DNA of 64,000 nucleotides. It comes from Diphasiastrum complanatum (taxonomy: Eukaryota; Streptophyta; Lycopodiopsida; Lycopodiales; Lycopodiaceae). Shown piece after piece: positions 1 to 64,000 of the stretch. A program made the position numbers and the translations under genes. The notes beneath the pieces are model-generated. The model searched no databases and was not told the DNA's origin. It was given only the letters and a program-made list of their open reading frames with translations. The stretch is from NCBI GenBank assembly GCA_029204225.1, contig CM055111.1:21975805-22039804 (forward strand), given 5' to 3'. Every line of letters starts with the position of its first letter. Position 1 is the first letter of the stretch.

Positions 1-889
1 CCCTGATCTTTGGTTACAATAAACCAACAATCCTGCCAATGTAGAAAAATCAGCATCTACATACAAAATGAGATGCAAAGTCTAAGAGATACTGATCAAA
101 CATGAATCAAAATATAAAATATAGCTTTTGCTCGTACAATTATAGTACCCTACTGTAATTATAGTACCCTATTTTATTTAACATGTGTGAAATCGAAAAT
201 AGCAATAAAAGATCATTCTACAAATAGAATTGCAAGATAACATGAGAGTGCACCAATGAGTAGTAGAACCCAAAGAGGACCATGTATAATGATGGAATGA
301 GAGAGAGAAGAGAGAATATGCGTCTCTCCATGAGTTACATCCTTTATAGAGTGTCCAAACCCTATTTGGCCACTTGGCTTTCCCTCCAAAATGTAAACCC
401 TACTATTTCTGGGACTAGATTCAATGTACCCAAAGTTCAAATTTGAATCTCTCCCAAACTTGACTACCAACTTTCCCACACTTTCAAAAAGTGTTTATTG
501 AATGTATTTTAAACTAATATAACTTCAAAAAGTTTAATCTCTAAGTCTAAAATGAGTTTTGGCCTCATATTAGTTAATAAGACACAATTGAAAACACCCG
601 ACCAAATCAATCACCACAGCACAACGTCAAGTGCAACAAGAACACAGAATTGCTCTCTTCAAACTGTATATTCCACTCTCTTCGTAAGTACAAAGATGAG
701 TTCCTTAAAAAACACTCAAAGGGCTCGTAAAAGCAAGATGGCCCGATAACTCTAGAACTAAGAAAGCACTGTATAAGTCGATCATTGCTATTTTAACTCT
801 CTCCCTCAATGATCAATGTCACTTCTTATTTTAGAGTATACTCTATTCATGGAACATAACTCCATGATAGCATTACATGCAAAGGCTTT
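1..889 (-). repeat. LTR-like remnant, R-arm end plus S-core start (copy A)
   Basis: Read on the minus strand this resembles a degraded retrotransposon LTR. A TATA-like 'tctataaagg' lies at about 342-351. The block 502-575 ('...aactaatataactt... ctctaagtctaaaatgag... ggcctca') is shared in diverged form with 11095-11150 and 12080-12150. Sequence 1-501 is the inverted copy of 10240-10740. Around 798-812, downstream of the RNase H stop, the minus strand carries a purine-rich 'ttgagggagagag' that could be a polypurine tract. No convincing gene; open frames at 213-479 and 552-749 show no protein similarity I recognise. Confidence 0.55.
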
Positions 890-1249
890 TTACATGACCT
901 GGCCTAAGCCAAGTTTGGCTCTAAAAGTTTCAAACTTTTCTTTACTTAAAGCTTTTGTAATTATATCAGCAACTTGTAACAACGTAGAACAATGTTCAAT
1001 TCCTATGTCTTCAGATTGTAATTTTTCACGCACAAAGTGATATTTTACTTCAATATGTTTTGTCCTTGCGTGAAAGATTGGATTTTTAGCCAATTGTATT
1101 CCACTTTGACTGTCACAAAAAATAATAGTGGGATTTACTTGTTTCATGCCAATCTCACATAGCAACTTACGTAGCCAAATAGCTTTCTGGGTAGAAAATA
1201 GAAGGGTTTTCTGAAGATCAGTTGTCATATTGCCATATTTTTGCCACAA
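890..1249 (-). pseudogene. Copia RNase H / pol C-terminus fragment (S1)
   Basis: An open frame of 119 codons matches the C-terminal end of Ty1/Copia polyproteins. It contains the RNase H tail 'IFCDSQSGIQLAKNPIFHAR' with the conserved D-S-Q/N core, followed by the characteristic 'RTKHIEVKYHFVREKL' and the terminal 'VADIITKALSKEKFE'. In an intact element this segment removes the RNA strand during reverse transcription. The reverse transcriptase that should lie immediately upstream (to the right) is missing; sequence at 1250-1870 is non-coding. It is therefore a truncated remnant. Confidence 0.9.
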
Positions 1250-1875
1250 AAGTCAATTTTTTGCAAAAAAATTTGCAAAAATACCAGTATTACTCTTGAT
1301 TCTTCGCCAAAACCTTCGTTGAGTTTCCAAAACATTCTATTTATAGTAAACTACTATTTTTGAGTTCGGCGAAGATTCTTCTTCTCCAGATCGTAGAAAA
1401 TCTTGATTTTTACCCTCGCCAAACTACAGAAACTGTATTTTCTTGTGTCAGAAACCTTCATCCGATTTTCCATTGTTTTATCTGTGTCAGATCTTGCATC
1501 TGAGAGGTCGGCGAAGGTTATTTCTATAGAAATTGTCAAAAAATTTGATTAGAGATTTTTTTCTCAAAACAGCATTGTTGAACCTTCGTCGAGCCAATCT
1601 TCACTTAGGGAACCTTCGCCAGTACTATTTTTAAGTTTAGACTTTCCAGATCAAGTCTCTATCAAAATTTAGGTCAAATCTAATACATTCTTATTTGGAT
1701 TCTGAGAAATTTTTCATTTTTTGAGAAGTATCAATTGATTGAATTTCGAAATCTTTTTCACGATATAGAGTCAGATTCTTGAAACTAGAATATATCTAGC
1801 AGCTTTGATCTGAGAAAGTTTTGATTGAAAAATCTAGATCCAATTTCATTGTGTGCTTGATTTGAATTTGTTAAA
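1250..1875. other. Non-coding leader-like stretch with clustered CTTCGCC-type motifs (S1)
   Basis: No gene is visible. The segment lies between a Copia tail and a Gypsy gag start and may be the LTR/leader of the Gypsy remnant. Short motifs built on 'cttcgcc'/'ggcgaag' occur at about 1302, 1367, 1415, 1509, 1582 and 1612, in both orientations. This is far more often than expected in AT-rich DNA. Copies B and C retain most of them. Confidence 0.4.
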
Positions 1876-2345
1876 ATGGCTGTCTTTGGAGCTGCTCCTG
1901 GAAGTGCTCCTCAGGAAGTCAATCCAATTATTGTTAGAAGAGCACCCCGTTTGGATCTACCCAAATATAATGGATTAACAGATCCAGTTAGATTTCTTCA
2001 AATCTATGCTGAATCCTGTGAAGTCTGGAGAGAGTTTTTCCCCAAGATAAACTTATGTTGTTTCCTATGGCCTTAACAGGCGCAACACAAGATTGATACT
2101 ATAATCAAGATGAAACTGAGCGTACAGATTGGGAGGTTGTTAAAAGAGCCCTTATCACACGATTCAAACCTCGAAAGTTTATGGAAGACCCCTTCCTACT
2201 TTTAAGTAAAATTAAAATGGGAAAGCAGAAAATGGTTCGAGATTACATTGAAAGGGTGAAACACCTCAGATCTGAGTGCAAACCTGAGCTGATTAACAAA
2301 AATGCCATGACTATGTGATTTTTGTCAGGTCTACCTAAATGGATT
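1876..2345 (+). pseudogene. Ty3/Gypsy gag fragment (S1)
   Basis: An ATG preceded by 'tttgttaaa' opens a frame with 'RRAPRLDLPKYNGLTDPVRF', the usual start of the plant Gypsy retrotransposon gag domain. After a frame change at about 2040 the domain continues with 'LFPMALTGA', 'YYNQDETERTDWEVVKRAL' and 'RFKPRKFMEDPF...RDYIERVKHLR', the conserved Retrotrans_gag order. Stops and the frameshift make it non-functional, and a deletion at about 2343 removes the sequence that follows in copy B. No zinc knuckle or protease is left. Confidence 0.85.
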
Positions 2346-3044
2346 TTTTAGTAAGAGGTCAAAATGTTATCATATCCGATGACGATTTTGTCTCCGTTTT
2401 GCTCAAATATGACAAAATTCACCGATTTTTGTTGTTTTCTCTGATTTCTCAAATCCAAATGGATCTTAAGAATGGTGATCTGAATAGCTTTCCTTGCTCA
2501 ACAATCAGATTAGATTTTAAACAAGATTATCCATCAAATCAAGCAAAATCACTCTCAATCTAACCCTAAAATGCAATTTTAGCCATACTTATGCCAAAAC
2601 AAGATGCCTAATGCAAACTAACATCCGTCAAAACATGATGTAAACTAATAAACTGGCGTAGCTCTCCGGAAACGGCGCCAAAATTGTTGTGGAGCTATTT
2701 CCTACCCTAGCCTCAACCCAAGATCCAAGCACACAAGCATCAAGGAGATGAGGTTAGATGTCATGCGGAGGTTCAATCCCATGAGAGCGATAGCATAGAA
2801 CAAAATCCAGCATGTACTGATGATCCACAATTAACACTAAGATCCATTAACACTAGCATTAGTCCTATAACCATTAGCACTAAATCCAATGATAGCGTAC
2901 TCCTCTCTCTCCCTTTCTCTCTCACAAAAAGCATAAGAATTAGAAAATCCAACAATAATCATTCATCGGGTTGGACTTACAGACGCAGGGTGCCAAATCC
3001 CTCTCACTTACTAACTAGGGTTAGAGTTGTCTCGATATCCACAA
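2346..3044 (-). repeat. Gypsy LTR / untranslated remnant (S1)
   Basis: No coding sequence is recognisable. A Gypsy-type primer binding site lies on the minus strand at 2663-2680, so the sequence to its right (2681 onward) is read as LTR and that to its left as element leader, both minus strand. A short region at 2765-2830 is the reverse complement, in diverged form, of sequence kept only in copy B at 33355-33480. Confidence 0.45.
2663..2680 (-). other. Gypsy-type primer binding site (S1)
   Basis: The minus strand reads TGGCGCCGTTTCCGGAGA, close to the TGGCGCCGTTGCCGGGGA-type tRNA primer binding sites known from plant Ty3/Gypsy elements. The equivalent site in copy B is even closer to that consensus. 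Confidence 0.6.
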
Positions 3045-4695
3045 ACCCTCCAACAGAGGCCGAATGTCAACTTTCTTAAAACTTTTGGATGTACTTGCTA
3101 TGTCAATATAACTCTTGATGATAGGACAAAGGAGGATCCATCTTCAAGGAAAGGTATATTTGTTGGATATAGTGAGGTGAGTAAAGCCTACAAGGTTTAT
3201 ATTCCTACTACTAATAAGGTGATTATTGGTAGAGATGTTATTTTTGATGAGGGGAATTTTCCAAAGGTGTCTTCAAGTGATGATGGTGTGGATGGATCTA
3301 ACAATCTTGATGTTGTTGTGATGGATCCTACTTTAGATGGTGATGATGAAGGACCTTCATCAAGTCAAAAGCCAAGGAGAACATCAAGGGAAAGACAAAC
3401 GCCTTCAAGGCTCACATATGATGAGAAATGTAAGCAAGTTGTTGGAGGTACAGACTTTGTTGTCCTAATTTCTTTTGATGAACCTACTTGTGTAGATGAA
3501 GAAAGGAACAAAGAGGAGTGGATCCAAGCAATAGATCTTGAGTATCAAGCCCTTATGAAGAATGGAACATGGATATTGGTGGAGTCACCTAAGGACAAGA
3601 AAGCTATTGGATGTAAATGGATATTCAAGGTGAAGACAATCAATAAGGTTGGTGGCAAAAGGACATGCTCAAGAACATGGTATTGACTATGACGAAACCT
3701 TTGCACCTATGGCAAATATGGTAAGCATTCGGGCCAATCTCTCTTGCTACTCTTTATGGATGAGATCTATGGCAATTGGATATTACAAATTCTTTTTTGA
3801 ATGGTGATCTTGAGGAGGAAGTGTACATGGAGCAACCTGAGAGCTACATTTGACCTAAAAAGCCAAATCATGTGTGTCTTCTACAAAAGAGTTTGTATGG
3901 CCTTAAGCAAGCACCAAGGAGTTGGTATGCTAGGCTTAACACTTTTTTACTCTCTCAAGGCTTTGTTATGAGTGAGTATGATCATTCACTTTATTATAGG
4001 TTTTCTGAAAATGATATTACCATTTTGCTAATCTATGTGGATGATATCATCTTGAGTGGTGGAGACAACCAAGATGTGGAGTATATCAAGAGTGCTCTCA
4101 AGAAGGAGTTTGAAGTGCATGATCTTGGTCATTTGCATTACATTTTAGGAATAGAAGAGATTATATCTTCTCAAACTACTTTCATTTGTCAAGAGAATTA
4201 TGCTAATTCTATTCTATAGAGATTTCATATGGTAGATGCAAAGTCTTGTGATATACCTATGGAGTCAAATGTAAAGCTAACTATAAGGGGTAATGAAAGA
4301 TCCTTCAAGGACATTACCCTCTATAGAAAGCTAGTTGGTTCACTTATCTGTCTAACCATCACAAGACCAGATCTAAGATATTGTGTTGGTGGATTAAGCT
4401 AATGTATGCAAGATCCTAGTGAAGAGCATTGGAAGCTAGGGAAACGAGTTTTGACATACATCATGGGAACTCGAGATTTTGGCATATTGTATGAGGGATC
4501 ATCACCTAACTTGTTTGGATTTTCACATTCAAACTTTGTTGGGAGAAAAAATGGATAGGAAAACCATAAGTACTCATTGTATTTTCATATGTGATGGAGC
4601 TATATCATGGATGTCAAAGAAACAAGCCACTATCTCATTGTCATCTACTAAGGCTGAATACAAAGCGCTTACAGAACATGAGTGTCAAACTTGAT
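3045..4695 (+). pseudogene. Copia pol fragment: integrase C-terminus, RT, RNase H (S1)
   Basis: Order along the strand: the integrase C-terminal segment 'FLKTFGCTCYVNITLDDRTK' with 'GIFVGYSEVSKAYKVYIP' (3060-3260), an acidic linker, the start of RT 'EEWIQAIDLEYQALMKNGTW' and 'KAIGCKWIFKVK' (3500-3640), a frame break at about 3660, RT 'SLYGLKQAPRSWYARL' (3890), the catalytic 'IYVDDIILSGGD' (4032-4067), and RNase H pieces including 'MSKKQATISLSSTKAEYKAL' (4610-4670). The YVDD box is intact, but the frame is broken at several points and the segment before the integrase C-terminus is missing. The left end abuts the Gypsy debris. Confidence 0.92.
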
Positions 4696-4699
4696 CCTT

Positions 4700-5913
4700 G
4701 ATTCCTCTCTGATTCCTTTCCAATCCTAAATAACAACACAATCAAGATTACTTATGCAAGACTCCCCCTTAGTGAATGAATCATAAAAGATAAAAGACTC
4801 ATCTTCTTGACTATCTTGCCTTAGCAAGCACCTCAATTCTATCCAACATTTAATCACTTGATCTACCTTTTTTATTAAACCATGTGATATTACTTGCTCT
4901 CTCTTCTTTATGTAACAAGCATCTCCATCAAACGCTACTTCATGTCCATTGTCAATTCTCCCAACACTAGGATGAATCTTTGAAAGTGAAGGAATGAACA
5001 ACACATTTTCATGTATTTGAGAGAGTAAGAGAAAGAGACAATACCTTAATAAAATACTAACCATCATTTGCCATGTAGATCACTTGCTTGACTCAGTCAT
5101 AAGTGACTAAGGAAGAAAAGAATTTCTTATGACTAGTCATATGAGAACTAGCTCCACTATCGATCTACCATGACTCTTTGTCACTTTCACTTGAGATGAG
5201 ACTTGAAGACATCATAAGAGTATCAACAACATCATTACTAACAAATTCACAATTGGTAAATTTTCTTTGCTTGCTACCTTCCAATTGCTCTCTTGTCATT
5301 TTATTGCACTCATAAGAAAAGGACATTTTCTGCCACAATAAAAGCACTTGAGTTCAGATTTATCATTCTTACCACCATAAGAGGATGTTGCCTCACCTTG
5401 CCCTTGATCCATGGTGCTCTTCTTGTTGGAGTTCCACTTGACTCCTCCTTTTCCCTTGCCTTTCGTGAAAAATACCTCTTCGTCTCCAACCTTGCTAGAA
5501 TTAGGTCTACTTCTAGTCTTAACATTGATCCTCTTTGGCACCAACACCTCTTGCAATTCTTCAATAGATGGCAAAGTTGTTAAATAGCAAAACTTTGAAC
5601 AAAATTAGCATAACCTTCTCCAAATCCATTTACAAACACTTGGACAATCTCAATGTTACCAATAGCATTGCCAACACATGCTAAGTCACCATTAAGAGAT
5701 TTAACCCTCACTACATAAGAATTAGCACTTTCACCTTCTGATAGCTTTGAAGAATTTTACTCCTTAGGGTGAGTGCCCTAGATATGATCTTTGACTCATA
5801 AATCCTTTGAAGAGTCCTCCATGCCTCGTAAGATGATGTGCAAGCCCTTACCTCATTGTGAAGCTTATTTGAGACATTCATCTTGAGGATGTGTAAAACT
5901 ACTTGGCCTTCAT
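4700..5913 (-). pseudogene. Copia gag-protease fragment (S1)
   Basis: Read right to left on the minus strand: a UBN2-type Copia gag ('SSYEAWRTLQRIYES' near 5815, 'VQVFVNGFGEGYANFVQSFA' near 5600-5640), a zinc knuckle near 5325-5345 that begins CFYC but has lost the His position and changes frame, a protease motif IDSGASSHMT near 5140-5155 preceded by an in-frame stop, and 'NGHEVAFDGDACYIKK' (about 4905-4955). These are the expected gag-to-pol-start parts in correct order, with stops and frame changes. It ends to the left at the 3' end of an unrelated, opposite-strand Copia. At its 5' end it joins directly to the pyruvate kinase fragment on the same strand. Confidence 0.87.
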
Positions 5914-6186
5914 TGGAACTAGCATGTACTTTGCAACAAGCTTTGTAGTAGTGCCGCCTCTAGTAAGGACGACAATCAAAGATTCTCGTACTTTATTAGC
6001 AGTTCACACAACCAATGATGCAAGGCTTTTTAATGGGCTCCTTGGAAGCGGCGTTTACTTCACGATTTCTTTGAATGTTGCAGCATGATCTAGAGATAAT
6101 TTTTCCTCGATGCAAACGTGAGCTATGTTTTTGACCACCAACTTTGGATATGCTCCAGCTGTAGTTGCACCACCAGCTCCATCCAG
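5914..6186 (-). pseudogene. Pyruvate kinase fragment, captured (S1)
   Basis: A single reading frame of 91 codons matches the C-terminal half of plant cytosolic pyruvate kinase. It includes 'TTAGAYPKLVVKNIAHVCIE' (equivalent to the GETAAGAYPELAV...CVEAE region), 'LSLDHAATFKEIV', 'PLKSLASLVV', 'TANKVRESLIVVLTRGGTT' and 'KLVAKY'. Pyruvate kinase makes pyruvate and ATP from phosphoenolpyruvate and ADP in glycolysis. Two in-frame stops and a short deletion near the first motif make this a dead fragment. It runs without a gap into Copia gag on the same strand, so it was probably captured by or recombined into a retrotransposon. Exactly the same piece is in the second copy. Confidence 0.87.
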
Positions 6187-6218
6187 TTGTTGACATTTCT
6201 TTACGCTTCACCCTTAGA

Positions 6219-6290
<72 letters not shown>
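6219..6290 (+). repeat. Compound microsatellite (TG)n(GA)n (S1)
   Basis: About 12 TG units are followed by about 24 GA units. It lies between the pyruvate kinase fragment and the upstream region of the protease gene. The copy in S2 has a clearly longer TG tract. Open frames through it encode only RERERE-type artefacts. Confidence 0.97.
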
Positions 6291-6292
<2 letters not shown>

Positions 6293-7690
6293 CGTGTACT
6301 GGTACAAATACCTTAAAATGAAGCATGAAGGGAGGGTCAGTTTCAATTTCGCTTTTCACAATCTATCCATTCATGCGTTGACTAAAACTTTTGCTTTTGC
6401 TTATGGTTCATGCAAACAAAAATAGCTTTTGCAATCCTTATGGCTCATGCATTGTTTGTGTGACTTCGTTCTAATTTTTATATGGCAATACTAGATGCAT
6501 GTTTCTTTAGCACTCAACAAAGGTTTTACCCTCAAAAATTAAGGCCACCATCACATAATATCCGTTATACCTTTTTTCAAAACTCCATTGAGTGACCTCA
6601 AGGCCAAAAACACCAATTTGCTATAACAGCAAAAACATAAAAAGGAGCTTTATGCGGGTACAGTCCCCGCTCGAGTTCAAAGGAGGTTCCCGCTCGTTTT
6701 ACTTTAAACCTAAAAGAAATGCTAGATATTTTTACTATATTTATGGGTGTGCATTCCATACTTGCTGTTACTTGTCATTTTCTTCTGTTTCTGCGAAGAT
6801 ATCCCCAGCACGGCAGCGATCGAACAAACGAGTCGCTTGAAGCAAGTTCCCACCACGTCTCCATCTTGCAAATCGTGGCGGTGGCAGCGCGCACATGTTA
6901 GCTAGCTCCTTGACGGCTCGCTACGATCATCGTCATCTAATTCTTCTTCTTCGTTTTTGAGTGATCAGCTGCAAGTATGTATCAACCCATATCTCATTTT
7001 CATGTTACGGTGTAATATTTGGATTTCGAGTATTGTTGTAGTCATGCATTGAGTTCCATTATCAACTTGAGGTCGTGTAGCTTGGGATGTTCCTCTTTCT
7101 TTTCAGTTGTCTTTGCAGGTTTTTCGGCTCCGTCTGGTTGCTTCTATCTCATGCTTTCCTCCTTTCGAATGATGTGCATAAAGCATACTAATACGTACTA
7201 GTACACACAGTATGATAGAGTTATATTACACTGTATGTGCTTTTTTATTCGCTCGTCGACCCTGTCTGCTTGTTTTCGTTGACACTTGATGACGAAAACA
7301 GTGCCTTTATTGTCCTGCCATTCACCCCTTGCACTGCCTGAGGATATCTTTGCTCAATCGCTTATCATCTCTGCCTGCATTTGGATAGAGTATCTGAAGC
7401 ATAGTCCTTATTTCAAGATTTCATTTCTGGTTATTGATGTACGAATTCTGATATCTATCTTCCTTGCTTTTCCAGCATAGTGGGTATCAGCATTCAGTAA
7501 TTCGCTGGCTTATACTTGAGCCGATTCTTTCATGTTTTTGGCAAAGCATAGCTCATGTTTTACGACTACTTTTTATAACTCAATGCAACAAGTACTTGAT
7601 CTGAAATATACTATTCAAATGTTTATGTGAAGCCAAATGCGAAAGTAGAGCTAAGCAAGTATAAAATTGGATTGCAGCTGCAAGAAAAAT
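6291..7690 (+). promoter_or_regulatory. 5' flank and putative spliced leader of the aspartic protease (S1)
   Basis: No transposon protein is visible in this 1.4 kb, which is more GC-rich and gene-like than its surroundings, especially 6790-6975. A possible untranslated exon ends at about 6975 ('cagctgcaa' followed by 'gtatgtatc', a fair donor). A strong acceptor, 'ggattgcag' with a following 'ctgcaag', lies at about 7669-7677, only 14 bp before the chosen ATG. Another acceptor-like 'tttgcag' is at about 7119. A leader intron is therefore plausible but unproven. No TATA box is certain. Confidence 0.4.
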
Positions 7691-9344
7691 ATGGCTTCCG
7701 TTCTGAGAACCACGAACAGAAGGTTCAACTTTGTTATTCATTTCATTCTTTCGGCCGCCATTACCTTCGACCTTTCGGGTGCCACAACATCTTTCTCTCA
7801 CACAAGCCAACGATCATCCATTCCCGACGGGTTTCAGCGCCCAGATTATGTCTCAGATTCTTGGGACCAAACAGCAATTCTTCCAGCCAATTCGCCGAAA
7901 ATTCTCGAAGGGCAATTGTTGGAAACAGGTATAAGGGAGACGGAGCTGCAGGGAGGAGCAAATGAAATTAGAACAGGAATACCCTTGAAGCTAGTCCACC
8001 GAACTTCTCTGCTGTCTCCACAGTCCAGGACTGAATCTGTTAAAATCAGCATTCTTAAAGAGTTGCTGGAGTTAGATACTGTCAGATTGAGAGGATACAA
8101 GCTCAGCTCATGGATTACTGGGATCCCCCAGAGTGGCCACTTTGCCTCAACGAATTCAGTGAGTAGAAAACACAAAGCCGCAGATGTTGCCCACGAGAAA
8201 TTTTCATCAGAGAGCGCAAACAACAGAATTAGTTCGGGGGCAACACTAGGCTCAGGTCAGTATTTTGTAGATTTCTACATGGGAACGCCAGCGAGGAAAT
8301 ATTCCCTGATCGCGGATACTGGCAGTGATCTAATCTGGATTCAATGCTACCCTTGCAGTAAATGTTATTCGCAATCCAATCCTATCTACTATCCCAATAC
8401 TCGTCTTCTCATCAGTTTCTTGCTCTGCCAAACAGTGCTTTCTTGTTCCAGCACCACCACACGATTCCTGCAGTTCCAGGTTTCCAACAAGCTGCCAATA
8501 CACGTACGAGTACAATGATGGATCTTCTACTAGTGGCTTTCTAGCATCTGAGACGGTCACAATGATATCTAGCTCTGGCGAGCGTTTGAAGATCAGCAAC
8601 ATCACGTTTGGATGCGGCTTAAGCAATGAAGGTCAGACTCTGCACGGATCTAACGGCGTCCTTGGTCTTGGGCAGGGGCCTGTCTCTTTTGCATCTCAGT
8701 TAGGAGATCTCTACGGAAGCATATTTTCCTATTGTCTTGTGGACTATCTGAAAGCCACTACAGATACTAGTCTGCTTGTGTTTGGAGATGCCAAGATTTC
8801 GCAATCTTTGAGGAATGCTATCCAATACACTCCACTTTTGAAGAATTCATTTGCAGAAACGTATTACTATGTGGGCATCAAGCATGTTCGTTTGAATGGA
8901 CGAGTTCTGCCTATCCCTTCAAAATTATGGCAGATTGACTCTGCCGGCTATGGTGGCACCATTGTTGATTCTGGCACGACACTCACATATTTCAGAAAAG
9001 CGGCTTATTCACTTATTGTTGCTGCATTTAAACGAGCCATAACTATGCCTAGAGTAGCACCCATTCAAGGCCTTGATCTCTGCTTCAACGTTTCTGCTGA
9101 TTCTGGCATAAAAATTCCTGAATTCTCAATCCTTTTGGAAGGAGATGTCCTCTTTCAGCCCCCAGCAGAGAATTACCTTATTGACACAGCTCTTGATGTG
9201 AAGTGCATTGCAATGCAAGGAGTCGATTCACCTCTTGGATCAAACACAATAGGAAACTTGCTCCAGCAGAATTTCCATGTAGAGTATGATAGATCAAGAG
9301 CCCGACTGGGGTTTGTGTCGGCAAACTGCTCCTCATCATCGTAG
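7691..9344 (+). pseudogene. Nepenthesin-like A1 aspartic protease, one frame break (S1)
   Basis: Encodes a pepsin-family endopeptidase of the plant nepenthesin/CND41/CDR1 class, about 550 codons, a little long for the family. The start ATG at 7691 gives MASVL, basic residues, then a hydrophobic 'FVIHFILSAAITF', a likely signal peptide. A propeptide follows, then the first active site DTGSDLIW (Asp at 8315-8317), the Cys-rich 'IQCYPCSKCYSQSNPIYYP', the flap region 'PTSCQYTYEYNDGSSTSGF', the second active site IVDSGTTLTYF (Asp at 8967-8969) and the typical ending 'FHVEYDRSRARLGFVSANC'. Both catalytic motifs are intact. The frame changes once, between about 8400 and 8414, where the family has a serine-rich stretch before 'SVSCSAKQC'; a net +1 shift is present. 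No intron boundary fits there. Copy B has the same shift, so it is not a random base-calling error in one copy. Either a recently inactivated gene or an unusual allele. Confidence 0.9.
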
Positions 9345-10165
9345 CCATGATCAACCACTCCATACTTCTCAGGCATTATTTTCCAATGCATTGGGATACA
9401 CTTCAAAATTACATGAAGCTAGTTTTAGAGACACGTTTACGTTCTTTTAGAGGATGTTAACTACTGCTGAGCATGATTTGCTGGAATTGATTCATAAAGA
9501 TGCCAATAAAACTCTCAAATTACTTCCAAGCGGGAAGGTAGGAGATTCTTTCTAAGATGTTCGATTCTGAAAAAAATCTCCATGTATGTTTCCTGTATGA
9601 AGCAAGCTAGTTATCCTTTACTTCAGCTGGCTTTTGGGTCATTGACAGTTAGCTTGACTTGTGTGGTAGACGATTTGTAAGCAGTGCTTGGAAAACCTTT
9701 TGGATATTGCCTCCAAAATCTGAAGTTTTTGCAGAATTTCTAGTTTTTATCTGAACTTATTGACTTCAAGTCGTTCAGGTCGTGCAACTCATGGCTCTTT
9801 CCTTAATTCTTGAAACAAGAGAGTTTGCTATTGAATACTGCAAGAAAAAGTTTAACAAATAAAATCGAACTACCTTGGCAGCAATTCTAGCTAAATGTAA
9901 AATATAGAATGTGTGAACTCTCAAAAGTTCACAAAAACAACAAATTTCATACACCTTTCCCTTTCGCCCACTTGAGCTATGACCAATTTTCAAAATGCAT
10001 TTATACACCCTTATTCTCAATTTTTGCATGTAGCCTTTAGCCTGATATGTAGACAGTTTTAGCTTTGTCCTAATAGCAATAAGCCATTGTGAGTATTTGT
10101 TAAAAGCTGAGTTGCAGCCTCTAGGTGACACTAGCATTATAATGGGTTTCTAGGTTATATTTTTA
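9345..10165. other. 3' flank of the protease, no recognised gene (S1)
   Basis: AT-rich sequence following the protease stop. Possible polyadenylation signals occur ('aataaaa' at about 9507 and 9858). A minus-strand open frame of 120 codons (9775-10137) is also open in copy B, but I recognise no family and the two copies are too similar for that to mean conservation. Confidence 0.4.
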
Positions 10166-10239
10166 GTCTTGAAGATCCATCACAGGTGGCAAAGTCTTTT
10201 GAATAGCAATAGTTTGAACAATGTTAGCATGAGCATCCA
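10166..10239 (-). pseudogene. Copia gag scrap cut by the L-arm boundary (S1)
   Basis: The minus strand encodes 'DAHANIVQTIAIQKTLPPVM', matching the gag segment seen elsewhere here as 'DDFANLVQSFAIQDTLPTIE' and 'GYANFVQSFAI'. The match stops exactly where the L arm begins, so it marks one side of an ancient junction. Confidence 0.75.
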
Positions 10240-11440
10240 TCAATAAACACTTTTTGAAAGTGTGGAAAAGTTGGTAGTCAAGTTTGGGAGAGATTCAAAT
10301 TTGAACTCTGGGTACATTGAATCTAGTCCCAAAAATAGTAGGGTTTACATTTTGGAGGGAAAGCCAAGTGGCCAAATAGGGTTTGGACACTCTATAAAGG
10401 ATGTAACTCATGGAGAGACACATATTCTCTCTTCTCCCTCTCATTTCATCATTATACATGGTTCTCTTTGGGTTCTACTACTCATTGGTGCACTCTCATG
10501 TTATCTTGCAATTCTATGTGTAGAATGATCATTTATTGCTATTTTCGTTTTCACACATGTTAAATACAATAGGGTACTATAATTACAGTAGGGTACTGTA
10601 ATTGTATGGGCAAAAACTATATTTTATGTTTTGGTTCATGTTTGATCAGTATCTCTTAGACTTTGCATCTCATTTTGTATGTAGATGCTGATTTTTCTAC
10701 ATTGGCAGGATTGTTGGTTTATTGCAACCAAAGATCAGGGACATGGATTGTATCTTGAATGATCTGAAATCCTTGACATATTCTACACACACGATTTCAA
10801 GATATCACCAAAATAGTGCACCAATGGATAGATGAACCCAAGAGAACTCATGTATAAGCATGAAATGAGATGAGAGAGAGAGAGAGAGAGAGAGAGAGTA
10901 CTTCTCTTCCCACATGTGTATAGCTATATATAACAGGTCCATGCCTCATTAATGATCTTGGTTTTCCTCCATATCAAAAACGCTACAATTAATGTGGACT
11001 AGATTCAATGTCTCCGACATTCAAATTTGAATCTACAAAACTTGAGCTCCTACATTTTTCCTCACTTTCTAAAAGTGGTAATTCAAAAACATTTGAACTA
11101 AAATAACTTTGAAATGACTCTCTCTAAGTCTAATATGTAAATTGGCCTCAATTGCCAAATAAACAAATATGACCAAAATAGCAAACTAGTTGACAATTTC
11201 TCACATAATCCGCTAAGGAGGTCTATTAGGTGTTTTACAGTAGTATGTAACCAGAGTTGTGAAAAAACATGCAAAAGGAGACAAGTGTCGGAGAGAGAGA
11301 GAGAGAAACTGGCAATGAAAGCACCAAAATAAAAAATGGAATTGGGCGAGTTTCTACAAGCCTTATATAAGCCCCAAGCCTCTCTATTCATGTGCCCATG
11401 CAAATCTAAAACTCCCTAAAAGTGCTTTCCATTTTAATTA
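10240..11440. repeat. Head-to-head pair of LTR-like remnants (L1, outer end)
   Basis: 10240-10740 (plus) and 10741-11440 (minus) are diverged inverted copies of one LTR-like sequence meeting at about 10741. Shared landmarks include 'actagattcaatgt', 'ttcaaatttgaatct', 'gtgcaccaat' and 'atgaaatgaga'. The minus-strand copy has TATA-like 'gcttatataaggc' near 11370 and 'ttatatatagct' near 10925, an LTR-like start 'tgtgagaaattgtcaactag' near 11205, and a (GA)n tract at 10872-10898. No protein gene is present. Confidence 0.65.
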
Positions 11441-11679
11441 ATACTCTACACATGCATTGGCAATCCTAAACCATATACTAGCTACAATAATTGTGTTTGG
11501 GCCCTCACAAGGTTATTAATTACATTACTAGCCTCTTCCATAATAATGTGGCATAACCAATAATATCATGCTAGAGTACCATGTATGCAAGTCTAGGATT
11601 ATACCAAATCCTATATATAGGACATGGATGTAACACTTTTTGATAAGAAGACAAGCATCAAGCATTGAAGATCTTTGGT
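11441..11679. other. Non-coding link (L1)
   Basis: Short AT-rich sequence between LTR-like debris and a Copia integrase scrap; nothing recognised. A small palindrome-like 'cctatatatagg' lies at about 11612. Confidence 0.3.
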
Positions 11680-12075
11680 AGTACTTGCTATGTCAACTCA
11701 ATCCTTTAAGGGGAATTTTTTTGGCTATAGTGAAGTAAGAAAAGCTTATAAATTTTAAATTCCTAATTCAAAGAAAGTTCACATTTCTATGGATGTTATC
11801 TTTGAAGAGAAAAATGGGGATAAGCTTGATGTTGTTGATGCTGATGAATCTAATATTTCTGATGGTGATGAAGATGGTTTTTTGGATGGTGGTTTTTGAG
11901 ATGCCAATTCAAGTCCTAAGAATATCCTCAAGGCAAATGACAAAGCCATCAAGGCTTACATATGATGAAAAGGGTACGCAAGTTGTGGAAGGTACAAATT
12001 TTATTTTTTCACATATTTTGGCACATCTTCTTGTGTAGATGATGGTATGCAAATGGATGGTTGTCTTCATGAAAT
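11680..12075 (+). pseudogene. Copia integrase C-terminal scrap (L1)
   Basis: Fragments 'FGSTCYVN', 'FFGYSEVRKAYKF', 'IPNSKKVHISMDVIFEEKNG' and an acidic linker rich in D and E match the integrase C-terminal region at 14090-14400 in a diverged form. In L1 a stop interrupts 'YKF' where L2 reads through. Related to, but clearly older than, the other Copia pieces in the arm. Confidence 0.75.
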
Positions 12076-12524
12076 GGATGTTCATTCGAATGACATTTAG
12101 ACTAATGAACTTTGAAAAGTCAATCTCTAAGTCTAAAAACAAAGTTGGCCTCAATATGCCAAATATGAAAATATAGTAAATATGATGAAACTAGTTGATT
12201 CTTTCACACTTTACATGAAGTGAAATATGAAGAAGGCTTGCAAGTATTTGCTGATCACTCACATTTATTACTTGATTGCTACTATTTTTCAGAGATATCG
12301 AAGGTGGAAGCATGGAGGAATTATAACATTTTCATTTTATTTTGTTCTTCATGTACTAGTTTCATCTTTATATTCGGATGTAAAAAATAGTGAAGCATCC
12401 AACATGGACACTATTATCTATATCAATTATGAATGTTTCTATTTTGAACATTACAAAAGCATTGAGAGGAGGTCTTTTCTAAGAATGGAGATCATTCTTG
12501 AAAAGTTGTGTGGTAAAACTAGTT
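12076..12524 (+). repeat. 3' untranslated Copia sequence and LTR-start scrap (L1)
   Basis: 12080-12215 contains the LTR-start block ('tgtgaaagaatcaactag' on the minus strand). 12230-12520 resembles 15040-15250: both carry 'ggaagcatgg.ggaat', 'gttcttcatgt.ctagt' and 'agtgaagcatccaa.atgga'. This appears to be the non-coding 3' part of a related element family, leading into the polypurine tract below. Confidence 0.5.
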
Positions 12525-13066
12525 GAAGAGGGAGTGTGAAAAATGTCATCTATTTTAGTTGGTTTAATTTGGCAACTTGGAGGGCAAAGGTAGAAGTAAA
12601 CTTAGACGAACATTTTTTTACGTAAATAATTCTTAAAAATAGTAATGTTGCTATTTTTGAAAATTATTTGATAAGTCAAGCTCGGATTTGGACCAAATGA
12701 CTTTTCGTAACTAGATACATTGAAACTAGTCACTTGATTAACTAGGTTTTTGGTAAGTACTTGGAAGGTACTACTAATAATTGGCAAGTGGCCAAATGAC
12801 ATATTTTCTGCAATATATAGTTGTACGAGTGTGGAGAAAGCAATCAAGTTTTTTCTTGATGTTTGGAGAACTTTCTTTTTCTATCATATCATCTTCTTCT
12901 ATCTCTTCTCTCTTTACATTGGTGATTCTAGTGTGTAGAAGGCATCTAAGCTTGTATGTCATGATTCCACACATGTAAAGATTGTTGTATAGTGTGAGAA
13001 ATTGCCAAAAATTGGAAAATCTAGCTTGATCAAAACTTACCATGTAAATTGTACATAGGAAACACA
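12525..13066 (+). repeat. Polypurine tract and Copia 3' LTR (L1)
   Basis: A purine run 'gaagagggag' (12525-12534) is followed at once by 'tgtgaaaaatgtc', the classic polypurine tract to LTR (TG) junction. The LTR probably ends with CA at about 13066 ('ggaaacaca'), giving about 530 bp. What follows is the inside of another Copia element, so this LTR is nested in it or is the scar of a recombined element. Its right limit is uncertain by some 20 bp. Confidence 0.6.
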
Positions 13067-14720
13067 GTTTCATCATCTCCCTAGGTCGAAGTGGACGAAG
13101 GCGCATTTATGGTTTAAAGATCAAAGCGCATTTTTGGATAATTCATGGTTCTGAATTCTGGAGCAACTCAACACATGACCAATCAATGTGAGTTTTTCAA
13201 CTCCTACATGCCTTGCAGCACGAAGAAATTTGTTCATCTTGGTGACAATAGTACTCACAACTGTAAGATGCAATTTCAGCATGATCAAATTAAACTACTT
13301 GTATGATTAAAAGGAAGGATGTCTTGATTGCAAAAGGTAAAAGACAAGGGAAGTTATTTAAACTAGATGCTTGTGTTATTGCTAACCAAGTTGGATGTGT
13401 TGCAAGTGAGCAACTACCTATTCAAGAAGTTTGGCATAAGAGGATGGGGCACCTCAACTTCAAGTCATTGGAGGAAATGGCTAGCCTAGCAAGTTGTGAT
13501 TGGTCTTCCAAGTTCCTTAACTAGCATCAAGCATGTTTGTGAGTCTTGTGCTTTTACAAAGTCACGTAGACTACCTTATAATAGATCTATAAAGACTTTT
13601 CAAGTTGTACATTCAGATATTCAGGGAATTACTACAAGTAGCAATAGTGGAGATAAGATGTATGTAACTTTCATTGATGATTTTAGTATATTTTATTGGA
13701 TCTATCTACTAAAGAGCAAAGATGAAGTGTATGATGTCTTTGTCAAGTTCAAGAATGCAAGAGAGAACCAATTCTCTACAAAGATTAAGTGCCAATGGTG
13801 GTGAGTATATCTCAACCAAGTTCAAGGCCTTTTGTGATGAGCATGTGATCAAGAGGGAGTACACAAGACTCCAAGGAGACCACAACAAAATGGAGTGGCC
13901 GAGAGGAAGAATAGAACTTTATGTGAAAGCGCCAAAGCCATGAGGTTAGCAGCTAATATTCCAAAACCATTTTGGGATCAAGCTTCCTTGTGTGCTGACT
14001 TTATATGCAATAGGTGGCCGAGTGCTATATTGGATGGAAGAACACCTTTTAAGATGCTATTCAAGAAAAGGCCGAGTGTCAAGGTTTTTAGAACTTTTGG
14101 ATGCACTTGCTATGTCAGTATAGCTCTTGATGATAGGACAAAGGAGGATCCATCTTCAAGGAAATGTATATTTGCTAGATATAGTGAGGTGACTAAAGCC
14201 TATAAGGTTTACATTCCTAGTACTAATAAGGTGATTATTGGAAGAGATGTCATTTTTTATGAGGGGAACATTCCAAAGGTGTCTTCAAGTAATGATGTTG
14301 TGGATGGATCTAACATTCTCGATGGTGATGACATGGATACTACTTTAGATGGTGATGATGAAGGACCTTCATCAAGTCAAAAGCCAAGGAGGACATCAAG
14401 GCAAAGGCAAACACCTTCAAGGCTCACATATGATGTGAAGGGTAAGCAAGTGGAAGTGACTCATTTTGCTTTTCTCACATGTTTTGATGATTCTTCTTGT
14501 GTAGATGATGCTATGCAAGTGGATGGACATTTTTATGATTTTACATCAAGTAATGAATCTGGAAAACAAAGTTTGTTCAATGACTTTGATGGTCAAGTTG
14601 ATGATCAAGAGGTTGATCTCAAAGGGCTTCAACAAGACAAAAGGTAAGGTGGCAATTTGGAGCTGTCAAGAGCATCAAAGGAGAGTCAATTGGCAAAGAT
14701 GTTTTGGATCTATTTCCGCA
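13067..14720 (+). pseudogene. Copia protease-integrase segment without RT (L1)
   Basis: Order: protease remnant with SGATQHMT (about 13158; the Asp is Asn in the readable copies), GAG-pre-integrase zinc region 'VWHKRMGHLNFKSLEEMA' and 'CESCAFTKS' (13430-13560), integrase core 'VVHSDIQG' and 'FIDDFS' (13605-13690), 'SANGGEYISTKFKAFCDEH' (13788-13845), 'AERKNRTL' (13896), then 'FGCTCYVSIALDDRTK'. The second catalytic Asp (normally S-D-N-G-G) is Ala here and in all three other arms. Frame breaks occur at about 13150, 13510, 13790 and 13900. After the acidic linker the sequence goes straight into 3' non-coding DNA; no RT or RNase H follows. Confidence 0.9.
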
Positions 14721-15360
14721 GGTATTTTAAGACTCTCAAGTAAGTTCAAAGGAGCATCAATCAAGTGTTGTTCAAGTTTACTTTGCTTGTTCTATCTCAT
14801 GTATGAGGAATTTCATGTGAATGTGTGCAAATTGTCAAGATATGGTGAAACTAGCTACATTGTTTTGCATCATACTGATGTTAAAGTTGTACTAGAAATC
14901 TTGGCTGGCTTTGCTGATGGAAATGAAACTTTTGTATCACTCATTCATGATCAAGTCATCAAGTGATGATGACATCTTTTGGCAAGATGGAGATGGAGGT
15001 GCATTCATGGAGTTTTATGGTGGAGACATATCAAGAAAGGACAAAGATGGAGGAGACAAGCAAGCAAGTGGTCATCACAGACATTTATTGTTTGGTTGCT
15101 ATTAGTTTCCAAAGAGTTCAGAGTTGGAAGCATGGTGGAATCATTTCATTTCAATTCTATTTGGTTCTTCATGTTCTAGTTATATCTTGATGTACAAAAT
15201 TGATGTAAGAAATAGTGAAGCATCCAATATGGACACTATTCTCCTGTTTGATCAAGTTCTTATTAAGTTTGCATCTCTTTCATTAAGTAGATGTTGATTT
15301 TCTACATTGCCAATGGTGTAAATTGTGTTGTCTTCCATAACCAAAGAACAAGAGATTAGG
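14721..15360 (+). repeat. 3' region of the RT-less Copia and LTR-like tail (L1)
   Basis: Non-coding in appearance, although several overlapping 60-75 codon frames are open. 15250-15360 ('gtagatgttgattttctacattg...ccaaagaacaag') is a diverged version of 10680-10735, so it is LTR-tail-like. L1 shares most indels with R1; L2 lacks part of this region. Confidence 0.5.
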
Positions 15361-16760
15361 TTGGATTTTAATGATTCATATTTCTTCACAGATTAATCAA
15401 TATCTTTTGAAGTTGTCCATGAAGTTAGAGCAAAGACTTTAGAGAACTGAGGGTGTAGGAAGGCCTGAAAAGACTAAAAATTGTTTTTTGAAAGGGTTCT
15501 TGGGGGATTTATGGCTATAAATCCACAAGAGAATCATGCATGAAGTTAATCCATTTTTATTTATACTCCTCCTGGCCATCCCAACAAGCTATCAGGCCTG
15601 TAAATTGGTGATCAGAGGCTTGTGTTCCGTCTCTATGAAGTTTATTGCTAAAGCACCCTCCCACAAGTTGAAAAATCTTCATTCTCAGCCCATACTACAT
15701 CCCTTGACTTGAGTGAAGGCTTCACTGAAGTCTAATAAACTTTTTAAGACTGTTGGTAATGTCTCTTTGGGTGCTAGGTTGGTATTTGGTTGATTCTGCA
15801 TGAAACCTCTCTTTGAAAGTGCGTCCTACTACATATTTTATGTGGCTCTGTAAGCTGAGGTCGTAGGTGACATGTCAAGCTTCTCAGTCACTTGGTCTCT
15901 CTTTGTATTGTGATTTATAGGTTCATTGTAGCTCAAGTTATGTCTGTTTGAAATTTTGGCAATTTTGTGAGTAAAATTTTAAAAAAGCGTAAATATTCTT
16001 ATTGCATGTTTGTATTTTTCCTAATTTTATGTACTATACTTGTGGAAATTTTTTGCATGGTGATTTTGCTGAAGTTTTTGTGAAAAATAGCCTATTTTGG
16101 CAAATCTAGCCATGTAGAACTTTGCAAATATTGTGTATAATTGGGTTCCACACATGGAAGGCCAAGATGCCACGTGGAAACCCACTCCTAATGTAGGTTA
16201 AGTCAATTCAAGAGAGTTGGTCACGTCTATTTGGTGGTCATCCCTACTTTATAGGACCTACACCTAAGTCTAAGGTGAAAATTTGACCAACTAGCTACCT
16301 ACCAAGCATAAGTCTAGGATCTAGGTTTCATTTTAGGGCAAGAAGGGTGAGTTAACTTCCTTATTACATGCTGGAAATCCACCTAACTTCAAGAAGGAAG
16401 TCGAATTTGCTATGTATTCCAAGCTCCCATAGTGAGAAGATAGAATATTTTTGGAGCTCATTGGCAATCTCAAGCTAGTTCACTATGTACATTGAGTTTT
16501 TGTGATCCAAATGAAACCAGATCAATTTCTACTTGTTTCTCAGGTTGAAGGCCGTACTACAGCCTGTAGTACACATGTGTGGGACCGTATTTCCATGTTG
16601 ATCAATGCTTTTGATTGTTAATGCTTGTTGTTTGTCAAATTGCCAATCTAGATCAACTTTTCTGTGTCTAGTTTTTTGATAGATTGTTAAGCAAGCATCC
16701 AAACACTCTTGTGGATCTTTTGTAGATCCATTTATGGTCCTAAAGTATAGTACTTTCACA
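15361..16760 (+). repeat. Probable 5' LTR region of a gag-bearing Copia (L1)
   Basis: No coding sequence recognised. The right end, '...tactttcaca', is the LTR terminus because a tRNA-Met-type primer binding site follows immediately. The left end of the LTR cannot be fixed by eye. An open minus-strand frame at 16529-16759 lies entirely in the LTR and is not a gene. Confidence 0.5.
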
Positions 16761-16773
16761 TGGTATCAGAGGC
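16761..16773 (+). other. Copia primer binding site, initiator tRNA-Met type (L1)
   Basis: 'tggtatcagaggc' directly follows the LTR CA end and matches the TGGTATCAGAGC primer site typical of plant Copia elements. Confidence 0.8.
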
Positions 16774-17544
16774 AAGTACAAGAGCATAAGCCATTTATCA
16801 AAAGCAAATCCATTTTTAGCAAGTTTTGGTGCTAAAAACTAGTATTGAGAGGGCAAGCTAGAATTTTGATTTTGGTGAGGAGATTTGATCCCAAAATTGG
16901 TAGGGGTCCAAATCTGTACTGTCCACGTGTGGGCACGTCTAAACCTGCATTTAATGCATGGTAATCATTTGATCCACAGAAATTCAATTTGTGAGCTTTT
17001 GATGTAATTTTTGGTGGAAATCTTAAGATAAGCTACCAAGATTGAGTGCCATTGATTAGATTTGACTTAGGGTCATGAGATCTAATTAATCTAGGCTGAA
17101 GTCAGGTCCTCTAAACTTGTTTTACAGGTCTTGAAAGTACACTAAAAAGTGTGAGGGAGAGTTAGTCATGTTATTGTCCAAAAATAGCCAAAATTGGCAA
17201 GATCACGTCATCTTATCTTCATTCCAACTTTGTGAGGGAGTGCTAGAACTGATATTATAAGTCCATTTGTTGGATTAGGAATCTAATTTGAGTGAGACAC
17301 TACAAGAAAGAGACCTTAGTGAGCTTCTAGAGACAATCAAATCCATTTCTTGGCAAGATTTGATTGAAAAGAGTTTTCACTTCATCTTATTTTCATTTCG
17401 GCTTTGTGAGGGAGTGATAGAAATGTGATTATAAGTCCATTTGTTGGATTAGAAAACAAATTTGAGTGAAACATTTCAAGTGTGAGACCTTTGTGAGTTT
17501 CAAGTCAATCAAATCTATTTCTTGTTTTAGAAGTCACTAGTAAG
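16774..17544 (+). repeat. Copia leader with a diverged tandem duplication (L1)
   Basis: Untranslated leader between primer site and gag ATG. 17213-17395 and 17376-17540 are imperfect direct repeats: each has 'tcatcttat.ttcatt', 'ctttgtgagggagtg.tagaa', 'attataagtccatttgttggatt' and 'aatcaaatc.atttctt'. All four arms carry the duplication. Confidence 0.7.
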
Positions 17545-18536
17545 ATGGGATCTGCTGGAGCATACCTTCTAGAAGATAGTGAGAGATTGAATTCTACAAA
17601 TTATGTTGTTTGGAAGGTTAGGATGGAGTCACTTTTGGTGCTCCAATACCTTTATGAGTTCTTGATTGAAGATGAAGATGAACCTCTAGGTGCACATGAG
17701 TTAGCTAGATACAAGAAGAGATCTTGGCTTGCACTTATTTGTGTGAAGATGAATGATTTGTTGAGAGAAGTATTAGCATGTGTGCTAAAGAGGCTTGGGA
17801 GTCTTTAAAATCAATCTATGAATCTAGTAACACTTCGAGGATTCTAATGCCTAGGAATCAGATTCTGCAAAGCATGAGGAGAAGTGAGGAGAGTGCACAA
17901 GATTATGTACTCGAAAACAAGTCTCTAAATAGGGAGTTGGCTTCCATTGGAGAGAAGATTCATGATGGAGAGCTTGTACAAATTGTCCTGAATGGTCTAG
18001 GAGATGACTTTGCAAATTTGGTCCAAAGTTTTGCCATCCAAGACACTTTGCCAACTATAGAAAAACTTCATAGTGTATTAGTGGCTGAAGAGTGTAGGAT
18101 GCTCCATGCAAAATCTAGGATGAGTTCCTTGTCTTTGCAGGATGGTGATGAGAAAGCCAATTTCTCATTCAAGGGCAAAAAGAAGACCAATGGAAGAAGA
18201 AGCATCCAAAGGAGGCTAAAGAAGAGGATGATGCATCAAGCTCAAAGGACAAGTCAAAACAAAAATGCTTCTTTTGTGGAAAGAAGGGGCATTATGCATC
18301 CGAATGCTACAAGAGGCTAAGAGCAAAAGAGGAGGAGGACAAACAAGGGAACCTTACATATGAAGAGGATAAAGATGAGGAGATCTCATCTTTGATGGCA
18401 TCTATATCCACTCCAACAAGCAAAAGCAACTCAAAGGACACTTGGTGGATTGATAGTTGGGCTAGCTCCCATGCGACTTTCCAAAAGGACATTCTTAACC
18501 TTACTCAACAATGTAACATTTAGAAGAAAAGGAGTA
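17545..18536 (+). pseudogene. Copia gag, zinc knuckle and protease start (L1)
   Basis: Begins MGSAGAYLLEDSERLNSTNY, typical of the Copia gag N-terminus, then 'YVVWKVRMESLL'. A frame change at about 17790 leads into UBN2-type 'AKEAWESLKSIYESSNTSRI' and 'GDDFANLVQSFAIQDTLP'. The zinc knuckle CFFCGKKGHYASEC (CX2CX4HX4C) is at about 18265-18306, then 'DTWWIDSWASSH' where the protease catalytic DSG has become DSW; the other three arms keep DSG. A one-base loss near 18198 also breaks the frame just before the knuckle. Sequence stops after the protease start, at an inverted junction with another Copia. Confidence 0.9.
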
Positions 18537-19342
18537 TAACATAAGTCAACCAACCCCATATCCTAAATATTGAAACCCTTGCTCTATAAACCTAAACCCT
18601 TCACCCTACAACCCTTATCTTAGGGGGCAATTAATGATTAGAATATTGATGACCCACCTCCATTGAGGATTCAATTTGCAAAAGACTATTCGTTTGGAGT
18701 AGACGAGCTAGGACCTTCAATAGGAATAGACAACTTGAGAACTGGAAAGTTCAATAACTCGGAGAGTTTCATAGTTTGGCTATATGAGCTTTGCTCTTAC
18801 CTTTGAGGTCGATAAACTAATCTTCGATAAAGATGACATCTCGACTAGTGAATATCTTCGACTCGATAGAATCATACAGCTTATAAGCATTTTGTGAAGT
18901 AGTGTAGCTGATGAAAATAGATTCTATACTCTGGAACTCGAGCTTCTTTGTGAGATCATGCGGAATTTGCTCATAAGCGATACATCCAAGAACTCGTAAG
19001 TTTGATAATGATGGTTTGGAGCCTATCCAAACTTCATATGACATTTTGTATGAGAGACCTTTAGTAGGACATCTGTTCTGAATATAAGCTGCAGTGAAAA
19101 CAGCTTCAGCCCAGAAGGACTATGGCAATGTCGCATGCGCAAGCATACACTTGGCCTATTTGACTAAGGTTCTATTCTTTCTCTCAACAAGTCCATTTTA
19201 TTGAGGTGAATAGGAGGTAATGTATTGTTGCCCAATGCCATTGTTAAGGCAATACTCTTTGAGTTAGGGTAGAGATATATTCACCCCCGTTGTCGGACCT
19301 CATTGCTTTAATTCTTTTACCAATTTCATTTTTTACACGCTC
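18537..19342 (-). pseudogene. Copia integrase C-terminal part (L1, truncated)
   Basis: On the minus strand: 'RNRTLVK' style end of the integrase core near 19165, 'SFWAEAVFTAAYIQNRCPTK', 'YEVWIGSKPSLSNLRVLGCI' and 'LYDSIESKIFTSRDVIFIED' (18817-19044), then a non-coding tail to the junction at about 18537. The core with the catalytic residues would lie to the right but the arm is cut at 19342. This Copia family differs from the one in 13067-14720. Confidence 0.85.
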
Positions 19343-20559
19343 TAGAACCAAAGTTATATGTGAGCCTAGAACCAAAGTTTGATCTTTGCATGGGGTCTGA
19401 GTCATCTACAGAGCTCCCCCTCAATCCAAAATCATCATTACATGCAGCCATCCATGTATACATCATGTGCATCCATCAAGAATCATTCATAGGTGCTCTT
19501 GAAACTCACTGCCCCTGCAACCAACTAAGGAAGTACACAAGACTAGCAAAATCTTCCTTGTTGTCCTGTACATCCAGAATTTGCAAGAACATGAAGTGCT
19601 CTCACAACACAGATCACAGACACCCCTTCGATCCTCTATAGTCACTACCTTTTGCAACAATCACCTACAGACCCAAAAAAAATATTGTCCTTACTACAAG
19701 CAGCTCTATGCTTTCCACTACAACCTTCAATGTCATGCCAAATTGCAACCTCTTTCACGAATCACAGAGAACAAGCACTAAAATATCAAGCTCATTGCTT
19801 GGCCTTCAAGCAACTGACACTTGCTTCGTGACATTGCCTTCCAAGCTCCTCTTGCTTCGTCCTTCAAGAAATTGCTCGCTTCTCAACATCAATACAACCA
19901 CCATGGGGCTGCCACACCACGGACTTCAGTCATTAGCTTCCAAGTGCCTCTTGCTTGATCCTTCAAGCAAGAGGCGCTGGAAGGTTGAAACCCAATGCCA
20001 TCGACATTTGTTGCTTCCAAAGCTACACTCCAAGCTTCTCTAAATGCTTGGCCCTTCAAGCAACCAACACTTGCTTCATGACATTGCCCTCCAAGCTCCT
20101 CTTGCTTTGTCCTTCAAGCACATGCTCGCTTGGAGTTTGGCGACAAAAACCCTCATAATTCATTTCCACTTTATTATATTTAAGTCTACCTACTCTTTTC
20201 ACTTTCAAACCGTTCTTTCTCCTCAATTTCTTTTTCATACCCACCTTTACTTATTCAAAGGAAAACCACCATTGTTGTTGTCGTTGTTATCAAAGGTTGA
20301 ACTTGTTAAAGTTTCGGCAGTGCTCTCTGGTCAAACTTTATTAGTAACGCTCAAGCATTCCCTCATGTAATGTGAAATAAGATGCTCAAGCATTTGCATA
20401 TTGATTTCTCTCCCATCACCTTCGGGAGAGCGTTTTGTCATGTAATTCATAAGCCAATTAACCCAATCTGTAGTAGTATCCACTATACTATTTAATAATT
20501 AAGAAGATATCTACTTTGAAGTACAAATGTTACCTATGGGTTCAACTAAATAGATGCAC
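19343..20559. other. Spacer 1, non-coding, with dispersed 88-bp repeats
   Basis: Unique to palindrome 1. It starts with a 13-bp direct repeat ('tagaaccaaagtt' at 19342 and 19366). Two copies of an 88-bp sequence lie at 19794-19881 and 20043-20131 ('ccttcaagcaac..acacttgcttc' through 'tgctcgctt'), with a partial third at 19936-19970. At 20150-20190 'ttatatttaagtc' is TATA-like. No protein family recognised. Confidence 0.6.
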
Positions 20560-20739
20560 TTATACCTCCCTCTGAACATCCTTATGCAGCAATTTGGTAG
20601 TCTCTTCTCACTGTTGTTCGCACAGTTTCAAGCTCTTATCTACAGCCTCAACTTTAGATATTATTGCTTGCCCCATTTGGGTTTGTTGTTTATCTATTGA
20701 ATTGAATGAATTGTTGATATTGTGCTTAAACTCTTCTAC
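20560..20739 (-). pseudogene. Possible coiled-coil coding remnant in spacer 1
   Basis: The minus strand reads 'VEEFKHNINNSFNSIDKQQ', then 'QMGQAIISKVEAVDKSLKLC', a stop, and 'EETTKLLHKDVQREV'. The rich E/K/Q composition and spacing look like protein-coding, coiled-coil sequence rather than random AT-rich translation. I do not recognise a family. Upstream codons (20740-20870) may extend it in another frame. Confidence 0.3.
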
Positions 20740-21149
20740 ATTTTTATTTGTGGCTGGTTAAATTCGATCCCAAATATAATTTTCCATTTGTCCACAACTT
20801 GGATGAAGCTCTTCGTGATGGTTTTTTGAACATCTTGATAGACAGTTTTTTTGCAAAAAATGATTGATGTGCTAATGAGGAAGAAAAAATTGGCAGTCAC
20901 ATTGATTAGTGCATCGCAATGCACGAGTTCAGTGGCAATCAAGATCCATGAAGGTCTCGGTTGTGGAGGCCGAGTGTTGGTTCTCATAGCCTCAAAAGAC
21001 TATTTTGTAGCAAAAGGACCAAATATTAGAGTTTCGTTTGTAATGCCTCCTGGCGTAAATTCCATGGGCCTGGCATGTGAAGCTCAAAAGCTCGAAGCTC
21101 GAAGTCGAACAACTGACCCTCCCGGCTTGTCAGATCGATCATCGATGAT

Positions 21150-22832
21150 CAAGACACAATTGCTTTCAAGCTTGCCCTCTACATATGAGAACTGGGTGAT
21201 GATCATATCGACACACTCAGATTTAACTCTTACTAGAGTTATCACAATGTTGCTGCAAGAATACAATTGAAGAATTCAAGGCACTTCATCGACTTCATCA
21301 TCTCGCGCTCTATATGTCAACAAAGGCTCAAAACGATAGAAGCAGAAAAGCTCTAAGCAGTCCGCATCAAATCGGAAACCGACGCAAAGGCAAGAACAAT
21401 TATCAAATCCACAGTTGAAGAAGAAGATATTCTGTAAGTATGCAAGTGTACTAATCATGAAATCTCGGATTGCAAGGTTCTCAAAGCGAAGAATGCCAAC
21501 AAGCAACCAGATCAATAGGCGAATGCAGTCCCCCCATCTCCTGAACTCGACATAGAGGAGGAACATTTATGGTCAAAGACCAAAAGTCCCTATTGGGTAC
21601 TTCTTGGTTTCTAGATTCTGGAGCATGTTCACTCCTATACGCCTTACAGTACAAAGAAGTATGTTTATCTTGGTGACAATAGCACACACACTATCGAAGG
21701 TGAAGGCACTATAAGATTGAAATTCTAGCATGATCAATTCAAACTACTATTAAAAGCTTTGTTTGTTCCTAAACTCTCTAAAAACCAATTATCAGTAAGT
21801 AGAATCACTAATTTAGCTCATAGGGTAGAGTTTGAGTCATCAATAGAGAAAATAAGGTCCTTGCACTCGGCAAGAGACATGGATACTTATATAGATTGGC
21901 ACATTGTAATTTAGATACTGGTCAAGTCTTGAAAACCTATGTTCTTGTCAATAAAGCATTACTATGGCATCAAAGATTAGGCAACTTGAATCATACATCT
22001 GTATTGAACATGTCCAAACAATCCCTAGCACTTGATCTCGACTATCCAACCGACAAAGTCAACCACCCTGTCTGTCATAGCTGCATCCTTGGAAAGTAGA
22101 CTAGGATTCCCTTTAGATCGAGTCATAGGCATGCAACAAAAGATCTATTAGACGTTGTTCATTCATATATATGTGGTCCAATGCAATTCCACCATTGCGT
22201 GATGCAAAGTATTTTATTACCTTCATTGACGAATATTCTAGAAGAACAGTTGTTTATTTCATGAAGCATAAATTGGAGGCTTTCAAAATCTCTCAACAAT
22301 TCAAAGAGCGTGTAAAAAATGAAATTGGTAAAAGAATTAAAGCAATGAGGTCCGACAACGGGGGTGAATATATCTCTACCCGAACTCAAAGAGTATTGCC
22401 TTAACAACGACATTGGGCAACAATACATTACCTCCTATTCACCTCAATAAAATGGACTTGTTGAGAGAAAGAATAGAACCTTAGTCAAATAGGCCAAGTG
22501 TATGCTTGCGCATGGGACATTGCCATAGTCCTTCTGGGCTGAAGCTGTTTTCACTGCAGCTTATATTCAGAACAGATGTCCTACTAAAGGTCTCTCAGAC
22601 AAAAAACCATATGAAGTTTGGATAGGCTCCAAACCATCATTATCAAACTTACGAGTTCTTGGATGTATCGCTTATGTGCAAATTCCGCATGATCTCACAA
22701 AGAAGCTCGAGTTCCAGAGTATAGAATCTATTTTCATCAGCTACACTACTTCACAAAATGCTTATAAGTTGTATGATCCTATCGAGTCAAAGATATTCAC
22801 TAGTCGAGATGTCATCTACATCGAAGATTAGT
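21150..22832 (+). pseudogene. Copia gag-protease-integrase fragment entering R1
   Basis: Starts in spacer 1 with gag 'LLSSLPSTYENWVMII' and 'LTRVITMLLQEYN' (21150-21270), and continues across the R1 boundary at 21283 into a zinc knuckle region near 21430 (CX2CX4HX4C spacing but one base short), a protease 'FLDSGACS' at about 21610, GAG-pre-integrase 'LLWHQRLGNLNHTSVLNMSK' with 'CHSCILGK' (21960-22097), and the integrase core. In the core the first catalytic Asp of 'HSDICG' is Tyr (22160-22178), while 'MRSDNGGEYIS' and 'NGLVERKNRT' keep the second Asp and the Glu. It ends with 'SKIFTSRDVIYIED'. Stops occur throughout. Because the gag continues smoothly, spacer 1 is the original neighbour of this R arm. 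Confidence 0.88.
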
Positions 22833-23108
22833 TTATCTACCTCAAAGGTAAGAGCAAAGCTCATATAGCCAAACTATGAAACTCTCCGAGTTATTGAACT
22901 TTCCAATTCTCAAATTGTCTATTCCTATTGAAGGTCCTAGCTCGTCTACTCCAAACGAATAGTCTTTTGCAAATTGAATCCTCAATGGAGGTGGGTCATC
23001 AATATTCCACTCATTAATTGCCCCCTAAGATAAGGGTTGTAGGGTGAAGGGTTTAGGTTTATAGAGCAAGGGTTTTAATATTTAGGATATGGGGTTGGTT
23101 GACTTATG
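22833..23108. other. Junction segment between opposed Copia fragments (R1)
   Basis: Inverted copy of 18537-18810. It holds the non-coding end of the plus-strand integrase and the join to the minus-strand gag-protease. No gene. Confidence 0.45.
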
Positions 23109-24105
23109 TTATACTCCTTTTCTTCTTAATGTTACATTGTTGAGTAAGGTTAAGAATGTGTCCTTTTGGAAAGTCGTATGGGAGCTAGCCCCACTATCAA
23201 TCCACCAAGTGTCCTTTGAGTTGCTTTTGCTTGTTGGAGTGGATATAGATGCCATCAAAGATGAGATCTCCTCATCTTTATCCTCTTCATATGCAAGGTT
23301 CCCTTGTTGTCCTCCTCCTCTTTTGCTCTTAGCCTCTTGTAGCATTCGGATGCATAATGCCCCTTCTTTCCACAAAAGAAGCATTTTTGTTTTGACTTGT
23401 CCTTTGAGCTTGATGCATCATCCTCTTCTTTAGCCTCCTTTGGATGCTTCTTCTTTCCATTGGTCTTCTTTTTGCCCTTGAATGAGAAATTGGCTTTCTC
23501 ATCACCATCCTGCAAAGACAAGGAACTCATCCTAGATTTTGCATGGAGCATCCTACACTCTTCAGCCACTAATACACTATGAAGTTTTTCTATTGTTGGC
23601 AAAGTGTCTTGGATGGCAAAACTTTGTACCAAATTTGCAAAGTCATCTCCTAGACCATTCAGGACAATTTGTACAAGCTCTCCATCATGAATCTTCTCTC
23701 CAATGGAAGCCAACTCCCTATTTAGAGACTTGTTTTCGAGTACATAATCTTGTGCACTCTCCTCACTTCTCCTCATGCTTTGCAGAATCTGATTCCTAGG
23801 CATTAGAATCCTCGAAGTGTTACTAGATTCATAGATTGATTTTAAAGACTCCCAAGCCTCTTTAGCACACATGCTAATACTTCTCTCAACAAATCATTCA
23901 TCTTCACACAAATAAGTGCAAGCCAAGATCTCTTCTTGTATCTAGCTAACTCATGTGCACCTAGAGGTTCATCTTCATCTTCAATCAAGAACTCATAAAG
24001 GTATTGGAGCACCAAAAGTGACTCCATCCTAACCTTCCAAACAACATAATTTGTAGAATTCAATCTCTCACTAGCTTCTAGAAGGTATGCTCCAGCAGAT
24101 CCCAT
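23109..24105 (-). pseudogene. Copia gag, zinc knuckle and protease start (R1)
   Basis: Inverted counterpart of 17545-18536. The main gag frame is open for 205 codons (23255-23872) through the knuckle CFFCGKKGHYASEC, then a frame change leads to 'DTWWIDSGASSHTTFQKDTF' with the DSG intact. The N-terminal part (23842-24105) is in another frame. R1 shares 'YVVWK', 'MCAKEAW' and 'EEDKDEE' with L1, whereas L2 and R2 have 'YAVWK', 'MSAKEAW' and 'EEDGDEE'. Confidence 0.9.
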
Positions 24106-24876
24106 CTTACTAGTGACTTCTAAAACAAGAAATAGATTTGATTGACTTGAAACTCACAAAGGTCTCACACTTGCAATGTTTCACTCAAATTTGTTTTCTA
24201 ATCCAACAAATGGACTTATAATCACATTTCTATCACTCCCTCACAAAGCCGAAATGAAAATAAGATGAAGTGAAAACTCTTTTCAATCAAATCTTGCCAA
24301 GAAATGGATTTGATTGTCTCTAGAAGCTCACTAAGGTCTCTTTCTTGTAGTGTCTCACTCAAATTAGATTCCTAATCCAACAAGTGGACTTATAATATCA
24401 GTTCTAGCACTCCCTCACAAAGTTGGAATGAAGATAAGATGATGTGATCTTGCCAATTTTGGCTATTTTTGGACAATAACATGACTAACTCTCCCTCACA
24501 CTTTTCAGTGTACTTTCAAGACCTGTAAAACAAGTTTAGAGGACCTGACTTCAGCCTAGATTAATTAGAACTCATGACCCTAAGTCCAATCTAATCAATG
24601 GCACTCAATCTTGGTAGCTTATCTTAAGATTTCCACCAAAAATTACATCAAAAGCTCACAAATTGAATTTCTGTGGATCAAATGATTACCATGCATTAAA
24701 TGCAGGTTCAGAGGTGCCCACACATGGACAGTACGGATTTGGACCCCTACCAATTTTGGGATCAAATCTCCTCACCAAAATCAAAATTCTAGCTTGCCCT
24801 CTCAATACTAGTTTTTAGCACCAAAACTTGCTAAAAATGGATTTGCTTTTGATAAATGGCTTATGCTCTTGTACTT
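24106..24876 (-). repeat. Copia leader with tandem duplication (R1)
   Basis: Inverted copy of 16774-17544, including the diverged duplicated block (24110-24440). R1 differs from L1 at several positions, e.g. a few extra bases near 24570. Confidence 0.65.
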
Positions 24877-24889
24877 GCCTCTGATACCA
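24877..24889 (-). other. Copia primer binding site (R1)
   Basis: 'gcctctgatacca' is the reverse complement of the site at 16761 and lies next to the LTR terminus 'tgtgaaagta'. Confidence 0.8.
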
Positions 24890-26274
24890 TGTGAAAGTAC
24901 TATACTTTAGGACCATAAATGGATCTACAAAAGATCCACAAGAGTGTTTGGATGCTTGCTTAACAATCTATCAAAAAACTAGACACAGAAAAGTTGATCT
25001 AGATTGGCAATTTGACAAACAACAAGCATTAACAATCAAAAGCATTGATCAACATGGAAATACGGTCCCACACATGTGTACTACAGGCTATAGTACGGCT
25101 TTCAACCTGAGAAACAAGTAGAAATTGATCTGGTTTCATTTGGATCACAAAAACTCAATGTACATAGTGAACTAGCTTGAGATTGCCAATGAGCTCCAAA
25201 AATATTCTATCTTCTCACTATGGGAGCTTGGAATACATAGCAAATTCGACTTCCTTCTTGAAGTTAGGTGGATTTCCAGCATGTAATAAGGAAGTTAACT
25301 CACCCTTCTTGCCCTAAAATGAAACCTAGATCCTAGACTTATGCTTGGTAGGTAGCTAGTTGGTCAAATTTTCACCTTAGACTTAGGTGTAGGTCCTATA
25401 AAGTAGGGATGACCACCAAATAGACATGACCAACTCTCTTGAATTGACTTAACCTACATTAGGAGTGGGTTTCCACGTGGCATCTTGGCCTTCCATGTGT
25501 GGAACCCAATTATACACAATATTTGCAAAGTTCTACATGGCTAGATTTGCCAAAATAGGCTATTTTTCACAAAAAACTTCAGCAAAATCACCATGCAAAA
25601 AATTTCCACAAGTATAGTACATAAAATTAGGGAAAATATTTACGCTTTTTTAAAATTTTACTCACAAAATTTCCAAAATTTCAAAACAGACATAACTTGA
25701 GCTACAATGAACCTATAAAGCACAATACAAAGAGAGACCAAGTGACCTGAGAAGCTTGACATGTCACCTACGACCTCAGCTTACAGAGCCACATAAAATA
25801 TGTAGTAGGACGCACTTTCAAAGAGAGGTTTCATGCAGAATCAACCAAATAACAACCTAGCACCCAAAGAGACATTACCAACAGTCTTAAAAGGTTTATT
25901 AGACTTCCGTGAAGCCTTCACTCAAGTCAAGGGATGTAGTATGGGCTGAGAATGAAGATTTTTCAACTTGTGGGAGGGTGCTTTAGCGATAAACTTCATA
26001 GAGACGGAACACAAGCCTCTGATCACCAATTTACAGGCCTGATAGCTTGTTGGGATGGCCAGGAGGAGTATAAATAAAGATGGATTGACTTCATGCATGA
26101 TTCTCTTGTGGATTTCTAGCCATAAATCCCCCAAGAACCATTTCAAAAAACAATTTTTAGTCTTTTCAGGCCATCCTACACCCTCAATTCTCTAAAGTCT
26201 TTGCTCTAACTTCATGGACAGCTTCAAAAGATATTGATTAATCTGTGAAGAAATATGAATCATTAAAATCCAAC
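24890..26274 (-). repeat. Probable Copia 5' LTR region (R1)
   Basis: Inverted copy of 15361-16760 with the LTR end at 24890. No coding sequence recognised. Confidence 0.5.
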
Positions 26275-26913
26275 CTAATCTCTTGTTCTTTGGTTATGGA
26301 AGACAACACAATTTACACCATTGGCAATGTAGAAAATCAACATCTACTTAATGAAAGAGATGCAAACTTAATAAGAACTTGATCAAACAGGAGAATAGTG
26401 TCCATATTGGATGCTTCACTATTTCTTACATCAATTTTGTACATCAAGATATAACTAGAACATGAAGAACCAAATAGAATTGAAATGAAATGATTCCACC
26501 ATGCTTCCAACTCTGAACTCTTTGGAAACTAATAGCAACCAAACAATAAATGTCTGTGATGACCACTTGCTTGCTTGTCTCCTCCATCTTTGTCCTTTCT
26601 TGATATGTCTCCACCATAAAACTCCATGAATGCACCTCCATCTCCATCTTGCCAAAAGATGTCATCATCACTTGATGACTTGATCATGAATGAGTGATAC
26701 AAAAGTTTCATTTCCATCAGCAAAGCCAGCCAAGATTTCTAGTACAACTTTAACATCAATATGATGCAAAACAATGTAGCTAGTTTCACCATATCTTGAC
26801 AATTTGCACACATTCACATGAAATTGCTCATACATGAGATAGAACAAGCAAAGTAAACTTGAACAACACTTGATTGCTGATCCTTTGAATTTACTTGAGT
26901 CTTAAAATACCTG
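26275..26913 (-). repeat. 3' region of RT-less Copia and LTR-like tail (R1)
   Basis: Inverted copy of 14721-15360; no recognisable protein. Confidence 0.5.
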
Positions 26914-28565
26914 CAAAAATAGATCCAAAACATCTTTGCCAATTGACTCTCCTTTGATGCTCTTGATAGCTCCAAATTGCCACCTTACCTTTTGTCTTGT
27001 TGAAGCCCTTTGAGATCAACCTCTCGATCATCAACTTGACCATCAAAGTCATTGAACAAACTTTGTTTTCCAGATTCATTACTTGATGTAAAATCATGAA
27101 AATGTCCATCCACTTGCATAGCATCATCTACAAAAGAAGAATCATCAAAACATGTGAGAAAAGCAAAATGAGTCACTTCCACTTGCTTACCCTTCACATC
27201 ATATGTGAGCCTTGAAGGTGTTTGCCTTTGCCTTGATGTCCTCCTTGGCTTTTGACTTGATGAAGGTCCTTCATCATCACCATCTAAAGTAGTATCCATG
27301 TCATCACCATCGAGAATGTTAGATCCATCTACAAAATCATTACTTGAAGACACCTTTGGAATGTTCCCCTCATCAAAAATGACATCTCTTCCAATAATCA
27401 CCTTATTAGTACTAGGAATGTAAACCTTATAGGCTTTAGTCACCTCACTATATCTAGCAAATATACATTTCCTTGAAGATGGATCCTCCTTTGTCCTATC
27501 ATCAAGAGCTATATTGACATAGCAAGTGCATCCAAAAGTTCTAAAAACCTTGACACTCGGTCTTTTCTTGAATAGCATCTTAAAAGGTGTTCTTCCATCC
27601 AATATAGCACTCGGCCACCTATTGCATATAAGGTCAGCACACAAGGAAGCTTGATCCCAAAACGGTTTTGGAATATTAGCTTCTAACCTCATGGCTTTGG
27701 CGCTTTCACATAAAGTTCTATTCTTCCTCTCGGCCACTCCATTTTGTTGTGGTCTCCTTGGAGTCTTGTGTACTCCCTCTTGATCACATGCTCATCACAA
27801 AAGGCCTTGAACTTGGTTGAGATATACTCACCACCATTGGCACTTGATCTTTGTAGAGAATTGGTTCTCTCTTGCATTCTTGAACTTGACAAAGACATCA
27901 TACACTTCATCTTTGCTCTTTAGTAGATAGATCCAACAAAATATACTAAAATCATCAATGAAAGTTACATACATCTTATCTCCACTATTGCTACTTGTAG
28001 TAATTCCCTGAATATCTGAATGTACAACTTGAAAAGTCTTTATAGATCTATTATAAGGTAGTCTACGTGACTTTGTAAAAGCACAAGACTCACAAACATG
28101 CTTGATGCTAGTTAAGGAACTTGGAAGACCAATCACAACTTGCTAGGCTAGCCATTTCCTCCAATGACTTGAAGTTGAGGTGCCCCATCCTCTTATGCCA
28201 AACTTCTTGAATAGGTAGTTGCTCACTTGCAACACATCCAACTTGGTTAGCAATAACACAAGCATCTAGTTTAAATAACTTCCCTTGTCTTTTACCTTTT
28301 GCAATCAAGACATCCTTCCTTTTAATCATACAAGTAGTTTAATTTGATCATGCTGAAATTGCATCTTACAGTTGTGAGTACTATTGTCACCAAGATGAAC
28401 AAATTTCTTCGTGCTGCAAGGCATGTAGGAGTTGAAAAACTCACATTGATTGGTCATGTGTTGAGTTGCTCCAGAATTCAGAACCATGAATTATCCAAAA
28501 ATGCGCTTTGATCTTTAAACCATAAATGCGCCTTCGTCCACTTCGACTTGGGGAGATGATGAAAC
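26914..28565 (-). pseudogene. Copia protease-integrase segment without RT (R1)
   Basis: Inverted counterpart of 13067-14720 with the same domain order and the same Asp to Ala change in 'SANGGEY'. It shares with L1 a one-base loss in the protease ('cagaaccatg' near 28480), another near 28371 ('attgcatctt') and 'tttaatttgatc' near 28345; L2 and R2 have the longer or alternative forms. In the integrase C-terminal part it instead agrees with L2 ('NDFVDGS', 'DDREVDL'). Confidence 0.9.
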
Positions 28566-29107
28566 TGTGTTTCCTATGTACAATTTACATGGTAAGTTTT
28601 GATCAAGCTAGATTTTCCAATTTTTGGCAATTTCTCACACTATACAACAATCTTTACATGTGTGGAATCATGACATACAAGCTTAGATGCCTTCTACACA
28701 CTAGAATCACCAATGTAAAGAGAGAAGAGATAGAAGAAGATGATATGATAGAAAAAGAAAGTTCTCCAAACATCAAGAAAAAACTTGATTGCTTTCTCCA
28801 CACTCGTACAACTATATATTGCAGAAAATATGTCATTTGGCCACTTGCCAATTATTAGTAGTACCTTCCAAGTACTTACCAAAAACCTAGTTAATCAAGT
28901 GACTAGTTTCAATGTATCTAGTTACGAAAAGTCATTTGGTCCAAATCCGAGCTTGACTTATCAAATAATTTTCAAAAATAGCAACATTACTATTTTTAAA
29001 AATTATTTACGTAAAAAAATGTTCGTCTAAGTTTACTTCTACCTTTGCCCTCCAAGTTGCCAAATTAAACCAACTAAACTAGTTGACATTTTTCACACTC
29101 CCTCTTC
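28566..29107 (-). repeat. Polypurine tract and Copia 3' LTR (R1)
   Basis: Polypurine tract at 29098-29107 and LTR start (reverse of 'tgtgaaaaatgtc') at 29097. Shares variants with L1 inside the LTR (e.g. Lys versus Arg codon in the open frame 'FQVLT.NLVN', Val versus Ile in 'RITN.KREE'). Confidence 0.6.
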
Positions 29108-29557
29108 AACTAGTTTTACCACACAACTTTTCAAGAATGATCTCCATTCTAAAAAAAAGACCTCCTCTCAATGCTTTTGTAATGTTCAAAATAGAAACAT
29201 TCATAATTGATATAGATAATAGTGTCCAGGTTGGATGCTTCACTATTTCTTACATCCGAATATAAAGATGAAACTAGTACATGAAGAACAAAATAAAATG
29301 AAAATGTTATAATTCTTCCATGCTTCCACCTTCGATATTTCTGAAAAATAGTAGCAACCAAGTAATAAATGTGAGTGATCAACAAATACTTGCAAGTCTT
29401 CTTCATATTTCACTTCATGTAAAGTGTGAAAGAATCAACTAGTTTCATCATATTTACTATATTTTCATATTTGGCATATTGAGGCCAACTTTGTTTTTAG
29501 ACTTAGAGATTGACTTTTCAAAGTTCATTAGTCTAAATGTCATTCGAATGAACATCC
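29108..29557 (-). repeat. 3' untranslated Copia sequence and LTR-start scrap (R1)
   Basis: Inverted copy of 12076-12524. In this part R1 resembles R2 rather than L1 (both read 'DVRNSEASNLDT' in the open frame, L1 and L2 read 'DVKNSEASNMDT'). Confidence 0.5.
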
Positions 29558-29953
29558 ATTTCATGAAGACAACCATCCATTTGCATACCATCATCTACAC
29601 AAGAAGATGTGCCAAAATATGTGAAAAAATAAAATTTGTACCTTCCACGACTTGCGTACCCTTTTCATCATATGTAAGCCTTGATGGCTTTGTCATTTGC
29701 CTTGAGGATATTCTTAGGACTTGAATTGGCATCTCAAAAACCACCATCCAAAAAACCATCTTCATCACCATCAAAAATATTAGATTCATCAGCATCAACA
29801 ACATCAAGCTTATCCCCATTTTTCTCTTCAAAGATAACATCCATAGAAATGTGAACTTTCTTTGAATTAGGAATGTAAAATCTATAAGCTTTTCTTACTT
29901 CACTATAGCCAAAAAAAATCCCCTTAAAGGATTGAGTTGACATAGCAAGTACT
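29558..29953 (-). pseudogene. Copia integrase C-terminal scrap (R1)
   Basis: Counterpart of 11680-12075; here 'GIFFGYSEVRKAYRFYIPNS' is open without the stop seen in L1. It agrees with R2 ('KAYRFYIPN'). Confidence 0.75.
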
Positions 29954-30192
29954 ACCAAAGGTCTTCAATGCTTGATGATTGTCTTCTTATAAAAAAGTGT
30001 TACATCCATGTCCTATATATAGGATTTGGTATAATCCTAGACTTGGATACATGGTACTCTAGCACTTGATATTATTGGTTATGCCACATTATTAGGGAAA
30101 AGGCTAGTAATGTAATTAATAACCTTGTGAGGGCCCAAACACAATTATTGTAGCTAGTATATGGTTTAGGATTGCTAATGCATGTGTAGAGT
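29954..30192. other. Non-coding link (R1)
   Basis: Inverted copy of 11441-11679; nothing recognised. Confidence 0.3.
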
Positions 30193-31435
30193 ATCAATAA
30201 AAATGGAAAGCACTTTAAGGGAGTTTTAGATTTGCATGGGCACATGAATAGGGAGGCTTGGGGCTTATATAAGGCTTGTAGAAACTCGCCCAATTCCATT
30301 TTTAATTTTGGTGCTTTCATTGCCAGTTTTTCTCTCTCTCTCCGACACTTGTCTCCTTTTGCAAGTTTTTTCACAACTCTGGTTACATACTGCTGTAAAA
30401 CACCTAATAGACCTCCTTAGTGGACTATGTGAGAAATTGTCAACTAGTTTGCTATTTTGGTCATATTTGTTTATTTGGCAATTGAGGCCAATTTACATAT
30501 TAGACTTAGAGATAGTCATTTCAAAGTTATTTTAGTCCAAATGTTTTTGAATTACCACTTTTATAAAGTGAGGAAAAATGTAGGAGCTCAAGTTTTGTAG
30601 ATTCAAATTTGAATGTCGGAGACATTGAATCTAGTCCACATTAATTGTAGGGTTTTTGATATGGAGGAAAACCAAGATCATTAATGAGGCATGGACCTGT
30701 TATATATAGCTATACACATGTGGGAAGAGAAGTACTCTCTCTCTCTCTCTCATCTCATTTCATGCTTATACATGAGTTCTCTCTCTCTCTCTCTCTCTCT
30801 CTCATCTCATTTCATGCTTATACACGAGTTCTGTTGGGTTCATCTATCCATTGGTGCACTATTTTGGTGATATCTTGAAATCGTGTGTGTAGAATATGTC
30901 AAGGATTCCAGATCATTCAAGATACAATCCATGTCCCTGATCTTTGGTTACAATAAACCAACAATCCTGCCAATGTAGAAAAATCAGCATCTACATACAA
31001 AATGAGATGCAAAGTCTAAGAGATACTGATCAAACATGAATCAAAACATAAAATATAGTTTTTGCTCGTACAATTACAGTACCCTACTGTAATTATAGTA
31101 CCCTATTTTATTTAACATGTGTGAAACCGAAAATAGCAATAAAAGATCATTCTACAAATAGAATTGCAAGATAACATGAGAGTGCACCAATGAGTAGTAG
31201 AACCCAAAGAGGACCATGTATAATGATGAAATGAGAGAGAGAAGAGAGAATATGCGTCTCTCCATGAGTTACATCCTTTATAGAGTGTCCAAACCCTATT
31301 TGGCCACTTGGCTTTCCCTCCAAAATGTAAACCCTACTATTTTTGGGACTAGATTCAATGTACCCAAAGTTCAAATTTGAATCTCTCCCAAACTTGACTA
31401 CCAACTTTCCCACACTTTCAAGAAGTGTTTATTGA
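30193..31435. repeat. Head-to-head pair of LTR-like remnants (R1, outer end)
   Basis: Inverted copy of 10240-11440, meeting at about 30934. The microsatellite differs: two (CT)n tracts at about 30735-30751 and 30780-30803 separated by a duplicated 'catctcatttcatgcttata' block, a local tandem duplication not seen in the other arms. At 31435 homology to the L arms ends, but the LTR-like sequence continues into S2. Confidence 0.65.
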
Positions 31436-31823
31436 ATGTATTTTAAACTAATATAACTTCAAAAAGTTTAATCTCTAAGTCTAAAATGAGTTTTGGCCTC
31501 ATATTAGTTAAGAAGACACAATTGAAAACACCCGACCAAATCAATCACCACAGCACAACGTCAAGTGCAACAAGAACACATAATTGCTCTCTTCAAACTG
31601 TATATTCCACTCTCTTCGTAAGTACAAAGATGAGTTCCTTAAAAAACACTCAAAGGGCTCGTAAAAGCAAGATGGCCCGATAACTCTAGAACTAAGAAAG
31701 CACTGTATAAGTCGATCATTGCTATTTTAACTCTCTCCCTCAATGATCAACGTCACTTCTTATTTTAGAGTATACTCTAGACATGGAACATATCTCCATG
31801 ATAGCATTACATGTAAAGGCTTT
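31436..31823 (-). repeat. LTR-like start and possible polypurine tract (S2)
   Basis: Copy of 502-889; no gene. Confidence 0.45.
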
Positions 31824-32183
31824 TTACATGACCTGGCCTAAGCCAAGTTTGGCTCTAAAAGTTTCAAACTTTTCTTTACTTAAAGCTTTTGTAATTATAT
31901 CAGCAACTTGTAACAACGTAGAACAATGTTCAATTCCTATGTCTTCAGATTGTAATTTTTCACGCACAAAGTGATATTTTACTTCAATATGTTTTGTCCT
32001 TGCGTGAAAGATTGGATTTTTAGCCAATTGTATTCCACTTTGACTGTCACAGAAAATAACAGTGGGATTTACTTGTTTCATGCCAATCTCACATAACAAC
32101 TTACGTAGCCAAATAGCTTTCTGGGTAGAAAATAAAAGGGTTTTCTGAAGATCAGTTGTCATATTGCCATATTTTTGCCACAA
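31824..32183 (-). pseudogene. Copia RNase H / pol C-terminus fragment (S2)
   Basis: 119 open codons, one residue different from the S1 copy ('NPTVIFCDSQ' for 'NPTIIFCDSQ') and identical to the copy at 63167-63526 in what I can read. Confidence 0.9.
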
Positions 32184-32809
32184 AAGTCAATTTTTTGCAA
32201 AACAATTTGCAAAAATACCAGTATTACTCTTGATTCTTCGCCAAAACCTTCGTTGAGTTTCCAAAACATTCTATTTATAGTAAACTACTATTTTTGAGTT
32301 CGACGAAGATTCTTCTTGTCCAGATCGTAGAAAATCTTGATTTTTACCCTCGCCAAACTACAGAAACTGTATTTTCTTGTGTCAGAAACCTTCATCCGAT
32401 TTTCCATTGTTTTATCTGTGTCAGATCTTGCATCTGAGAGGTCGGCAAAGGTTGTTTCTATAGAAATTGTCAAAAAATTTGATTAGAGATTTTTTTCTCA
32501 AAACAGCATTGTTGAAACTTCGTCGAGCCAATCTTCACTTAGGGAACCTTCGCCAGTACTATTTTAAAGTTTAGACTTTCCAGATCAAGTCTCTATCAAA
32601 ATTTAGGTCAAATCTAATACATTCTTATTTGGATTCTGAGAAATTTTTCATTTTTTGAGAAGTATCAATCAATTGAATTTCGAAATCTTTTTCATGATAT
32701 AGAGTCAAATTCTTGAAAGTAGAATAGATCTAGCAGATTTGATTTGAGAAAGTTTTGATTGAAAAATCTAGATCCAATTTCATTGTGTGCTTGATTTGAA
32801 TTTGTTAAA
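32184..32809. other. Leader-like stretch with CTTCGCC-type motifs (S2)
   Basis: Copy of 1250-1875. Some motifs have changed ('ggcaaagg' for 'ggcgaagg', 'gaaacttcgtcg' for 'gaaccttcgtcg'). Confidence 0.4.
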
Positions 32810-33320
32810 ATGGCTGTCTTTGGAGCTGCTCCTGGAAGTGCTCCTCAGGAAGTCAATCCAATTATTGTTAGAAGAGCACCCCATTTGGATCTACCCAAAT
32901 GTAATGGATTAACAGATCCAGTTAGATTTCTTCAGATCTATGCTGAATCCTGTGAAGTCTATGGAGAGAGTTTTTCCCCAAGATAAACTTAAGTTGTTTC
33001 CTATGGCCTTAACAGGCGCAGCACAAGATTGATACTATAATCAAGATGAAACTGAGCGTACAGATTGGGAGTTTGTTAAAAGAGCCCTTATCACACGATT
33101 CAAACCTCGAAAGTTTATGGAAGACCCCTTCCTACTTTTAAGTAAAATTAAAATGGGAAAGCGGAAAATGGTTCGAGATTACATTGAAAGGGTGAAACAC
33201 CTCAGATCTGAGTGCAAACCTGAGCTGATTAACAAAAATGCCATGATTATGTGATTTTTGTCGGGTCTACCTAAATGGATCAGACGTGAGCTGAAACGCC
33301 ATAATGAGTATGCATCTTGT
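32810..33320 (+). pseudogene. Ty3/Gypsy gag fragment, longer copy (S2)
   Basis: As in S1, but after 'FLSGLPKW' this copy keeps the next part of gag, 'IRRELKRHNEYASCRMDV', which S1 has lost. Frame break near 32960 and a stop before 'FLSGLP' remain. Confidence 0.85.
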
Positions 33321-34334
33321 AGAATGGATGTTAGAGTTAGATGTGGATCTTCCATTCATGCTGAAATCTGAACTATACTATCGCTCTCATGGGAACGACT
33401 CTACACGTGACAACTAACTTCATCTCCTTGATGCTAGATTGACTAGATCTTGGTTTGAGGTTAGGCAGGAAAAGAAACCCACCTCACGAAGGTTCTTTTG
33501 CTGTATTTTTTAGGTTTTTGATGGTTTTTTGGTGTTTTCTGATGGTTCTGCAAATCTGCTTGGAATTAAACTTCGCCCTTCAATCTGAAGCTTTTGTGAA
33601 TGAAACCAAAGCTTCCTGAAACTCGGCAAACATTTTTTAGTAAGAGGTCAAAATGTTATCAGATCCGATGACGATTTTGTCTCCGTTTTGCTCAAATATG
33701 ACAAAATTCACCGATTTTTGTTGTTTTCTCTGGTTTCTCAAATCCAAATGGATCTTAAGAATGGTGATCTGAATAGCTTTCCTTGCTCAACAATCAGATT
33801 AGATTTTAAACAAGATTATCCACTCAAATCAAGCAAAATCACTCTCAATCTAACCCTAAAATGCAATTTTAACCCTACTTATGCCAAAACAAGATGCCTA
33901 ATGCAAACTAACATCCGTCAAAACATGATGTAAACTAATAAATTGGCGTAGCTCCCCGAAAACGGCGCCAAAATTGTTGTGGAGCTATTTCCTACCCTAG
34001 CCTCAACCCAAGATCCAAGCACACAAGCATCAAGGAGATGAGGTTAGATGTCATGCGGAGGTTCAATCCCATGAGAGCGATAGCATAGAACAAAATCCAG
34101 CATGTACTGATGATCCACAATTAGCACTAAGATCCATTAACACTAGCATTAGCCCTATAACCATTAACACTAAATCCAATGATAGCTTACTCCTCTCTCT
34201 CCCTTTCTCTCTCACAAAAAGCATAAGAATTAGAAAATCCAACAATAATCATTCATCGGGTTGGACTTACAGATGCAGGGTGCCAAATCCCTCTCACTTA
34301 CTAACTAGGGTTAGAGTTGTCTCGATATCCGCAG
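33321..34334. repeat. Gypsy LTR remnants in inverted orientation (S2)
   Basis: 33355-33480 (plus) and about 33980-34105 (minus) are diverged inverted copies: compare 'ctatcgctctcatggga', 'catctccttgatgct' and 'gatcttggtttgaggttagg' with their reverse complements. Between them lies a sequence with the minus-strand primer binding site. S1 lacks the first of the pair because of a deletion. No gene. Confidence 0.6.
33953..33970 (-). other. Gypsy-type primer binding site (S2)
   Basis: The minus strand reads TGGCGCCGTTTTCGGGGA, one or two bases from the TGGCGCCGTTGCCGGGGA-type plant Gypsy primer site and closer to it than the S1 copy. Confidence 0.65.
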
Positions 34335-35985
34335 ACCCTCCAACAGAGGCCGAAAGTCAACTTTCTTAAAACTTTTGGATGTACTTGCTATGTCAATATA
34401 ACTCTTGATGATAGGACAAAGGAGGATCCATCTTCAAGGAAAGGTATATTTGTTGGATATAGTGAGGTGAGTAAAGCCTACAAGGTTTATATTCCTACTA
34501 CTAATAAGGTGATTATTGGTAGAGATGTTATTTTTGATGAGGGGAATTTTCCAAAAGTGTCTTCAAGTGATGATGGTGTGGATGGATCTAACAATCTTGA
34601 TGTTGTTGTGATGGATCCTACTTTAGATGGTGATGATGAAGGACCTTCATCAAGTCAAAAGCCAAGGAGAACATCAAGGGAAAGACAAACGCCTTCAAGG
34701 CTCACATATGATGAGAAATGTAAGCAAGGTGTTGGAGGTACACACTTTGTTGTCCTAATTTCTTTTGATGAACCTACTTGTGTAGATGAAGCAAGGAACA
34801 AAGAGGAGTGGATCCAAGCAATAGATCTTGAGTATCAAGCCCTTATGAAGAATGGAACATGGATATTGGTGGAGTCACCTAAGGACAAGAAAGCTATTGG
34901 ATGTAAATGGATATTCAAGGTGAAGACAATCAATAAGGTTGGTGGCAAAAGGATATGCTCAAGAACATGGTATTGACTATGACGAAACCTTTGCACCTGT
35001 GGCAAATATGGTAAGCATTCGGGCCAATCTCTCTTGCTACTCTTTATGGATGGGATCTATGGCAATTGGATATTACAAATGCTTTTTTGAATGGTGATCT
35101 TGAGGAGGAAGTGTACATGGAGCAACCTGAGAGCTACATTTGACCTAAGAAGCCAAATCATGTGTGTCTTCTACCAAAGAGTTTGTATGGCCTTAAGCAA
35201 GCACCAAGGAGTTGGTATGCTAGGCTTAACACTTTTTTACTCTCTCAAGGCTTTGTTATGAGTGAGTATGATCATTCACTTTATTATAGGTTTTCTGAAA
35301 ATGATATTACCATTTTGCTAATCTATGTGGATGATATCATCTTGAGTGGTGGAGACAACCAAGATGTGGAGTATATCAAGAGTGCTCTCAAGAAGGAGTT
35401 TGAAGTGCATGATCTTGGTCATTTGCATTACATTTTAGGAATAGAAGAGATTAGATCTTCTCAAACTACTTTCATTTTTCAAGAGAATTATGCTAATTCT
35501 ATTCTATAGAGATTTCATATGGTAGATGCAAAGTCTTGTGATATACCTATGGAGTCAAATGTAAAGCTAACTATAAGGGGTAATGAAAGATCCTTCAAGG
35601 ACATTACCCTCTATAGAAAGCTAGTTGGTTCACTTATCTGTCTAACCATCACAAGACCAGATCTAAGATATTGTGTTGGTGGATTAAGCTAATGTATGCA
35701 AGATCCTAGTGAAGAGCATTGGAAGCTAGGGAAACGAGTTTTGACATACATCATGGGAACTCGAGATTTTGGCATATTGTATGAGGGATCATCACCTAAC
35801 TTGTTTGGATTTTCACATTCAAACTTTGTTGGGAGAAAAAATGGATAGGAAAACCATAAGTACTCATTGTATTTTCATATGTGATGGAGCTATATCATGG
35901 ATGTCAAAGAAACAAGCCACTATCTCATTGTCATCTACTAAGGCTGAATACAAAGCGCTTACAGAACATGAGTGTCAAACTTGAT
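34335..35985 (+). pseudogene. Copia pol fragment: integrase C-terminus, RT, RNase H (S2)
   Basis: Counterpart of 3045-4695 with identical layout, YVDD box intact at about 35322-35350 and the same frame breaks. A few residues differ ('EARNKEEW', 'KQGVGGT', 'CLLPKSLYG'). Confidence 0.92.
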
Positions 35986-37204
35986 CCTTGATTCCTCTCT
36001 GATTCCTTTCCAATCCTAAATAACAACACAATCAAGATTACTTATGCAAGACTCCCCCTTAGTGAATGAATCATAAAAGATAAAAGACTCATCTTCTTGA
36101 CTATCTTGCCTTAGCAAGCACCTCAATTCTATCCAACATTTAATCACTTGATCTACCTTTTTTATTAAACCATGTGATATTACTTGCTCTCTCTTCTTTA
36201 TGTAACAAGCATCTCCATCAAACTCTACTTCATGTCCATTGTCAATTGTCCCAACACTAGGAGGAATCTTTGAAAGTGAAGGAATGAACAACACATTTTC
36301 ATGTATTTGAGAGAGTAAGAGAAAGAGACAATACCTTAATAAAACACTAACCATCATTTGCCATGTAGATCACTTGCTTGACTCAGTCATAAGTGACTAA
36401 GGAAGAAAAGAATTCCTTATGACTAGTCATATGAGAACTAGCTCCACTATCGATCTACCATGACTCTTTGTCACTTTCACTTGAGATGAGACTTGAAGAC
36501 ATCATAAGAGTATCAACAACATCATTACTAACAAATTCACAATTGGTAAATTTTCTTTGCTTGCTACCTTCCAATTGCTCTCTTGTCATTTTATTGCACT
36601 CATAAGAAAAGGACATTTTCTGCCACAATAAAAGCACTTGAGTTCAGATTTATCATTCTTACCACCATAAGAGGATGTTGCCTCACCTTGCCCTTGATCC
36701 ATGGTGCTCTTCTTGTTGAAGTTCCACTTGACTCCTCCTTTTCCCTTGCCTTTCGTGAAAAATACCTCTTCGTCTCCAACCTTGCTAGAATTAGGTCTAC
36801 TTCTAGTCTTAACATTGATCCTCTTTGGCCACCAACACCTCTTGCAATTCTTCAATAGATGGCAAAGTTGTTAAATAGCAAAACTTTGAACAAAATTAGC
36901 ATAACCTTCTCCAAAGCCATTTAGAAACACTTGGACAATCTCAATGTTACCAATAGCATTGCCAACAAATGCTAAGTCACCATTAAGAGATTTAACCCTC
37001 ATTACATAAGAGTTAGCACTTTCACCTTCTGATAGCTTTGAAGAATTTTACTCCTTAGGGTGAGTGCCCTAGATATGATCTTTGACTCATAAATCCTTTG
37101 AAGAGTCCTCCATGCCTCGTAAGATGATGTGCAAGCCCTTACCTCATTGTGAAGCTTATTTGAGACATTCATCTTGAGGATGTGTAAAACTACTTGGCCT
37201 TCAT
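35986..37204 (-). pseudogene. Copia gag-protease fragment (S2)
   Basis: Counterpart of 4700-5913. One extra base near 36830 joins gag frames differently, and 'PPSVGTIDNGHEVEFDGDAC' replaces the S1 form. The zinc knuckle has the same defect as in S1, so that damage is older than the duplication. Confidence 0.87.
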
Positions 37205-37477
37205 TGGAACTAGCATGTACTTTGCAACAAGCTTTGTAGTAGTGCCGCCTCTAGTAAGGACGACAATCAAAGATTCTCGTACTTTATTAGCAGTTCACAC
37301 AACCAATGATGCAAGGCTTTCTAATGGGCTCCTTGGAAGCGGCGTTTACTTCACGATTTCTTTGAATGTTGCAGCATGATCTAGAGATAATTTTTCCTCG
37401 ATGCAAACGTGAGCTATGTTTTTGACCACCAACTTTGGATATGCTCCAGCTGTAGTTTCACCACCAGCTCCATCCAG
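37205..37477 (-). pseudogene. Pyruvate kinase fragment, captured (S2)
   Basis: Same 91-codon piece as in S1, with the same stops and the same seamless join to gag. Only a few base differences, e.g. near 37321. Confidence 0.87.
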
Positions 37478-37508
37478 TTGTTGACATTTCATTACGCTTC
37501 ACCCTTAG

Positions 37509-37597
<89 letters not shown>
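37509..37597 (+). repeat. Compound microsatellite (TG)n(GA)n (S2)
   Basis: About 20 TG units and 24 GA units; the TG part is 8 or so units longer than in S1, accounting for most of the offset change here. Confidence 0.97.
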
Positions 37598-37599
<2 letters not shown>

Positions 37600-38990
37600 C
37601 GTGTACTGGTACAAATACCTTAAAATGAAGCATGAAGGGAGGGTCAGTTTCAATTTCGCTTTTCACAATCTATCCATTCATGCGTTGACTAAAACTTTTG
37701 CTTTTGCTTATGGTTCATGCAAACAAAAATAGCTTTTGCAATCCTTATGGCTCATGCATTGTTTGTGTGACTTCGTTCTAATTTTTATATGGCAATACTA
37801 GATGCATGTTTCTTTAGCACTCAACAAAGGTTTTACCCTCAAAAATTAAGGCCACCATCACATAATATCCGTTATACCTTTTTTCAAAACTCCATTGAGT
37901 GACCTCAAGGCCAAAAACACCAATTTGCTATAACAGCAAAAACATAAAAAGGAGCTTTATGCGGGTACAGTCCCCGCTCGAGTTCAAAGGAGGTTCCCGC
38001 TCGTTTTACTCTAAACCTAAAAGAAATGCTAGATATTTTTACTATATTTATGGGTGTGCATTCCATACTTGCTGTTACTTGTCATTTTCTTCTGTTTCTG
38101 CGAAGATATCCCCAGCACGGCAGCGATCGAACAAACGAGTCGCTTGAAGCAAGTTCCCACCACGTCTCCATCTTGCAAATCGTGGCGGTGGCAGCGCGCA
38201 CATGTTAGCTAGCTCCTTGACGGCTCGCTACGATCATCGTCATCTAATTCTTCTTCTTCGTTTTTGAGTGATCAGCTGCAAGTATGTATCAACCCATATC
38301 TCATTTTCATGTTACGGTGTAATATTTGGATTTCGAGTATTGTTGTAGTCATGCATTGAGTTCCATTATCAACTTGAGGTCGTGTAGCTTGGGATGTTCC
38401 TCTTTCTTTTCAGTTGTCTTTGCAGGTTTTTCGGCTCCGTCTGGTTGCTTCTATCTCATGCTTTCCTCCTTTCGAATGATGTGCATAAAGCATACTACTA
38501 GTACACACAGTATGATAGAGTTATATTACACTGTATGTGCTTTTTTATTCGCTCGTCGACCCTGTCTGCTTGTTTTCGTTGACACTTGATGACGAAAACA
38601 GTGCCTTTATTGTCCTGCCATTCACCCCTTGCACTGCCTGAGGATATCTTTGCTCAATCGCTTATCATCTCTGCCTGCATTTGGATAGAGTATCTGAAGC
38701 ATAGTCCTTATTTCAAGATTTCATTTCTGGTTATTGATGTACGAATTCTGATATCTATCTTCCTTGCTTTTCCAGCATAGTGGGTATCAGCATTCAGTAA
38801 TTCGCTGGCTTATACTTGAGCCGATTCTTTCATGTTTTTGGCAAAGCATAGCTCATGTTTTACGACTACTTTTTATAACTCAATGCAACAAGTACTTGAT
38901 CTGAAATATACTATTCAAATGTTTATGTGAAGCCAAATGCGAAAGTAGAGCTAAGCAAGTATAAAATTGGATTGCAGCTGCAAGAAAAAT
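37598..38990 (+). promoter_or_regulatory. 5' flank and putative spliced leader of the aspartic protease (S2)
   Basis: Nearly identical to 6291-7690. The candidate donor (about 38282) and the acceptor next to the ATG (about 38977) are preserved. A 7-bp difference lies near 38500. Confidence 0.4.
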
Positions 38991-40647
38991 ATGGCTTCCG
39001 TTCTGAGAACCACGAACAGAAGGTTCAACTTTGTTATTCATTTCATTCTTTCGGCCGCCATTACCTTCGACCTTTCGGGTGCCACAACATCTTTCTCTCA
39101 CACAAGCCAACGATCATCCATTCCCGACGGGTTTCAGCGCCCAGATTATGTCTCAGATTCTTGGGACCAAACAGCAATTCTTCCAGCCAATTCGCCGAAA
39201 ATTCTCGAAGGGCAATTGTTGGAAACAGGTATAAGGGAGACGGAGCTGCAGGGAGGAGCAAATGAAATTAGAACAGGAATACCCTTGAAGCTAGTCCACC
39301 GAACTTCTCTGCTGTCTCCACAGTCCAGGACTGAATCTGTTAAAATCAGCATTCTTAAAGAGTTGCTGGAGTTAGATACTGTCAGATTGAGAGGATACAA
39401 GCTCAGCTCATGGATTACTGGGATCCCCCAGAGTGGCCACTTTGCCTCAACGAATTCAGTGAGTAGAAAACACAAAGCCGCAGATGTTGCCCACGAGAAA
39501 TTTTCATCAGAGAGCGCAAACAACAGAATTAGTTCGGGGGCAACACTAGGCTCAGGTCAGTATTTTGTAGATTTCTACATGGGAACGCCAGCGAGGAAAT
39601 ATTCCCTGATCGCGGATACTGGCAGTGATCTAATCTGGATTCAATGCTACCCTTGCAGTAAATGTTATTCGCAATCCAATCCTATCTACTATCCCAATAC
39701 TCGTCTTCTTCTCATCAGTTTCTTGCTCTGCCAAACAGTGCTTTCTTGTTCCAGCACCACCACACGATTCCTGCAGTTCCAGGTTTCCAACAAGCTGCCA
39801 ATACACGTACGAGTACAATGATGGATCTTCTACTAGTGGCTTTCTAGCATCTGAGACGGTCACAATGATATCTAGCTCTGGCGAGCGTTTGAAGATCAGC
39901 AACATCACGTTTGGATGCGGCTTAAGCAATGAAGGTCAGACTCTGCACGGATCTAACGGCGTCCTTGGTCTTGGGCAGGGGCCTGTCTCTTTTGCATCTC
40001 AGTTAGGAGATCTCTACGGAAGCATATTTTCCTATTGTCTTGTGGACTATCTGAAAGCCACTACAGATACTAGTCTGCTTGTGTTTGGAGATGCCAAGAT
40101 TTCGCAATCTTTGAGGAATGCTATCCAATACACTCCACTTTTGAAGAATTCATTTGCAGAAACGTATTACTATGTGGGCATCAAGCATGTTCGTTTGAAT
40201 GGACGAGTTCTGCCTATCCCTTCAAAATTATGGCAGATTGACTCTGCCGGCTATGGTGGCACCATTGTTGATTCTGGCACGACACTCACATATTTCAGAA
40301 AAGCGGCTTATTCACTTATTGTTGCTGCATTTAAACGAGCCATAACTATGCCTAGAGTAGCACCCATTCAAGGCCTTGATCTCTGCTTCAACGTTTCTGC
40401 TGATTCTGGCATAAAAATTCCTGAATTCTCAATCCTTTTGGAAGGAGATGTCCTCTTTCAGCCCCCAGCAGAGAATTACCTTATTGACACAGCTCTTGAT
40501 GTGAAGTGCATTGCAATGCAAGGAGTCGATTCACCTCTTGGATCAAACACAATAGGAAACTTGCTCCAGCAGAATTTCCATGTAGAGTATGATAGATCAA
40601 GAGCCCGACTGGGGTTTGTGTCGGCAAACTGCTCCTCATCATCGTAG
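38991..40647 (+). pseudogene. Nepenthesin-like A1 aspartic protease, one frame break (S2)
   Basis: Second copy of the gene at 7691-9344. The encoded residues are identical except for one additional Leu codon from an extra 'ctt' at about 39707. Signal-peptide-like start, DTGSDLIW (about 39613-39638), Cys-rich segment and IVDSGTTLTYF (about 40264) are all present. The same net +1 frame break lies just after 'IYYPNT' (about 39700-39717). I see no base change between the copies in the coding region apart from this indel, while the arms around them differ by a percent or two. Confidence 0.9.
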
Positions 40648-41468
40648 CCATGATCAACCACTCCATACTTCTCAGGCATTATTTTCCAATGCATTGGGAT
40701 ACACTTCAAAATTACATGAAGCTAGTTTTAGAGACACGTTTACGTTCTTTTAGAGGATGTTAACTACTGCTGAGCATGATTTGCTGGAATTGATTCATAA
40801 AGATGCCAATAAAACTCTCAAATTACTTCCAAGCGGGAAGGTAGGAGATTCTTTCTAAGATGTTCGATTCTGAAAAAAATCTCCATGTATGTTTTCTGTA
40901 TGAAGCAAGCTAGTTATCCTTTACTTCAGCTGGCTTTTGGGTCATTGACAGTTAGCTTGACTTGTGTGGTAGACGATTTGTAAGCAGTGCTTGGAAAACC
41001 TTTTGGATATTGCCTCCAAAATCTGAAGTTTTTGCAGGATTTCTAGTTTTTATCTGAACTTATTGACTTCAAGTCGTTCAGGTCGTGCAACTCATGGCTC
41101 TTTCCTTAATTCTTGAAACAAGAGAGTTTGCTATTGAATACTGCAAGAAAAAGTTTAACAAATAAAATCGAACTACCTTGGCAGCAATTCTAGCTAAATG
41201 TAAAATATAGAATGTGTGAACTCTCAAAAGTTCACAAAAACAACAAATTTCATACACCTTTCCCTTTCGCCCACTTGAGCTATGACCAATTTTCAAAATG
41301 CATTTATACACCCTTATTCTCAATTTTTGCATGTAGCCTTTAGCCTCATATGTAGACAGTTTTAGCTTTGTCCTAATAGCAATAAGCCATTGTGAGTATT
41401 TGTTAAAGGCTGAGTTGTAGCCTCTAGGTGACACTAGCATTATAATGGGTTTCTAGGTTATATTTTTA
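40648..41468. other. 3' flank of the protease (S2)
   Basis: Copy of 9345-10165 with isolated substitutions (e.g. near 40893, 41037, 41347). No recognised gene. Confidence 0.4.
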
Positions 41469-41542
41469 GTCTTGAAGATCCATCACAGGTGGCAAAGTCT
41501 TTTGAATAGCAATAGTTTGAACAATGTTAGCATGAGCATCCA
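41469..41542 (-). pseudogene. Copia gag scrap cut by the L-arm boundary (S2)
   Basis: Copy of 10166-10239, again ending exactly at the arm boundary. Confidence 0.75.
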
Positions 41543-42730
41543 TCAATAAACACTTTTTGAAAGTGTGGAAAAGTTGGTAGTCAAGTTTGGGAGAGATTCA
41601 AATTTGAACTCTGGGTACATTGAATCTAGTCCCAAAAATAGTAGGGTTTACATTTTGGAGGGAAAGCCAAGTGGCCAAATAGGGTTTGGACACTCTATAA
41701 AGGATGTAACTCATGGAGAGACACATATTCTCTCTTCTCCCTCTCATTTCATCATTATACATGGTTCTCTTTGGGTTCTACTACTCATTGGTGCACTCTC
41801 ATGTTATCTTGCACTTCTATGTGTAGAATGATCATTTATTGCTATTTTCGGTTTCACACATGTTAAATACAATAGGGTACTATAATTACAGTAGGGTACT
41901 GTAATTGTACGGGCAAAAACTATATTTTATGTTTTGGTTCATGTTTGATCAGTATCTCTTAGACTTTGCATCTCATTTTGTATGTAGATGCTGATTTTTC
42001 TACATTGGCAGGATTGTTGGTTTATTGCAACCAAAGATCAGGGACATGGATTGTATCTTGAATGATCTGAAATCCTTGACATATTCTACACACACGATTT
42101 CAAGATATCACCAAAATAGTGCACCAATGGATAGATGAACCCAAGAGAACTCATGTATAAGCATGAAATGAGATGAGAGAGGGAGAGAGTACTTCTCTTC
42201 CCACATGTGTATAGCTATATATAACAGGTCCATGCCTCATTAATGATCTTGGTTTTCCTCCATATCAAAAACGCTACAATTAATGTGGACTAGATTCAAT
42301 GTCTCCGACATTCAAATTTGAATCTACAAAACTTGAACTCCTACATTTTTCCTCACTTTCTAAAAGTGGTAATTCAAAAACATTTGAACCAAAATAACTT
42401 TGAAATGACTATCTCTAAGTCTAATATGTAAATTGGCCTCAATTGCCAAATAAACAAATATGACCAAAATAGCAAACTAGTTGACAATTTCTCACATAAT
42501 CCGCTAAGGAGGTCTATTAGGTGTTTTACAGCAGTATGTAACCAGAGTTGTGAAAAAACTTGCAAAAGGAGACAAGTGTCGAAGAGAGAGAGAGAGAAAC
42601 TGGCAATGAAAGCACCAAAATAAAAAATGGAATTGGGCGAGTTTCTACAAGCCTTATATAAGCCCCAAGCCTCTCTATTCATGTGCCCATGCAAATCTAA
42701 AACTCCCTAAAAGTGCTTTCCATTTTAATT
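41543..42730. repeat. Head-to-head pair of LTR-like remnants (L2, outer end)
   Basis: Same as 10240-11440, meeting at about 42044. The GA tract is much shorter (about 42175-42190). L2 matches L1 rather than the R arms in the first 300 bp ('MEKLVVK...NSGYIESS' versus 'MGKLVVK...NFGYIESS' in the open frame). Confidence 0.65.
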
Positions 42731-42959
42731 GATACTCTACACATGCATTGCCAATCCTAAACCATATACTAGCTACAATAATTGTGTTTGGGCCCTCACA
42801 AGGTTATTAATTACATTACTAGCCTCTTCCATAATAATGTGGCATAACCAATAATATCATGCTAGAGTACCATGTATGCAAGTCTAGGATTATACCAAAT
42901 CCTATATATAGGACATGGATGTAACACTTTTTGATAAGAAGACAAGCATCAAGCATTGA
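42731..42959. other. Non-coding link (L2)
   Basis: Copy of 11441-11679; nothing recognised. Confidence 0.3.
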
Positions 42960-43365
42960 AGATCTTTGGTAGTACTTGCTATGTCAACTCAATCCTTTAA
43001 GGGGATTTGTTTTGGCTATAGTGAAGTAAGAAAAGCTTATAAATTTTACATTCCTAATTCAAAGAAAGTTCACATTTCTATGGATGTTATCTTTGAAGAG
43101 AAAAATGGGGATAAGCTTGATGTTGTTGATGCTGATGAATCTAATATTTTTGATGGTGATGAAGATGGTTTTTTGGATGGTGGTTTTTGAGATGCCAATT
43201 CAAGTCCTAAGAATATCCTCAAGGCAAATGACAAAGCCATCAAGGCTTACATATGATGAAAAGGGTACGCAAGTTGTGGAAGGTACAAATTTTATTTTTT
43301 CACATATTTTGGAACATCTTCTTGTGTAGATGATGGTATGCAAATGGATGGTTGTCTTCATGAAA
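42960..43365 (+). pseudogene. Copia integrase C-terminal scrap (L2)
   Basis: Counterpart of 11680-12075; 'GICFGYSEVRKAYKFYIPNS' is open here. Confidence 0.75.
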
Positions 43366-43815
43366 TGGATGTTCATTCAAATGACATTTAGACTAATGAA
43401 CTTTGAAAAGTCAATCTCTAAGTCTAAAAACAAAGTTGGCCTCAATATGCCAAATATGAAAATATAGTAAATATGATGAAACTAGTTGATTCTTTCACAC
43501 TTTACATGAAGTGAAATATGAAGAAGGCTTGCAAGTATTTGCTGATCACTCACATTTATTACTTGGTTGCTACTATTTTTCAGAGATATCGAAGGTGGAA
43601 GCATGGAGGAATTATAACATTTTCATTTTATTTTGTTCTTCATGTACTAGCTTCATCTTTATATTCGGATGTAAAAAATAGTGAAGCATCCAACATGGAC
43701 ACTATTATCTATATCAATTATGAATGTTTCTATTTTGAACATTACAAAAGCATTGAGAGGAGGTCTTTTCTAAGAATGGAGATCATTCTTGAAAAGTTGT
43801 GTGGTAAAACTAGTT
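43366..43815 (+). repeat. 3' untranslated Copia sequence and LTR-start scrap (L2)
   Basis: Copy of 12076-12524; agrees with L1 against R1 and R2 in this part. Confidence 0.5.
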
Positions 43816-44358
43816 GAAGAGGGAGTGTGAAAAATGTCAACTAGTTTAGTTGGTTTAATTTGGCAACTTGGAGGGCAAAGGTAGAAGTAAACTTAGACGA
43901 ACATTTTTTTACGTAAATAATTCTTAAAAATAGTAATGTTGCTATTTTTGAAAATTATTTGATAAGTCAAGCTCGGATTTGGACCAAATGACTTTTCGTA
44001 ACTAGATACATTGAAACTAGTCACTTGATTAACTAGGTTTCTGGTAAGTACTTGGAAAGTACTACTTATAATTGGCAAGTGGCCAAATGACATATTTTCT
44101 GCAATATATAGTTGTACGAGTGTGGAGAAAGCAATCAAGTTTTTTCTTGATGTTTGGAGAACTTTCTTTTTCTATCATATCATCTTCTTCTATCTCTTCT
44201 CTCTTTATATTGGTGATTCTAGTGTGTAGAAGGCATCTAAGCTTGTATGTCATGATTCCACACATGTAAAGATTGTTGTGTAGTGTGAGAAATTGCCAAA
44301 AATTGGAAAATCTAGCTTGATCAAAACTTACCATGTAAATTGTACATAGGAAACACAG
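43816..44358 (+). repeat. Polypurine tract and Copia 3' LTR (L2)
   Basis: Polypurine tract 43816-43825, LTR start 'tgtgaaaaatgtcaactag' at 43826. Shares LTR variants with R2 rather than with L1. Confidence 0.6.
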
Positions 44359-46013
44359 TTTCATCATCTCCCCAGGTCGAAGTGGACGAAGGCGCATTTA
44401 TGGTTTAAAGATCAAAGCGCATTTTTGGATAATTCATGGTTTCTGAATTCTGGAGCAACTCAACACATGACCAATCAATGTGAGTTTTTCAACTCCTACA
44501 TGCCTTGCAGCACGAAGAAATTTGTTCATCTTGGTGACAATAGTACTCACAACTGTAAGATTGCAATTTCAGCATGATCAATTTAAACTACTTGTATGAT
44601 TAAAAGGAAGGATGTCTTGATTGCAAAAGGTAAAAGACAAGGGAAGTTATTCAGACTAGATGCTTGTGTTATTGCTAACCAAGTTGGATGTTTTGCAAGT
44701 GAGCAACTACCTATTCAAGAAGTTTGGCATAAGAGGATGGGGCACCTCAACTTCAAGTCATTGGAGGAAATGGCTAGCCTAGCAAGTTGTGATTGGTCTT
44801 CCAAGTTCCTTAACTAGAATCAAGCATGTTTGTGAGTCTTGTGCTTTTACAAAGTCACGTAGACTACCTTATAATAGATCTATAAAGACTTTTCAAGTTG
44901 TACATTCAGATATTCAGGGAATTACTACAAGTAGCAATAGTGGAGATAAGATGTATGTAACTTTCATTGATGATTTTAGTATATTTTGTTGGATCTATCT
45001 ACTAAAGAGCAAAGATGAAGTGTATGATGTCTTTGTCAAGTTCAAGAATGCAAGAGAGAACCAATTCTCTACAAAGATCAAGTGCCAATGGTGGTGAGTA
45101 TATCTCAACCAAGTTCAAGGCCTTTTGTGATGAGCATGTGATCAAGAGGGAGTACACAAGACTCCAAGGAGACCACAACAAAATGGAGTGGCCGAGAGGA
45201 AGAATAGAACTTTATGTGAAAGCGCCAAAGCCATGAGGTTAGAAGCTAATATTCCAAAACCATTCTGGGATCAAGCTTCCTTGTGTGCTGACTTTATATG
45301 CAATAGGTGGCCGAGTGCTATATTGGATGGAAGAACACCTTTTAAGATGCTATTCAAGAAAAGGCCGAGTGTCAAGGTTTTTAGAACTTTTGGATGCACT
45401 TGCTATGTCAATATAGCTCTTGATGATAGGACAAAGGAGGATCCATCTTCAAGGAAATGTATATTTGCTAGATATAGTGAGGTGACTAAAGCCTATAAGG
45501 TTTACATTCCTAGTACTAATAAGGTGATTATTGGAAGAGATGTCATTTTTGATGAGGGGAACATTCCAAAGGTGTCTTCAAGTAATGATTTTGTGGATGG
45601 ATCTAACATTCTCGATGGTGATGACATGGATACTACTTTAGATGGTGATGATGAAGGACCTTCATCAAGTCAAAAGCCAAGGAGGACATCAAGGCAAAGG
45701 CAAACACCTTCAAGGCTCACATATGATGTGAAGGGTAAGCAAGTGGAAGTGACTCATTTTGCTTTTCTCACATGTTTTGATGATTCTTCTTTTGTAGATG
45801 ATGCTATGCAAGTGGATGGACATTTTCATGATTTTACATCAAGTAATGAATCTGAAAAACAAAGTTTGTTCAATGACTTTGATGGTCAAGTTGATGATCG
45901 AGAGGTTGATCTCAAAGGGCTTCAACAAGACAAAAGGTAAGGTGGCAATTTGGAGCTGTCAAGAGCATCAAAGGAGAGTCAATTGGCAAAGATGTTTGGG
46001 ATCTATTTTTGCA
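44359..46013 (+). pseudogene. Copia protease-integrase segment without RT (L2)
   Basis: Counterpart of 13067-14720. The protease part keeps the base lost in L1/R1 ('catggtttctgaattc' near 44437) and reads 'NSWFLNSGATQHMTNQCEFF'. 'SANGGEY' again lacks the catalytic Asp. RT is absent. Confidence 0.9.
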
Positions 46014-46650
46014 GGTATTTTAAGACTCAAGTAAGTTCAAAGGAGCAGCAATCAAGTGTTGTTCAAGTTTCATGAGCAATTTCATGTGAATGTGTGCAAA
46101 TTGTCAAGATATGGTGAAACTAGCTACATTGTTTTGCATCATATTGATGTTAAAGTTGTACTAGAAATCTTGGCTGGCTTTGCTGATGGAAATGAAACTT
46201 TTGTATCACTCATTCATGATCAAGTCATCAAGTGATGATGACATCTTTTGGCAAGATGGAGATGGAGGTGCATTCATGGAGTTTTATGGTGGAGACATAT
46301 CAAGAAAGGACAAAGATGGAGGAGACAAGCAAGCAAGTGGTCATCACAGACATTTATTGTTTGGTTGCTATTAGTTTCCAAAGAGTTCAGAGTTGGAAGC
46401 ATGGTGGAATCATTTCATTTCAATTCTATTTGGTTCTTCATGTTCTAGTTATATCTTGATGTACAAAATTGATGTAAGAAATAGTGAAGCATCCAATTTG
46501 GACACTATTCTCCTGTTTGATCAAGTTCTTACTAAGTTTGCATCTCTTTCATTAAGTAGATGTTGATTTTCTACATTGCCAATGGTGTAAATTGTGTTGT
46601 CTTCCATAACCAAAGAACAAGAGATTAGGTTGGATTTTAATGATTCATAT
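46014..46650 (+). repeat. 3' region of RT-less Copia and LTR-like tail (L2)
   Basis: Copy of 14721-15360 with a deletion of roughly 30 bp near 46070 that removes 'actttgcttgttctatctca' relative to L1. No gene. Confidence 0.5.
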
Positions 46651-48029
46651 TTCTTCACAGATTAATCAATATCTTTTGAAGTTGTCCATGAAGTTAGAGC
46701 AAAGACTTTAGAGAACTGAGGGTGTAGGAAGGCCTGAAAAGACTAAAAATTGTTTTTTGAAAGGGTTCTTGGGGGATTTATGGCTAGAAATCCACAAGAG
46801 AATCATGCATGAAGTCAATCCATCTTTATTTATACTCCTCTGGCCATCCCAACAAGCTATCAGGCCTGTAAATTGGTGATCAGAGGCTTGTGTTCCGTCT
46901 CTATGAAGTTTATTGCTAAAGCACCCTCCCACAAGTTGAAAAATCTTCATTCTCAGCCCATACTACATCCCTTGACTTGAGTGAAGGCTTCACGAAAGTC
47001 TAATAAACTTTTTAAGACTGTTGGTAATGTCTCTTTGGGTGCTAGGTTGGTATTTGGTTGATTCTGCATGAAACCTCTCTTTGAAAGTGCGTCCTACTAC
47101 ATATTTTATGTGGCTCTGTAAGCTGAGGTCGTAGGTGACATATCAAGCTTCTCAGTCACTTGGTCTCTCTTTGTATTGTGATTTATAGGTTCATTGTAGC
47201 TCAAGTTATGTCTGTTTGAAATTTTGGCAATTTTGTGAGTGAAATTTTAAAAAAGCGTAAATATTCTTATTGCATGTTTGTATTTTCCCTAATTTTATGT
47301 ACTATACTTGTGAAAAAATTTTGCATGGTGATTTTGCTGAAGTTTTTTGTGAAAAATAGCCTATTTTGGCAAATCTAGCCATGTAGAACTTTGCAAATAT
47401 TGTGTATAATTGGGTTCCACACATGGAAGGCCAAGATGCCACGTGGAAACCCACTTTTAATGTAGGTTAAGTCAATTCAAGAGAGTTGGTCACGTCTATT
47501 TGGTGGTCATCCCTACTTTATAGGACCTACACCTAAGCCTAAGGTGAAAATTTGACCAACTAGCTACCTACCAAGCATAAGTCTAGGATCTAGGTTTCAT
47601 TTTAGGGCAAGAAGGGTGAGTTAACTTCCTTATTACATGCTGGAAATCCACCTAACTTCAAGAAGGAAGTCGAATTTGCTATGTATTCCAAGCTCCCATA
47701 GTGAGAAGATAGAATATTTTTGGAGCTCATTGGCAATCTCAAGCTAGTTCACTATGTACATTGAGTTCTTGTGATCCAAATGAAACCAAATCAATTTCTA
47801 CATGTTTCTCAGGTTGAAGGCCGTACTACAGCCTGTAGTACACATGTGTGGGACCGTATTTCCATGTTGATCAATGCTTTTGATTGTTAATGCTTGTTGT
47901 TTGTCAAATTGCCAATCTAGATCAACTTTTTTGTGTCTAGTTTTTTGATAGATTGTTAAGCAAGCATCCAAACACTCTTGTGGATCTTTTGTAGATCCAT
48001 TTATGGTCCTAAAGTATAGTACTTTCACA
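46651..48029 (+). repeat. Probable Copia 5' LTR region (L2)
   Basis: Copy of 15361-16760, LTR end at 48029. No coding sequence. Confidence 0.5.
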
Positions 48030-48042
48030 TGGTATCAGAGGC
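48030..48042 (+). other. Copia primer binding site (L2)
   Basis: 'tggtatcagaggc' following the LTR terminus. Confidence 0.8.
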
Positions 48043-48813
48043 AAGTACAAGAGCATAAGCCATCTATCAAAAGCAAATCCATTTTTAGCAAGTTTTGGTG
48101 CTAAAAACTAGTATTGAGAGGGCAAGCTAGAATTTTGATTTTGGTGAGGAGATTTGATCCCAAAATTGGTAGGGGTCCAAATCCGTACTGTCCACGTGTG
48201 GGCACCTCTGAACCTGCATTTAATGCATGGTAATCATTTGATCCACAGAAATTCAATTTGTGAGCTTTTGATGTAATTTTTGGTGGAAATCTTAAGATAA
48301 GCTACCAAGATTGAGTGCCATTGATTAGATTTGACTTAGGGTCATGAGATCTAATTAATCTAGGCTAAAGTCAGGTCCTCTAAACTTGTTTTACAGGTCT
48401 TGAAAGTACACTAAAAAGTGTGAGGGAGAGTTAGTCATGTTATTGTCCAAAAATAGCCAAAATTGGCAAGATCACATCATCTTATCTTCATTCCAACTTT
48501 GTGAGGGAGTGCTAGAACTGATATTATAAGTCCATTTGTTGGATTAGGAATCTAATTTGAGTGAGACACTACAAGAAAGAGACCTTAGTGAGCTTCTAGA
48601 GACAATCAAATCCATTTCTTGGCAAGATTTGATTGAAAAGAGTTTTCACTTCATCTTATTTTCATTTCGGCTTTGTGAGGGAGTGATAGAAATGTGATTA
48701 TAAGTCCATTTGTTGGATTAGAAATCAAATTTGAGTGAAACATTGCAATTGTGAGACCTTTGTGAGTTTCAAGTCAATCAAATCTATTTCTTGTTTTAGA
48801 AGTCACTAGTAAG
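48043..48813 (+). repeat. Copia leader with tandem duplication (L2)
   Basis: Copy of 16774-17544 with the duplicated block at about 48480-48810. Confidence 0.65.
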
Positions 48814-49794
48814 ATGGGATCTGCTGGAGCATACCTTCTAGAAGCTAGTGAGATATTGAATTCTACAAATTATGCTGTTTGGAAGGTTAGGATGGAGTCA
48901 CTTTTGGTGCTCCAATAACTTTATGAGTTCTTGATTGAAGATGAAGATGAACCTCTAGGTGCACATGAGTTAGCTAGATACAAGAAGATATCTTGGCTTG
49001 CAATTATGATTTGTTGAGAGAAGTATTAGCATGAGTGCTAAAGAGGCTTGGGAGTCTTTAAAATCAATCTATGAATCTAGTAACACTTCGAGGATTCTAA
49101 TGCCTAGGAATCAGATTCTGCAAAGCATGAGGAGAAGTGAGGAGAGTGCACAAGATTATGTACTCGAAAACAAGTCTCTAAATAGGGAGTTGGCTTCCGT
49201 TGGAAAGAAGATTCATGATGGAGAGCTTGTACAAATTGTCCTGAATGGTCTAGGAGATGACTTTGCAAATTTGGTCCAAAGTTTTGCCATCCAAGACACT
49301 TTGCCAACTATAGAAAAACTTCATAGTGTATTAGTGGCTGAAGAGTGTAGGATGCTCCATGCAAAATCTAGGATGAGTTCCTTGTCTTTGCAGGATGGTG
49401 ATGAGAAAGCCAATTTCTCATTCAAGGGCAAAAAAAAGACCAATGGAAAGAAGAAGCATCCAAAGAAGGCTAAAGAAGAGGATGATGCATCAAGCTCAAA
49501 GGACAAGTCAAAACAAAAATGCTTCTTTTGTGGAAAGAAGGGGCATTATGCATCCGAATGCTACAAGAGGCTAAGAGCAAAAGAGGAGGAGGACAACAAG
49601 GGAACCTTGCATATGAAGAGGATGGAGATGAGGAGATCTCATCTTTGATGGCATCTATATCCACTCCAACAAGCAAAAGCAACTCAAAGGACACTTGGTG
49701 GATTGATAGTGGGGCTAGCTCCCATACGACTTTCCAAAAGGACACATTCTTAACCTTACTCAACAATGTAACATTAAGAAGAAAAGGAGTATAA
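48814..49794 (+). pseudogene. Copia gag, zinc knuckle and protease start (L2)
   Basis: Most damaged at its N-terminus: a stop replaces Tyr in 'LQYLYEF' (about 48917) and about 16 bases are missing near 49003. The main gag frame is open for 205 codons (49031-49648) through CFFCGKKGHYASEC; a frame change leads to 'IDSGASSHTTFQKDTFLTLL'. 'ASVGKKIHDG' is particular to this arm. Confidence 0.9.
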
Positions 49795-50071
49795 CATAAG
49801 TCAACCAACCCCATATCCTAAATATTAAAACCCTTGCTCTATAAACCTAAACCCTTCACCCTACAACCCTTATCTTAGGGGGCAATTAATGATTAGAATA
49901 TTGATGACCCACCTCCATTGAGGATTCAGTTTGCAAAAGACTATTCGTTTGGAGTAGACGAGCTAGGACCTTCAATAGGAATAGACAACTTGAGAACTGG
50001 AAAGTTCAATAACTCGGAGAGTTTCATAGTTTGGCTATATGAGCTTTGCTCTTACCTTTGAGGTCGATAAA
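49795..50071. other. Junction segment between opposed Copia fragments (L2)
   Basis: Copy of 18537-18810. No gene. Confidence 0.45.
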
Positions 50072-51137
50072 CTAATCTTCGATGAAGATGACATCTCGAC
50101 TAGTGAATATCTTCGACTCGATAGGATCATACAGCTTATAAGCATTTTTTGAAGTAGTGTAGCTGATGAAAATAGATTCTATACTCTGGAACTCGAGCTT
50201 CTTTGTGAGATCATGCGGAATTTGCACATAAGCGATACATCCAAGAACTCGTAAGTTTGATAATGATGGTTTGGAGCCTATCCAAACTTCATATGACATT
50301 TTGTCTGAGAGACCTTTAGTAGGACATCTGTTCTGAATATAAGCTGCAGTGAAAACAGCTTCAGCCCAGAAGGATTATGGCAATGTCGCATGCGCAAGCA
50401 TACACTTGGCCTATTTGACTAAGGTTCTATTCTTTCTCTCAACAAGTCCATTTTATTGAGGTGAATAGGAGGTAATGTATTGTTGCCCAATGCCGTTGTT
50501 AAGGCAATACTCTTTGAGTTCGGGTAGAGATATATTCACCCCCGTTGTCGGACCTCATTGCTTTAATTCTTTTACCAATTTCATTTTTTACACGCTCTTT
50601 GAATTGTTGAGAGATTCAGAAAGCCTCCAATTTATGCTTCATGAAATAAACAACTGTTCTTCTAGAATATTCGTCAATGAAGGTAATAAAATACTTTGCA
50701 TCACGCAATGGTGGAATTGCATTGGACCACATATATATGAATGAACAACGTCTAATAGATCTTTTGTTGCATGACTATGACTCGATCTAAAGGGAATCCT
50801 AGTCTACTTTCCAAGGATGCAGCTATGACAGATAGGGTGGTTGACTTTGTCGGTTGGATAGTCGAGATCAAGTGCTAGGGATTGTTTGGACATGTTCAAT
50901 ACAGATGTATGATTCAAGTTTCCTAATCTTTGATGCCATAGTAATGCTTTATTGACAAGAACAGAGGTTTTCAGACTCGACCAGTATCAGAATAACAATG
51001 TGCCAATCTATATAAGTATCCATGTCTCTTGCCGAGTGCAAGGACCTTATTTTCTCTATTGATGACTCAAACTCTACCCTATGAGCTAAATTAGTGATTC
51101 TACTTACTGATAATAGGTTTTTAGAGAGTTTAGGAAC
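50072..51137 (-). pseudogene. Copia integrase, longer copy (L2)
   Basis: Minus-strand counterpart of 53205-54270. It includes 'SRDVIFIED' (50072), 'YEVWIGSKPSLSNLRVLGCI', the core around 'SDNGGEY' (near 50540) and the GAG-pre-integrase 'WHQRLGNLNHTS' (near 50930). It extends about 530 bp further toward the spacer than the L1 copy. The match to R2 stops at about 51137. Confidence 0.85.
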
Positions 51138-52498
51138 ACAATTTTTCTCTCAAATTTATAAACTAGGAGATTCGCCTTTCTCCCAAATGATAATGAAATA
51201 TGAAGAATGAAATTGCAAATGCGATTTGCCAAATGCCATGAAAAAATTCATATACTGTACACAGCTCTCTTAATGTGCACCTTGCCAATGGTTTTTTATT
51301 TATTATTTTTGGAAACGACCATTCTTACACAAATATAGTAACTCGATGTATTTACGTGACCTATGTAGGTGGAGTGGCTCGTTGGCAAGACAAATAAGGA
51401 TGAGATTGCATAAAGTATATGTGAAACATGAAAAACAAATTTGCAAGCCATCACTTGATAACCTACGAGCTTGCTTTGCAGGCAACCAGTATTATCTCCT
51501 ATGAGTGTTTATTCTTATCTCTTTTGTGTTTTCATTGAAGCAGTGTGGTCAGTAATTACTATGGAAACACGTGATTTCATGCCAAACAATCTTACAATAC
51601 AAGAAGCTATAAAATCTTTTGCAAGTATTTAATGTCAAGCCAAACAATAGTAAAGTACAAGAAGACAGCTTGTGAAAAACATGTTATCAAAAAACATCAA
51701 ATGACCTTTAAAAACACGCGTGAATTTTTGTTTCCTGCTGAAATTGCTAGATCATGAAAGGAAAAGGCCACATAAAAAGTTGCTATAGAATTCTCGTTCA
51801 ATGATTTGTTGCCTTACAATCCTGTTTTTCACCATGAAGTGGAATCAATACAACTAGTTTATTAGAATCTTTCACAAATTTGTTGTTTAAACACACAGGT
51901 GTATTTCCCTCCTTAAAACCAATACCTTCAAAACACAAAAAACAACACAATCCTTCAAGTTGCAAAACACTATGATCTGGCAATTTCATATTGTATTAAA
52001 AACATTATTTTTACTAAGGTTGAAAAGATTAAAAATATGGAAAGAAAGTCAATAGTTTTTTGCTATGTACGTAGGGCATTTTACACTATCGAATTGATTG
52101 CCTACGGCTTGCTTAGAGTATAAATGAAGGACATTTGAAAATTAATCAAATGAGGAGAAGGTGTGGCAAGACGATTGGATCAGGCATTATGGACACTATT
52201 TTTGGATGTTTAGAGTCATAGATTCGTAGCCAGACATGACAACCTCGTCAAAGATGAATAAATAGGTTTCTGCCGAGTGTTTCTCGACTGCCCCACAACA
52301 ATACTACCTTTTCATAGTTTCAAAAAACTATGGTGCTATTAAAGAGGCAGGTTATTATGCAAGTCAAGGAGAGCATTCAATATCTATCTTTGTAGGCAAG
52401 TGCCAAAAATAGGCTAGAAACGACACCGACATCGAGGGGCAGAGTCCACACGTCAGAGCTTCACCTCCAATGGAATTCAAATTGCCACCTCTACACAC
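51138..52498. other. Spacer 2, no recognised gene
   Basis: Unique AT-rich sequence without relation to spacer 1 or the arms. Minus-strand frames of about 60 codons exist (51303-51485, 51798-51989, 52364-52498) but show no family I know. The HSP90 fragment below follows on its right; intron sequence of the same captured gene may be present here but cannot be recognised. Confidence 0.4.
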
Positions 52499-52723
52499 TT
52501 CAACTGAAAGTGTCATTATCCCAAGGCATTTGATATTCAGATCATCCTTTGTCATACCAATGCCTCGATCACCAATTGTAAGGATCCCTTTGTCTCTGTC
52601 TAGTTTTATTTGAAAGTCAACCCCTTCTTCAAGAATAGCCTCATCAGTGAGAGATAAGAAATGTATCTTATCTAGAACATCTGATGCATTGGAAATAAGT
52701 TCTAAAATAAAATTCTCCCTATT
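52499..52723 (-). pseudogene. HSP90-family (GRP94/HSP90.7-like) N-domain fragment
   Basis: 75 codons match the ATP-binding N-domain of HSP90 chaperones: 'ILELISNASDVLDKIHFLSL' (the ELISNASDALDK box with the catalytic Glu and Mg-binding Asn), 'DFQIKLDRDKGILTI' and 'GDRGIGMTKDDL' (the DxGxG nucleotide-binding box). The 'FLSLTD' and 'DRGIGMTK' wording is closest to the ER/organellar GRP94 type. The match decays after 'LGIMTLS', where the lid segment should follow, and starts abruptly four bases before the R2 boundary. It is a partial exon captured or recombined next to the Copia, head-to-head with it. Confidence 0.9.
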
Positions 52724-52727
52724 GTTG

Positions 52728-54272
52728 CTTCATCGACTTCATCATCTCGCGCTCTATATGTCAACAAAGGCTCAAAACGATAGAAGCAGAAAAGCTCTAA
52801 GCAGTCCGCATCAAATCGGAAACCGACGCAAAGGCAAGAACAATTATCAAATCCACAGTTGAAGAAGAAGATATTCTGTAAGTATGCAAGTGCACTAATC
52901 ATGAAATCTCGGATTGCAAGGTTCTCAAAGCGAAGAATGCCAACAAGCAACCAGAGGCGAATGCAGTCCCCCCATCTCCTGAACTCGACATAGAGGAGAT
53001 ACATTTATGGTCAAAGACCAAAAGTCCCTATTGGGTACTTCTTGGTTTCTAGATTCTGGAGCATGTTCACTCCTATATGCGTTACAGTACAAAGAAGTAT
53101 GTTTATATTGGTGACAATAGCACACACACTATCGAAGGTGAAGGCACTATAAGATTTAAATTCTAGCATGATCAATTCAAACTACAATTAAAAGCTTTGT
53201 TTGATCCTAAACTCTCTAAAAACCAATTATCAGTAAGTAGAATCACTAATTTAGCTCATAGGGTAGAGTTTGAGTCATCAATAGAGAAAATAAGGTCCTT
53301 GCACTCGGCAAGAGACATGGATACTTATATAGATTGGCACATTGTTATTCTGATACTGGTCAAGTCTTGAAAACCTCTGTTCTTGTCAATAAAGCATTAC
53401 TATGGCATCAAAGATTAGGAAACTTGAATCATACATCTGTATTGAACATGTCCAAACAATCCCTAGCACTTGATCTCGACTATCCAACCGACAAAGTCAA
53501 CCACCCTGTCTGTCATAGCTGCATCCTTGGAAAGTAGACTAGGATTCCCTTTAGATCGAGTCATAGGCATGCAACAAAAGATCTATTAGACGTTGTTCAT
53601 TCATATATATGTGGTCCAATGCAATTCCACCATTGCGTGATGCAAAGTATTTTATTACCTTCATTGACGAATATTCTAGAAGAACAGTTGTTTATTTCAT
53701 GAAGCATAAATTGGAGGCTTTCAAAATCTCTCAACAATTCAAAGAGCGTGTAAAAAATGAAATTGGTAAAAGAATTAAAGCAATGAGATCCGACAACGGG
53801 GGTGAATATATCTCTACCCGAACTCAAAGAGTATTGTCTTAACAACGGCATTGGGCAACAATACATTACCTCCTATTCACCTCAATAAAATGGACTTGTT
53901 GAGAGAAAGAATAGAACCTTAGTCAAATAGGCCAAGTGTAAGCTTGCGCATGCGACATTGCCATAGTCCTTCTGGGCTGAAGCTGTTTTCACTGCAGCTT
54001 ATATTCAGAACAGATGTCCTACTAAAGGTCTCTCAGACAAAATGCCATATGAAGTTTGGATAGGCTCCAAACCATCATTATCAAACTTACGAGTTCTTGG
54101 ATGTATCGCTTATGTGCAAATTCCGCATGATCTCACAAAGAACCTCGAGTTCCAGAGTATAGAATCTATTTTCATCAGCTGCACTACTTCACAAAATGCT
54201 TATAAGTTGTATGATCCTATCGAGTCGAAGATATTCACTAGTCGAGATGTCATCTTCATCGAAGGTTAGTTT
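52728..54272 (+). pseudogene. Copia protease-integrase fragment (R2)
   Basis: Counterpart of 21283-22832. The gag part present before R1 is replaced here by the HSP90 fragment. The knuckle region (about 52875), 'FLDSGACS' (about 53050), 'WHQRLGNLNHTS', 'CHSCILGK', 'VHSYICG' (Asp to Tyr as in R1) and 'SDNGGEY' follow. It ends with 'SRDVIFIEG'. Confidence 0.87.
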
Positions 54273-54546
54273 ATCTACCTCAAAGGTAAGAGCAAAGCTC
54301 ATATATCCAAACTATGAAACTCTCCGAGTTATTGAACTTTCCAGTTCTCAACTTGTCTATTCCTATTGAAGGTCCTAGCTCGTCTACTCCAAACGAATAG
54401 TCTTTTGCAAATTGAATCCTCAATGGAGGTGGGTCATCAATATTCCACTCATTAATTGCCCCCTAAGATAAGGGTTGTAGGGTGAAGGGTTTAGGTTTAT
54501 AGAGCAAGGGTTTTAATATTTAGGATATGGGGTTGGTTGACTTATG
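54273..54546. other. Junction segment between opposed Copia fragments (R2)
   Basis: Copy of 22833-23108. No gene. Confidence 0.45.
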
Positions 54547-55543
54547 TTATACTCCTTTTCTTCTTAATGTTACATTGTTGAGTAAGGTTAAGAATGTGTC
54601 CTTTTGGAAAGTCGTATGGGAGCTAGCCCCACTATCAATCCACCAAGTGTCCTTTGAGTTGCTTTTGCTTGTTGGAGTGGATATAGATGCCATCAAAGAT
54701 GAGATCTCCTCATCTCCATCCTCTTCATATGCAAGGTTCCCTTGTTGTCCTCCTCCTCTTTTGCTCTTAGCCTCTTGTAGCATTCGGATGCATAATGCCC
54801 CTTCTTTCCACAAAAGAAGCATTTTTGTTTTGACTTGTGCTTTGAGCTTGATGCATCATCCTCTTCTTTAGCCTCCTTTGGATGCTTCTTCTTTCCATTG
54901 GTCTTCTTTTTGCCCTTGAATGAGAAATTGGCTTTCTCATCACCATCCTGCAAAGACAAGGAACTCATCCTAGATTTTGCATGGAGCATGCTACACTCTT
55001 CAGCCACTAATACACTATGAAGTTTTTCTATAGTTGGCAAAGTGTATTGGATGGCAAAACTTTGGACCAAATTTGCAAAGTCATCTCCTAGACCATTCAG
55101 GACAATCTGTACAAGCTCTCCATCATGAATCTTCTCTCCAATGGAAGCCAACTCCCTATTTAGAGACTTGTTTTCGAGTACATAATCTTGTGCACTCTCC
55201 TCACTTCTCCTCATGCTTTGCAGAATCTGATTCCTAGGCATTAGAATCCTCGAAGTGTTACTAGATTCATAGATTGATTTTAAAGTCTCCCAAGCCTCTT
55301 TAGCACTCATGCTAATACTTCTCTCAACAAATCATTCATCTTCACACAAATAAGTGCAAGCCAAGATCTCTTCTTGTATCTAGCTAACTCATGTGCACCT
55401 AGAGATTCATCTTCATCTTCAATCAAGAACTCATAAAGGTATTGGAGCACCAAAAGTGACTCCATCCTAACCTTCCAAACAGCATAATTTGTAGAATTCA
55501 ATCTCTCACTAGCTTCTAGAAGGTATGCTCCAGCAGATCCCAT
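54547..55543 (-). pseudogene. Copia gag, zinc knuckle and protease start (R2)
   Basis: Counterpart of 23109-24105. Gag frame open for 205 codons (54693-55310), N-terminal part in another frame (55307-55543). Agrees with L2 in 'YAVWK', 'MSAKEAW' and 'EEDGDEE'; own changes include 'AWETLKS' and 'EECSMLH'. Confidence 0.9.
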
Positions 55544-56305
55544 CTTACTAGTGACTTCTAAAACAAGAAATAGATTTGATTGACTTGAAACTCAAAAAGG
55601 TCTCACACTTGCAATGTTTCACTCAAATTTGATTTCTAATCCAACAAATGGACTTATAATCACATTTCTATCACTCCCTCACAAAGCCGAAATGAAAATA
55701 AGATGAAGTGAAAACTCTTTTCAATCAAATTTTGCCAAGAAATGGATTTGATTGTCTCTAGAAGCTCACTAAGGTCTCTTTCTTGTAGTGTCTCACTCAA
55801 ATTAGATTCCTAATCCAACAAATGGACTTATAATATCAGTTCTAGCACTCCCTCACAAAGTTGGAATGAAGATAAGATGATGTGATCTTGCCAATTTTGG
55901 CTATTTTTGGACAATAACATGAATAACTCTCCCTCACACTTTTTAGTGTACTTTCAAGACCTGTAAAACAAGTTTAGAGGACCTGACTTCAGCCTAGATC
56001 TCATGACCCTAAGTCAAATCTAATCAATGGCACTCAATCTTGGTAGCTTATCCTAAGATTTCCACCAAAAATTACATCAAAAGCTCACAAATTGAATTTC
56101 TGTGGATCAAATGATTACCATGCATTAAATGCAGGTTCAGAGGTGCCCACACGTGGACAGTACGGATTTGGACCCCTACCAATTTTGGGATCAAATCTCC
56201 TCACCAAAATCAAAATTCTAGATTGCCCTCTCAATACTAGTTTTTAGCACCAAAACTTGCTAAAAATGGATTTGCTTTTGATAAATGGCTTATGCTCTTG
56301 TACTT
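55544..56305 (-). repeat. Copia leader with tandem duplication (R2)
   Basis: Inverted copy of 48043-48813; lacks a few bases near 55998 relative to R1. Confidence 0.65.
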
Positions 56306-56318
56306 GCCTCTGATACCA
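56306..56318 (-). other. Copia primer binding site (R2)
   Basis: 'gcctctgatacca', reverse complement of the site at 48030. Confidence 0.8.
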
Positions 56319-57689
56319 TGTGAAAGTACTATACTTTAGGACCATAAATGGATCTACAAAAGATCCACAAGAGTGTTTGGATGCTTGCTTAACAATCTAT
56401 CAAAAAACTAGACACAAAAAAAGTTGATCTAGATTGGCAATTTGACAAACAACAAGCATTAACAATCAAAAGCATTGATCAACATGGAAATACGGTCCCA
56501 CACATGTGTACTACAGGCTGTAGTACGGCCTCCAACCTAAGAAACAACCTCATAAATTGATCTGGTTTCATTTGGATCACAAAAACTCAATGTACATAGT
56601 GAACTAGCTTGAGATTGCCAATGAGCTCCAAAAATATTCTATCTTCTCACTATGGGAGCTTGGAATACATAGCAAATTCGACTTCCTTCTTGAAGTTAGG
56701 TGGATTTCCAGCATGTAATAAGGAAGTTAACTCACCCTTCTTGCCCTAAAATGAAACCTAGATCCTAGACTTATGCTTGGTAGGTAGCTAGTTGGTCAAA
56801 TTTTCACCTTAGACTTAGGTGTAGGTCCTATAAAGTAGGGATGACCACCAAATAGACATGACCAACTCTCTTGAATTGACTTAACCTACATTAGGAGTGG
56901 GTTTCCACGTGGCATCTTGGCCTTCCATGTGTGGAACCCAATTATACACAATATTTGCAAAGTTCTACATGGCTAGATTTGCCAAAATAGGCTATTTTTC
57001 ACAAAAAACTTCAGCAAAATCACCATGCAAAAAATTTCCACAAGTATAGTACATAAAATTAGGGAAAATATTTACGCTTTTTTAAAATTTTACTCACAAA
57101 ATTGCCAAAATTTCAAACAGACATAACTTGAGCTACAATGAACCTATAAATCACAATACAAAGAGAGACCAAGTGACTGAGAAGCTTGACATGTCACCTA
57201 CGACCTCAGCTTACAGAGCCACATAAAATATGTAGTAGGACGCACTTTCAAAGAGAGGTTTCATGCAGAATCAACCAAATACCAACCTAGCACCCAAAGA
57301 GACATTACCAACAGTCTTAAAAGGTTTATTAGACTTCCGTGAAGCCTTCACTCAAATCAAGGGATGTAGTATGGGCTGAGAATGAAGATTTTTCAACTTG
57401 TGGGAGGGTGCTTTAGCGATAAACTTCATAGAGACGGAACACAAGCCTCTGATCACCAATTTACAGGCCTGATAGCTTGTTGGGATGGCCAGGAGGAGTA
57501 TAAATAAAGATGGATTGACTTCATGCATGATTCTCTTGTGGATTTCTAGCCATAAATCCCCCAAGAACCCTTTCAAAAAACAATTTTTAGTCTTTTCAGG
57601 CCTTCCTACACCCTCAGTTCTCTAAAGTCTTTGCTCTAACTTCATGGACAGCTTCAAAAGATATTGATTAATCTGTGAAGAAATATGAA
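56319..57689 (-). repeat. Probable Copia 5' LTR region (R2)
   Basis: Inverted copy of 46651-48029. The sequence near 56535 is rearranged by a few bases compared with the other arms. No coding sequence. Confidence 0.5.
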
Positions 57690-58339
57690 TCATTAAAATC
57701 CAACCTAATCTCTTGTTCTTTGGTTATGGAAGACAACACAATTTACACCATTGGCAATGTAGAAAATCAACATCTACTTAATGAAAGAGATGCAAACTTA
57801 ATAAGAACTTGATCAAACAGGAGAATAGTGTCCATATTGGATGCTTCACTATTTCTTACATCAATTTTGTACATCAAGATATAACTAGAACATGAAGAAC
57901 CAAATAGAATTGAAATGAAATGATTCCACCATGCTTCCAACTCTGAACTCTTTGGAAACTAATAGCAACCAAACAATAAATGTCTGTGATGACCACTTGC
58001 TTGCTTGTCTCCTCCATCTTTGTCCTTTCTTGATATGTCTCCACCATAAAACTCCATGAATGCACCTCCATCTCCATCTTGCCAAAAGATGTCATCATCA
58101 CTTGATGACTTGATCATGAATGAGTGATACAAAAGTTTCATTTCCATCAGCAAAGCCAGCCAAGATTTCTAGTACAACTTTAACATCAATATGATGCAAA
58201 ACAATGTAGCTAGTTTCACCATATCTTGACAATTTGCACACATTCACATGAAATTGCTCATACATGAGATAGAACAAGCAAAGTAAACTTGAACAACACT
58301 TGATTGCTGCTCCTTTGAACTTACTTGAGTCTTAAAATA
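57690..58339 (-). repeat. 3' region of RT-less Copia and LTR-like tail (R2)
   Basis: Inverted copy of 14721-15360; keeps the bases deleted from L2. No gene. Confidence 0.5.
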
Positions 58340-59966
58340 CCTGCAAAAATAGATCCAAAACATCTTTGCCAATTGACTCTCCTTTGATGCTCTTGACAGC
58401 TCCAAATTGCCACCTTACCTTTTGTCTTGTTGAAGCCCTTTGAGATCAACCTCTTGATCATCAACTTGACCATCAAAGTCATTGAACAAACTTTTTTTTC
58501 CAGATTCATTACTTGATGTAAAATCATGAAAATGTCCATCCACTTGCATAGCATCATCTACAAAAGAAGAATCATCAAAACATGTGAGAAAAGCAAAATG
58601 AGTCACTTCCACTTGCTTACCCTTCTCATCATATGTGAGCCTTGAAGGTGTTTGCCTTTGCCTTGATGTCCTCCTTGGCTTTTGACTTGATGAAGGTCCT
58701 TCATCATCACCATCTAAAGTAGTATCCATGTCATCACCATCGAGAATGTTAGATCCATCCACAACATCATTACTTGAAGACACCTTTGGAATGTTCCCCT
58801 CATCAAAAATGACATCTCTTTCAATAATCACCTTATTAGTACTAGGAATGTAAACCTTATAGGCTTTAGTCACCTCACTATATCCAGCAAATATACATTT
58901 CCTTGAAGATGGATCCTCCTTTGTCCTATCACATCCAAAAGTTCTAAAAAGTTTGACACTCGGCCTTTTCTTGAATAGCATCTTAAAAGGTGTTCTTCCA
59001 TCCAATATAGCACTCGGCCACCTATTGCATATAAAGTCAGCACACAAGGAAGCTTGATCCCAAAATGGTTTTGGAATATTAGCTTCTAACCTCATGGCTT
59101 TGGCGCTTTCACATAAAGTTCTATTCTTCCTCTCGGCCACTCCATTTTGTTGTCTCCTTGGAGTCTTGTGTACTCCCTCTTGATCACATGCTCATCACAA
59201 AAGGCCTTGAACTTGGTTGAGATATACTCACCACCATTGGCACTTGATCTTTGTAGAGAATTGGTTCTCTCTTGCATTCTTGAACTTGACAAAGACATCA
59301 TACACTTCATCTTTGCTCTTTAGTAGATAGATCCAACAAAATATACTAAAATCATCAATGAAAGTTACATACATCTTATCTCCACTATTGCTACTTGTAG
59401 TAATTCCCTGAATATCTGAATGTACAACTTGAAAAGTCTTTATAGATCTATTATAAGGTAGTCTACGTGACTTTGTAAAAGCACAAGACTCACAAACATG
59501 CTTGATGCTAGTTAAGGAACTTGGAAGACCAATCACAACTTGCTAGGCTAGCCATTTCCTCCAATGACTTGAAGTTGAGGTGCCCCATCCTCTTATGCCA
59601 AACTTCTTGAATAGGTAGTTGCTCACTTGCAACACATCCAACTTGGTTAGCAATAACACAAGCATCTAGTTTGAATAACTTCCCTTGTCTTTTACCTTTT
59701 GCAATCAAGACATCCTTCCTTTTAATCATACAAGTAGTTTAAATTGATCATGCTGAAATTGCAATCTTACAGTTGTGAGTACTATTGTCACCAAGATGAA
59801 CAAATTTCTTCGTGCTGCAAGGCATGTAGGAGTTGAAAAACTCACATTGATTGGTCATGTGTTGAGTTGCTCCAGAATTCAGAAACCATGAATTATCCAA
59901 AAATGCGCTTTGATCTTTAAACCATAAATGCGCCTTCGTCCACTTCAACCTGGGGAGATGATGAAA
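58340..59966 (-). pseudogene. Copia protease-integrase segment without RT (R2)
   Basis: Counterpart of 13067-14720. A 27-bp in-frame deletion near 58930 removes most of 'TCYVNIALD'. The protease part is readable ('NSWFLNSGATQHMTNQCEFF', about 59830-59890) because the base lost in L1/R1 is present. 'SANGGEY' again lacks the catalytic Asp; 'IFAGYSEV' keeps the Gly that is Arg in the other arms. Confidence 0.9.
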
Positions 59967-60491
59967 CTGTGTTTCCTATGTACAATTTACATGGTAAGTT
60001 TTGATCAAGCTAGATTTTCCAATTTTTGGCAATTTCTCACAGTATACAACAATCTTTACATGTGTGGAATCATGACATACACACCTAGATGCCTTCTACA
60101 CACTAGAATCACCAATATAAAGAGAGAAGAGATAGAAAAAGAAAGTTCTCCAAACATCAAGAAAAAACTTGATTGCTTTCTCCACACTCGTACAACTATA
60201 TATTGCAGAAAATATGTCATTTGGCCACTTGCCAATTATTAGTAGTACTTTCCAAGTACTTACCAGAAACCTAGTTAATCAAGTGACTAGTTTCAATGTA
60301 TCTAGTTACGAAAAGTCATTTGGTCCAAATCCGAGCTTGACTTATCAAATAATTTTCAAAAATAGCAACATTACTATTTCTAAGAATGATTTACATAAAA
60401 AAATGTTCGTCTAAGTTTACCTCTACCTTTGTCCTCCAAGTTGCCAAATTAAACCAACTAAACTAGTTGACATTTTTCACACTCCCTCTTC
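59967..60491 (-). repeat. Polypurine tract and Copia 3' LTR (R2)
   Basis: Polypurine tract 60482-60491, LTR start at 60481. Lacks 18 bp near 60134 relative to the other three arms. Confidence 0.6.
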
Positions 60492-60941
60492 CACTAGTTT
60501 TACCACACAACTTTTCAAGAATGATCTCCATTCTAAGAAAAGACCTCCTCTCAATGCTTTTGTAATGTTCAAAATAGAAACATTCATAATTGATATAGAT
60601 AATAGTGTCCAGGTTGGATGCTTCACTATTTCTTACATCCGAATATAAAGATGAAACTAGTACATGAAGAACAAAATAAAATGAAAATGTTATAATTCCT
60701 CCATGCTTCCACCTTCGATATCTCTGAAAAATAGTAGCAACCAAGTAATAAATGTGAGTGCTCAACAAATACTTGCAAGCCTTCTTCATATTTCAATTCA
60801 TGTAAAGTGTGAAAGAATCAACTAGTTTCATCATATTTACTATATTTTCATATTTGGCATATTGAGGCCAACTTTGTTTTTAGACTTAGAGATTGACTTT
60901 TCAAAGTTCATTAGTCTAAATGTCATTCGAATGAACATCCA
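60492..60941 (-). repeat. 3' untranslated Copia sequence and LTR-start scrap (R2)
   Basis: Inverted copy of 43366-43815; agrees with R1 in 'DVRNSEASNLDT'. Confidence 0.5.
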
Positions 60942-61347
60942 TTTCATGAAGACAACCATCCATTTGCATACCATCATCTACACAAGAAGATGTGCCAAAA
61001 TATGTGAAAAAATAAAATTTGTACCTTCCACAACTTGCGTACCCTTTTCATCATATGTAAGCCTTGATGGCTTTGTCATTTGCCTTGAGGATATTCTTAG
61101 GACTTGAATTGGCATCTCAAAAACCACCATCCAAAAAACCATCTTCATCACCATCAAAAATATTAGATTCATCAGCATCAACAACATCAAGCTTATCCCC
61201 ATTTTTCTCTTCAAAGATAACATCCATAGAAATGTGAACTTTCTTTGAATTAGGAATGTAAAATCTATAAGCTTTTCTTACTTCACTATAGCCAAAAAAA
61301 ATCCCCTTAAAGGATTGAGTTGACATAGCAAGTACTACCAAAGGTCT
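60942..61347 (-). pseudogene. Copia integrase C-terminal scrap (R2)
   Basis: Counterpart of 29558-29953 and near-identical to it, with 'GIFFGYSEVRKAYRFYIPNS' open. Confidence 0.75.
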
Positions 61348-61576
61348 TCAATGCTTGATGATTGTCTTCTTATAAAAAAGTGTTACATCCATGTCCTATA
61401 TATAGGATTTGGTATAATCCTAGACTTGGATACATGGTACTCTAGCACTTGATATTATTGGTTATGCCACATTATTAGGGAAAAGGCTAGTAATGTAATT
61501 AATAACCTTCTGAGGGCCCAAACACAATTATTGTAGCTAGTATATGGTTTAGGATTGCTAATGCATGTGTAGAGTA
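61348..61576. other. Non-coding link (R2)
   Basis: Copy of 29954-30192; nothing recognised. Confidence 0.3.
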
Positions 61577-62102
61577 TCAATAAAAATGGAAAGCACTTTA
61601 AGGGAGTTGGGCACATGAATAGGGAGGCTTGGGGCTTATATAAGGCTTGTAGAAACTCGCCCAATTCCATTTTTTATTTTGGTGCCTTCATTGCCAGTTT
61701 CTCTCTCTCTCTTCGACACTTGTCTCCTTTTGCAAGTTTTTTCACAACTCTGGTTACATACTGCTGTAAAACACCTAATAGACCTCCTTAGCGGACTATG
61801 TGAGAAATTGTCAACTAGTTTGCTATTTTGGTCATATTTGTTTATTTGTCAATTGAGGCCAATTTACATATTAGACTTAGAGATAGTCATTTCAAAGTTA
61901 TTTTAGTTCAAATGTTTTTGAATTACCACTTTTAGAAAGTGAGGAAAAATGTAGGAGCTCAAGTTTTGTAGATTCAAATTTGAATGTCGGAGACATTGAA
62001 TCTAGTCCACATTAATTGTAGGGTTTTTGATATGGAGGAAAACCAAGATCATTAATGAGGCATGGACCTGTTATATATAGCTATACACATGTGGGAAGAG
62101 AA

Positions 62103-62149
<47 letters not shown>

Positions 62150-62778
62150 TCATTTCATGCTTATACATGAGTTCTCTTGGGTTCATCTATCCATTGGTGC
62201 ACTATTTTGGTGATATCTTGAAATCGTGTGTGTAGAATATGTCAAGGATTCCAGATCATTCAAGATACAATCCATGTCCCTGATCTTTGGTTACAATAAA
62301 CCAACAATCCTGCCAATGTAGAAAAATCAGCATCTACATACAAAATGAGATGCAAAGTCCAAGAGATACTGATCAAACATGAATCAAAACATAAAATATA
62401 GTTTTTGCCCGTACAATTACAGTACCCTACTGTAATTATAGTACCCTATTTTATTTAACATGTGTGAAACCGAAAATAGCAATAAAAGATCATTCTACAA
62501 ATAGAATTGCAAGATAACATGAGAGTGCACCAATGAGTAGTAGAACCCAAAGAGGACCATGTATAATGATTAAATGAGAGAGAGAAGAGAGAATATGCGT
62601 CTCTCCATGAGTTACATCCTTTATAGAGTGTCCAAACCCTATTTGGCCACTTGGCTTTCCCTCCAAAATGTAAACCCTACTATTTTTGGGACTAGATTCA
62701 ATGTACCCAAAGTTCAAATTTGAATCTCTCCCAAACTTGACTACCAACTTTCCCACACTTTCAAAAAGTGTTTATTGA
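61577..62778. repeat. Head-to-head pair of LTR-like remnants (R2, outer end)
   Basis: Inverted copy of 41543-42730, meeting at about 62277. The (TC)n tract at 62104-62145 is uninterrupted and longer than in L2. About 12 bp ('ttagatttgcat' region) are missing near 61609 relative to R1. Confidence 0.65.
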
Positions 62779-63166
62779 ATGTATTTTAAACTAATATAAC
62801 TTCAAAAAGTTTAATCTCTAAGTCTAAAATGAGTTTTGGCCTCATATTAGTTAAGAAGACACAATTGAAAACACCCGACCAAATCAATCACCACAGCACA
62901 ACGTCAAGTGCAACAAGAACACAGAATTGCTCTCTTCAAACTGTATATTCCACTCTCTTCGTAAGTACAAAGATGAGTTCCTTAAAAAACACTCAAAGGG
63001 CTCGTAAAAGCAAGATGGCCCGATAACTCTAGAACTAAGAAAGCACTGTATAAGTCGATCATTGCTATTTTAACTCTCTCCCTCAATGATCAACGTCACT
63101 TCTTATTTTAGAGTATACTCTATTCATGGAACATACCTCCATGATAGCATTACATGTAAAGGTTTT
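62779..63166 (-). repeat. LTR-like start and possible polypurine tract (S3)
   Basis: Third copy of 502-889; no gene. Confidence 0.45.
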
Positions 63167-63526
63167 TTACATGACCTGGCCTAAGCCAAGTTTGGCTCTA
63201 AAAGTTTCAAACTTTTCTTTACTTAAAGCTTTTGTAATTATATCAGCAACTTGTAACAACGTAGAACAATGTTCAATTCCTATGTCTTCAGATTGTAATT
63301 TTTCACGCACAAAGTGATATTTTACTTCAATATGTTTTGTCCTTGCGTGAAAGATTGGATTTTTAGCCAATTGTATTCCACTTTGACTGTCACAGAAAAT
63401 AACAGTGGGATTTACTTGTTTCATGCCAATCTCACATAACAACTTACGTAGCCAAATAGCTTTCTGGGTAGAAAATAGAAGGGTTTTCTGAAGATCAGTT
63501 GTCATATTGCCATATTTTTGCCACAA
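63167..63526 (-). pseudogene. Copia RNase H / pol C-terminus fragment (S3)
   Basis: Third copy of the 119-codon tail; reads 'NPTVIFCDSQ' like S2. Confidence 0.9.
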
Positions 63527-64000
63527 AAGTCAATTTTTTGCAAAAAAATTTGCAAAAATACCAGTATTACTCTCGATTCTTCGCCAAAACCTTCGTTGAG
63601 TTTCCAAAACATTCTATTTATAGTAAACTACTATTTTTGAGTTCGACGAAGATTCTTCTTGTCCAGATCGTAGAAAATCTTGATTTTTACCCTCGCCAAA
63701 CTACAGAAACTATATTTTCTTGTGTCAGAAACCTTCATCCGATTTTCCATTGTTTTATCTGTGTCAGATCTTGCATCTGAGAGGTCGGCGAAGGTTATTT
63801 CTATAGAAATTGTCAAAAAATTTGATTAGAGATTTTTTTCTCAAAACAGCATTGTTGAACCTTCGTCGAGCCAATCTTCACTTAGGGAACCTTCGCCAGT
63901 ACTATTTTTAAGTTTAGATTTTCCAGATCAAGTCTCTATCAAAATTTAGGTCAAATCTAATACATTCTTATTTGGATTCTGAGAAATTTTTCATTTTTTG
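63527..64000. other. Leader-like stretch with CTTCGCC-type motifs (S3, cut by window end)
   Basis: Third copy of 1250-1720. Motifs 'cttcgcc', 'ggcgaagg' and 'ccttcgtcgag' are preserved much as in S1. The Gypsy gag start would lie just beyond the window. Confidence 0.4.

Follow-up and report, generated by a model that had tools for sequence, protein, structure and literature searches.

The locus examined here belongs to a cluster of rearranged duplications that covers ~0.4 Mb of contig C20, putatively chromosome 20 of the clubmoss Diphasiastrum complanatum, and a four-step history in which a plant segmental-duplication cluster gained palindromes is probably the correct account of it. The window, that is, the whole 64,000-nucleotide stretch analyzed (C20:21975805-22039804), was compared with itself by BLAST, and genome searches were run on the 1.745-Gb assembly. 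Self-BLAST recovered a direct repeat of 31.3 kb, present as two units plus end pieces, with two inverted arms of 9.1 to 9.7 kb per unit flanking cores of ~10 kb and 2 to 2.4 kb. The direct pairs are 2343-19343 with 33632-50598 (98.6% identity) and 21284-32657 with 52728-64000 (97.8%); the inverted pairs are 10841-19343 with 30782-22305 (98.2%), 41543-51138 with 62778-53202 (96.9%), 21764-30782 with 51138-42144 (97.8%), and 10240-19343 with 62778-53743 (97.2%). Self-matches of 9 to 17 kb at 97 to 98% identity are, judged from the sequence, far above chance level. The locus thus combines multi-kilobase direct copies with >90% identity in one chromosomal region, as in a tandem segmental duplication, with large inverted arms around a spacer, as in a palindrome.

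We divided the window into blocks R (502-2343), S (2344-10239), L (41543-51138; L' is L reversed), X2 (51139-52727), X1 (19364-21283), and Y (21284-21763), with S-flanked arms termed La, R-flanked arms termed Lb, and joins written with a slash. The order is Lb0 end, R S La1 X1 Y Lb1, R S La2 X2 Y Lb2, R, as follows.

1-501, minus strand: outer end of arm Lb0, the remainder lying left of the window (C20:21966681-21976305)
502-2343, plus strand: R of unit 1, the ancestral neighbor of L'; ~353 bp before S, kept in units 2 and 3, are absent
2344-10239, plus strand: S of unit 1, which together with R makes up the core flanked by the inverted arms Lb0 and La1
7655-9344, plus strand: plant aspartic protease of unit 1 (TAXi_N/TAXi_C), in two overlapping frames
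10240-19343, plus strand: arm La1, S-flanked; S/La join at 10239/10240, derived
19344-21283, plus strand: spacer X1 of unit 1, with a deletion scar at 19343/19364
21284-21763, plus strand: spacer Y of unit 1, a piece of a dispersed element that continues into L'
21764-31435, minus strand: arm Lb1 (L', R-flanked), with two ancestral borders
31436-33632, plus strand: R of unit 2
33633-41542, plus strand: S of unit 2, containing a second broken aspartic protease (38955-40647)
41543-51138, plus strand: arm La2, 9,596 bp
51139-52727, plus strand: spacer X2 of unit 2; La/X2 join at 51138/51139, derived
52364-52729, antisense frame: HSP90-like fragment, close to the right end of unit-2 X2
52728-53201, plus strand: spacer Y of unit 2, with X1 deleted
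53202-62778, minus strand: arm Lb2
62779-64000, plus strand: start of R of unit 3

The two spacers are unlike: unit 1 retains X1 and Y, the deletion at 19343/19364 having removed ~540 bp of arm La1 together with the entire X2, while unit 2 retains X2 and Y and has lost X1. A fuller spacer, X2-42 bp-X1-Y, is preserved at C20:21835453-21839464. Unit 3 extends beyond the window to ~C20:22.064 Mb with R, S, a chimeric La arm, and pieces of Y', X1', X2', and Z'. Scanning the window against Rfam at gathering thresholds gave no matches. A sequence-only reading of the same DNA had described a direct repeat with a period of about 31.3 kb carrying inverted arms; the self-BLAST match ends confirm this and agree within a few bases with all eight junctions it had placed. 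Its count of at least three units in the window has to be lowered to two plus end pieces, further units lying outside (the S/La join is found at five C20 places), and the position that it took for a palindrome border (21283/52728) is actually the end of unit 2's X1 deletion, not a primary border.

It is unlikely that the array is an assembly artefact, created by lining up haplotypes or redundant contigs of a single locus as if they were tandem units. Such an explanation could draw on C20:31519501-31524700, which is an inverted copy of 21805540-21800341 with 1 mismatch in 5,200 (99.98%); the match extends over 31508540-31513400 (6 mismatches and 22 gaps in 4,868) and halts at a run of N (31507401-31508539), as would be expected if a redundant contig ended at a gap, although the N may instead mark withheld bases. 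This near-identical copy suggests partial assembly redundancy, and a recent duplication is possible. Against an artefact, the window and its flanking sequence (21966001-22069800) contain no N, the five arms are 1.2 to 1.8% apart with a longest identical run of 692 bp between any two, different units carry different deletions, and five S/La places are incompatible with two haplotypes of one unit. With arm divergence above 1% and shared identical runs of at most 692 bp, long reads could separate the arms. The near-identical copy at C20:31.51-31.53 Mb concerns sequence outside the window.

The arms carry retroelement relics. The window contains 10 arm frames of 120 or more amino acids, of which 9 match copia/retroviral families (gag, zinc knuckle, SH3); the tenth has no match, and no functional gene was found among the 10. 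These matches, along with dispersed copies of arm parts, are what would be expected had one transposable element inserted twice, independently and in opposite orientations, before tandem duplication, yet we consider that origin extremely improbable: no terminal repeats framing the arm were found, the order of the integrase-end (SH3) and gag fragments is the reverse of that in a copia element, each border of the arm is embedded in another dispersed element, and the joins inspected show no matching target duplication. The arms accordingly lack the paired long terminal repeats with target duplications of an LTR retrotransposon. An arm as a single transposon was likewise rejected on its missing terminal repeats and on borders within other dispersed elements. 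The sequence-only reading was right to set aside ordinary retrotransposon nesting, the arms not being two separate retrotransposon insertions.

The same reading called the aspartic protease in the core near-intact, which is borne out by similarity but not by reading frame. One protease frame has best matches of 98% and 87%, both in Diphasiastrum complanatum; the 468-amino-acid protein in public databases that matches at 98% may derive from any copy. The gene lies in two overlapping frames in both window units, with a small insertion near 8400 in both relative to the unit-3 copy, and a single open frame is absent from units 1, 2, and 3 and from two other near-complete copies. Between units 1 and 2, 1 of 1,690 protease-gene bases differs, versus 42 of 5,304 across the remainder of S. 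We do not claim purifying selection, as adjacent noncoding bases also differ little and the frame is broken.

Border searches distinguish older from younger joins. Each search scored the top 40 among thousands of candidates; the counts are therefore not census figures, and some rows from other contigs have equal scores and possibly represent redundant contigs. A query across L'/R gave 43 matches, with 19 rows on other contigs continuous from 1-601/605 over the border at 535, while five S-flanked copies end exactly at 535 (best 40 of 8,228 candidates). With a query across Y/L', position 701 was crossed in 22 of 24 rows from other contigs, and five X2-flanked arms begin exactly there (best 40 of 9,986). 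Because L'/R and Y/L' are crossed on other contigs at the very points where S-flanked and X2-flanked arms stop, we regard L'/R and Y/L' as the ancestral joins and S/La and La/X2 as breakpoints within old elements. These two breakpoints share only 0 to 1 bp with their partners and are nearly blunt.

Both derived joins recur across the C20 cluster. S/La is spanned at five places, with matches starting at 21923275, 21952330, 21985344, 22016647, and 22047950, all on the plus strand of C20, and S ends at this join at six further C20 places, one of them the near-duplicate at 31.5 Mb (best 40 of 5,512 candidates for both counts). La/X2 is spanned at 21834752 (plus), 21928888 (plus, 95%), 21965981 (minus), and 22026243 (plus) and truncated at 21882972, all within the C20 cluster (best 40 of 7,007). 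Combining the matches scored for both joins, there are seven La-bearing units, some of them decayed. The layout of C20:21.890-21.958 Mb is taken from match positions alone.

The cluster also contains units without the inverted arm, in which S is followed by a block Z: 21795525-21800320, 21857366-21862084, and a shortened one at 21821146-21822365. All three continue into X2-X1-Y. The first two have lost ~0.4 kb at the Z/X2 edge, which is intact at 21701152, at 21752383, and at the right end of the array; the Z order was assembled from several such units, none of those read base by base having both S/Z and Z/X2 intact. Deletions differ between units. The simplest reading is that one event swapped Z for an inverted L' and that this unit was then amplified; co-occurrence of the two joins, best visible at 22.017-22.027 Mb, suggests that both formed in that one event. 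We considered whether the right end of the array (S/L..Y'X1'X2'Z') might be an untouched intermediate of the inverted duplication and rejected it, as its arm is chimeric, comprising L 1-2982, an R2 piece, and L 4972-9596, with the break at L 4972 also present at 21.727 Mb.

The history that we favor would run as follows. A segment of ~25 to 30 kb, R-S-Z-X2-X1-Y-L', as deduced from surviving units, would first have been tandemly repeated on C20. In one unit, the 4.9-kb Z would then have been exchanged for an inverted copy of the unit's own 9.6-kb L'; since both joins are nearly blunt, repair probably involved template switching or end joining rather than homologous recombination or transposition. 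The new unit, R-S-La-X2-X1-Y-Lb, would have multiplied as direct copies, to judge from the joins shared between units and most likely by unequal crossing-over, yielding palindromes whose cores alternate between 10 kb and about 4 kb. Unequal crossing-over leaves no diagnostic join behind. Finally, facing arms would have traded sequence in their inner 7.3 kb, with the spacer becoming inverted in one unit, while other units decayed through deletion. Tandem duplication most likely came first because the cluster also holds S-Z units without the inverted arm, and the corresponding intact borders are ancestral.

Generation of palindrome and array in one burst, by fold-back or rolling-circle amplification or, as a variant, through an extrachromosomal dimer of the ODIRA type, is very unlikely. 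The alternation of inverted and direct repeats fits such a burst, as does Lb/La divergence that only modestly exceeds La/La divergence, but units lacking La occur in this cluster too and have the direct repeat in common with the others; a palindrome is thus not needed as the source of the array. Moreover, Z was lost in the event, in contrast to an ODIRA inverted triplication, in which no sequence is lost, and the two joins are mutually unrelated and nearly blunt. Of the sequence-only reading's proposal that a large inverted duplication was followed by tandem amplification, both ingredients are required and stand, but order and mechanism differ from ours, with tandem duplication most likely first; rolling-circle replication, which it had offered as one route, is demanded by no observation here.

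We turn to exchange between the arms, beginning with the divergence of five full copies. Substitutions over the whole arm (La1, Lb1, La2, Lb2, and Lb0) amount to 1.18% between La1 and La2, 1.18 to 1.54% among the three Lb, and 1.45 to 1.77% between La and Lb; Lb0 is 1.50% and 1.54% from Lb1 and Lb2, as distant as La is from Lb. Thirty sites separate S-flanked from R-flanked arms, and 28 of these fall in the outer 2,230 of 9,596 bases (Fisher P = 2e-14; binomial P = 5e-16, with the cutoff set post hoc), whereas singletons are evenly distributed across the same five arms (2.3% outer, 2.6% inner). In a tree of 10 outer copies, the 3 S-flanked copies form a 100/100 clade with 13 fixed differences, the top score among 120 choices of three. 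Ten inner copies are nearly unstructured: three Y-flanked copies group at 82/92, a fork drawn as open, and grouping by inner flank yields a single fixed site, a score that 6 of the 120 choices attain, counting the true one. This grouping weakly favors exchange. Trees of R, X1, and X2 show hardly any resolution, and S segments from palindromic units come together only at an open fork (83/94).

A unit at 21.953-21.976 Mb carries its spacer flipped, in the order S/L..Y'X1'X2'/L'/R. Its outer joins, S/L and L'/R, are as usual, and its X2/L' join is the La/X2 breakpoint reversed. Recombination between arms, the process we infer here, directly explains this inversion, and the flipped unit is stronger evidence of exchange than the inner-arm test. 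Taken together, the distribution of sites and the flipped spacer point to arm-to-arm exchange as the process that would have shaped the inner arms. Gene conversion without crossing-over, or exchange between neighboring units, would also level the inner arms.

Human and ape Y palindromes are much larger, gene bearing, and sex linked, and spacers invert between their inverted repeats. The clubmoss array resembles them in its large inverted repeats and arm-to-arm exchange (PMC7023750), but here exchange has not left the arms near identical. Another parallel comes from Salix purpurea, whose W chromosome carries two consecutive palindromes, W.P1 and W.P2, with a 20-kb sequence common to all four arms; W.P1 has a short spacer, and the willow arms, which show evidence of sequence exchange, are >99% identical and bear expressed genes in a sex-determining region (PMC7023750). 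Both are plant systems of consecutive palindromes with shared arms, spacers, and signs of exchange; unlike those of willow, the clubmoss arms are 97 to 98% identical and carry retroelement relics, the core holds a broken gene, and S/La occurs at five places. ODIRA in yeast likewise generates inverted copies within the segment being amplified (PMC4689423). Maize Mu killer, likewise an inverted duplication of transposon sequence, has been proposed to yield a hairpin RNA (PMC3440606); the clubmoss array is known from its DNA sequence alone.

It is quite unlikely, though worth stating, that the array is a live palindrome system in a plant without sex chromosomes, with arms still recombining and spacers flipping in the population, the palindromic unit rather than its gene being what was amplified, and, if transcribed, 9-kb copia-relic hairpins feeding small-RNA silencing of related elements genome-wide. 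To our knowledge, this homosporous clubmoss has no sex chromosomes. An array in such a plant would test whether arm exchange needs a nonrecombining region. The sole published plant palindrome pair of comparable kind that we found is on a sex chromosome (PMC7023750), and no lycophyte palindrome array is described in the titles or abstract openings retrieved by a search that was thin on subscription journals. The array is a variant of a known palindrome design; it is especially valuable because Z-type, palindromic, and spacer-flipped units coexist in it, making both the birth of a palindrome and its later recombination readable from one assembly.

The part of the core segment S that holds the frame-broken aspartic protease differs at a single one of 1,690 bases between units 1 and 2, the two copies of the 31.3-kb direct repeat (7655-9344 versus 38955-40647). 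The remainder of S diverges far more (42 of 5,304 bases), and the low divergence of the protease region is found despite its broken reading frame. The 3′ part of S, protease included, has a near-full-length relative at C20:34936647-34939696 (84%); partial relatives also occur on contigs other than C20.

The spacer block of unit 2 (X2) has dispersed copies, whole or partial, on other contigs at 74-93%. Features of this spacer and of the inverted arms Lb1 and Lb2 are as follows.

52364-52729, antisense: HSP90/endoplasmin N-terminal domain-like fragment, spacer X2
24126-24447: tandem repeat, period 174, 1.9 copies, arm Lb1
55564-55885: tandem repeat, period 174, 1.9 copies, arm Lb2

The HSP90/endoplasmin-like fragment has no Pfam match. 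Arm La1 contains an 83% direct repeat at 17203-17524, with spacing equal to that of the Lb period-174 repeat.

Left of the window, C20:21779805-21789804 is N throughout, exactly 10,000 bases, and is perhaps something other than an assembly gap. Parts of C20:21.80-21.82 Mb recur, inverted, 9.7 Mb away at C20:31519501-31524700 (99.98% identity) and C20:31508540-31513400 (99.4%). The match between the 31.5-Mb copy and C20:21.80-21.82 Mb ends at an N run; this inverted near-duplicate is probably a redundant contig.
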